Origin: Bacteroidota bacterium
GTDB lineage: Bacteria > Bacteroidota > Bacteroidia > Chitinophagales > Chitinophagaceae
Reading direction: 5' to 3'
Assembly: GCA_013287475.1 (NCBI GenBank)
Contig: JABDDT010000024.1
Coordinates: 1 to 36,747, forward strand
Length of the DNA: 36,747 nt
The position numbers and the translations under genes are program-made. The notes beneath the pieces were generated by a model that saw nothing but the letters and a program-made list of their open reading frames with translations, was not told where the DNA came from and did no database searches. This document shows, one piece after another, positions 1 through 36,747 of the stretch. How positions within the stretch are numbered: position 1 is the first letter of the stretch; the number at the start of each line of letters is the position of its first letter.

Positions 1-1032
1 TTAGTAACCCAACAGGGAGAACTTACACAGGTCCAAAGAAAAGAACTCGCAGCAAAAGCTTTTGAAGTCGTTGCAGGATATGATCTTGCCATCAATGAAT
101 ATTTTAATCCGGGCAAACCCATTGGCGATTTAAAATCAATTAAGCATTTACGCTATGGAGAAAATCCGCATCAACAGGCTTATTTCGAGGGTGACTGGGA
201 AAGTATTTTCAAACAACTGAGTGGAAAAGAAATTTCATATAATAACCTGGTGGATATCGACGCTGCTATTCAGCTCATATATGAATTTGAAGAGAAAACC
301 GTATTTGCCATTATTAAACATACGAATGTGTGTGGCATTGCTGCCCGTAGTTCCACAAGAAGTGCATGGGATCACGCATTGGCAGGAGATCCTGAAAGTG
401 CATTTGGGGGTGTCCTTGTTTGCAATAATGAAATTGATGCAAGTACTGCGGAAGCCATGCGCGAATTATTTTTTGAGGTGCTAATTGCGCCATCATTTAG
501 CGTAGAAGCTATAGAAATACTAAAGTCAAAAAAGAACCGAATCCTGCTTCAGTTGCTTAAGCAACCTGCGGAAAGTCTTGTAAAAAAAACTCTCCTTAAT
601 GGCGTACTGGTCCAGGATACGGATAAAGGAAATTTTTTGAAATGGGAGGAAGCAGGTGGAAGAAACAGCACAAATGCTGAGAAAGAAGATCTGGTATTTG
701 GCAACCTTGTCTGCAAACACCTGAAGTCAAACGCAATTGCCCTGATAAAAAATAAACAGCTCATTGGAAAAGGTTGTGGACAAACAAGCCGGATAGACTC
801 CTTAAGACAGGCTATTGAAAAAGCACATCAGTTCAAATTCAGTCTGCACGGAGCAGCGTTAGCATCTGATGCATTCTTTCCATTTGATGACTGTGTACAT
901 ATTGCTGCCGCGGAAGGAGTTACCAGTTTTATACAACCCGGAGGCTCCATCAGGGACAAAGATTCTATCGATTTTTGTAAGAAAGAAGGGCTTGTAATGG
1001 TGATTACCGGGATGCGCCATTTCAAACATTAG
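1..1032 (+). CDS. purH: Bifunctional AICAR transformylase/IMP cyclohydrolase PurH (5' end outside window)
   Basis: This catalyses the last two steps of de novo purine synthesis: formylation of AICAR with 10-formyl-THF, then ring closure to IMP, in the cytosol. The frame is open from base 1 and ends at TAG 1030-1032, giving 343 codons of a protein usually a little over 500 residues long, so the N-terminal cyclohydrolase domain is mostly missing. Visible family motifs are RYGENPHQ, GKEISYNNLVDIDAA, the AICAR-binding KHTNVCGIA, AFGGV, and the typical C-terminus TGMRHFKH. The gene converges on the minus-strand run that follows, with 143 bases between. Identity is secure; only the truncation by the window edge is notable. 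Confidence 0.96.
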   Translation, partial: LVTQQGELTQVQRKELAAKAFEVVAGYDLAINEYFNPGKPIGDLKSIKHLRYGENPHQQAYFEGDWESIFKQLSGKEISYNNLVDIDAAIQLIYEFEEKTVFAIIKHTNVCGIAARSSTRSAWDHALAGDPESAFGGVLVCNNEIDASTAEAMRELFFEVLIAPSFSVEAIEILKSKKNRILLQLLKQPAESLVKKTLLNGVLVQDTDKGNFLKWEEAGGRNSTNAEKEDLVFGNLVCKHLKSNAIALIKNKQLIGKGCGQTSRIDSLRQAIEKAHQFKFSLHGAALASDAFFPFDDCVHIAAAEGVTSFIQPGGSIRDKDSIDFCKKEGLVMVITGMRHFKH

Positions 1033-1175
1033 AAACATGATGCGTCTTTCTATGTAGCAAAGTGGAATTGTATAGAACTGATAATGTATAAAATGAATGA
1101 TAAATTTATTTAGTTGTCATTTTCAGTCCGCTAAATTTCCGCGTTTACAGAGTAAGCTTTAAGCTTTGGGTTTTT

Positions 1176-2486
1176 TCACATATCCCAGTAGATCTGATCC
1201 TTCAGAAACACTTCATAAACTTCTTTCCAGCCTGCAAACATTGGATCAGTACCTAAGAAGTTATTATGCCAGGTGGTTACCATCAGTCCGTTGATTTGTT
1301 TAATTTTTCGATAGTAATCCATCAGTTCTGAAAAAGCTTCTTTGGGTTTTGATTTACTTTGATAAAAGGAATTCGAATCCATAAAACAAAATGGAAATAA
1401 CATCAGTCCGGTTTTCTTTTCTGCCTTCAGATCATACCAGTAGAAAGAGGAAGCAATAGATGCACGAAACCCATTGGTAGTACCATATCCCATTGAAAAT
1501 TCTTTTTCAATTCCCACATCAATAAGTCTGCGGTAAGTCTGCGGCAATATCATACGGATATAATGCTGCCGGCTGTATTTTACAGAAGTCATTATTATTT
1601 TCTCGAGCTCATCCACTTCTTCCATTAAAACTGCTTCTTCATCCCCACTTTGCCATGAAGGATGAATTCCTACAGTATAACCGCCTGCATGATATGCAAT
1701 CAGCGACTTTAATTCGGGCTTTCCCGGAGAAATATTTTTATCAACTCCAACTTGCTTTTTCGCAAGAAGAAAAAAATAATACGCCCGTGTTCTGCAATAA
1801 AGGTGCAGTGAATCCAGCCATTCATAGGAATCAAAGGGATCCCTTTTTTTATTGAATAACACATCCCAACGATCCAGTAGATTTAACCATTGACCTTTGA
1901 TAATCGACATGAAAAAGCCACCCAGGTTGCGCTTCAATCCCTTGTATTTATAGGAATATGCTATATCAATATCATAAGTTGGAATAAATTTGAAATCTTT
2001 CATGCGGAAAATAATGTCCGGAAATTTCTGACGAAGGGTTGTTTTGAAATCTTCCAGCCAGTAATTTATCAAAGGAAAATCAAGGAAATTTTCCTTAAAA
2101 GCGAGAGAATCCTGATGTGGGTAGCGGCCGTATTTATCCGCCTGAAAAGAAAGATATTCTTCATAACGGCTTACGAGAAAAAAAGAAGCTGCAAAAACAT
2201 CAAAAGGATAATCTCCGGTTGTTTCAAAAAAAGCAGGTTTACCTAAAAAATCAAACCGTTTAATTTGTTGGTAGTGAATATCAGTTTCAAAGAGAAGTCC
2301 ATGGCGCTTAATAAAAAATTCATTTCCCGATAATCTTTCATCAGAGTAATTCAACTTTGCCCCGGTACAAGAAATGAATGCATCCTTATCCGAAATCAGT
2401 ATGAAAGCTTCATTGAAGATTTCATTGCTAATCAGATCTAATATGTAAGTCAGTCGGGGGCTATTTTGATCACTATAAAAAAGCAT
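1176..2486 (-). CDS. Polysaccharide deacetylase-like protein (DUF7033-type, Bacteroidota)
   Basis: The 436-residue protein has no signal peptide. The C-terminal half resembles the NodB/polysaccharide-deacetylase fold: an Asp pair in TYDIDIAY (D172, D174) and a His motif in GIHPSW (H275), with a late TTWHN motif. The N-terminal ~165 residues match the extra domain common in Bacteroidota homologues. By family analogy it may remove acetyl groups from a cell-envelope glycan, but the substrate is unknown and activity is not proven. It starts 2 bases after the lutB stop, so it is probably the last gene of the minus-strand run. Family assignment is likely; the specific role is open. Confidence 0.72.
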   Translation of the reverse strand: MLFYSDQNSPRLTYILDLISNEIFNEAFILISDKDAFISCTGAKLNYSDERLSGNEFFIKRHGLLFETDIHYQQIKRFDFLGKPAFFETTGDYPFDVFAASFFLVSRYEEYLSFQADKYGRYPHQDSLAFKENFLDFPLINYWLEDFKTTLRQKFPDIIFRMKDFKFIPTYDIDIAYSYKYKGLKRNLGGFFMSIIKGQWLNLLDRWDVLFNKKRDPFDSYEWLDSLHLYCRTRAYYFFLLAKKQVGVDKNISPGKPELKSLIAYHAGGYTVGIHPSWQSGDEEAVLMEEVDELEKIIMTSVKYSRQHYIRMILPQTYRRLIDVGIEKEFSMGYGTTNGFRASIASSFYWYDLKAEKKTGLMLFPFCFMDSNSFYQSKSKPKEAFSELMDYYRKIKQINGLMVTTWHNNFLGTDPMFAGWKEVYEVFLKDQIYWDM

Positions 2487-2488
2487 AT

Positions 2489-3871
2489 TCAGGGTTTATG
2501 CTTTTCGATCCATCGTTGATTAAAACTTTTCTCTGGAAAATGGAGGTCGGCTCTTTGCCTGTTCCATCCGCGGAAGACGCGATTGATAAACCAGTTTTTG
2601 ATTTTTGAGTTGCCCATATTCATCCATTTTCTATGCAAGCTTGCCTGTTTCCATCCTTTCCAGGCTAATTTCTCCATCCATCCTGCAGATCCCTCCTGAA
2701 CAGCTTCGTGCCTGTTTTCCAATAATAATTCATGCAAATTTATTTTTACAGCACATACCTCCGTGCAATTACCACATAAAGAAGACGCATAGCTCAGGTG
2801 TTTCCATTCGCCAAGATTTTTAAGATGTGGGGTAATAACAGCACCGATAGGACCACTATAAGTAGTTCCGTAAGTATGGCCACCGATATTTTTATAAACA
2901 GGGCATGCATTTAAACAAGCTCCGCAGCGGATACAATAGAGGCTCTCTCTGAGTTTTGTATTTGCAAGCATTGTGGAGCGGCTATTATCAAGCAGAATAA
3001 CATACATTTCTTCAGGTCCGTCGTACTCTGCCGGTTGCCGGGGACCAGAGATGATCGAATTATAACTTGTAATCCGTTGCCCGGTTCCGAAAGTAGCCAG
3101 TAGTGGCCAGAACAATGCAAGATCATTCAGAGAAGGGATTATCTTTTCAATCCCTGTAATTACAATATGTGTTTTGGGAAAGGACGAGCATAATCTCGCA
3201 TTGCCTTCATTTTCCGATATTGCAATACTGCCTGTATCTGCGATAATAAAATTGGCACCTGTAATACCAATCTGGGCCTCCAGATATTTTTTCCGCATAA
3301 TCTCCCTTGCAATAAGGGTAAGCTCGGAAGGCGAAAGGCCTGGTGCTGTATTTAATTTTTCATGAAATAACCGGGCGATGTCTTCTTTGCTTTTGTGCAT
3401 GGCCGGCGTAACAATATGGTAGGGTGGTTCCTCGTCCAACTGCTGGATATATTCTCCAAGATCTGTTTCAAGGCTTTCAATTCCGTTTTCCTTCAGAAAT
3501 GCATTCAGATGAATTTCTTCGGTTACCATGCTCTTGCTTTTTACAATGGCCTTACATTGTTTAGCCTTGCAGATAGCAAGAATTTCCCTTAGGGCTTCTG
3601 AGCTGTCTTCAGCCCAGATTACTTTCCCTCCCCGTTTGGTAAAAGCCTGTTCAAACCTTTCCAGTTGCTGGTCCAGCGATTCAAGTGACCGCCACTTAAT
3701 GTTTTTAGCTCTTTCCCGGGCCAGGTTAATATTATCATATTGCTGTTTGCCCTGAGGAACAACAGCATTGTATTTCCCAATATTATAATTGATTTTTTTA
3801 CGGTGATCCAAATCAACAGACTTGGTCTCACTCTTATCCAAAAAAGTAAGTGCATTTTCTCTGTTGGTCAT
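2489..3871 (-). CDS. lutB: LutB/YkgF-type iron-sulfur lactate-utilisation protein
   Basis: The 460-residue protein has an N-terminal LUD domain (about residues 60-300, including ADTGSIAISE) followed by a ferredoxin-like region. The first 4Fe-4S motif is CIRCGACLNACP (C313, C316, C319, C323) and the second is CGNCTEVC (C366, C369, C373), in which the Pro usual after the last Cys is Ala. In characterised systems LutA, LutB and LutC together oxidise L-lactate to pyruvate at the membrane. No lutA, lutC or lactate permease is in the window, so partners must be elsewhere or the role differs. It is followed after 2 bases by the deacetylase-like gene and preceded by a 34-base gap. Family is secure; pathway use is inferred. 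Confidence 0.88.
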   Translation of the reverse strand: MTNRENALTFLDKSETKSVDLDHRKKINYNIGKYNAVVPQGKQQYDNINLARERAKNIKWRSLESLDQQLERFEQAFTKRGGKVIWAEDSSEALREILAICKAKQCKAIVKSKSMVTEEIHLNAFLKENGIESLETDLGEYIQQLDEEPPYHIVTPAMHKSKEDIARLFHEKLNTAPGLSPSELTLIAREIMRKKYLEAQIGITGANFIIADTGSIAISENEGNARLCSSFPKTHIVITGIEKIIPSLNDLALFWPLLATFGTGQRITSYNSIISGPRQPAEYDGPEEMYVILLDNSRSTMLANTKLRESLYCIRCGACLNACPVYKNIGGHTYGTTYSGPIGAVITPHLKNLGEWKHLSYASSLCGNCTEVCAVKINLHELLLENRHEAVQEGSAGWMEKLAWKGWKQASLHRKWMNMGNSKIKNWFINRVFRGWNRQRADLHFPEKSFNQRWIEKHKP

Positions 3872-3905
3872 ATGATGAAGTTAATCAATTATATGGGGTG
3901 CTGAC

Positions 3906-5057
3906 CTATTTACTACCCGGACTATTGAGAGATTTCATACTATCAATACCGCCGCTTACACGGCATCTGAAAATAATTCTGACCATATATTGACGTCCTT
4001 CATCTTCATCATCTTTATTTTTTTGGTAGAATTTTTTATAGGTAGCACGATATTCACCGATAATAATTTCGTTGTCAGTATATGCCGGCTCACTTTGCAA
4101 TTTCAAAGTTTGTGTGATAGGCACTGCCATAATGCTTCTCAGATAAACAGAATCTTCTTCAGACAGTTTATATAATTCCAGGTTATGCTTATTGGCATGC
4201 AGAGAACTTGTAAATCTTCCCTGAATTATTTTTATCCCCACACCCACACCTACCTTAAAACCGAGACCACTATTGAGCAATAGAGTATCATCATATTTAA
4301 AACAAAGGCAGCCTGCGGCAAAAAAACTAAATCCCTTGATTGGTGGCATCACAAGTTGCCCATTCAGATACAAATAAAAGTCTGCGATATTGTACTGAAG
4401 CTGTGACTTGCTTTTACCTTTCAACACCCGTTTAGAATACATGGCAAAAGATTGATCCGGGTTAATCTGGTACTTTTTCCACCCGATCCAATGACGTCTA
4501 ATAGAGTCTTTATTTACTGAATCAGTAAAAGCTGTTGCAATGGATTTTAATGAGTCCACAATAAAAAGAGAATCCCGGACTGCAATTTTTATTGAATCAG
4601 ATATAGCTGCCGCAGCTGAATCCACTATTAAATCATTATTGATGACCGAATCCACCGGCAAAAAACTAAGTTTTACTTTCTTTCTTGGTATTCGTATAAT
4701 TCGCACCACATTGTTATAAAAATATTTGGCTTCATAATCTGTAGAATCATTTAAAATTACCTGCTGCTTATTCGATTTTTTCAAACGTGGGCTCTTAATT
4801 GTCAGAGTATCTTTCAAAACCGATGTTTTTTTGGCAACGGTTGTTGTGTTTGTTGATGTATCCTGAGAATTTAATTCTTTATTCAGACCCGAATCACCAA
4901 TAGTGCTGGCAGTGGAATCTTTTACGAGGTGTCTATGCTTTGCAGTTCTTTTTGGAACAGGTGGAATATAGTTCGATGAATCCTGTGCAGCGGAGAATTG
5001 AACAGAAAATAATATAAACAGGAAAAAGAAAATCAGTGGAAAAATTTTCATAGACAA
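3906..5057 (-). CDS. Secreted protein of unknown function with Asp-Ser-rich region
   Basis: I do not recognise this family. The 383-residue product begins with a clear Sec signal peptide (hydrophobic run about residues 4-22, likely cleavage after SAA). Residues ~25-195 are low in complexity and rich in Ser, Thr, Asp and Lys, with many DS pairs. Residues ~195-375 look folded and contain several short glycine-rich beta-type segments (VGVGVGI) and basic stretches. The start could be Met1 or Met3 (base 5051). The gene begins 2 bases after the stop of the DUF3109 gene, so the two are probably translated together. An envelope or periplasmic role is likely; no enzyme motif is visible. Confidence 0.7.
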   Translation of the reverse strand: MSMKIFPLIFFFLFILFSVQFSAAQDSSNYIPPVPKRTAKHRHLVKDSTASTIGDSGLNKELNSQDTSTNTTTVAKKTSVLKDTLTIKSPRLKKSNKQQVILNDSTDYEAKYFYNNVVRIIRIPRKKVKLSFLPVDSVINNDLIVDSAAAAISDSIKIAVRDSLFIVDSLKSIATAFTDSVNKDSIRRHWIGWKKYQINPDQSFAMYSKRVLKGKSKSQLQYNIADFYLYLNGQLVMPPIKGFSFFAAGCLCFKYDDTLLLNSGLGFKVGVGVGIKIIQGRFTSSLHANKHNLELYKLSEEDSVYLRSIMAVPITQTLKLQSEPAYTDNEIIIGEYRATYKKFYQKNKDDEDEGRQYMVRIIFRCRVSGGIDSMKSLNSPGSK

Positions 5058-5059
5058 GG

Positions 5060-5647
5060 TCAGGCTTTATCTTTTTTTATATGTTCAGCTGCCGCCTCCA
5101 GAGCAGAATAAAAATCATTTCCGTATTTCCTGATCAGCGCCTCCTTCAAAAATATGTAAACAGGAACTTTCAATTGCCGGCCAAGTTTACAGGCGGCTCT
5201 ACAAAGGTCTGTCCTGGGTTCGTAATTAATATATTCCTGATCCTGTCTCCTACTTCTCGTAATTTTAACAGGAAACAAATGACAGCTGACAGGTTTTCTC
5301 CAGGAGATTTTCTTATCAAGATAAGCCTGCTCTATACCGCATTTTATGATCCCCTGCCCGTCTCTGAATCCATAAGCACACATGCGTCCGTCAATAGTTG
5401 GAGTTACCCATCCAAATTCCTGATCATATTTGTAGAGTCCTGCTGATTCTAGCAATTTCAATCCTTCCGGAGTCACATAAGGTTTAATTTCATCAATTAA
5501 ATCTCTCAGTAATTCAAGTTCTTCCGTCGCCAGAGGCGCTCCGGAGTCTCCATCTTCGCAACATCCGCCTTTACATTTGTTCAGATCACAAACGAACTGT
5601 TCCGAAATCACTTCGTCACTAACCAATATATTATTTATTGCAATCAA
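5060..5647 (-). CDS. DUF3109 family cysteine-rich protein
   Basis: The 195-residue cytosolic protein belongs to the DUF3109 family, related to YkgJ-type putative metal-binding proteins. It carries about nine conserved cysteines in the spaced motifs CDLNKCKGGCC (residues ~20-30), GRMCAY, IIKCGIE, KPVSCHLFPV and DLCRAAC, which suggest a zinc or Fe-S site. The family's biochemical function is not known to me. It lies downstream of gldD (51-base gap) and is nearly fused to the secreted unknown protein behind it (2 bases). Family assignment rests on the cysteine pattern and the SCHLFPV motif. Confidence 0.85.
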   Translation of the reverse strand: MIAINNILVSDEVISEQFVCDLNKCKGGCCEDGDSGAPLATEELELLRDLIDEIKPYVTPEGLKLLESAGLYKYDQEFGWVTPTIDGRMCAYGFRDGQGIIKCGIEQAYLDKKISWRKPVSCHLFPVKITRSRRQDQEYINYEPRTDLCRAACKLGRQLKVPVYIFLKEALIRKYGNDFYSALEAAAEHIKKDKA

Positions 5648-5698
5648 GTGTTTTGTTTGAAAATCAGGCTAAGATAGCATATCAGAAAGTATTCTGTA

Positions 5699-6292
5699 TC
5701 AGTTTTTCCACTTCAAAGTATTGATAAGATGAAACATATCTTCCTCCAGAAAATTATTAACAATACCTAAGGAATCAGAATTCGGGGTTGTATCGAAGTA
5801 TAAAGCTCCCCGTAGAAAATGTCTTGTTGAATCGCTTACGAAAAACTGTTTGGAAGTGGCAGCATTTCCGCCCACATTAAAAAATATACCGTGAACACCA
5901 AGGGGTGTACTGATAAGTGAATCTTCAATAGAACTCGCTTTATAAGTATGCTTGTAAGTCATTTTATATGCATCTTCGCGAAGTTTGTCAAAATTACCAT
6001 TCACCTCTTTGTAGCTTATATAAATTCTCGCATGAAACCTGGGGAAATCAACATTTATCCAGTAGGGATTTTCTGGTTTGTCTCCAAAAAATGCTGTATC
6101 CCTGATGATGTTTCCATAAACCGGGTATTCAAATGAATAGGGAAATTCCGGACGATCAAATGCCTGATAAGCATGAGCCGGAAAATCGATTCTGAAATAT
6201 CCCCGTGGTTTGGGGGAATAGACACTGTTACATGAAAATAAAATAAAAAATAAAAGGTAAAAAGTAAAAAATCTGGGTGTTATACGGTACAA
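5699..6292 (-). CDS. gldD: Gliding motility lipoprotein GldD
   Basis: The 197-residue lipoprotein has a signal peptide ending in the lipobox LFSC, with the lipidated Cys at residue 21. Directly after it comes the family signature PRGYFRIDFP. The rest is a compact periplasmic-side domain (for example YSFEYP, PYWINVDFP, GGNAATSKQFF). In Flavobacterium johnsoniae GldD is required for gliding and for the type IX secretion machinery. The start is 11 bases after the gldE stop, the classic gldE-gldD pair. The other gld/spr genes are not in the window, so motility itself cannot be concluded from here. Confidence 0.93.
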   Translation of the reverse strand: MYRITPRFFTFYLLFFILFSCNSVYSPKPRGYFRIDFPAHAYQAFDRPEFPYSFEYPVYGNIIRDTAFFGDKPENPYWINVDFPRFHARIYISYKEVNGNFDKLREDAYKMTYKHTYKASSIEDSLISTPLGVHGIFFNVGGNAATSKQFFVSDSTRHFLRGALYFDTTPNSDSLGIVNNFLEEDMFHLINTLKWKN

Positions 6293-6303
6293 GCTCTACG
6301 TTT

Positions 6304-7623
6304 TTATTGTTTAATACGAACTTTTACTTTTTTAATCCGGCTGCTGTCAGCCTCCAGGATCGTAAATTCAAAATCACCACAGATAATAATATCATTTATT
6401 TTAGGTATCTCACCAGCAAGTTCAAGGATGAGTCCGGCAAGGGAATCCGAATCTCCCTTTACATTGTCAAAAGTGTCGACCGGCAGGTTCATGGTTTTAC
6501 ATACATCGTTGATCATTGTCCTTCCCTCGAATATATATGAACCGTCTTCCTGTTTTGCTGCTGATCCCTCATCCTCATCAAATTCATCCTTGATATCCCC
6601 GATTACTTCTTCCATGATATCTTCCAGTGTTACTATACCGCTGGTACCTCCGAATTCATCTACTACGATGGCAAAATGAATGCGGCTCGATTGAAATTCC
6701 TGTAACAAATCCTTAATCATTTTATGTTCGTGAACAAAATGAGGTGAACGGAGCTGACTGTGCCATTCAAATTCATCAGATTCGTTCAGGAAAGGTATCA
6801 GATCTTTCGTATGAATCATGCCAGTAATATCATCCAGGCTCTTTTTATAAACCGGCAGACGTGAATAATGAAGCTCTTCAATTTTCCGTTTCAATTGCCC
6901 GAAATTCAGTTGGTCTTCGATTCCACTTACATCCAGACGTGTTTTCATGATTTGTTTAACGGTAATATTTCCAAACTTTATAATTCCTTTTAAGATATTT
7001 TTTTCTTCTTCGGTAGTATCGTTATCAATGGCATGATCCAACTCTTCAAGACTGTTGGCAGCAGAACGCTGACTGCCAAATAGCCTTTCAAGTTTTTCCG
7101 ATTGATAAGCCAGCAGGATTCCAAGTCTTCTGAAAAGCAGATGAATGACTTCCGTAACCCCTGAAGTATAAAACGCAAACTGGAGTGTATTCTGACTGGC
7201 CCAGACTTTTGGCATTACTTCACCAAAAAGGATCAATACAAAACTCACCATTACCACTTTCATCATGAATTCGAAAAACCAATAATCCTGTTTAAAGGAA
7301 ATCACCTGATCAATCAGAAAATTTGAAAGAATAATAATTCCAATATTGAGCAAAATATTAGCGATTAACAGGGAAGCGAGCAGAGCTTTGGGTTCTTCCA
7401 GAAGATTAACAATTCTTCTCCAGGAGCTATCCTGTTTTGTTTTCAGGATATTGATTTCCTTATCGCTCAAAGAAAAAAAAGCTATTCTTGATCCCGAAAC
7501 AATAAAAGACATAACGAGAAAAAAAAGGATCAGGATAACAAGAATGGTTGTAGCCTGTGCATTAATGAATAAAAGAAGACCTGCATGCCCACTGACCGAT
7601 GACATGTTGTAAGGGTGATCCAA
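6304..7623 (-). CDS. gldE: GldE, CNNM/CBS/CorC-type membrane protein
   Basis: The 439-residue integral membrane protein has an N-terminal CNNM (DUF21) domain with about four hydrophobic segments (residues ~22-150). It is followed by a paired CBS domain (~200-325, including VKQIMKTRLDV and HFAIVVDEFGGTSGIVTLED) and a C-terminal CorC_HlyC domain (~350-437). Relatives are Mg2+/Co2+ transport-associated proteins. In Flavobacterium GldE sits beside GldD and can partly support gldD function when overexpressed. A second possible start is Met7. The upstream gap to ssb is 98 bases. Order mutY-ssb-gldE-gldD is typical of Bacteroidota. Confidence 0.92.
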   Translation of the reverse strand: MDHPYNMSSVSGHAGLLLFINAQATTILVILILFFLVMSFIVSGSRIAFFSLSDKEINILKTKQDSSWRRIVNLLEEPKALLASLLIANILLNIGIIILSNFLIDQVISFKQDYWFFEFMMKVVMVSFVLILFGEVMPKVWASQNTLQFAFYTSGVTEVIHLLFRRLGILLAYQSEKLERLFGSQRSAANSLEELDHAIDNDTTEEEKNILKGIIKFGNITVKQIMKTRLDVSGIEDQLNFGQLKRKIEELHYSRLPVYKKSLDDITGMIHTKDLIPFLNESDEFEWHSQLRSPHFVHEHKMIKDLLQEFQSSRIHFAIVVDEFGGTSGIVTLEDIMEEVIGDIKDEFDEDEGSAAKQEDGSYIFEGRTMINDVCKTMNLPVDTFDNVKGDSDSLAGLILELAGEIPKINDIIICGDFEFTILEADSSRIKKVKVRIKQ

Positions 7624-7721
7624 AATTGTTTGGTTTCGTTAAAAATCTTTATTGACGCAAGAAAAGCGGTTATGCTTCCATATACGGGATTGTAAATTTA
7701 ATAAAACTTGTCTATTCGGCT

Positions 7722-8156
7722 TTAAAAAGGTAGATCCGGGGAAGGTTCTCCAACAGTTGCAGAATCTGACCCATTTAAACCCTCCATTCCTTCCTGGGGA
7801 GAAATGGTGGAATGGCTGCCTTCTATTTTTTTATCCAGCATGATGAGATTATCCCCTACGACTTCTGTAGCAAATTTTTTGTTACCATCCTTATCCTCCC
7901 AGCTTCGGGTGCGCAATCTGCCTTCAATATAAACAAGACTCCCTTTGTGAAGATATTTCTGCGCCAGTTCAGCAAGGCCGCGCCATAAAACCACTGTATG
8001 CCACTCTGTTTGAGAAATAAGTTTTCCTGTCCGGTCTTTAAAAGTTTCAGTAGTGGCCAGAGAAAATTTTGCCACACCTATATTTCCTTCCAAATATTGA
8101 ACATCCGGGTCTTTGCCCAGGTTGCCAATAAGCATTACTCTGTTAACACCCCTCAT
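7722..8156 (-). CDS. ssb: Single-stranded DNA-binding protein
   Basis: The 144-residue SSB binds single-stranded DNA during replication, recombination and repair. The OB fold covers about residues 1-105, opening with the family start MRGVNRVMLIGNLGKDP and including the TEWH motif. A flexible acidic/Gly-Ser tail follows and ends in DLPF, the C-terminal peptide that docks partner proteins. It lies 93 bases downstream of mutY on the same strand, linking two repair genes, and precedes gldE. Length and termini are normal. Confidence 0.97.
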   Translation of the reverse strand: MRGVNRVMLIGNLGKDPDVQYLEGNIGVAKFSLATTETFKDRTGKLISQTEWHTVVLWRGLAELAQKYLHKGSLVYIEGRLRTRSWEDKDGNKKFATEVVGDNLIMLDKKIEGSHSTISPQEGMEGLNGSDSATVGEPSPDLPF

Positions 8157-8249
8157 AATTTAATGATTAAAATGTTCACGTTCTTTCTTCAGGGAATTTT
8201 TCCGGTACTGGAATTTCCATTGCTATAGTATCAAATCCTTTACCACAGA

Positions 8250-9308
8250 TCAGAGAAAAGGTGAATTTTTAATATAGTCTGATATAATTTTTGGAAAGGG
8301 GTATTCCATGAGACTTTCTTTTGAAACCGATTGGTAACCCGGTACTTTATCAAGAGGTTTATTCAGATGTACAAAAAGACCTGTAATGGATTGATGAGTA
8401 AGCGTTTGGCTAAAAGCCTCAGAAATATGACGGATACAGAATCCCCGTTTTCCAAAATTATCCCGAAAAAAAGAAGTCTTATGAACTTTATCCTGAGGTA
8501 TTATTTTCCCAGTCTCCCATAAAATAAATTCATAGAGGTTTTGCCATATATCTTTTTCAGTTCTTTCACGTATCCATATTTTATCTTTTCCTGCATTCAC
8601 AATGAAATAGTACAGCCATCTTTTCTTTCGCTTAAGGGAGGGCTTTTTCAAAGGAAACTTATTGATCATTCCCTTTTGAAATGCATAACAGTCTCTTGCC
8701 TGAATGCAATGAACGCAAAGAGGGTTCTGAGGTTTACAAATTGTTGCACCAAAATCCATTATGGCCTGATTATAAACCGCAGGATTTTTTATATCGAGCA
8801 GATCTGCAGCTATCCTGATATATTCTTTCTTACCTGCCGCAGATCCAACAGGTGTGCTGATTCCAAAATATCTGGCGATTATCCTTTCAACATTTCCATC
8901 AATTACGGCATAAGGCAAACCAAATGCAAATGAGGATATGGCCGCTGCGGTATACTGACCGATCCCGGGTAGCGCAAGAATTTCCGGATATGCAGATGGG
9001 AAAAGGCCTCCATATTCAAATGCAATTATTCTGGCCGTTGCAATCAGATTCCTGCATCGGGTATAATAACCCAAACCTTCCCAGTTTTTGAAGATATCTT
9101 TTTCAGAGGCATTCGCAAGATCCACGATAGTTGGAAAAAAGGAAATAAATTTTTTATAATAAGCAGTCCCCTGTTCCACTCTCGTCTGCTGGAGAATAAT
9201 TTCACTCAACCAAATTCTGTATGGATCTGATTCTCCCTTCCATGGCATGGAACGATTATTTTGATTCCTGTTCCATTCAAGTAATTTATTTGTAAAATCC
9301 TTTGGCAT
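8250..9308 (-). CDS. mutY: A/G-specific adenine DNA glycosylase MutY
   Basis: The 352-residue protein removes adenine mispaired with 8-oxoguanine in base-excision repair. The catalytic Glu is E36 in SEIILQQT. The helix-hairpin-helix is ALPGIGQYTAAA (about residues 112-123) and the catalytic Asp is D137 in VIDGNVERI. The 4Fe-4S cluster ligands are C191, C198, C201 and C207, with the canonical 6-2-5 spacing. The C-terminal third corresponds to the NUDIX-like 8-oxoG recognition domain. It is the first gene of the long minus-strand run and diverges from the HU-like gene over 187 bases. Confidence 0.96.
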   Translation of the reverse strand: MPKDFTNKLLEWNRNQNNRSMPWKGESDPYRIWLSEIILQQTRVEQGTAYYKKFISFFPTIVDLANASEKDIFKNWEGLGYYTRCRNLIATARIIAFEYGGLFPSAYPEILALPGIGQYTAAAISSFAFGLPYAVIDGNVERIIARYFGISTPVGSAAGKKEYIRIAADLLDIKNPAVYNQAIMDFGATICKPQNPLCVHCIQARDCYAFQKGMINKFPLKKPSLKRKKRWLYYFIVNAGKDKIWIRERTEKDIWQNLYEFILWETGKIIPQDKVHKTSFFRDNFGKRGFCIRHISEAFSQTLTHQSITGLFVHLNKPLDKVPGYQSVSKESLMEYPFPKIISDYIKNSPFL

Positions 9309-9335
9309 TATTACCCAAAATAAAGAATGCTCGAC

Positions 9336-9348
9336 GATATATTATATC
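9336..9348. repeat. 13-base perfect palindrome in mutY/HU divergent region
   Basis: GATATATTATATC is perfectly symmetrical around its central T. It lies 28 bases upstream of the mutY start and is framed by a wider inverted pair ATTACC (9310-9315) and GGTAAT (9352-9357). It could be an operator or simply AT-rich symmetry; nothing in the sequence decides this. Confidence 0.3.
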
Positions 9349-9436
9349 ATTGGTAATCAATATTTTATAATCTATTGAAATGCAATGATTTATATAATTA
9401 CATCAAAAATCGAATCCCTCAATTTTTTACAATTTG

Positions 9437-9466
9437 TTGTGGATTAATTTTTTTGTTATATATTTA
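9437..9466 (+). promoter_or_regulatory. Candidate Bacteroidota-type promoter for the HU-TPR-rng run
   Basis: A -33 element TTG (9437-9439; TTTG also at 9433-9436) is followed by 19 bases and then TATATTTA (9459-9466), a 7 of 8 match to the Bacteroidota -7 consensus TAnnTTTG. Transcription would begin near 9472, about 25 bases before the HU-like start codon. Position and spacing fit well; the last base of the -7 box is off consensus. Confidence 0.6.
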
Positions 9467-9495
9467 AAATCAGAAACTTATAAAACAATTCCGCC

Positions 9496-9816
9496 ATGAG
9501 AAAGGCAGACCTCGTTAATCAAATTTCGGATAAAACAGGTATACCTAAGGTAGACGTACTGGTTACGTTAGAGACCATGTTTAAAGAAGTGAAAGACACG
9601 CTTGCAAAAGGAGAGAATATTTATATACGGGGGTTTGGCAGTTTTATCACAAAAAAAAGAGCGGCTAAAATCGGACGTAATATCAAAAAAAATATTGCTG
9701 TCCACATTCCTGAACATTTTATTCCTTCATTCAAACCAGCCAAGGAATTTGTTGCTGAAGTCAAAAAACTTCAATCTATTCAGGATAATCAACCAAACCC
9801 TGATGAAGAGATGTAA
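9496..9816 (+). CDS. HU/IHF family DNA-binding protein
   Basis: The 106-residue nucleoid protein begins MRKADLVNQISDKTGI. It shows the family DNA-binding arm around residues 45-80, with GFGSF, then GRN, then IPEHFIPSFKPAKEF. HU-like dimers bend DNA. The C-terminal ~15 residues (ending PNPDEEM) form a short acidic tail beyond the usual ~90-residue core. The ATG at 9496 fits the family start. It heads the plus-strand group that leads to rng, with 22 bases to the next start. Whether it behaves as HU or IHF cannot be told from sequence. Confidence 0.93.
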   Translation: MRKADLVNQISDKTGIPKVDVLVTLETMFKEVKDTLAKGENIYIRGFGSFITKKRAAKIGRNIKKNIAVHIPEHFIPSFKPAKEFVAEVKKLQSIQDNQPNPDEEM

Positions 9817-9838
9817 TTTTGCCGGATAAAAGCCCTAC

Positions 9839-10687
9839 GTGAAGAAACAGCAAGCCATTGTAGCCGCATCCGGAATTATTATTCTTGTCATTTTTTATTT
9901 TTTCGGAAATACAGTTCCTCCTCTAAAAAAAACTGCAGTACCTTCTCAAAATGAGGGGCAATCCCTTGATATCAAGACGATTCTCAACACAAGTAAAACA
10001 AAACTCAGTCCTGAAGCTCTGGCTTATGTAAACAGACTTGAAAGCGCTGTGGTAAGAGGAGATGTTAAAAATCAACAGATTGCAGTCTTCCGTCAGCTTG
10101 CAAATTTCTGGAAGGATTCCGTTGAAAACGGCTTTCTACCTTCGGCATATTATACTGCGGAAGCTGCAGAATTGGAAAATTCTGAAAAAAGTCTCACTTT
10201 TGCAGCCCAATTATTTTTGAACAACCTAAGAGGTCAGGATAATCCGGAATTAAAAAACTGGATGGCGAATGAAAGCCGGGGCCTTTTTGAAAGGGCCGGA
10301 AAGCTGAACCCTGACAATGATTCTATAAAAATCGGATTGGGAGCTACATATATTTTCGGAAGTACGGGGGAAAGGCCGGGAGATGTGATGAAGGGAATCC
10401 AGGCTATACTGGAAGTGACCAGAAGAGATTCGCTCAACATGTATGCCCAACTTATGTTGGGATTGGGAGGAATTGAATCGGGACAATATGATAAGGCGAT
10501 ACAAAGACTTCTGAAAGTGGTTCATTATGACCCTGGAAACCTGGAAGCCGTATTAAGTCTTGCCGAAGCTTATGAAAGAACTGGTGACAATGCATCGGCA
10601 AAAACCTGGTACACAGCTGCAAAAAAACTGACCAATAACCATGAACTGATCGCTGCGATCAATGAGAGGTTAGGATCTCTAAAATAA
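9839..10687 (+). CDS. Membrane-anchored tetratricopeptide repeat protein
   Basis: The 282-residue protein starts at GTG 9839. It has one N-terminal transmembrane anchor (about residues 7-23, AIVAASGIIILVIFYFF) and a helical, TPR-rich remainder. The clearest repeats are near residues 160-275 (NMYAQLMLGLGGIESGQYDKA, NLEAVLSLAEAYERTGD). TPR proteins are scaffolds, and no catalytic motif is seen. A TPR gene between the HU-like gene and rng recurs in Bacteroidota to my knowledge, so it probably belongs to one transcription unit with them. Its partner is unknown. Confidence 0.82.
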   Translation: MKKQQAIVAASGIIILVIFYFFGNTVPPLKKTAVPSQNEGQSLDIKTILNTSKTKLSPEALAYVNRLESAVVRGDVKNQQIAVFRQLANFWKDSVENGFLPSAYYTAEAAELENSEKSLTFAAQLFLNNLRGQDNPELKNWMANESRGLFERAGKLNPDNDSIKIGLGATYIFGSTGERPGDVMKGIQAILEVTRRDSLNMYAQLMLGLGGIESGQYDKAIQRLLKVVHYDPGNLEAVLSLAEAYERTGDNASAKTWYTAAKKLTNNHELIAAINERLGSLK

Positions 10688-10740
10688 AAGCTCAAAGGAG
10701 CAAAGACAGAAATTATTAGTAAACTAAAAAGGAATTATCG

Positions 10741-10836
10741 ATGCCTTGTGGTAAAAAAAGGAAGCGACATAAAATTGCAACCCATAAAAGAAAGAAAAGA
10801 TTGCGTAAAAATCGTCATAAGAAAAAGAATAAATAA
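10741..10836 (+). CDS. 31-residue basic AURKAIP1/COX24 (mS38)-like protein, probable small ribosomal protein
   Basis: ATG 10741 to TAA 10834-10836 encodes 31 residues starting MPCGKKRKRHKIATHKRKKR. About two thirds of them are Lys, Arg or His, and there are no acidic residues. This is the pattern of the AURKAIP1/COX24 domain; its mitochondrial member mS38 is a small-subunit ribosomal protein, and short Bacteroidota homologues are annotated under that domain. The role is therefore probably binding of 16S rRNA in the 30S subunit (inference). It lies 53 bases after the TPR gene and just before rng, whose product in other bacteria matures the 16S rRNA 5' end. A purine-rich AAAGGAG lies about 40 bases upstream. 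Confidence 0.8.
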   Translation: MPCGKKRKRHKIATHKRKKRLRKNRHKKKNK

Positions 10837-10845
10837 ACGCACTCC

Positions 10846-10865
10846 GGCCGGATAACCCTCCGGCC
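10846..10865 (+). other. GC-rich hairpin after the basic small ORF
   Basis: GGCCGG (10846-10851) and CCGGCC (10860-10865) form a perfect 6-bp all-GC stem around an 8-base loop, 9 bases after the TAA of the 31-residue gene. There is no U tract behind it, so it is a poor intrinsic terminator. It may mark the 3' end of an mRNA or protect it. Confidence 0.45.
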
Positions 10866-10891
10866 CTGTACTGCTGAAAACATTTATATGC

Positions 10892-10930
10892 TAACGCTTA
10901 CAATGCTTGCTTGCATCCGTGAAGCGGTTA
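10892..10930 (+). promoter_or_regulatory. Second, longer hairpin in the rng leader
   Basis: TAACGCTTACAATGC (10892-10906) can pair with GCATCCGTGAAGCGGTTA (10913-10930). This gives about 14 base pairs (TAA/TTA, CGCTT/AAGCG, CA/TG, ATGC/GCAT) interrupted by small bulges, with loop TTGCTT. It sits about 70 bases before the preferred rng start. It may be a processing or autoregulatory site, as RNase E leaders are in enterobacteria, but that is analogy only. Confidence 0.4.
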
Positions 10931-10998
10931 ACTAAATCCCCTTCAGCATTTCGATTCCTTCTTGTGTGTACCGGCCAGGCAGTAAATGTTACTCTACA

Positions 10999-12552
10999 TT
11001 GAATAAGGAACTGATCATTAATGCAGCCCCTCAGGGAGTTGAAATAGCCCTGCTGGAAGATAAAAAGCTGGTGGAATTACACCATGAAAAAACTGATGCC
11101 AGTTTTGCAGTAGGAGATTTATACCTTGGAAAGGTAAAAAAATTAATCCCGGGCCTGAATGCTGCATTCGTTGATGTGGGTTTCGAAAAAGACGCATTCC
11201 TTCATTATACTGACCTGAGTCCCTACGCCCGCTCTTTGCTGAAATTTACACAGCAAAGTATGCTTGCAACTAAAGACAATGAATTTGATTTTGGATCTTT
11301 TGTAGTTGAACCTGAAATTGTAAAAACCGGAAAGATTAATGAAGTACTCAGTGGCAAACCCAATATTCTTGTTCAGATTCTGAAAGAGCCCATTGCTGCT
11401 AAAGGTCCGCGCCTGAGTTGTGAGATATCACTGCCTGGTCGTTTTGTCGTTATTACACCATTCAATGATATCGTTGCTGTATCACGAAAAATTCATTCTT
11501 CGGATGAAAGAAAAAGGCTTCAGAAAATTGTTGAAGCCATTAAGCCAAAAAATTTTGGTGTGATCGTACGCACTGCAGCTGAGGGTAAGAATACAGCTGA
11601 GCTACATGAGGATTTAACTGACCTTGTCGCCACATGGAAACTAATTCAGCATAACCTTATAGGTGCTGTTGCTCCTGCTAAAATTTTAAGCGAACAAACC
11701 AAAACCACCAGTATGTTGCGGGATCTTCTGAATGAAGATTTTAATAAAATAGTAGTAAACGACCGCAATCTTTTTAACGATACCAAGACATATATACAAC
11801 GGATTGCCGCGGACAAAATAGATATCATTTCTTATTACAATAATGGTTCACCTATTTTCGATCATTTCGGTATAACAAAACAGGTAAAAGCTGCATTTGG
11901 CAAAACTGTAAACCTGCCCAGTGGAGCTTATCTGATTGTTGAGCATACTGAAGCCCTGCACGTAATAGATGTAAACAGCGGATATAAAAGTGTCAGCAAT
12001 AACCAGGAACAAAATGCATTGGAAACCAATCTGGAGGCAGCAGAAGAAATTGCGCGCCAGCTAAGACTCCGCGACCTGGGAGGTATTATTGTGGCGGATT
12101 TTATAGATATGAAGCTTCCCGATAATAAGCGGAAGCTTGTGGAAGCTATGGAGTCTTTTATGCGCACCGACCGTGCAAAGCATGCTGTACTGCCTATTTC
12201 CAAATTTGGACTCATGCAGATCACCAGGCAGCGTATGAAGCCTGAGATTACTATTAATACCCAGGAAATCTGCCCAACGTGTAACGGAACCGGTAAAATC
12301 TCATCTGCTCTTATTCTTGAAGACGAAATTGAGAAAAACCTCAGCTACCTATTAAATCATCAGCATAAGGACCTCATCCTCATGGTTCACCCAATCATGT
12401 ATGCCTACCTCACCAAAGGTGGCTGGTTCTCCAGTAAAAAATGGAAATGGCGCAGAAAATATAAACGCGCTATCAAGGTCAGGGAAAATAATAATTACCA
12501 CATGACCGAGTTCCATTTCTTCGATAAACAGGAGGAAGAAATCAAATTATAA
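10999..12552 (+). CDS. rng: Ribonuclease G (RNase E/G family)
   Basis: This endoribonuclease matures 16S rRNA and degrades mRNA. I place the start at TTG 10999 because it gives MNKELIINA, the usual family N-terminus; an in-frame GTG at 10966 would add 11 unconserved residues. The result is 517 residues. An S1 domain lies near residues 35-120 (GDLYLGKVKK, AAFVDVGF). The catalytic Asp motifs are IDVNSG (~322) and ADFIDM (~366), followed by the zinc-link CPTCNGTGK (~425), and there is no long RNase E-type C-terminal tail. It follows the mS38-like gene by 162 bases containing two hairpins. Confidence 0.95.
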   Translation: MNKELIINAAPQGVEIALLEDKKLVELHHEKTDASFAVGDLYLGKVKKLIPGLNAAFVDVGFEKDAFLHYTDLSPYARSLLKFTQQSMLATKDNEFDFGSFVVEPEIVKTGKINEVLSGKPNILVQILKEPIAAKGPRLSCEISLPGRFVVITPFNDIVAVSRKIHSSDERKRLQKIVEAIKPKNFGVIVRTAAEGKNTAELHEDLTDLVATWKLIQHNLIGAVAPAKILSEQTKTTSMLRDLLNEDFNKIVVNDRNLFNDTKTYIQRIAADKIDIISYYNNGSPIFDHFGITKQVKAAFGKTVNLPSGAYLIVEHTEALHVIDVNSGYKSVSNNQEQNALETNLEAAEEIARQLRLRDLGGIIVADFIDMKLPDNKRKLVEAMESFMRTDRAKHAVLPISKFGLMQITRQRMKPEITINTQEICPTCNGTGKISSALILEDEIEKNLSYLLNHQHKDLILMVHPIMYAYLTKGGWFSSKKWKWRRKYKRAIKVRENNNYHMTEFHFFDKQEEEIKL

Positions 12553-12810
12553 CACCCTTTCCGGACAGTTTTTTATCCAAAACACATTATATATAATTAT
12601 AATATTATCTATTTAACCTAAGTATTTTCATGTATATGAAACAGGAAGTTTTCTAAACATTTCCAGGGCTCATTTTCAGGACTTTAACTAGAAACTCCAA
12701 GAAAAAATACTATGTTAAGTAATTATTAATCAATCAATTATAGGTAATTTTTAAAATAAATGCAAGTTTCATTTTTATTATTAAAGTTATTCACAGGAAG
12801 AAAAATTTAT

Positions 12811-12840
12811 TTTGTTATGTGACCTGATTTTGTAATTTAG
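12811..12840 (+). promoter_or_regulatory. Candidate radA promoter
   Basis: TTTG (12811-12814), 18 bases, then TAATTTAG (12833-12840) approximates the Bacteroidota promoter TTTG-N19-TAnnTTTG (7 of 8 in the -7 box). Predicted transcription start is near 12846, giving a leader of about 80 bases before radA. Confidence 0.55.
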
Positions 12841-12862
12841 TGGAAGAATTTAATGGGTTAGT

Positions 12863-12900
12863 AAGTAAAAGGTCAGCTCTGGTAGCTGGCCTTTTTACTT
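12863..12900 (+). terminator. Terminator-like hairpin inside the radA leader
   Basis: AAGTAAAAGGTCAGCT (12863-12878) pairs with AGCTGGCCTTTTTACTT (12884-12900) around the loop CTGGT. There is one bulged base and one G-T pair, about 16 bp in all. The core GGTCAGCT/AGCTGGCC followed by TTTTT has the form of an intrinsic terminator. It starts about 17 bases after the predicted transcription start and ends about 30 bases before radA, so it could attenuate radA, end read-through from rng, or both. Confidence 0.6.
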
Positions 12901-12929
12901 TTCTGCCTTCAGAGCCATTATCTTTAATG

Positions 12930-14321
12930 ATGAGTAAAATCAAAACCGCTTTCTTCTGTAATAATTGCGGCTATGAAAGTGCAAAATGGCTTGGTAAATG
13001 TCCTTCCTGCGAACAATGGAATACTTTCACTGAAGAAGTTATCAATAAAGATGATAGACTGGTAGAATCCGGATGGAAAAAAATCTCCGATAAAAAAGAA
13101 ATCAAAACGATTTCAATTCATGAAGTTATCAGCGGTGAAGAAAAAAGAATTATAACACCAGATACAGAACTTAACCGCGTGTTAGGAGGTGGAATTGTAA
13201 CTGGAAGTTTAATTCTTGTTGCCGGAGAACCAGGCATTGGAAAAAGTACTTTATTTCTTCAGATCGGATTGATGTTAAAGAATATTATTACACTTTATAT
13301 CAGCGGTGAGGAAAGTGAACAACAAATTCGCATGCGGGCAGACAGGTTAAAAGTGAGGAACCATCAACTCATGAGTAACCAGGAAAATTTTTACCTCTTA
13401 ACAGAAACTTCAACACAGTCCATTTTCCAGGAAATAAAAAAATTAAAACCACAGGTTGTTATTGTTGACTCAATTCAAACATTACAATCATCATATATCG
13501 ATTCAACACCAGGTACTGTTTCACAGATACGCGAATGCGCTGCGGAATTTCAACGCTTCGCTAAGGAAACGGGAACTCCTGTTTTTCTGATTGGGCATAT
13601 TACCAAAGACGGAAATATTGCTGGTCCGAAAATACTAGAACACATGGTGGATACAGTACTGCAATTTGAAGGCGACAGGCATTATACATACCGTATACTT
13701 CGCACTTTAAAAAATCGTTTTGGGAGTACAGCAGAACTTGGGATTTATGAAATGACAGATGAAGGAATGCAGGAGGTCAACAATCCCAGTGAGATCCTGA
13801 TAACACAAAAAGAAGAACAACTCAGTGGCAGTGCAATCGCCGCAAGTATAGAAGGGCAAAGGCCTCTGTTGATTGAGGTGCAGGCCCTCGTTACTTCATC
13901 TGTATATGGCACACCGCAGAGAACCGTAAGTGGTTTTGATCTGCGGCGCCTGCAGCTACTTCTGGCAGTTCTGGAAAAAAGAGGAGGGTTTCACTTTGGA
14001 GTTAAAGATGTTTTTTTGAATATTGCCGGTGGGTTGAAAGTTGAGGATCCTTCCATCGATCTTGCTGTTTTATGTGCATTGTTAAGTTCTTTTGAGGATA
14101 TTCCACTATCATCAGATATCTGTTATGCCGGTGAGGTAGGGTTGAATGGAGAGATCCGTGCAGTAAACCGGATCGGACAACGAATTGCAGAAGCTGAAAA
14201 ATTAGGATTCAGTAAAATACTTGTATCCAAATACAATCAGAAAGGTTTAAAAAATCAATCTCATCAGATAGAGGTAAAATTGATGGGAAAAGTTGAAGAA
14301 GTATATAAATATTTATTCTAG
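12930..14321 (+). CDS. radA: DNA repair protein RadA
   Basis: RadA is a RecA-like branch-migration ATPase acting in recombinational repair. From ATG 12930 (or the adjacent ATG 12927) the protein is 463 residues and begins MSKIKTAFFCNNCGY, the normal family start. An N-terminal C4 zinc finger (C10, C13, C24, C27) is followed by Walker A GEPGIGKST (~99-107). Next comes the RadA-specific KNRFG motif, then a Lon-protease-like C-terminal domain. The longer frame from GTG 12840 adds 30 residues overlapping a promoter and hairpin and is rejected. A comF-type gene follows after 27 bases. Confidence 0.95.
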   Translation: MSKIKTAFFCNNCGYESAKWLGKCPSCEQWNTFTEEVINKDDRLVESGWKKISDKKEIKTISIHEVISGEEKRIITPDTELNRVLGGGIVTGSLILVAGEPGIGKSTLFLQIGLMLKNIITLYISGEESEQQIRMRADRLKVRNHQLMSNQENFYLLTETSTQSIFQEIKKLKPQVVIVDSIQTLQSSYIDSTPGTVSQIRECAAEFQRFAKETGTPVFLIGHITKDGNIAGPKILEHMVDTVLQFEGDRHYTYRILRTLKNRFGSTAELGIYEMTDEGMQEVNNPSEILITQKEEQLSGSAIAASIEGQRPLLIEVQALVTSSVYGTPQRTVSGFDLRRLQLLLAVLEKRGGFHFGVKDVFLNIAGGLKVEDPSIDLAVLCALLSSFEDIPLSSDICYAGEVGLNGEIRAVNRIGQRIAEAEKLGFSKILVSKYNQKGLKNQSHQIEVKLMGKVEEVYKYLF

Positions 14322-14348
14322 GGTTCTGCGATTAGGGCAATCTTTAAA

Positions 14349-15053
14349 ATGAGATCGCGGATTACCATTTTCAAATCACTCATACATATTTTTTTCCCAT
14401 ATACCTGTTGCGGATGTGGTACAGATCTTCTTGCAGAAAATATATTATTTTGTATTTATTGTCAGGCTGCCATGCCCCTGACCTGTTTTGAATATTTCCC
14501 TTCAAATCCGATTGAAAAAATTTTCTGGGGCAGGGTCGTGATAGAAGCGGCAGCAGCCCATTTATATTTCACTACAGGTTCCGCAGTACAACATAGTCTT
14601 CATCTGCTTAAATATAAAAGCAAAAAAGAAATCGGCATTTATTTCGGTCATCGAATGGGTGAAACTTTAATTCATTCATGTCGATTCAGTAAATGCGAAA
14701 TCATAATTCCATTGCCTTTGTTTTCTGCAAGAGAAAAAAAGAGAGGATATAACCAGGCGGGGCTGATCGCTTTTGGTTTGTCGCAACGGATAAAAATTCC
14801 TGTTATTGAGGATGCAATTATACGAGTGAAAAAAACAGAAACACAGACTCATAAAAGCAGGATTCAGCGCTGGAAAAATATGGAATCGACTTTTGAAATA
14901 CGTAATCCACAAAAAATTTACGGTAAGCATATCTTGCTCGTGGATGACGTTATAACGACCGGTGCCAGTCTCGAGGCATGTGCCAGGGTTTTACTTAGTA
15001 TTCCGGGAGTCAGGATTAGTATAGCTTGTTTGGCGCATACGGTGTCGGCTTAG
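14349..15053 (+). CDS. comFC: ComF/GntX-family phosphoribosyltransferase-like protein
   Basis: The 234-residue protein has an N-terminal zinc-ribbon-like cysteine cluster (CCGCG ... CIYC, residues ~20-40). It ends in a type I phosphoribosyltransferase fold with the PRPP loop LLVDDVITTGASLEAC (~196-211) and the preceding KKRGYNQA motif. In naturally competent bacteria ComFC helps convert incoming single-stranded DNA into recombinants. No other competence gene is in the window. Co-direction with radA after 27 bases suggests a shared transcript and a recombination role (inference). It ends 3 bases before repeat element A. Confidence 0.87.
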   Translation: MRSRITIFKSLIHIFFPYTCCGCGTDLLAENILFCIYCQAAMPLTCFEYFPSNPIEKIFWGRVVIEAAAAHLYFTTGSAVQHSLHLLKYKSKKEIGIYFGHRMGETLIHSCRFSKCEIIIPLPLFSAREKKRGYNQAGLIAFGLSQRIKIPVIEDAIIRVKKTETQTHKSRIQRWKNMESTFEIRNPQKIYGKHILLVDDVITTGASLEACARVLLSIPGVRISIACLAHTVSA

Positions 15054-15056
15054 GTC

Positions 15057-15130
15057 GTTGGCAGTTGACCATTGATAGTTGACCGGTTGATTTATCTGAA
15101 CCAGCCAGCCACCAACGGCCAACAGCCTAC
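15057..15130. repeat. Heptad inverted-repeat element A (no ORF)
   Basis: The left arm is four heptads: GTTGGCA, GTTGACC, ATTGATA, GTTGACC (15057-15084). The right arm is four heptads of the opposite orientation: AGCCAGC, CACCAAC, GGCCAAC, AGCCTAC (15103-15130). They are separated by 18 bases. The outer boundary bases are C on the left and G on the right, as in elements B and C. It fills the gap between comFC and the beta-helix gene. The arms are more diverged here than in B or C. Confidence 0.75.
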
Positions 15131-15143
15131 GTCTTATTATTAC

Positions 15144-15151
15144 TATTTTTG
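15144..15151 (+). promoter_or_regulatory. -7-like box directly before the beta-helix lipoprotein gene
   Basis: TATTTTTG matches TAnnTTTG exactly and ends 5 bases before ATG 15157, so transcription would start at or near the start codon (leaderless). No TTTG lies about 19 bases upstream, where the right arm of element A sits, so support is only partial. Confidence 0.3.
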
Positions 15152-15156
15152 TCCGA

Positions 15157-16542
15157 ATGATTAAGAATCTGCTTTTTTGCATATTAGCCGTTTTAGCGCT
15201 TGTTTCCTGCCAAAAGCAATCAAATCTGAATGGAAGTGTCCTTCTTTTTCTTTCCCGGGATACCCTGAGTTTCGATACAGTTTTTACGACCACAGGCTCT
15301 GTTACCCAACAGGTTAAGTTGATTAATAATAACAATCACAGTGTCGGAATTTCATCTATAGCTCTGACAGGAGGCAACAGCTCTCCTTTCGTCATTAATA
15401 TTGATGGAACACCCGGACCGAGTGCCTCCAATCTGAATATCCAGGCCAATGACAGCCTTTATATTTTTGTAACCGTACTTATACCATCGGGAACCAAGCC
15501 CACGCCCTTTTTATTGCAGGATAGTATCAGAATCAGTTACAATGGCATAGAGCAATATATACAGTTGAATGCCTGGGGTCAGAATGCACATTTCTTAAAA
15601 AATGCGATCATTCAGGGGAATACCACGTGGCCAAATGATTTGCCTTATGTTATCTTGGGCGGTCTGACGATCGACAGCAACGCAACCCTCAACATCCAGG
15701 CAGGCGTTCATATATATATGCATGCAGACGCACCGATTTATATAGATGGCAGTCTTAAAGTAATGGGAGATACCGCAGCAAGTCAGCGGGTCTATTTTAC
15801 CGGCGATCGCCTTGATCAACCTTACGCAACTTACCCCGGTTCATGGCCTGGAATCTATTTCAGGAGTGCAAGCAGGGATAATGTGCTGAACTTTGCCAAT
15901 TTCCAGAACGGATATCATAGCCTCGTTGCAGAAGGACCCAGCGGTGATATGAATCCAAAACTTTCCCTGAATCAGTGTACCATAAACAATTCACTTGCTG
16001 AAGGGGTACTGGGTATTCAATCCAGTATAACTGCTATTAATTGCCAGATCAGCAATTGTGGACAAAATATCGTAATCAGTTTAGGGGGCGCTTATCGATT
16101 TGAATTTTGTACGGTTGCATCTTATTCAACAGACTTGCTAACACATCAGCAACCCGTGCTTACGGTTTCCAATGCCAGCTCTGATGGAACCCAGACAGGT
16201 GATCTGAACGCCGGCTTTTTAGATTGCATTTTCTGGGGAAGTCAGAGTATAACGGATGAAGCATCTATTTCCATGCAGGGAAATACAGTATTTAAAGTTT
16301 TGCTAGACCATTCTATTCTGAAACAGCAAAATTATCCTTCCAATATTGACAGTAATGCATTATGGCTAAATACCGATCCCCAATTTCTTGCTACTGGCTT
16401 TCCTGGAAATACATTTGATTTTCATGTAGAATCAACTTCACCGGCGGTGGATCATGGCTCTAACCTGGGCATTACCATTGACCTGGATGGCAATCCAAGA
16501 CCAGTAAATCTTCCCGATCTTGGTTGTTATGAGCGGCAGTAA
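15157..16542 (+). CDS. Beta-helix surface lipoprotein
   Basis: The 461-residue lipoprotein has signal peptide and lipobox LVSC with Cys18. Residues ~30-140 look like an immunoglobulin-like/choice-of-anchor domain (DTVFTTTGSVTQQVKLIN). Residues ~150-400 show a right-handed parallel beta-helix pattern with repeated short polar turns (GNTTW, GLTIDSNATLNIQAGVHIY, NFANFQNG, LNQCTINNS, INCQISNC). The end resembles the 'SPAVDHGSN...DLDGNPRP...DLGCYE' tail of choice-of-anchor Q proteins. It is probably displayed on the outer membrane and may bind or cleave polysaccharide; no catalytic site is identifiable. Confidence 0.8.
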   Translation: MIKNLLFCILAVLALVSCQKQSNLNGSVLLFLSRDTLSFDTVFTTTGSVTQQVKLINNNNHSVGISSIALTGGNSSPFVINIDGTPGPSASNLNIQANDSLYIFVTVLIPSGTKPTPFLLQDSIRISYNGIEQYIQLNAWGQNAHFLKNAIIQGNTTWPNDLPYVILGGLTIDSNATLNIQAGVHIYMHADAPIYIDGSLKVMGDTAASQRVYFTGDRLDQPYATYPGSWPGIYFRSASRDNVLNFANFQNGYHSLVAEGPSGDMNPKLSLNQCTINNSLAEGVLGIQSSITAINCQISNCGQNIVISLGGAYRFEFCTVASYSTDLLTHQQPVLTVSNASSDGTQTGDLNAGFLDCIFWGSQSITDEASISMQGNTVFKVLLDHSILKQQNYPSNIDSNALWLNTDPQFLATGFPGNTFDFHVESTSPAVDHGSNLGITIDLDGNPRPVNLPDLGCYERQ

Positions 16543-16605
16543 TTCTTATTCATTTCTCTTTAACTTTGATAGTGTAACATTGATTATAAAATAAAAAAAT
16601 ATACC

Positions 16606-17127
16606 ATGTTAAGATTATTGTTCATCCCAATTTTATTTATGATTCATAGCAGTGTAAGTGTGTATGATTTCAAAGTGCCTGCTCTGGATGGTGGAACCAT
16701 TGATTTGTCTGCATATAAAGGGAAGAAATTACTTATTGTAAATACTGCATCGAAATGCGGATTTACTCCACAGTATGCTGACCTTCAAAAATTATATGAA
16801 AAGTATAAAGACAAGCTCGTAATTGTGGGTTTTCCGGCAAACGATTTCGGTGGACAGGAACCAGGTACAAATACTGAAATCAAAGAATTCTGCCAGAAGA
16901 ATTATGGGGTAACCTTTCCGCTTGCTGCGAAATCAGATGTAGTAGGAGAAAATACATCCCCACTTTTTAAATATCTGACAGATGAAGCCATAAAACTTGG
17001 GACACCGGCTCCGGTAATCAAATGGAATTTTACCAAATTCCTGATTGATGAAAACGGAAAACTTATTGGTGTTTATAACAGTAAGGTTACTCCTATGAGT
17101 GATGAGATCACTTCTCACCTCAATTAA
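16606..17127 (+). CDS. Secreted glutathione peroxidase-family thiol peroxidase
   Basis: The 173-residue protein reduces peroxides. The catalytic residues are Cys51 in NTASKCGFTPQ, Gln84 in FPANDFGGQEPG, and Trp140-Asn141 in KWNFTKFLI. Cys96 (FCQKNYGVTFP) is a plausible resolving cysteine for thioredoxin-type recycling. Unlike most bacterial homologues (~160 residues, cytosolic), it opens with a hydrophobic stretch (residues 2-18) that looks like a signal peptide, so periplasmic location is likely. Catalytic Cys, not selenocysteine, is encoded (TGC). It lies 14 bases before the delta' gene. Confidence 0.92.
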   Translation: MLRLLFIPILFMIHSSVSVYDFKVPALDGGTIDLSAYKGKKLLIVNTASKCGFTPQYADLQKLYEKYKDKLVIVGFPANDFGGQEPGTNTEIKEFCQKNYGVTFPLAAKSDVVGENTSPLFKYLTDEAIKLGTPAPVIKWNFTKFLIDENGKLIGVYNSKVTPMSDEITSHLN

Positions 17128-17141
17128 TAAAGACCAGCCGG

Positions 17142-18302
17142 ATGTTATTCAGTCAGGTTATTGGTCAGCAGGAAATAAAAGCAAAGCTTCGCAACCTGGT
17201 TGAGCATAACAGGTTAAGTCATGCGCTGTTGTTGAATGCACCGGAAGGTGCAGGAGGCATGCCATTGGCTTTAGCATTTTCGCAATTCATGGTGTGCGAA
17301 CGCGTTTCAGAAGAAAATTCAAAAAATAATTTTCCTCTTGAAAGCTGTAATATTTGCCCTTCCTGTGTGAAAGCGGCCCAGATGATTCATCCGGATATTC
17401 ATTATGTATATCCGGTAATTTCGCGCAAATCAGGAGACAAGCCCGTAAGCGCAGATTTTATATCTGAATGGCGTGAATTCATTTCACAGTTTCCCTATGG
17501 AGCCATTTTTGACTGGCTTCAATTCATACAGGCAGATAATAAACAGGGGAATATTTCGGCTCATGAATGTAATGAGATCAATCGTAAACTCAGCCTTAAG
17601 AGTTTTGAAAGCGGATACAAGATCCTCATCATGTGGATGCCGGAATATCTGGGCAATGAAGGAAATAAATTATTGAAACTGATTGAAGAACCACCACCTG
17701 ATACCCTCTTCATTTTGGTGACCGAAAATGAAGCTCAGATCCTTCCTACAATACTTTCACGGGTTCAGATTATACGCCTGCCGCGGCCATCTGTTTCTGA
17801 CATCAAGGAAGCATTGATTGAACGCGCAGGAGTATCACCAGAGCAGGCGAGGCAGCTTGCGGCCGTTAATGAACAGAACTACCGCGAAGCCCTGAGGCAG
17901 TTACAACACGGTCAGGATGACTGGCAGGGATTATTGCGGGAATGGCTGAACGCAGTTTTGAAAACAGGACCAATAGCACAGGTAAAATGGGTGGAAGAAA
18001 TTAGCAAATCGGGACGTGAAAAGCAGAAACAATTTTTACAGTATTTTGGTCACCTGCTGGAACAAGCCATTCGGCTGCGGATGTCTGAAGGGGTACTTAC
18101 AGATATGGCAGAATCAGAAAAAGATTTTGCCATAAGACTGAATAAGACCGCAGATTTGTCCGCACAACAGGCTATCGTAAAGGAACTCAATAAATCGATT
18201 TATTTTATTGAAAGGAATGCGCATGCAAAAATGCTTTTTCATGCGCTTACCATACGTCTCTATCATATACTGTCGACCAGGGAAGAGGCGGTGGTGACAT
18301 AG
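17142..18302 (+). CDS. holB: DNA polymerase III subunit delta' (clamp-loader ATPase-like)
   Basis: The 386-residue AAA+ protein of the clamp loader opens with FSQVIGQQEIKAKLRN and contains a zinc module (C52, C69, C72, C75; CNICPSC). It also has NEGNKLLKLIEEPPPDTLFIL (about residues 180-200) and ILSRVQIIRLPRP. The P-loop region reads APEGAGGMPLA and lacks the Lys and Ser/Thr of a working Walker A motif, as expected for a delta' subunit that does not hydrolyse ATP. It follows the peroxidase by 14 bases and precedes ricT, a common Bacteroidota order. Confidence 0.9.
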   Translation: MLFSQVIGQQEIKAKLRNLVEHNRLSHALLLNAPEGAGGMPLALAFSQFMVCERVSEENSKNNFPLESCNICPSCVKAAQMIHPDIHYVYPVISRKSGDKPVSADFISEWREFISQFPYGAIFDWLQFIQADNKQGNISAHECNEINRKLSLKSFESGYKILIMWMPEYLGNEGNKLLKLIEEPPPDTLFILVTENEAQILPTILSRVQIIRLPRPSVSDIKEALIERAGVSPEQARQLAAVNEQNYREALRQLQHGQDDWQGLLREWLNAVLKTGPIAQVKWVEEISKSGREKQKQFLQYFGHLLEQAIRLRMSEGVLTDMAESEKDFAIRLNKTADLSAQQAIVKELNKSIYFIERNAHAKMLFHALTIRLYHILSTREEAVVT

Positions 18303-18310
18303 GAACTTAG

Positions 18311-18318
18311 TATATTTG
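18311..18318 (+). promoter_or_regulatory. -7-like box upstream of ricT
   Basis: TATATTTG is an exact match to TAnnTTTG, 29 bases before the ricT start and 8 bases after the delta' stop. No good TTTG is found 19 bases upstream, so it is only a candidate for a ricT promoter. Confidence 0.35.
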
Positions 18319-18347
18319 TCAACTTGCTTGTTAATTTATAAAAATAT

Positions 18348-19562
18348 ATGGGATGTTCTAATTGTGGTACCACCGGCAGCAAGCCAGGCGGATGCCAAAG
18401 TCACGGGAGCTGTGGTACAGGGAGTTGCAACAGGATGAATGTATATGACTGGCTATCAAATCTACCAATACACGATCCAACTTCTGAATGCAGGGTGATG
18501 GAAATAAGCTTTAATCAGGGTAGCAGAAAGGATTTTTTTCGGAATACAACAACACAAATCTTCGAAAAGGGAGAGATTGTAAGTGTGGAAGGAGTAAGTG
18601 GCTTTGATGTTGGTACGGTAAGTCTGACCGGAGAATTGGTCAGGATACAAATGAAGAAAAAAAGTGTAGATGAATTTCATGCCGAAATGAAAAAAGTACT
18701 TCGGCGTTCCACAGACCGTGACCTGGATCTGCTAAAACAAAATAAAGCCCGTGAAAAGGAGGCTGTTATCCGTTCACGCGCTATTTCGCGTCAGCTGAAG
18801 CTGGATATGAAAGTGTCACAGGTAGAAATTCAGGCTGATGGTCGCAAGGCCACATTCTATTATATTGCTGACGACCGGGTAGATTTCCGTGAACTCATCA
18901 AAATATTCGCATCTGAATTCCGTGTGAAAGTTGAAATGCGTCAGATCGGAGCGAGACAGGAAGCTGGAAAAGTTGGGGGCATTGGTAGTTGCGGGCGTGA
19001 ACTCTGTTGCTCAACATGGCTAACAGATTTTAAATCGGTCAATACAACTGCCGCCCGATATCAGAATCTTTCCATCAATCAAAGTAAACTCAGTGGACAG
19101 TGCGGCCGCTTGAAATGCTGTTTGAACTATGAACTCGATACATATCTGGACGCACTGCAACAGTTTCCGGAAAATGCAGATACATTGCAGGTTGCGAAAG
19201 GAACAGCCCTGCTGATTAAAAAAGATATTTTTAAAAATCTGATGTGGTATGTATTGCCAGACAGCAATAAGCAATACCCACTCTTAATTGAAAGGGTTAA
19301 ACAGATTAAAAAACTAAATCAGCAGAATATCATTCCAGATGAGCTGGGCGCGGTAGAAGTAAACGGAAAACCAAAAGAAGAATTGGTAAATGTTGATCTT
19401 ACAGGCCAGTTCAGTTTGAAAACACTGGATAATGCTGATCGCAAAAAAAGACATAACCAACCGGGACCGCCGCAACAGCGTAGAAACGATAACAGGCCGA
19501 ATAACAGACCAAATAACAAACCTAACAACAAACCACCACAAGGTCCGCCAAGAAAGAAATAA
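18348..19562 (+). CDS. ricT: RicT/YaaT-type PSP1-domain protein
   Basis: The 404-residue protein contains a PSP1 domain with the signature cysteine motifs CGRELCCSTWLTDF and SGQCGRLKCCLNYE (residues ~210-265). In Bacillus the Ric (Y-)complex binds Fe-S clusters and modulates RNase Y-dependent mRNA processing; Bacteroidota function is not established. The N-terminus has an extra Cys/Gly-rich patch (five Cys in the first 27 residues). The C-terminus is a disordered basic tail made of repeated NRPN/NKPN units. The start ATG 18348 gives MGCSNCG. The alpha/beta hydrolase gene follows after 6 bases. Confidence 0.88.
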   Translation: MGCSNCGTTGSKPGGCQSHGSCGTGSCNRMNVYDWLSNLPIHDPTSECRVMEISFNQGSRKDFFRNTTTQIFEKGEIVSVEGVSGFDVGTVSLTGELVRIQMKKKSVDEFHAEMKKVLRRSTDRDLDLLKQNKAREKEAVIRSRAISRQLKLDMKVSQVEIQADGRKATFYYIADDRVDFRELIKIFASEFRVKVEMRQIGARQEAGKVGGIGSCGRELCCSTWLTDFKSVNTTAARYQNLSINQSKLSGQCGRLKCCLNYELDTYLDALQQFPENADTLQVAKGTALLIKKDIFKNLMWYVLPDSNKQYPLLIERVKQIKKLNQQNIIPDELGAVEVNGKPKEELVNVDLTGQFSLKTLDNADRKKRHNQPGPPQQRRNDNRPNNRPNNKPNNKPPQGPPRKK

Positions 19563-19568
19563 TATTTC

Positions 19569-20423
19569 ATGAGAGGCTTTAAGAAGAAATTGTTCCTGCT
19601 TTCAGGTCTGTTCCTGTTGAGCTGGATTCTTCTTGCACAAAGTTGTATGAGCTTCCGGAAATCGGATGCAGATGAAACAGCTGAATTTGCAAAAGATCAG
19701 GTTGAACTCAGGACCGCAACACTAAAAGTAGAAGGCCGGCATATTCACTATGCTCTTACAGGAAATGATTCACTTCCGACAATTTTTTTTATTCACGGAT
19801 CTCCCGGAAGCTGGACCGCTTTTGAAGATTATATGAAGGATTCTTTATTATTGAAAAAATTCAGGATGGTTTCAGTTGACCGTCCGGGTTTTGGATATAG
19901 TGATTATGGTCAGCCGCAACATCTTGATGTGCAATCGTTTTGGATTAGTAAGCTTTTCCCTTTACTTGCAAATAACAAACGTATGTTTCTCGCAGGTCAT
20001 TCTTTAGGAGGCCCTTTGGTTATCAAACTTGCTGCGGACAATCCAAAGATATTTTCAGGCCTGGTAGTTATCTCAGGATCTATTGATCCGGGAGAAGAAA
20101 AACCTGAGAAATGGAGGCCCTGGCTTTTTAATACCCCTTTGAATTATTTTGTTCCGGGTGCCATGCGACCTTCCAACGAAGAATTATGGTATTTGAAAAA
20201 AGATCTTGTGCAACTCGAAAAAGATTTCTCTAAAATTCACTGCTCTGTCCATTTTATCCATGGTACAATGGATACATGGGTTCCGCCCGGGAATGTAGAT
20301 TATGGTAAGAGACTGTTGGTTAATGCCCCCATTGTGGAAGAAACAATGATTCCGGGAGCTAACCACTTCATTCCATGGACAAAGTTCACAGAAATCCGCT
20401 CAGTTTTGTTAAAGTTGTATTAA
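19569..20423 (+). CDS. Alpha/beta-fold hydrolase, membrane-anchored or lipoprotein
   Basis: The 284-residue hydrolase has a complete predicted triad: Ser145 in GHSLGG, Asp235 in HGTMDTWVP, and His266 in GANHFIP. The oxyanion region is FIHGSPGSW. The N-terminus is a hydrophobic signal (residues 8-24) followed by Cys26 (LLAQSC), an imperfect lipobox, so it is either a lipoprotein or a signal-anchored protein. Substrate is unknown. It is 6 bases downstream of ricT, so they are probably co-transcribed. In several Flavobacteriia, to my recollection, gldH follows this ricT-like gene, but no GldH-like protein is seen here. Confidence 0.85.
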   Translation: MRGFKKKLFLLSGLFLLSWILLAQSCMSFRKSDADETAEFAKDQVELRTATLKVEGRHIHYALTGNDSLPTIFFIHGSPGSWTAFEDYMKDSLLLKKFRMVSVDRPGFGYSDYGQPQHLDVQSFWISKLFPLLANNKRMFLAGHSLGGPLVIKLAADNPKIFSGLVVISGSIDPGEEKPEKWRPWLFNTPLNYFVPGAMRPSNEELWYLKKDLVQLEKDFSKIHCSVHFIHGTMDTWVPPGNVDYGKRLLVNAPIVEETMIPGANHFIPWTKFTEIRSVLLKLY

Positions 20424-20498
20424 GCATGGAAAGCATATCTGACCTCTTTACATTACATGTTCTTTTTAGTAAATTGCAAGTCCTAAACAAATAAAAAT

Positions 20499-21248
20499 AT
20501 GGCTATTTTCAAATCGGGTAATCCTGCGATGAATGTTTTCGAAAATACAGTAACCCTGCCTGGTTCGGGCACCATGACTGAAACAGGTACGCTCAATAAG
20601 TTTTTTCTCTTGTTTTTACTCGTTATGGCATCTGCTTCATTGACATGGAAAGCATTTTATGATGGGGTAAATGTAATGCCCTATGTGTTTGGTGCAGCAA
20701 TCCTGGGTTTTATCACTGCAATGGTTGTAATATTTAAAAAAGAATGGGCAGCTTACGTTACCCCCGTTTATGCATTATTCGAAGGTGTTGTACTTGGTGG
20801 TATTTCCGCAACTTATAATAATGTATTTGCAAAAACAGCACCGGGCATTGTAACTCAGGCCGTACTGTTAACCTTTGGAGTCGTGATCGCGATGTATGTA
20901 TTATATCGTTTCAGGATTATCAAAGTGACAGATAAATTAAGGTCTATTATTTTTACAGCAACAGCCGGCATTGCTATCTTTTATTTATTGTCAATCGTTC
21001 TGGGCTTTTTCCATATAAATATTGGTTTCATTAATGAAGGATCTGCTCTCGGCATTGGCTTTTCTTTAGTTGTAGTTGTTATCGCCTCGATGAACCTGCT
21101 GCTGGATTTTGATATGATTGAGAAAGGTGTAGCTGCAGGCGCACCAAAATATATGGAATGGTATGGTGCTTTCGGATTGCTGGTTACCCTTGTATGGCTC
21201 TATCTGGAAATCCTTCGCCTGCTTGCAAAACTGGCAAATCGCAGGTAA
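20499..21248 (+). CDS. Bax inhibitor-1/YccA family membrane protein
   Basis: The 249-residue protein has about seven transmembrane segments between residues 32 and 245. It includes the characteristic YALFEGVVLGGISATY and the C-terminal NLLLDFDMIEKG followed by MEWYGAFGLLVTLVWLYLEILRLL, whose acidic residues form the di-Asp type pH/Ca2+ sensor of this family (compare YetJ). A pH-gated calcium leak is known for relatives; the role in this organism is inferred. It stands alone, 75 bases after the hydrolase, and converges with the RND operon. Confidence 0.9.
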   Translation: MAIFKSGNPAMNVFENTVTLPGSGTMTETGTLNKFFLLFLLVMASASLTWKAFYDGVNVMPYVFGAAILGFITAMVVIFKKEWAAYVTPVYALFEGVVLGGISATYNNVFAKTAPGIVTQAVLLTFGVVIAMYVLYRFRIIKVTDKLRSIIFTATAGIAIFYLLSIVLGFFHINIGFINEGSALGIGFSLVVVVIASMNLLLDFDMIEKGVAAGAPKYMEWYGAFGLLVTLVWLYLEILRLLAKLANRR

Positions 21249-21256
21249 AATACCTG
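21242..21256. terminator. Short hairpin between convergent genes
   Basis: CAGGTA (21242-21247), AAA, TACCTG (21251-21256) form a perfect 6-bp stem that overlaps the stop codon of the Bax-inhibitor gene, 23 bases from the end of the RND gene. There is no clear U tract on either strand, so terminator function is uncertain. Confidence 0.3.
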
Positions 21257-21278
21257 ACTTGTATAACGAGGCTATATT

Positions 21279-24200
21279 TTAAAACCAGGATCCTATCCAG
21301 GTGGCGCTCACGTTCTTGCCTGCGAATTTCCTTTCCCTTCTGGCTTTTTCTATTGCGTGCCTTACCAGTGTTACCGGAATCAAAATGATTATAAATATTA
21401 ACGTAAATGGAGGAATCCCCATCATGGATATCCATTTTCCACCGAAATACCTCCGCATGGGACGTTTCAATCTTTCAGCAATCAGGTACATGCTCGGAAG
21501 AATGAAAAGCGTCATAAAGAATGCGAAGGCCAGTCCGAAGATGATGGTCCAGGATAATGGTTTCCAGAACACAGCACTATCACCTCCGAAAAATATATGT
21601 GGATTCAATTCGGCGAATAATTTTACAAAATCAATATTGAATCCAATCGCCAAAGGAATCAGGGCGAGTATGGCAGCCAGCGCGGTTAACAATACAGGTA
21701 TGATCCTGGTTTTGCCCGCCTGAATAAGAGCTTCACGGGTTTTCATTCCACGCTCACGAAGTACATCTGCGAATTCGATCACGAGAATTCCATTCTTTAC
21801 AACAATACCTGCGAGTCCAACAATACCCAATCCAGTCATTACTGCGGATATCGTCATCCCTGTAAATGCAAACCCAAGCAACACACCTATTATACTAAAT
21901 ATTATTTCTGTCAGAATGATAACCGGTTTACTGATAGAATTAAACTGTAACACCAGAATGAAAAGTATCAGCATCAATGCCATAAGGAGTGCAGAACCAA
22001 GGAATGAAACAGTTTCCTGTTGTTGTTTTCCTTCACCCGTTTGGGTGATGGTAACATCATCTGCTTTATTCTGGAAATTATCTATTGCATCTTTCAGCTC
22101 GGCATTTACTGCAGGAGGGGTATAACCTGTAAGTACATTTGAGTAAAGCGTTATAACTCTTTTTAAAGATTTACGTTTGATACTTCCATATGTGCTGGTG
22201 AAATCGATTTTAACGAGATTAGTAATGGGGATCGATTTGATAGTTCCTGTCGGTTCCCGGAAAAAAATCTTCATGTTCAGCAGATCCGTAAGATTTCTTC
22301 GTTGAACTTCTGTATTACGCAGCTGAATTTTATATTCTTCTTTATTGTCTTTGATCTTGGAGAGTTCCCTTCCGAATAAAGCAGTGCGTATCTGCTGGCC
22401 AATCTGTGCCGTGCTCACTCCTTCAATCATGGCGCGCTGGCGGTCGATTGTAAGTGTTATTTCAGGATTGGTCAGATCCACATCCATTTTTAATTCTTCC
22501 ACTCCGGGTGTTTGAATGGAATCGAGATAATTTTTAAGTGCAGAAGCCGTGACGGTGAGATCTTCAAAATTATCACTGGCAATTTCAATATTTATAGGGG
22601 GGTCAGTAGGAGGCCCGTTCTGTTCCTGATCTACAGAAATTTCTGCTCCCGGAATTCCTTTTAATGCAGCCCGGATAGAATCCAGGATAGGCGTTGTAGC
22701 TCTTCCGTGACGTTTTTCAAATTCTACAAAAGATACCTGTACACGCCCAAGTTCTGGCCTGGTACTACGGTCTCCGCTCTGCGGATTCCCGGCACCAATG
22801 GCAACATTAGAAATCACGCTTTCAACAAGAGGATTTAATTTTCCATCAGATATTCCCAATACTTTATTCACCCTGTTCTCCAGTTGGTGCGTAACTGAAT
22901 CAGTATAGTCCACGTTGGTACCAACAGGTAATTTGAGGTATACATAAATAAAATTCGGATCTCCCTTAGGAAAGAATACAACCGGCACTTTACGGATACC
23001 CAGGAACACAAATGAGAATATAAGTAATAAGAAAGTGCCGATAAGCAACCATACTGGTCGCCAGCTTTTTAATGCCCATCTCAAACCCCTTTCATAGTGG
23101 CTCATGATCCAGGGAAGACTTCTGTTCTGGAAAGTATGGATCATTCCTGTAAACAGATAAGCATTCAGAAACATGAGTATACTGAAAAAAATCAGGAGAT
23201 TTCCCCCGAAGGTGAAATGTGATAAGTCGAGGAAAATGCCCAGTACGAGAAAGGTATAGAAAAGAGGATTTTTGAAAACCCTGGATTTTCTGCCGGCATG
23301 TCCTTCATCAGCATGGTTCATAAAGTCCACTGCAAAAATCGGGTTCATGATAAAGGCAACAATCAGTGATGCAGAGAGCGTAAAAATTAACATTACAGGT
23401 AAATAGATCATGAACTTTCCAATCAGGCCCGGCCAGAATAATAAAGGGAAAAAAGGAGCCAGGGTTGTCAATGTACCAGCCAGTACAGGAATAAAAATTT
23501 CGCCGGCTGCTACTTTCGCAGCTATGATTGAAGTTACCCTGCCCTTGCCTTCAGTAAATATTCTGTGTGTATTTTCAATAACAACGATTGCATCATCCAC
23601 TATAATCCCAAGCCCGAATAGAAGGGCAAAAAGTACAATGAAGTTCAATGTTACATGTCCCCCGATGATGATATCAGCCGCCGGTAAAAACATGAAAGCG
23701 ACAAACATGCTTAGCGGTACAGAAAGTGCGACAAAAAATGCATTCGTTACACCCATGAAAAACATCAGGATCACCAAAACAAGAACAAAACCAATGACGA
23801 TGGAATTCACCAGGTCGTTAAATGAGGTTCTCGTTGTTCTGCTCTGATCTCCGGTTACTACCACAGCCAGATCTTTTGGAAACTGGGTTTCTTTCATTTC
23901 AGCAACCACACGCTTTACTTCGTCAGATGTTTCAATCAGGTTTTCACCGCTTCGTTTTATGATGTTTAGAGTTACAACGTTTTTGCCATCCAGACGGGCA
24001 TAACTTTCGCTTTGCTTCACTGTATCAATAATAGTGGCAATATCTTTGAGATAAATCGGAGCAGAAGAAGTATTTCTTATTATTATCTGTTCGATATCGG
24101 AAGCAGTTTTGAACTGACCCTTTAACTGAAGAGTTCTTTTCATATTTCCGACTTCCAGCAAACCACCGGATATATCCAGGTTTTCATTGGCGACCGCGGT

Positions 24201-24854
24201 AGCAATATCATTGAATGTAATATTGGAGCTCTGCATTTTGTAATTGTCCACATTGATCTGGAACTCGCGTTCAGGTGCACCCACTTCATCCACGCGATTG
24301 ATCTGTGATAACTCTTCAAGTTTATCTTTCAGATCGTCGGCAAATTTTTTCAGATGCTGTCCGTCGTAATTACCACTCACATTTACATACATGATTGGCT
24401 GATCAGACAAACTTACTTCCACAACATTTGGTTGGGATGTCAGGTCGGTGGGTAAATCGGTTTTCGATTTGTCAACGGCATCTTTTACTTTCTGTAATGC
24501 TACATCCGTCTTAACATCCGTTTCGAATTCCACAATAATGGCCGAAAAATCCTGGACAGAAGTGCTGGTTAGTTTATTAATCTTAGCTCCGGTTATACCC
24601 TTGATCTGTTTTTCGATGGGACGGGTAACGAGGTTTTCAATATCCTTGGGAGAATTGCCAACATAGGTTGTCTGCACATAAATCGTAGGAATAACAATAT
24701 CCGGAAATTGTTCTTTTGGAGTAGTGACGAATTTATTTACACCCAGGATGGTCACAAAAATGATCAGCAGATATACGGATGTTTTATTGTTGATGGCCCA
24801 GCTCGTGGGTTTGAATTCCTTGAATTTCCCTTTAAAATTTTCCAGCGTGCTCAT
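21279..24854 (-). CDS. RND-family multidrug efflux permease (AcrB-like)
   Basis: The 1191-residue inner-membrane pump uses the proton gradient to drive export. The proton-relay residues are present: the Asp pair in GIIVDDAIVVIE (~416) and the Lys in GIVVKNGILVIEF (~1018). Two large periplasmic porter domains follow TM1 and TM7. The protein is 130-150 residues longer than usual. An insert at ~525-575 adds two probable helices between TM6 and TM7, and an extra hydrophobic helix lies near the C-terminus (~1150-1175). It is the last gene of the tetR-tolC-adaptor-pump operon, 37 bases after the adaptor stop. Confidence 0.94.
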   Translation of the reverse strand: MSTLENFKGKFKEFKPTSWAINNKTSVYLLIIFVTILGVNKFVTTPKEQFPDIVIPTIYVQTTYVGNSPKDIENLVTRPIEKQIKGITGAKINKLTSTSVQDFSAIIVEFETDVKTDVALQKVKDAVDKSKTDLPTDLTSQPNVVEVSLSDQPIMYVNVSGNYDGQHLKKFADDLKDKLEELSQINRVDEVGAPEREFQINVDNYKMQSSNITFNDIATAVANENLDISGGLLEVGNMKRTLQLKGQFKTASDIEQIIIRNTSSAPIYLKDIATIIDTVKQSESYARLDGKNVVTLNIIKRSGENLIETSDEVKRVVAEMKETQFPKDLAVVVTGDQSRTTRTSFNDLVNSIVIGFVLVLVILMFFMGVTNAFFVALSVPLSMFVAFMFLPAADIIIGGHVTLNFIVLFALLFGLGIIVDDAIVVIENTHRIFTEGKGRVTSIIAAKVAAGEIFIPVLAGTLTTLAPFFPLLFWPGLIGKFMIYLPVMLIFTLSASLIVAFIMNPIFAVDFMNHADEGHAGRKSRVFKNPLFYTFLVLGIFLDLSHFTFGGNLLIFFSILMFLNAYLFTGMIHTFQNRSLPWIMSHYERGLRWALKSWRPVWLLIGTFLLLIFSFVFLGIRKVPVVFFPKGDPNFIYVYLKLPVGTNVDYTDSVTHQLENRVNKVLGISDGKLNPLVESVISNVAIGAGNPQSGDRSTRPELGRVQVSFVEFEKRHGRATTPILDSIRAALKGIPGAEISVDQEQNGPPTDPPINIEIASDNFEDLTVTASALKNYLDSIQTPGVEELKMDVDLTNPEITLTIDRQRAMIEGVSTAQIGQQIRTALFGRELSKIKDNKEEYKIQLRNTEVQRRNLTDLLNMKIFFREPTGTIKSIPITNLVKIDFTSTYGSIKRKSLKRVITLYSNVLTGYTPPAVNAELKDAIDNFQNKADDVTITQTGEGKQQQETVSFLGSALLMALMLILFILVLQFNSISKPVIILTEIIFSIIGVLLGFAFTGMTISAVMTGLGIVGLAGIVVKNGILVIEFADVLRERGMKTREALIQAGKTRIIPVLLTALAAILALIPLAIGFNIDFVKLFAELNPHIFFGGDSAVFWKPLSWTIIFGLAFAFFMTLFILPSMYLIAERLKRPMRRYFGGKWISMMGIPPFTLIFIIILIPVTLVRHAIEKARRERKFAGKNVSATWIGSWF

Positions 24855-24891
24855 AAAATCGATTTGGAATGATTATAGAAACTTCTCTGAA

Positions 24892-26040
24892 TCATTGTAT
24901 CTGCGTGGTTATAGGTTGCTGATCATACAGACCCTGGTAACCTTCGGTAATAACATTATCACCCTGTTTGACTCCTTTCAGGACTTCGACCCTGTCTGAA
25001 TACATCATACCGATAGTAATGGATTTTTTGCTCGCAATCAGCCGTTCGCCATCTTTCACTGCTACCATCACGTATTTTCCATTTTCATCATTCTGGAGGC
25101 TGTTTACCGGAATGGTTAAGGCATTGGATGCAGTATAATCCTGAATTTTAATAAGTGCCACCTGGTTGGGATAGAAATCTTTTTCATAAGGAAGTTTAGC
25201 TTCCACATAAAAGCTCCTGTTGGTAGCATCGATTGTTTTCCCTGTTACAGATATTTTTGTATCGATAGACTTATTATTGAGTTCCGGGATAACCACTTTC
25301 ACAATACTTCCCACTTTGACTTTACCAAGATAATTTTCCGGTACCTGCGCAACTGCTTTAAGTTCATTAGTATTTACAAGGCGGATCTGGTTATTCCCAC
25401 TGAAAAACTCACCCAGACGAATATTTACATTATCAGCAATACCATTGATATCTGCATACACATTGGTAAGTTCAATTTGTTTATTTACAAAATCTACCTG
25501 TTTCTGCGCCTGATCCACCTGATTTTTAGATGTGACCAATTCAACTTCTGAACCAATCTGTTGCGCCCAGAGATTTTTCCTTCTATTATATAAATCCTGC
25601 GCAAAAGACAGTTGTTGTTTGGCTGTTGCAAGTTGCTGAATTAATAAAGCGTCGTCGAGTTTGAGTAACAATTGTCCCTTCTTTACAAAGTCGCCCTGCT
25701 TTACATAAATGTCTTTTACCTGTCCACCCGTACCATTTCTCGGTGTTACATAAGCAATATTCAATGCATCAATTTTTCCCTGCAGTTCAATATAATGTGT
25801 AAAATCCATTGGCATCACCGGTTGAATAGCCACCAGTTTTTCTTTTTCCTTTTTTACAGACGAGGGATCTATTTCTGCCAGCTCTTTCTCAGCTTTTTGA
25901 ATTTTAGTTACGAGGGCTACCTGCTGGTCTTTCAGGCTTTGCAGTTCGGCTTTTTTCTTCGTAACAGGATCACCGCCCTGACCGCATGACATTAAAAGTA
26001 TGGTTCCTGTGAAAAGGGCAGATAAAAATATCTTATTCAT
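24892..26040 (-). CDS. RND efflux periplasmic adaptor (membrane fusion lipoprotein)
   Basis: The 382-residue adaptor joins the RND pump to the outer-membrane channel. It has a lipoprotein signal with lipobox LMSC (Cys19), then a charged coiled-coil segment (residues ~27-66), unusual in that it precedes the barrel-sandwich domain. A biotinyl-lipoyl-like motif (QGDFVKKGQLLLKLDD, ~112-128) is followed by the alpha-hairpin, and then beta-barrel and membrane-proximal domains (YPNQVALIKI; GVKQGDNVITEG). It is flanked by the TolC-like gene (21 bases) and the pump (37 bases). Confidence 0.92.
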   Translation of the reverse strand: MNKIFLSALFTGTILLMSCGQGGDPVTKKKAELQSLKDQQVALVTKIQKAEKELAEIDPSSVKKEKEKLVAIQPVMPMDFTHYIELQGKIDALNIAYVTPRNGTGGQVKDIYVKQGDFVKKGQLLLKLDDALLIQQLATAKQQLSFAQDLYNRRKNLWAQQIGSEVELVTSKNQVDQAQKQVDFVNKQIELTNVYADINGIADNVNIRLGEFFSGNNQIRLVNTNELKAVAQVPENYLGKVKVGSIVKVVIPELNNKSIDTKISVTGKTIDATNRSFYVEAKLPYEKDFYPNQVALIKIQDYTASNALTIPVNSLQNDENGKYVMVAVKDGERLIASKKSITIGMMYSDRVEVLKGVKQGDNVITEGYQGLYDQQPITTQIQ

Positions 26041-26061
26041 ATTCTGGTTTGTTTGTCGTTA

Positions 26062-27411
26062 TTAAATTTTACCGATTGCTTTGAGATAATCCACTTTTGC
26101 TAACACTGCATTATAGAGTGCATTGATATAATTGGATTGTGCCTGGATCAGGTCAGTCTGCGCATTGGTCAGATCAGTTGATGATGCAAGACCTGATTCA
26201 TATTTTTTCTTTGTCTGATCGTAAACAGATTCCGCCAGGATGGTATTTTCCCGTTGGTTATCCATATTTTTAATGGCATTTATAAAATTATTTCTGGCCG
26301 TACGCACTTCGACATCTATACTCTGTTTCAGGTTCTCAATCTGATCACTCACCAGTATAGATTGGAGTCTCGCCTTTTTTAAATTGGCATCTTTCGAAAA
26401 GCCACTGAATATGGGTACATTCAGTGAAAACCCAAAATAGGAAGTGCTGTACCAGGTACTCGATTTACTGAATAAATCAAATGTATTATTGAGTGCATTT
26501 TTCTGATAAGCGCCATTAAGGCTCAATGTTGGATAATAAACTGCCTGGTAACGTTTGACATCGAAATCGCTCAGCTGTTTTGAAATCTGAAGACTTTGAT
26601 AATCGTATCTGTCTTCATAGCGATAAGTAAGATCCATTGGAATACCACCTTTAAGTTGCGTTTCATCAAAATTGGTAGCAAGATTTATGGAATCTGCAGC
26701 AGGAATTCCTATTAAATATTTAAGTGTCAGATATCCGTTGACAATAGTTGTCTGTGTATTTTCTTTGGATGTCTGAAGATTGGCAAGCTGGACAACAGCT
26801 TTGTCTACATCCAGTTTTTCTGCAAAACCATTCTCATTCATTATTTTGGTATCGTGTAATAATTTTGCCGCCCTGGCGATATTTGCATCCAGCAATTCGA
26901 ATTGTGTTTTGCTTACTACCAGTAAATAATAAGTTTTGTAAACATTTACAGACAAATTCTCCATGGTAAGGTCAATATTTTTTCTATAATAGTCCAGGGA
27001 TGTGGCTCTCGCTTTCAATCCGACAAAAACAGCTCCATCAAAAAGTTTTTGACTTAATTGAACACCACCGGTCAAATTGAATTTTTGATTTAGGGAAACA
27101 GCCTGAGAAGTTGGTGGAAATCCTGGTCCGAAGGAATTTGCCGCAAGCACAATAACAGGTATCTGAAAATAATTTGTGGAGGTACCGACTGCCGAAATGG
27201 TTGGCAATGCATCCGCTGTTAGTTGTTTATTCGTTTGTTCCTGCACATTCAGGTTGGCGAGCGCTGTTTTTATCTGGATATTGTTTTTCTTGGCGAGATC
27301 CAGTGCATCCTGGATCGTGAGTTCATGGATGGATTGCGCTCCTGCAAAAGCGATCACCATGGAGGTAAGGATCGCTGTAAGAATAAATTTATGATGAAAT
27401 CTTTTGCTCAT
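26062..27411 (-). CDS. TolC-family outer-membrane efflux channel
   Basis: From Met at 27411 the protein is 449 residues; an in-frame ATG at 27435 adds 8 residues. I prefer 27411 because it puts a short basic n-region directly before the signal peptide (FILTAILTSMVIAFAGAQS). Both starts overlap the 3' end of tetR. Two OEP repeats with long alpha-helical hairpins are visible (LTIQDALDLAKKNNIQIK near the start; YESGLASSTDLTNAQTDLIQAQ near the end). It trimerises in the outer membrane to form the exit duct for the adjacent adaptor and pump. Confidence 0.92.
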   Translation of the reverse strand: MSKRFHHKFILTAILTSMVIAFAGAQSIHELTIQDALDLAKKNNIQIKTALANLNVQEQTNKQLTADALPTISAVGTSTNYFQIPVIVLAANSFGPGFPPTSQAVSLNQKFNLTGGVQLSQKLFDGAVFVGLKARATSLDYYRKNIDLTMENLSVNVYKTYYLLVVSKTQFELLDANIARAAKLLHDTKIMNENGFAEKLDVDKAVVQLANLQTSKENTQTTIVNGYLTLKYLIGIPAADSINLATNFDETQLKGGIPMDLTYRYEDRYDYQSLQISKQLSDFDVKRYQAVYYPTLSLNGAYQKNALNNTFDLFSKSSTWYSTSYFGFSLNVPIFSGFSKDANLKKARLQSILVSDQIENLKQSIDVEVRTARNNFINAIKNMDNQRENTILAESVYDQTKKKYESGLASSTDLTNAQTDLIQAQSNYINALYNAVLAKVDYLKAIGKI

Positions 27412-28030
27412 TTGAAAAGTTTTTTTGTCTTTCATTCAAATATTTTTCAATTAGTTTTTTCCCTTTTGGATTACAGATACTGTGCAAAAAAAGGATGGCC
27501 AGTTCCTGGCAGGTCTGGTTCATCGGGTATTTATTTTGCGGGAAAGCTTCCTGGTTGAAAGGCATAAACGCTGATTCAATCCGGTAGCGGGTCGTCAGGT
27601 CGATGTTGAGGTCGGTCCGGTAAATATCCTCCCGGGCTCCCCTTTCCAGATTTTCTTTGATCGTAGAAAAGAGAAACTGATATTTATATTGTTTAAGCCG
27701 CTTAAAAGCTACAGGATGATGTTTTTCCAGATCGTACATTATCTGTGGATTCATGGCTTTCATCATTTCCTGTGTGAAATCCATAGCCATGAAAATTTCA
27801 TGGACCGCATTTTCAGCTGTAAGACTGAAACCCCGGCAATCCTCTTCATTTTGATTTATTAACTCATTTACCACGGCCTCAACCATGGTGTCTTTATCAG
27901 TGAAGAATTGATAGATGGTTTTCTTGCTGATACCAAGCTGGGCCGCGATTTCGTCCATGGTTATGGACCTGATTCCATACTGCATGAACAGGTCATGCGC
28001 TTTCTCCAGTATTCTTTCTTTGTTTTCCAT
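27389..28030 (-). CDS. TetR/AcrR-family transcriptional regulator of the efflux operon
   Basis: The 213-residue regulator has an N-terminal TetR helix-turn-helix (residues ~8-50; ITMDEIAAQLGISKKTIYQFF) and a helical ligand-binding C-terminal domain. It is the first gene of the RND operon and its end overlaps the start of the TolC-like gene, so it is co-expressed with the pump it probably controls. A consensus promoter with a perfect inverted repeat across it sits 21 bases upstream (28051-28088), which points to autorepression. The inducer is unknown. Confidence 0.93.
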   Translation of the reverse strand: MENKERILEKAHDLFMQYGIRSITMDEIAAQLGISKKTIYQFFTDKDTMVEAVVNELINQNEEDCRGFSLTAENAVHEIFMAMDFTQEMMKAMNPQIMYDLEKHHPVAFKRLKQYKYQFLFSTIKENLERGAREDIYRTDLNIDLTTRYRIESAFMPFNQEAFPQNKYPMNQTCQELAILFLHSICNPKGKKLIEKYLNERQKNFSNEQKISS

Positions 28031-28050
28031 TTTTATCTTCTAAAGAGGCA

Positions 28051-28088
28051 CAAAACTACGGAAACTATTTATGTAACCAAAGTTTCCG
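28051..28088 (-). promoter_or_regulatory. tetR/RND operon promoter with overlapping probable TetR operator
   Basis: On the minus strand TTTG (28081-28078), exactly 19 bases, then TAGTTTTG (28058-28051) is a full match to the Bacteroidota promoter. A perfect 8-bp inverted repeat, CGGAAACT (28059-28066) and AGTTTCCG (28081-28088), is separated by 14 bases. One arm abuts the -7 box and the other overlaps the -33 element. Predicted transcription start is about 15 bases before tetR ATG. The arrangement fits steric repression by the TetR product. On the plus strand, TATTTTTG (28093-28100) could serve a divergent transcript. Confidence 0.75.
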
Positions 28089-28175
28089 CCAATATTTTTG
28101 ATGATTTTAGTGATAAATCTGGCAGGATGGCCTTACTACCTGTGTTTTAAACATGGGCTCGGCAGAATGTTTGAT

Positions 28176-28183
28176 TATTTTTG
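28176..28183 (+). promoter_or_regulatory. -7-like box before the DUF502 gene
   Basis: TATTTTTG matches TAnnTTTG exactly and ends 17 bases before ATG 28201. No -33 TTTG is visible at the right distance. It also argues that the gene starts at 28201 and not at the in-frame ATG 28153, which lies upstream of this box. Confidence 0.3.
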
Positions 28184-28200
28184 ATGTCAAACCACTGTTT

Positions 28201-28821
28201 ATGAAATTTCAGATCATATTGGGTAAACTGTTCAAGTATTTTTTACAGGGTCTGATTATTCTGGCACCGATAACGATTACGTTTTGGACGGTTTATTCAT
28301 TGTTTAACTGGGTTGACAGTATTCTTCCAAATTTCATTCACCGTCTTTTCCCAAAGCTTGCGCTGGATGAAAATGGTGAGCCAAGGCATATTCCGGGTAT
28401 TGGATTTATCCTTGTTATTGTGATTGTATTGATAGTGGGATATGTTTCTTCATCCTTTATCGTGAGTAAGCTGGTAGAACTATTCGATAATATACTGGAG
28501 AAGACACCTGGCATTAAAATCATTTACAGCACCATCAAGGATTTCTTCGAGGCTTTTGCCGGCAACAAACGCAAATTCGACAGGGCAGTACTGGTTTGTA
28601 TCGAATCGACGGATATCTGGCGAATAGGTTTTATCACACATGCTGAACTGGCAGAGTTCGGCCTACAGGAATATATTTCGGTATATGTCCCGCAATCATA
28701 TGCATTTGCAGGTCATTTGTATTTTGTAAAAAAAGATAGGGTTCGTCTAATTCCTGACATCACATCTACCGACGCGATGAAATTCGCCATTTCCGGCGGG
28801 GTTACAAATATTGATGAATAG
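28201..28821 (+). CDS. DUF502 family membrane protein
   Basis: From ATG 28201 the protein is 206 residues and begins MKFQIILGKLFKYF; an in-frame ATG at 28153 would add 16 unconserved residues. Two transmembrane helices are predicted (LQGLIILAPITITFWTVY near residues 15-35, and FILVIVIVLIVGYVSSSF near 65-85). The family motif PGIKIIYSTIKDFFEAF and a soluble C-terminal domain with YVPQSYAFAG follow. Its function is unknown in bacteria. It diverges from the tetR operon and ends 7 bases before repeat element B. Confidence 0.87.
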   Translation: MKFQIILGKLFKYFLQGLIILAPITITFWTVYSLFNWVDSILPNFIHRLFPKLALDENGEPRHIPGIGFILVIVIVLIVGYVSSSFIVSKLVELFDNILEKTPGIKIIYSTIKDFFEAFAGNKRKFDRAVLVCIESTDIWRIGFITHAELAEFGLQEYISVYVPQSYAFAGHLYFVKKDRVRLIPDITSTDAMKFAISGGVTNIDE

Positions 28822-28828
28822 AAGACCC

Positions 28829-28961
28829 GTTGGCAGTTGGCAGTTGGCCGTTGGCAGTTAGATATATTATATACTATAAATGGTATAGGAGATTTGGAAA
28901 TGGACAATTAATTTTGAATATCTTAATAGAGCCGACCAGCGACTAACGGCCAACGGCCAAC
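28829..28961. repeat. Heptad inverted-repeat element B (no ORF)
   Basis: The left arm is GTTGGCA, GTTGGCA, GTTGGCC, GTTGGCA (28829-28856). The right arm is GACCAGC, GACTAAC, GGCCAAC, GGCCAAC (28934-28961). The spacer is 77 bases and AT-rich. The outer boundary bases are C and G as in A and C. The arms could pair over about 28 positions with mismatches mostly at the seventh base of each heptad. The spacer holds no ORF but does contain a TAATTTTG (28909-28916). Confidence 0.82.
28909..28916 (+). promoter_or_regulatory. -7-like box inside element B
   Basis: TAATTTTG is an exact TAnnTTTG match in the loop of element B, 67 bases before the phospholipase-like gene. The nearest TTTG upstream (28893-28896) leaves only a 12-base spacer, so a full promoter is not shown. 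Confidence 0.25.
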
Positions 28962-28983
28962 GATTAGTAGATAAACATCTTTT

Positions 28984-29949
28984 ATGAAGAAGATTTACTA
29001 CTTAATCTTTCTGCTCCTTACATCACTTCGCTCCTACTGCTGGGGATTTTATATGCATGAAAAAATAAATTATCATGCAGTTTTTCTCCTGCCACCTCAA
29101 ATGATGATTTTATTCAAACCTAATATCGGCTTCCTTTCAGAACACGCAGTAGATCCGGATAAAAGGCGGTATATGATTGCCAGCGAGGGTGCACATCATT
29201 TTATAGATATTGATCATTATGGCCAATATCCCTTTCCGGAAGTTCCCCGTGATTATAAATCAGCCATACTAAAATTTTCAGCTGATAGTTTGCAGGCTTA
29301 TGGAATAGTGCCCTGGTGGATTCAGATTATGGTCGGAAGACTTACTAAAGCTTTCCGTGAAAAAGACAAACAGGCCATCCTCAAAATTGCTGCGGACCTG
29401 GGCCATTATATTGCTGACGCACACGTTCCGTTGCATGTCTGCTCAAATCATAACGGGCAGCTGACTCATCAGGAAGGTATTCACGCATTCTGGGAATCAC
29501 GGGTTCCTGAAATATTTGCTGAGACGGAATGGGATTTCTTCATAGGCAAAGCGATGTATATTCCAAATCTTTCATCATTCATATGGGATCGTATATTGGA
29601 AAGTGCAGTTGCAGCAGATACTGTTCTCCATTGCGAAAAAGAAATCAGCGTGCTTACAAATCCTGAACAGAAATATGCATTCGAGGAGCGCAATGGAAAA
29701 ATCGTGAAGCAATATTCAACGGAATATGCAACTCTTTTTGAAAGCAGGTTAAACCACATGATCGAACGGCGTATGCGGCAATCAATTTTTGCTGTCGCTT
29801 CCTGCTGGTATACAGCATGGGTGAATGCCGGTCAGCCGCCTCTTGACCACCTGGTGCATGACAGTCTTTTTATTTCCGAAGAAAAAGAATATCAGCGCCT
29901 GAATTTGGAATGGAAGAATGGGAAGATTTTGGGGAGGAATTGCAATTGA
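28984..29949 (+). CDS. Secreted zinc-dependent phospholipase C / S1-P1 nuclease-like hydrolase
   Basis: The 321-residue protein has a signal peptide (residues 1-19). Trp20 then begins the mature chain as WGFYMHEKIN, matching the tri-zinc PLC/S1-P1 plan in which the N-terminal Trp is itself a ligand. Further probable ligands are His25, the HHFIDIDH cluster (H71-H78), His141 and Asp145 in LGHYIADAHVPLH, His151, His167 and Glu171 (HAFWE). A phosphoesterase acting in the periplasm or outside is likely; lipid versus nucleic acid substrate cannot be decided. It is bracketed by repeat elements B (22 bases before) and C (2 bases after). Confidence 0.82.
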   Translation: MKKIYYLIFLLLTSLRSYCWGFYMHEKINYHAVFLLPPQMMILFKPNIGFLSEHAVDPDKRRYMIASEGAHHFIDIDHYGQYPFPEVPRDYKSAILKFSADSLQAYGIVPWWIQIMVGRLTKAFREKDKQAILKIAADLGHYIADAHVPLHVCSNHNGQLTHQEGIHAFWESRVPEIFAETEWDFFIGKAMYIPNLSSFIWDRILESAVAADTVLHCEKEISVLTNPEQKYAFEERNGKIVKQYSTEYATLFESRLNHMIERRMRQSIFAVASCWYTAWVNAGQPPLDHLVHDSLFISEEKEYQRLNLEWKNGKILGRNCN

Positions 29950-29951
29950 TC

Positions 29952-30415
29952 GTTGGCGGTTGGCTGTTAGCCGTTGGCAGGAAAATGAATCAAATCTATT
30001 TAAAGGCATTATAAAAACGTTTTATGTCAAATTATAAAAAATTAGATGTCTGGAAATTATCAATCGAAATTGTAAAAGTGATTTATATTTTGACAAAATT
30101 ATATCCATCTGAAGAACGTTATGGACTGATTTCGCAAACTAATAGAGCAGTAGTTTCAATACCTTCAAATTTAGCAGAAGGATTTGGAAGAAATTCTATA
30201 AAAGATACAATTCATTTCTTATATATTTCAAGATGATCAGCCTATGAAGTAGAAACACTTTTAAATATTGCATTCGCAATAAAAATAATAAGTGAAGAAT
30301 CTTATAATAAAGTCAATGACATATTGGAAAGGGTTCTAAAAGTTATAAATGGTTATATCAATTATTTAGAAAAAAAACTATAAATCCGGCCAACAGCCAA
30401 CTACCAACAGCCAGC
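29952..30415 (+). mobile_element. Heptad inverted-repeat element C carrying a four-helix-bundle gene
   Basis: The left arm is GTTGGCG, GTTGGCT, GTTAGCC, GTTGGCA (29952-29979). The right arm is GGCCAAC, AGCCAAC, TACCAAC, AGCCAGC (30388-30415). They enclose 408 bases that consist almost entirely of the pseudogene at 30024-30383. The outer boundary bases C and G agree with elements A and B. There is no transposase and no obvious target duplication. The element starts 2 bases after the upstream stop and ends 35 bases before serC. Calling it mobile is inference from repeated structure and the much lower GC inside. Confidence 0.6.
30024..30383 (+). pseudogene. Four-helix-bundle protein (23S rRNA intervening-sequence protein family), broken by an in-frame TGA
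   Basis: The frame encodes MSNYKKLDVWKLSIEIVKVI and so on, with the family motifs YGLISQTNRAVVSIPSNLAEG and, after the break, SAYEVETLLNIA. Codon 71 (30234-30236) is TGA where the family motif FLYIARGS has Gly, a single GGA to TGA change. The same frame then runs on to TAA 30381-30383, giving 119 codons, the normal family length. TGA is the ordinary stop in this genome (lutB, the phospholipase-like gene and the acyl-CoA synthetase end in it). I counted 65 G+C of 240 bases in 30061-30300 (27%), well below the flanking genes. It sits inside inverted-repeat element C. The S23/IVP family shares the fold of DGR Avd proteins; its function is unsettled. Confidence 0.87.
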
Positions 30416-30450
30416 GAAATGTTGTAAATTGCGCTTCCAAGATCAAATAG

Positions 30451-31503
30451 ATGATACACAATTTCAACGCGGGTCCCAGTATTTTGCCGAAAGAAGTTTT
30501 TGAAGAGGCTGCCAAAGGGATTTTAAATTTTCGGGATACAGAACTTTCTATTCTTGAAATCGGACACAGGACTGCATTGTTTCAATCCGTAATGGATGAA
30601 ACTATTCTTCTGGCTAAAGAACTCATGAAGCTGGATTCGGATCATGAAGTCTTATTTCTTCATGGTGGTGCGTCAACACAGTTTTTCCAGGTCCCCATGA
30701 ATCTTCTGAATGAAAATCAAACAGCTGCTTACCTTGATTGTGGAGTATGGGGTTCAAAAGCAATTAAGGAAGCCCGTTTATTTGGAAATGTGGAAGTAGT
30801 CGCGTCTTCAAAGGATAAAAATTATACTTATATTCCAAAGGGGTTTAATATCCCTTCAGGGGCTGCCTATTTTCATTTTACCACCAACAACACTATAGAA
30901 GGAACGGAAATGTTTATCATTCCGGAAACAAATGTCCCCCTGGTGGCAGATATGAGCAGCGATATATTGAGTCATGAAACGGACTTTAACAGGTTTGCCC
31001 TGATCTATGCCGGTGCCCAAAAAAATATTGGCGCTGCCGGTGTGAATATGGTTGTTATTCGAAAAGATATTCTTGGCAAAGTAAACCGTAAACTGCCGGG
31101 TATGATGGATTACCGGCAGCATATCGAAGCGGGTTCCATGCTAAATACGCCACCGGTTTTTGCAATTTATGTTTGTATGCTTACGCTGCGCTGGTTAAAA
31201 AAGCAGGGAGGGGTATCTGCCATAGAAAAAATCAATATTGCAAAAGCTGATCTACTTTATAAAATCCTGGACGCAAAGGAAGGATTCGAGCCCACAGTAT
31301 CAAGAGAAGACCGAAGCCGCATGAATGTGGTTTTCCTGATTAAAGATCCCCTGTTAGAAAAAAAATTCCTGGAAGGATGCAAAGAACAAAATATGATTGG
31401 GGTAAAAGGACATAGGAGTGTGGGTGGCTACAGGGTTTCACTCTACAATGCCCTTCCTCTTGAAAGTGTTAAGGCACTGACAAGTCTAATTGATCAACTT
31501 TAA
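30451..31503 (+). CDS. serC: 3-phosphoserine/phosphohydroxythreonine transaminase SerC
   Basis: The 350-residue PLP enzyme makes 3-phosphoserine for serine synthesis and also acts in the pyridoxal phosphate pathway. The N-terminus HNFNAGPSILPKEV is the family signature. The Schiff-base lysine is Lys191 in YAGAQKNIGAAG, and HGGASTQFFQVPMN and the C-terminal KGHRSVGGYRVSLYNALP are present. It starts 35 bases after repeat element C. The DUF1015 gene follows after 9 bases. serA, often between them in Bacteroidota, is absent here. Confidence 0.97.
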   Translation: MIHNFNAGPSILPKEVFEEAAKGILNFRDTELSILEIGHRTALFQSVMDETILLAKELMKLDSDHEVLFLHGGASTQFFQVPMNLLNENQTAAYLDCGVWGSKAIKEARLFGNVEVVASSKDKNYTYIPKGFNIPSGAAYFHFTTNNTIEGTEMFIIPETNVPLVADMSSDILSHETDFNRFALIYAGAQKNIGAAGVNMVVIRKDILGKVNRKLPGMMDYRQHIEAGSMLNTPPVFAIYVCMLTLRWLKKQGGVSAIEKINIAKADLLYKILDAKEGFEPTVSREDRSRMNVVFLIKDPLLEKKFLEGCKEQNMIGVKGHRSVGGYRVSLYNALPLESVKALTSLIDQL

Positions 31504-31512
31504 TTTTAATAT

Positions 31513-32742
31513 ATGGCAATAATATCTCCTTTCAGAGCACTAAGGCCGGCAAAAGAGCTTGCTTCCCGTGTTGCATCCCTGCCATATGATGTCCTGAATA
31601 GTGCAGAGGCAAGAACAGTAGCTGAGAAAAACCCTTATTCTTTTTTACACATCACGAAAGCAGAGATTGACCTTCCAGAAAGCACTGATGTTCATAGCGA
31701 CAAAGTATATAATAAAGCAGCGGATAATCTGTTCATCTTCCGTGATAATAAAATTCTGATCCGTGATGGACAACCTGCCTATTATATATATGAATTAACC
31801 ATGGGCAAAAGAAAACAAACGGGATTGGTTTGTGTTAGCGCTATATCGGACTACGAAAATAATATCATCAAAAAACATGAATTGACGCGCCCAGAAAAAG
31901 AACTCGACAGGATTAATCATATGCGCATTACAGGCGCTCAGACAGGAAATGTATTTCTTGCTTATAAGTCAAATGTTACACTTAGTATGCTGATCGGCTA
32001 CTGGAAAAAAGCGCATGAACCTGCCTATGATTTTGTTGCAGATGACGGGATCGGTCATCGGGTTTGGGTTTTACACGATCCACAAACCATCCATGAGATC
32101 ACAGCAATTTTTCTAAAGCAAATACCCTCCACATATATCGCTGACGGCCATCATAGGGCTGCATCAGCTGCCAAGGTAAAAAAAGCTCTTGGCAAAGAAG
32201 CTTCCCCGGAATCGGAATATTTTTTGACCACTTTATTCCCTTCAGACGAATTGCATATTATGGAATATAACAGGGTCGTAAATGATTTGAATGGATTGGA
32301 TAAAAATAGTTTTCTTGAAAAACTTAGCAAAAGTTTCAGAGTTGTAAAAATGAATTCAGCCTATTCACCTGATCGGCTGCATAATTTCGGCATGTACCTG
32401 GAAGGCAACTGGTATCACCTGGAAGCTAAGGAAAATAGTTTTTCTGATGATCCGATAGGTATCCTGGACGTAAGTATCCTGCATGAAAATATTCTATCTC
32501 CAATCCTCGGAATTAAGGATGTCAGAACTGATAACAGAATTGATTTTGTGGGTGGGATCAGGGGATTGGGAGAACTGGAAAAAAGAGTGGACAGCGGCCA
32601 GATGAAACTGGCTTTCAGCCTCTATCCGGTAAGTATGGAACAGCTTTTTAATATTGCCGACAGTGGTCAAATCATGCCTCCTAAAAGCACATGGTTTGAA
32701 CCGAAATTACGTGATGGCCTTTTAACACACCTGATCAGATAA
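31513..32742 (+). CDS. DUF1015 family protein
   Basis: The 409-residue cytosolic protein belongs to DUF1015. It opens with the typical FRALRPAKELASRVASLPYDV and has the conserved core YIADGHHRAASAAK (residues ~206-219), plus RINHMRITGAQTGN and GIKDVRTDNRIDFVGG. The family recurs beside serine-biosynthesis genes, and here it is 9 bases downstream of serC, so a role in serine or phosphoserine metabolism is likely. The DGHHR motif recalls ParB-like folds, one branch of which includes free-serine kinases; that link is speculative. Confidence 0.88.
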   Translation: MAIISPFRALRPAKELASRVASLPYDVLNSAEARTVAEKNPYSFLHITKAEIDLPESTDVHSDKVYNKAADNLFIFRDNKILIRDGQPAYYIYELTMGKRKQTGLVCVSAISDYENNIIKKHELTRPEKELDRINHMRITGAQTGNVFLAYKSNVTLSMLIGYWKKAHEPAYDFVADDGIGHRVWVLHDPQTIHEITAIFLKQIPSTYIADGHHRAASAAKVKKALGKEASPESEYFLTTLFPSDELHIMEYNRVVNDLNGLDKNSFLEKLSKSFRVVKMNSAYSPDRLHNFGMYLEGNWYHLEAKENSFSDDPIGILDVSILHENILSPILGIKDVRTDNRIDFVGGIRGLGELEKRVDSGQMKLAFSLYPVSMEQLFNIADSGQIMPPKSTWFEPKLRDGLLTHLIR

Positions 32743-32746
32743 ACGG

Positions 32747-32754
32747 TACTTTTG
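32747..32754 (+). promoter_or_regulatory. -7-like box upstream of the TPR lipid-operon gene
   Basis: TACTTTTG is an exact TAnnTTTG match 5 bases after the DUF1015 stop and 56 bases before ATG 32811. A -33 TTTG at 19 bases is lacking, so support is partial. Confidence 0.35.
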
Positions 32755-32810
32755 TACGGACAATTATTTTGTCAGTGGGCCGTTTCCTAAAGGTGGCCTA
32801 TATTCAATTC

Positions 32811-33824
32811 ATGAAAAAACTTCTCCTCGTCTTTAGTTTATATCTTTCGGGTTTCACCTGTTTTGCCCAACAGGCAGATTCACTGCATAAGGTTGCAAAA
32901 CAGTTCATGCGTAACGGGGATTATCCCAATGCTATTATCGTTTTGAGTAATGCATTAAAATCAGATCCGGACAATCTGGAAATACAAAAGGACCTGGCTT
33001 TTACCTATTATCTCCAACGAAATTACAGCGCTTCTGTAGAGGCCGGAAGAAAACTGATAGCCCGCAATGATGCAGATGAACAGTGTTACCAGATTCTCGG
33101 TATGGCATATAAAGCCATTAATGAAAGTAAACAAGCAGACAAAATGTACAAGCAGGGAATTAAAAAATTCCCCAGCAGCGGCGAGTTATACAATGAATAC
33201 GGTGAAATGTTATGGGCTAATAAAGATGCGGAAGCCATACGGTTCTGGGAGAAGGGGATTGAAGTGGATCCCAATTATTCTTCAAATTATTACAACGCCA
33301 GCAAATTCTATTATTTTTCATACGACAAAGTCTGGAGCCTGATTTATGGCGAAATCTTTATCAATCTTGAAAGCTATAGCCGTCGAACACCTGAAATCAA
33401 ATTGCTTCTGATTGATGGTTACAAAAAATTATTTACCGATCTTAAATTACCAAAAAACCAGGTTAATAAAAATCTTTTTGCTGCAGCTTATCTTTCCATT
33501 ATGGCTGAATTATCTCCAACCGTTACCCTGGGTGTAACATCGGAATCCATTAATATATTAAGAAGTAAATTCATTCTGGAATGGTTTGATAAATTCGGAG
33601 ATAAATATCCATTCAGACTTTTCGAATATCACAGGCAACTTCTGAAAGCAGGTATGTTTGATGCCTATGATCAATGGGCATTTGGGGCTTCAATGAACCT
33701 GTCATCTTTTCAAAACTGGACCACACAACATGCAGACGATTATAACCGGTTTATTAATTTTCAGAAAGGAAGGGTTTTCAAATTACCTGCGGGACAGAAT
33801 TATCGTAACCTGAATTCCAAATAA
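32811..33824 (+). CDS. Secreted/periplasmic tetratricopeptide repeat protein
   Basis: From ATG 32811 the protein is 337 residues with signal peptide MKKLLLVFSLYLSGFTCFAQ; an upstream in-frame TTG at 32769 would bury that signal and is rejected. TPR units fill residues ~25-180 (GDYPNAIIVLSNALKSDPDN, NADEQCYQILGMAYKAINES-type spacing, SGELYNEYGEMLWANKD). The C-terminal half is helical without known motif. It probably acts as a periplasmic scaffold. It lies 5 bases before the acyl-CoA synthetase, so the two are likely co-translated; the functional link is unknown. Confidence 0.82.
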   Translation: MKKLLLVFSLYLSGFTCFAQQADSLHKVAKQFMRNGDYPNAIIVLSNALKSDPDNLEIQKDLAFTYYLQRNYSASVEAGRKLIARNDADEQCYQILGMAYKAINESKQADKMYKQGIKKFPSSGELYNEYGEMLWANKDAEAIRFWEKGIEVDPNYSSNYYNASKFYYFSYDKVWSLIYGEIFINLESYSRRTPEIKLLLIDGYKKLFTDLKLPKNQVNKNLFAAAYLSIMAELSPTVTLGVTSESINILRSKFILEWFDKFGDKYPFRLFEYHRQLLKAGMFDAYDQWAFGASMNLSSFQNWTTQHADDYNRFINFQKGRVFKLPAGQNYRNLNSK

Positions 33825-33829
33825 TCAAC

Positions 33830-35617
33830 ATGAATAAACCTGAACGATTGTTTGATTGTATTGCCTTCCAGATGGAGAAATTTCCGAAACCTGATATGCT
33901 GGCTGCTAAAGAAAAAGGAATTTGGAGAAAATACAGCACCAGCGTAATATCAGAAACAGTGGACATATTAGCCTGCGGCTTGTCTGCCATAGGCGTTTCC
34001 GGGAATGACCTGACTGTTGAAGGTCAGGACAAAATTGCCATCATTTCAAATAACCGTCCCGAATGGCTGATGACTGATTTAGCCGTTCAAAAACTGGGGG
34101 CTGTACTCGTACCGATCTATCCGACAACGAGCAATCATGAAATTGAATTTATTTTCAGGGACGCATCTGTAAAATATGTTTTTGTAAGCAGTGCTGAGTT
34201 ATTTGAAAAAATCCGGCAGGTGCGTCCGGGGATTCCTTCCATTAAAAACGTATATACATTCGACAAAATTGAAGGAGTAGACCACTGGTCGTCTCTCCTC
34301 CATACTGCCACCGAAGCAAAAAAAAATGAACTGGAAGCCTTTAGTAAAACAATCCGCCCCGAGCATCTTGCCACAATCATTTATACTTCCGGCACAACAG
34401 GCACTCCAAAAGGCGTGATGCTGACACATAATAATATTATAAGCAATGTAATGTTTGCAAAGGAAAGCTTTCCTTTTGAAGACAGACCAGACTTTAAAGT
34501 ACTCAGTTTTCTGCCTCTTAATCATATCCTGGAAAGAATGGTAAGCTATATTTATATGTTCAGTGGCATCGGAATATATTATGCAGAAAGTTTTGACACC
34601 ATAGGGGCTAATTTACTAGAAGTAAAACCCAATCTTTTTGTAACTGTTCCCCGGATCCTGGAAAAAGTTTATGAAAAGATCATGTCCAAGGGCGCATCCC
34701 TGAAGGGCATAAGGAGAACTCTGTTTTTCTGGGCTGTGGAACTTGGAAAAAAATATGACAATAACAACAGCCAGGGATGGTGGTACTCTTTCCAGCTTTT
34801 TCTGGCAAACAAAATTATTTTCAATAAGTGGCGCGAAGCCCTTGGGAATAATATTAAATATGTTGTAGTTGGCGGAGCAGCATGCCAGATAAGGCTGTTG
34901 CGCATTTTCAGCAGTGCAGGTATTCCGGTTTATGAAGGTTATGGGCCAACAGAAAACTCCCCGGTTATTTCAGTAAACCGCCGAGGTAAAGGACTATGCC
35001 GTTTTGGAACCGTTGGCCCTGTACTGAACGGCGTTGAAATGCGGCTGGAAAGTGACGGAGAAATTTGTGTAAAAGGGCCCAGTGTAATGAAAGGGTATTA
35101 CAAACGACCCGATCTGACGGCTGAAACGATTATCGACGGATGGTTGCATACCGGAGATATTGGAGTAATGGAGGATGGAAAATTTTTACGCATTACGGAT
35201 CGTAAGAAAGAATTATTTAAAACCAGTGGTGGAAAATATGTAGCACCGGCAGCTATAGAGAACAAACTGAAGGAATCCCGTTTTATTGAACAGATAATTG
35301 TGGTGGGGTCTGAAATGAAATTTGTCGGTGCGCTGATAGTACCTGCATTTTCCCAGCTCGCAGAATGGTGCGCCCAACATGGCTATGATAAAAGTTCCAA
35401 CCTGTCCATGATTCAAAATCCTGCTGTAATAAAATTTTACAGAGGAATCGTGGATGAATATAACCAAGAGTTCAACCATGTGGAGCAGATAAAAAAATTT
35501 GAGTTATTGCCACAGGATTGGAGTGTTGAAGGAGGTGAGCTCACTCCGAAGCTGAGTATCCGGAGAAAAATAATTCTCGATAAATACAAGTCATATATAG
35601 ATAAGATCTACAACTGA
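33830..35617 (+). CDS. Long-chain fatty acid-CoA ligase (AMP-forming)
   Basis: The 595-residue adenylating enzyme activates fatty acids to acyl-CoA using ATP. Motif I is IIYTSGTTGTPKGVMLTH (residues ~183-200), the A5-type motif is YEGYGPTENSPV, and the A7/A8 region reads GWLHTGDIG followed by ITDRKKELFKTSGGKYVAP. Its length and the N-terminal AWR-like region fit the eukaryote-like long-chain (FadD15/ACSL) branch common in Bacteroidota. It starts 5 bases after the TPR gene and is followed 25 bases later by the glucosidase gene. Confidence 0.95.
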   Translation: MNKPERLFDCIAFQMEKFPKPDMLAAKEKGIWRKYSTSVISETVDILACGLSAIGVSGNDLTVEGQDKIAIISNNRPEWLMTDLAVQKLGAVLVPIYPTTSNHEIEFIFRDASVKYVFVSSAELFEKIRQVRPGIPSIKNVYTFDKIEGVDHWSSLLHTATEAKKNELEAFSKTIRPEHLATIIYTSGTTGTPKGVMLTHNNIISNVMFAKESFPFEDRPDFKVLSFLPLNHILERMVSYIYMFSGIGIYYAESFDTIGANLLEVKPNLFVTVPRILEKVYEKIMSKGASLKGIRRTLFFWAVELGKKYDNNNSQGWWYSFQLFLANKIIFNKWREALGNNIKYVVVGGAACQIRLLRIFSSAGIPVYEGYGPTENSPVISVNRRGKGLCRFGTVGPVLNGVEMRLESDGEICVKGPSVMKGYYKRPDLTAETIIDGWLHTGDIGVMEDGKFLRITDRKKELFKTSGGKYVAPAAIENKLKESRFIEQIIVVGSEMKFVGALIVPAFSQLAEWCAQHGYDKSSNLSMIQNPAVIKFYRGIVDEYNQEFNHVEQIKKFELLPQDWSVEGGELTPKLSIRRKIILDKYKSYIDKIYN

Positions 35618-35642
35618 GCCCATGTTTTTTTAAGTAGCTTTT

Positions 35643-36747
35643 ATGAACGAAGAGAGTAGAAGACTAAAAGATCCTGCCTGGAAAAAATGGGGGCCTTATC
35701 TGAGTGACAGACAATGGGGAACTGTTCGGGAGGACTATAGTGAAGATGGTTCCGCATGGGAATTTTCTACACATGAAGTTGCCCGCAGTAAATCCTGGCG
35801 CTGGGGAGAAGACGGTTTGGGTGGGATAAGCGATATTAATTTACAACTATGCCTTTCCGTTAGTTTATGGAACACCAGAGATCCTATTCTCAAGGAAAGG
35901 TATTTTGGACTAAGCGGAAATGAAGGAAATCACGGGGAAGATGTAAAGGAATTATATTATTTTCTGGATGCAACACCCACGCATTCTTACCTTAAGATGC
36001 TGTATAAATATCCTCAGGGAGAATACCCATACGATCAGATTGTCAGGGAAAACGGTCGCAGAGGCAAATTGGATCCTGAATATGAAATCCAGGATACTGG
36101 GATATTCAATGAAAATAAGTATTTCGATGTATTTATTGAATACACAAAATATACTCCGGAAGATATCTTATGGAAGATCACTGTAATCAATCGGAGTATG
36201 GAGGCAGCGCCATTGCACGTACTGCCTAATATCTGGTTTCGGAATACCTGGGAATGGGGTTATTCAAGTGAAAAACCTTCCATGGAAAGGCAAACCGATA
36301 ATAGTATCCTTATTGAACACAAGGCCCTTGGAAAACGGTGGTTATACGCAGAAAATCCGGGGCAGTTGCTTTTTTGTGAAAACGAAAGCAATAGCGAAAA
36401 GCTCTATTCAATACCTCCCAAAAAAGCTGATACTTATTTTAAAGATGGCATTAATGAATATATCGTTCACGATGCAAATACAGTGAATCCCTCGCAAAAT
36501 GGTACTAAGGCAGCCATTCACTTCAATAAAATAATCGAACCGGGAAAATCAGAAACATTTCGAATACGTATGTGTCCGGACCCGTTAGAAAAACCTTTTG
36601 ATGATTTTGAAAAAATATTCGATTCCCGTATTCAGGAAGCTGATATTTTTTATGCTGATATGCAGACACGTGTTCCCAACGATGAATTAAAAAGTATTCA
36701 GAGGCAGGCTTATGCAGGGATGATCTGGTGTAAACAATATTATTATT
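35643..36747 (+). CDS. GH63/MGH1-like glucosidase (3' end outside window)
   Basis: ATG 35643 opens a frame that stays open to the window edge (368 codons), starting MNEESRRLKDPAWKKWGPYL. Motifs RQWGTVREDYSEDGSAWEF, RWGEDGLGGISD and GLSGNEGNHGEDVKE are typical of Bacteroidota 'glucosidase' proteins of the MGH1-like GH63 clan, which are usually close to 900 residues. The visible part is the N-terminal beta-sandwich; the catalytic (alpha/alpha)6 barrel is just beginning (QAYAGMIWCKQYYY). There is no signal peptide, so it is probably cytosolic. The likely substrate is an alpha-glucoside or mannosyl-glycerate type compound, not resolvable here. Confidence 0.85.
   Translation, partial: MNEESRRLKDPAWKKWGPYLSDRQWGTVREDYSEDGSAWEFSTHEVARSKSWRWGEDGLGGISDINLQLCLSVSLWNTRDPILKERYFGLSGNEGNHGEDVKELYYFLDATPTHSYLKMLYKYPQGEYPYDQIVRENGRRGKLDPEYEIQDTGIFNENKYFDVFIEYTKYTPEDILWKITVINRSMEAAPLHVLPNIWFRNTWEWGYSSEKPSMERQTDNSILIEHKALGKRWLYAENPGQLLFCENESNSEKLYSIPPKKADTYFKDGINEYIVHDANTVNPSQNGTKAAIHFNKIIEPGKSETFRIRMCPDPLEKPFDDFEKIFDSRIQEADIFYADMQTRVPNDELKSIQRQAYAGMIWCKQYYY

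Follow-up and report, generated by a model that had tools for sequence, protein, structure and literature searches.

The window, the whole stretch of 36,747 nucleotides analyzed here, carries three inverted-repeat elements (A, B, and C), and the third of these encloses a gene of the PF05635 "four helix bundle / 23S rRNA IVP" family (hereafter IVP). The features are as follows.

15057-15130: element A, whole, with a spacer of 18 bases
15057..15084, plus strand: element A 5' arm, loose heptads GTTGGCA GTTGACC ATTGATA GTTGACC
15103..15130, plus strand: element A 3' arm, AGCCAGC CACCAAC GGCCAAC AGCCTAC
28829-28961: element B, whole, with a spacer of 77 bases
28829..28856, plus strand: element B 5' arm, GTTGGCA GTTGGCA GTTGGCC GTTGGCA
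28934..28961, plus strand: element B 3' arm
29952-30415: element C, whole, with a spacer of 408 bases
29952..29979, plus strand: element C 5' arm, GTTGGCG GTTGGCT GTTAGCC GTTGGCA
30024..30383, plus strand: IVP gene (PF05635, 119 bits) in the spacer of C, interrupted by one in-frame TGA
30388..30415, plus strand: element C 3' arm, GGCCAAC AGCCAAC TACCAAC AGCCAGC

Re-measurement reproduced the coordinates, the four 7-base steps per arm, and the three spacers of the original prediction, as well as the C before each left arm and the G after each right arm of these three elements. The proposed unit GTTGGCN is loose in A, where ATTGATA and GTTGACC occur. Each 5' arm begins, as had been stated, 2 to 7 bases past an upstream stop codon, the open reading frames at 14349-15053, 28153-28821, and 28984-29949 ending 3, 7, and 2 bases ahead of A, B, and C, respectively. 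The six arms exceed chance, scoring 19 to 24 of 24 where the maximum in 100 first-order Markov shuffles was 17; position 25611 of the window, unrelated to the elements, scores 17 of 24 too. The pattern GTTGGCNGTTGGC at up to 2 mismatches gave 17 matches, 16 of them within the elements, against 1.98 expected. Folded as RNA, element A reaches -40.8 kcal/mol on the minus strand and -21.0 kcal/mol on the plus strand, and the arm-arm duplex of C amounts to -32.2 kcal/mol. Positions 14000-31600 contained no Rfam match at gathering score, and a known RNA family was rejected for the elements. Element C lies between two protein genes and not within a 23S rRNA gene, and its PF05635 frame, translated as is with the stop left unrepaired, is probably a pseudogene. 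Neither the gene in this spacer nor the possession of a unit of its own by each IVP had been part of the original prediction.

In the source genome of the window (G000), all seven IVP genes found sit inside inverted arms, each with a different unit. Among sampled loci, mostly the best-scoring matches of each search, inverted arms were present at 170 of 198 IVP loci and at 25 of 497 small genes. In a second comparison they were present at 87 of 100 IVP loci and at 3 of 200 matched anchors; of 105 loci, the five with less than 3,250 bases had been dropped, and L037, at a contig end, was excluded too. When 77 of 80 loci were scored by phylum (three had short flanks, and labels were read from record titles), arms occurred at 48 of 58 Bacteroidota loci versus 4 of 108 anchors and at 15 of 19 loci of other or unplaced phyla, one of them from a bacterium without phylum placement, versus 2 of 36 anchors. 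Minus-strand loci were not reoriented in the early surveys, that of 87/100 included, for which arm scores are strand-independent; the orientation results below rest on reoriented loci only. The IVP genes in most sampled loci are about 320 to 360 bp long and lie between two inverted arms. This family, a small protein gene between inverted arrays of 7- to 8-base repeats, is widespread in bacteria, and its hallmark is not GTTGGCN, as had been proposed, but inverted short-tandem arms around an IVP gene.

In most arms a unit of 7 or 8 bases is repeated in tandem, typically four to five times. With periods of 6 to 10 considered, 299 of 342 arms had a clear tandem; the period was 7 in 219 of the 299, and the median was 4.4 units per arm, with four in 118 arms (the mode) and five in 66. 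Four per arm, predicted to be exact, is therefore modal among pooled IVP elements and not a rule: GTTGGC-like arrays in the sampled G000 stretches had 3 to 13 units, with four in 40 of 76, a variability that weakens the four-per-arm claim. The base preceding these arrays, said always to be C, was C in 36 of 76, G in 24, A in 13, and T in 3, and the C and G borders were likewise rejected as a rule. The unit varies between IVP lineages and is common to both arms of one element, and related IVPs tend to have related units, at different genomic sites as well. From 203 pooled elements (4 of 27 genus loci were too short and dropped), 171 with an arm score of at least 13 were kept; non-syntenic pairs below 0.5 IVP identity had like arms in 1 to 3% of cases, rising to 30 of 67 at 0.6 to 0.7 and 4 of 4 at 0.7 to 0.8. 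The nearest sampled IVPs to that of element C (L253 and L268, 61% identity) sit at another site between GTTGAC/GTTGGC arms. Counting against such tracking, L253 and L247 are 80% identical and occupy one site, yet have unlike arms. All 22 IVP pairs of at least 0.8 identity have a common neighboring gene, so movement of the IVP element itself is rare.

Arrays of this kind also occur without a gene. A genome search for further copies, suggested as a check on the original prediction, returned 234 matches at up to 3 mismatches, so A, B, and C are not the only three; a reversed control pattern returned 233, which we attribute to these arrays fitting both patterns where N is G. In G000, the best match of 171 among 224 gene-less arrays is to the arms of the genome's own IVPs, versus 17.2 expected (12 of 236 arrays matched no arm and were dropped). 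Matches to GTTGGC and to IVPs were among the grounds for selecting these stretches, which inflates the count for the L032 family. Pooled over seven genomes, with one to three IVP arm sets per genome outside G000, 197 of 295 match their own IVPs versus 18.9 expected, the match being weak or absent in G003 (2/16), G047 (1/5), and G055 (0/6). Neighboring gene-less arrays in G000 were in element polarity ("+-") 36 times and in the opposite polarity never, with one "++" case, across six unit families, and each of the 36 pairs was less than half covered by open reading frames of at least 120 amino acids. This set contains B and not A, whose loose units fall short of the tandem threshold; A is in a set of 14 GTTGRC pairs, B and C included, in which polarity was kept in 14/14 and comparison of the spacers gave one weak match (15.4). 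Doublets are in the minority, with 155 gene-less arrays in G000 single versus 74 in pairs. Simple slippage, in which heptamer microsatellites expand by chance and inverted pairs are coincidental, would account for this majority of single arrays and for unit numbers from 3 to 13, but we give it almost no credence: one run of a second-order Markov null over 183,540 bases yielded no arrays versus 21 real ones, and both the 36:0 polarity and the IVP association (170/198 versus 25/497) contradict it.

Within the genus, 12 of 13 IVP-positive genomes have GTTGRC arrays versus 3 of 20 IVP-negative ones (Fisher p 1.4e-5), and within the family TAAGTNN occurs in 22/45 versus 1/15, its reversed word TGAATNN in 31/45 versus 3/15, and GTTGGCN in 7/45 versus 0/15; p values are optimistic, as IVP-positive genomes may have common ancestry and arrays are not independent. 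An unselected 20-kb sample reached only p=0.07, one of the 20 IVP-positive "arrays" being a run of N. IVP-negative G039 has 32 matches to TGAATNN and IVP-negative G224 has 11 to GTTGRC. Several IVP-positive genomes have few arrays; among IVP-positive congeners at least 90% complete, 2 of 7 have at least 20 GTTGRC matches (G210 with 250, G227 with 20), and the density of arrays showed no correlation with IVP copy number (rho 0.16, p 0.56). Neither the one IVP of array-rich G217 nor the two scored among the three IVPs of array-rich G220 had GTTGRC arms, and none of the four IVPs of array-rich G208 was scored for arms. The extragenic short-loop inverted doublets resemble REPINs (PMC3116915), and G225 (55 GTTGRC matches) and G227 carry both Y1_Tnp and RVT_1, as would be expected if the agents of spread were RAYT/REPIN or reverse-transcriptase elements and the IVP a passenger. 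We consider this very improbable, as arms track IVP sequence and neither the Y1 transposase (PF01797) nor RVT_1 was found in six of the eight congeners with at least 20 GTTGRC matches (G000, G217, G220, G207, and G208, 58 to 86% complete, and G210, 99% complete); a RAYT or reverse transcriptase was rejected on this basis as a needed driver in the genus.

By eye, sites A, B, and C have empty counterparts in congeners; at site B, G207, G217, and G216 carry hairpins with other units and G212 is empty. The proposed comparison of orthologous sites revealed presence and absence, in sequences too diverged for base-exact junctions. The many copies, kept polarity, intergenic sites, and variable occupancy support the predicted class of elements in which a 7-base period has been amplified. 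A facing stop codon lies within 25 bases at 164 of 184 gaps of IVP elements and 41 of 43 gaps of gene-less pairs. This placement, the fact that several congeners have a hairpin at site B in spite of the changed unit, the match of array units to resident IVPs, and the majority of single arrays would all suit a host-kept regulatory system, in which the IVP binds nucleic acid as a regulator and the arrays serve as its dispersed sites or as 3'-end hairpins (terminators or stabilizers) and are not mobile. We regard this as a serious but rather unlikely alternative, given the varying occupancy, with the sites empty in several congeners, the turnover of units at the same site, the several unrelated units within one genome, and the location of gene-less pairs near start codons too (18 of 26 within 25 bases, the start being the first possible codon; for IVP elements themselves the gaps on the start side are not dependable, as frames were cut near the element).

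The elements occupy noncoding sequence beside stop codons, and the IVP is usually read in the direction of the upstream gene: between two co-directional genes it has the same direction in 144 of 171 cases versus a 46% baseline. Of 54 informative synteny clusters, 46 have a 5' arm rich in G and poor in C. Both biases would suit a reading at the RNA level, with the elements as intergenic counterparts of 23S rRNA intervening sequences (IVS) whose arms pair in a polycistronic transcript, so that RNase III cuts the stem, frees the IVP message, and leaves the insertion nearly neutral; the Coxiella IVS indeed has the same protein family in an inverted-repeat loop (PMC4990558). Non-complementary arm pairs showed no excess of G.U over A.C (189 versus 213, p 0.25), and RNA-helix conservation of the arms was rejected on this null result. 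With no sign of a selected RNA helix and the matching gene-less families left unexplained, we think this account improbable.

Profile searches with two IVPs returned four-helix-bundle, hypothetical-protein, and weak Avd matches (NF033474, E 2e-5 and 6e-4, below the model cut-off) and no known catalytic domain. PADLOC returned no family for one IVP, and a defense-system reading was rejected. The passages on PF05635 in PMC4990558 give no known function; a solved relative, 2gsc, is a pentamer. In the open-access PMC literature we found no account of IVP genes enclosed by inverted arms of tandem units; PMC5524665, where it touches on the subject, lists a four helix bundle protein gene.

We favor, at a probability of roughly 0.55, a family of selfish "IVP elements" accompanied by cognate gene-less copies, with C as a decayed gene-bearing copy, A and B as gene-less relatives, and a REPIN-RAYT-like organization built on an unrelated protein; mobility is what we infer from these patterns. 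The IVP protein would recognize the tandem units of its own arms, and a pentamer binding about one protomer per unit would fit four to five units per arm. Together with host enzymes, it may drive the copying or insertion of array-bearing DNA, and gene-less copies would be spread in trans, in the manner of REPINs and their RAYTs. The location behind stops and the sense direction could then reflect survival of the least harmful insertions and expression from upstream promoters. A bolder version, which we offer tentatively and would put at less than even odds, is that IVPs are sequence-specific rings reading one lineage-specific 7- or 8-base word per protomer, and, together with the replication or repair machinery of the host, make up a selfish system of many bacterial phyla that has no transposase, inserts arrays behind stops and coevolves with its words. 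PF05635 is a common family, and the flanking tandem words present a candidate substrate, testable from sequence alone; the heptamer repeats of these genomes become tied to a gene, and the data suggest repeat spreading without a known transposase or reverse transcriptase.

Several known systems bear comparison. The weak NF033474 matches recall Avd of diversity-generating retroelements, although RVT_1 was not found in the six array-rich congeners. As with insertion sequences and MITEs, gene-bearing and gene-less copies in G000 have common terminal inverted repeats, but no catalytic transposase domain was matched in the two IVPs searched. The TAACTGA heptamers (MacGregor 2015, PMC4679880) are likewise intergenic tandem repeats with many sets per genome, five Bacteroidetes among the carriers, for which the abstract sees no evident transfer mechanism; those described are, but for one inverted case, direct repeats, lie mostly ahead of start codons, and consist of one fixed heptamer, and the text lacks the terms "IVP", "23S", and "four helix". 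The Coxiella burnetii 23S rRNA IVS is described as an S23p/IVP frame between terminal inverted repeats, with heptameric direct repeats upstream of the frame (PMC4990558). Here also a PF05635 frame, with a stop in element C, lies inside terminal inverted repeats, whereas IVP elements are intergenic between protein genes and not inside a 23S rRNA gene, mostly have tandem arrays on both sides, and have abundant gene-less copies in some genomes. REPIN-RAYT systems differ in having a Y1 tyrosine transposase where a four-helix bundle stands here and a single short palindromic REP unit in place of tandem 7- to 8-base units; the gene-less arrays here are also mostly single, and no RAYT was found in the same six congeners. 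As described (PMC3116915), however, those systems too combine few coding loci with matching flanking repeats and many gene-less extragenic repeats, and both they and the IVP elements include hairpin-capable inverted doublets among the gene-less repeats and several independent repeat families per genome.

The three inverted-repeat elements of the original prediction, each built from four heptads per arm (A, 15057-15130; B, 28829-28961; C, 29952-30415), hold as described, all far above chance expectation. The AT-rich spacer of C (25% GC) codes for a PF05635 (23S_rRNA_IVP) protein (119 bits) with a single in-frame TGA; the spacers of A (18 bases) and B (77 bases) leave insufficient room for such a gene. 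We found seven PF05635 (IVP) genes in the source genome, G000, and inverted arms bracket all seven, with an arm sequence that differs from gene to gene:

Window 30024-30383: IVP gene of element C, one in-frame TGA
G000 IVP arm units: TTAACGC, GTTGGCN, AAAGCCT and TTAATTA
G000 IVP arm units, two 8-mers: around GTGTGGTA and around AGTATAGG
G000 IVP at C2 (locus L036): long inverted repeat with only loose periodicity of 12-14 bases

GTTGRC arms were absent from the other six IVPs found in this assembly (3.16 Mb in 137 contigs, 74% complete), and GTTGGC arrays are still abundant despite the TGA in the IVP gene of C. At C39 of G000 a perfect TTTAGGC array of ∼13 units (L052:9906-9995) adjoins an IVP gene and, being very homogeneous, has probably expanded recently.

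Inverted arms around IVP genes are general beyond G000. PF05635 is present in 45/60 genomes drawn from the family and 111/148 from the phylum, and arms (best inverted match of the two 300-base flanks of the gene to each other, score threshold 13) were present at 87/100 IVP loci versus 3/200 anchors within those loci. Pooled, the figures are 170/198 IVP loci versus 12/162 small genes in G000 and 13/335 in other genomes. Among 77 scorable named loci, with phyla taken from record titles, many of them of MAGs whose individual labels may be wrong, arms flank 48 of 58 in Bacteroidota (anchors, 4/108) and 15 of 19 elsewhere (anchors, 2/36), the latter titles including Verrucomicrobia, Acidobacteria, Chloroflexi, Planctomycetes, Nitrospirae, Elusimicrobia, Hydrogenedentes and Ignavibacteria. 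A clear tandem is present in 299 of 342 arms, with a period of 7 in 219, 8 in 63 and 9 in 9, and a rounded unit number of 4 in 118, 5 in 66 and 3 in 35; period-7 arrays (n = 191) have about four near-invariant positions and one or two variable ones. In several genera an IVP element lies between genes that we take, from end sequences, to be argC-like and argD-like (L078, L079, L081, L098 and L143), with a different unit at L143. At L268 (genome G207) the outer ends of the arms lead into an inverted copy, perfect over 19 bases, that adjoins a run of N and is either an assembly artefact or the footprint of an inverted duplication.

Across 171 elements with arms, arm similarity climbs with IVP identity. 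When every pair with any common neighboring gene was left out, arms were alike in 1-3% of pairs below 0.5 identity, 13.5% of 252 at 0.55-0.6, 30/67 at 0.6-0.7 and 4/4 at 0.7-0.8; one such alike pair joins L130, from the phylum of the window, and L335, from a record labelled Nitrospirae. At identities of at least 0.8, arms are alike in 19 of 22 pairs, and these pairs resemble ancient insertions passed down across genera, since all 22 have a neighboring gene in common; in a separate comparison 8 of 9 pairs were homologous across their flanks as well. An exception is L253 versus L247, at the same site and 80% identical, with unlike arms. The nearest relatives of C in the sampled set, L253 (G210) and L268, are 61% identical to it and occupy a different site, with GTTGAC/GTTGGC arms. 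By these sequence comparisons, the arms appear to belong to the IVP element.

In G000, most gene-less arrays match the resident IVPs. The 743 kb of G000 sampled contain 236 arrays remote from IVPs, of which 224 resemble at least one arm and 12 resemble none; for 171 of the 224, the closest match among 91 arm sets belongs to one of the seven IVPs of G000 itself, versus 17.2 expected, with 14 to 48 cognate arrays for each of six IVPs and none for L036. In other genomes the best match is an own IVP in 14/26, 5/10 and 4/8 arrays in the better cases (G051, G028, G021) and in 2/16, 1/5 and 0/6 where the match is weak or absent (G003, G047, G055). At L221 in G055, dense 8-mer arrays TCTTACGG have their best arm match in another genome, in a comparison that covered the arms of one of the seven IVPs of G055. 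Although 155 arrays in the G000 sample are partnerless versus 74 in pairs, 36 pairs of same-family arrays at most 250 bp apart follow the order of an IVP element, none has the reverse order and 1 has both arrays in the same direction. Their loops span 18-116 bases, and ORFs cover less than half of every one of the 36 pairs even though coding sequence makes up 85% of the sample. This set includes B; A, with its looser unit, was ordered likewise in a separate GTTGRC count (14/14 pairs).

Both flanking genes are co-directional with the IVP in 144/171 elements, versus 46% of 1438 genes generally, and the upstream gene in 162/171 (0.76 and 0.93, respectively, averaged over 56 synteny clusters). A facing stop codon lies within 25 bases in 164/184 gaps at IVP elements and 41/43 at gene-less pairs; a start, taken as the first possible codon, lies as close to 18/26 gene-less pairs, so that many of these span the entire intergenic gap, the stop side being just modestly nearer (Wilcoxon p = 0.04). 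In 46 of the 54 informative clusters the 5' arm is rich in G, a bias suggesting that the strand is important. Wobble pairs in the arms showed no preference (189 G.U versus 213 A.C), and we therefore do not adopt an RNA stem as the form under selection.

Among 33 genomes of the genus, GTTGRC arrays occur in 12/13 with a detected IVP versus 3/20 without (Fisher p = 1.4e-5), or 6/7 versus 1/12 at ≥90% completeness (p = 0.002; four of the six have just 2-3 hits). In the family the contrast is 22/45 versus 1/15 for TAAGTNN (p = 0.003), 7/45 versus 0/15 for GTTGGCN (p = 0.12) and 31/45 versus 3/15 for TGAATNN (p = 0.001), the reverse of TAAGTNN, meant as a control yet a plausible heptad by itself; an unselected 20-kb sample gave a weak contrast (p = 0.07). 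G000, G207, G210 and G225 yielded IVPs with GTTGRC arms, and G217 (its one IVP scored) and G220 (two of three scored) did not; G208, with no IVP scored, lies outside this comparison. For array carriers an IVP looks usual, not sufficient and perhaps not necessary. Two genomes without a detected IVP carry heptad arrays (G039, 32 TGAATNN hits; G224, 11 GTTGRC hits), for which the alternatives are a lost IVP, a missed IVP or another source. Neither a Y1 transposase nor a reverse transcriptase was found in six of eight congeners with at least 20 GTTGRC hits; G225 and G227 have both.

Orthologous sites were compared by eye among congeners. At site A the hairpin of G207 differs from element A, G216 has an inverted repeat of another kind and G225 a 7-mer array; the site is apparently empty in G208, G210, G220, G227 and G212, and follows a different upstream gene in G035 (G228, not readable, is excluded). 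At site B, G207 and G217 carry a hairpin of GTTGAC type and G216 one of an 8-mer type, and the site is bare in G212 (excluding G208, G210 and G220, ambiguous by eye). At site C the downstream gene is conserved in G217, G210 and G212, none with an IVP, and G217 has two heptads only. Post-stop sites are thus occupied repeatedly, by differing words, in a pattern compatible, at less than base resolution, with insertion or conversion.

The solved structures related to IVP by sequence are 2gsc (XCC0516) and 2rld; NCBIfam assigns TIGR02436 ("four helix bundle protein"), and the Avd match is weak. PMC4990558 describes XCC0516 as a homopentamer in which four-helix bundles form a toroid, and we infer that an IVP pentamer would read about five units. 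The same paper reports heptamers at the Coxiella IVS, and PMC4679880 reports TAACTGA heptamers from Beggiatoaceae, Cyanobacteria and Bacteroidetes; both may be the same phenomenon as IVP elements. Searches of the open-access literature yielded no description of IVP genes with tandem inverted arms. IVP elements resemble REPIN-RAYT systems in organization and have their gene in common with the 23S rRNA IVS, but depart from each of these systems in a defining feature.
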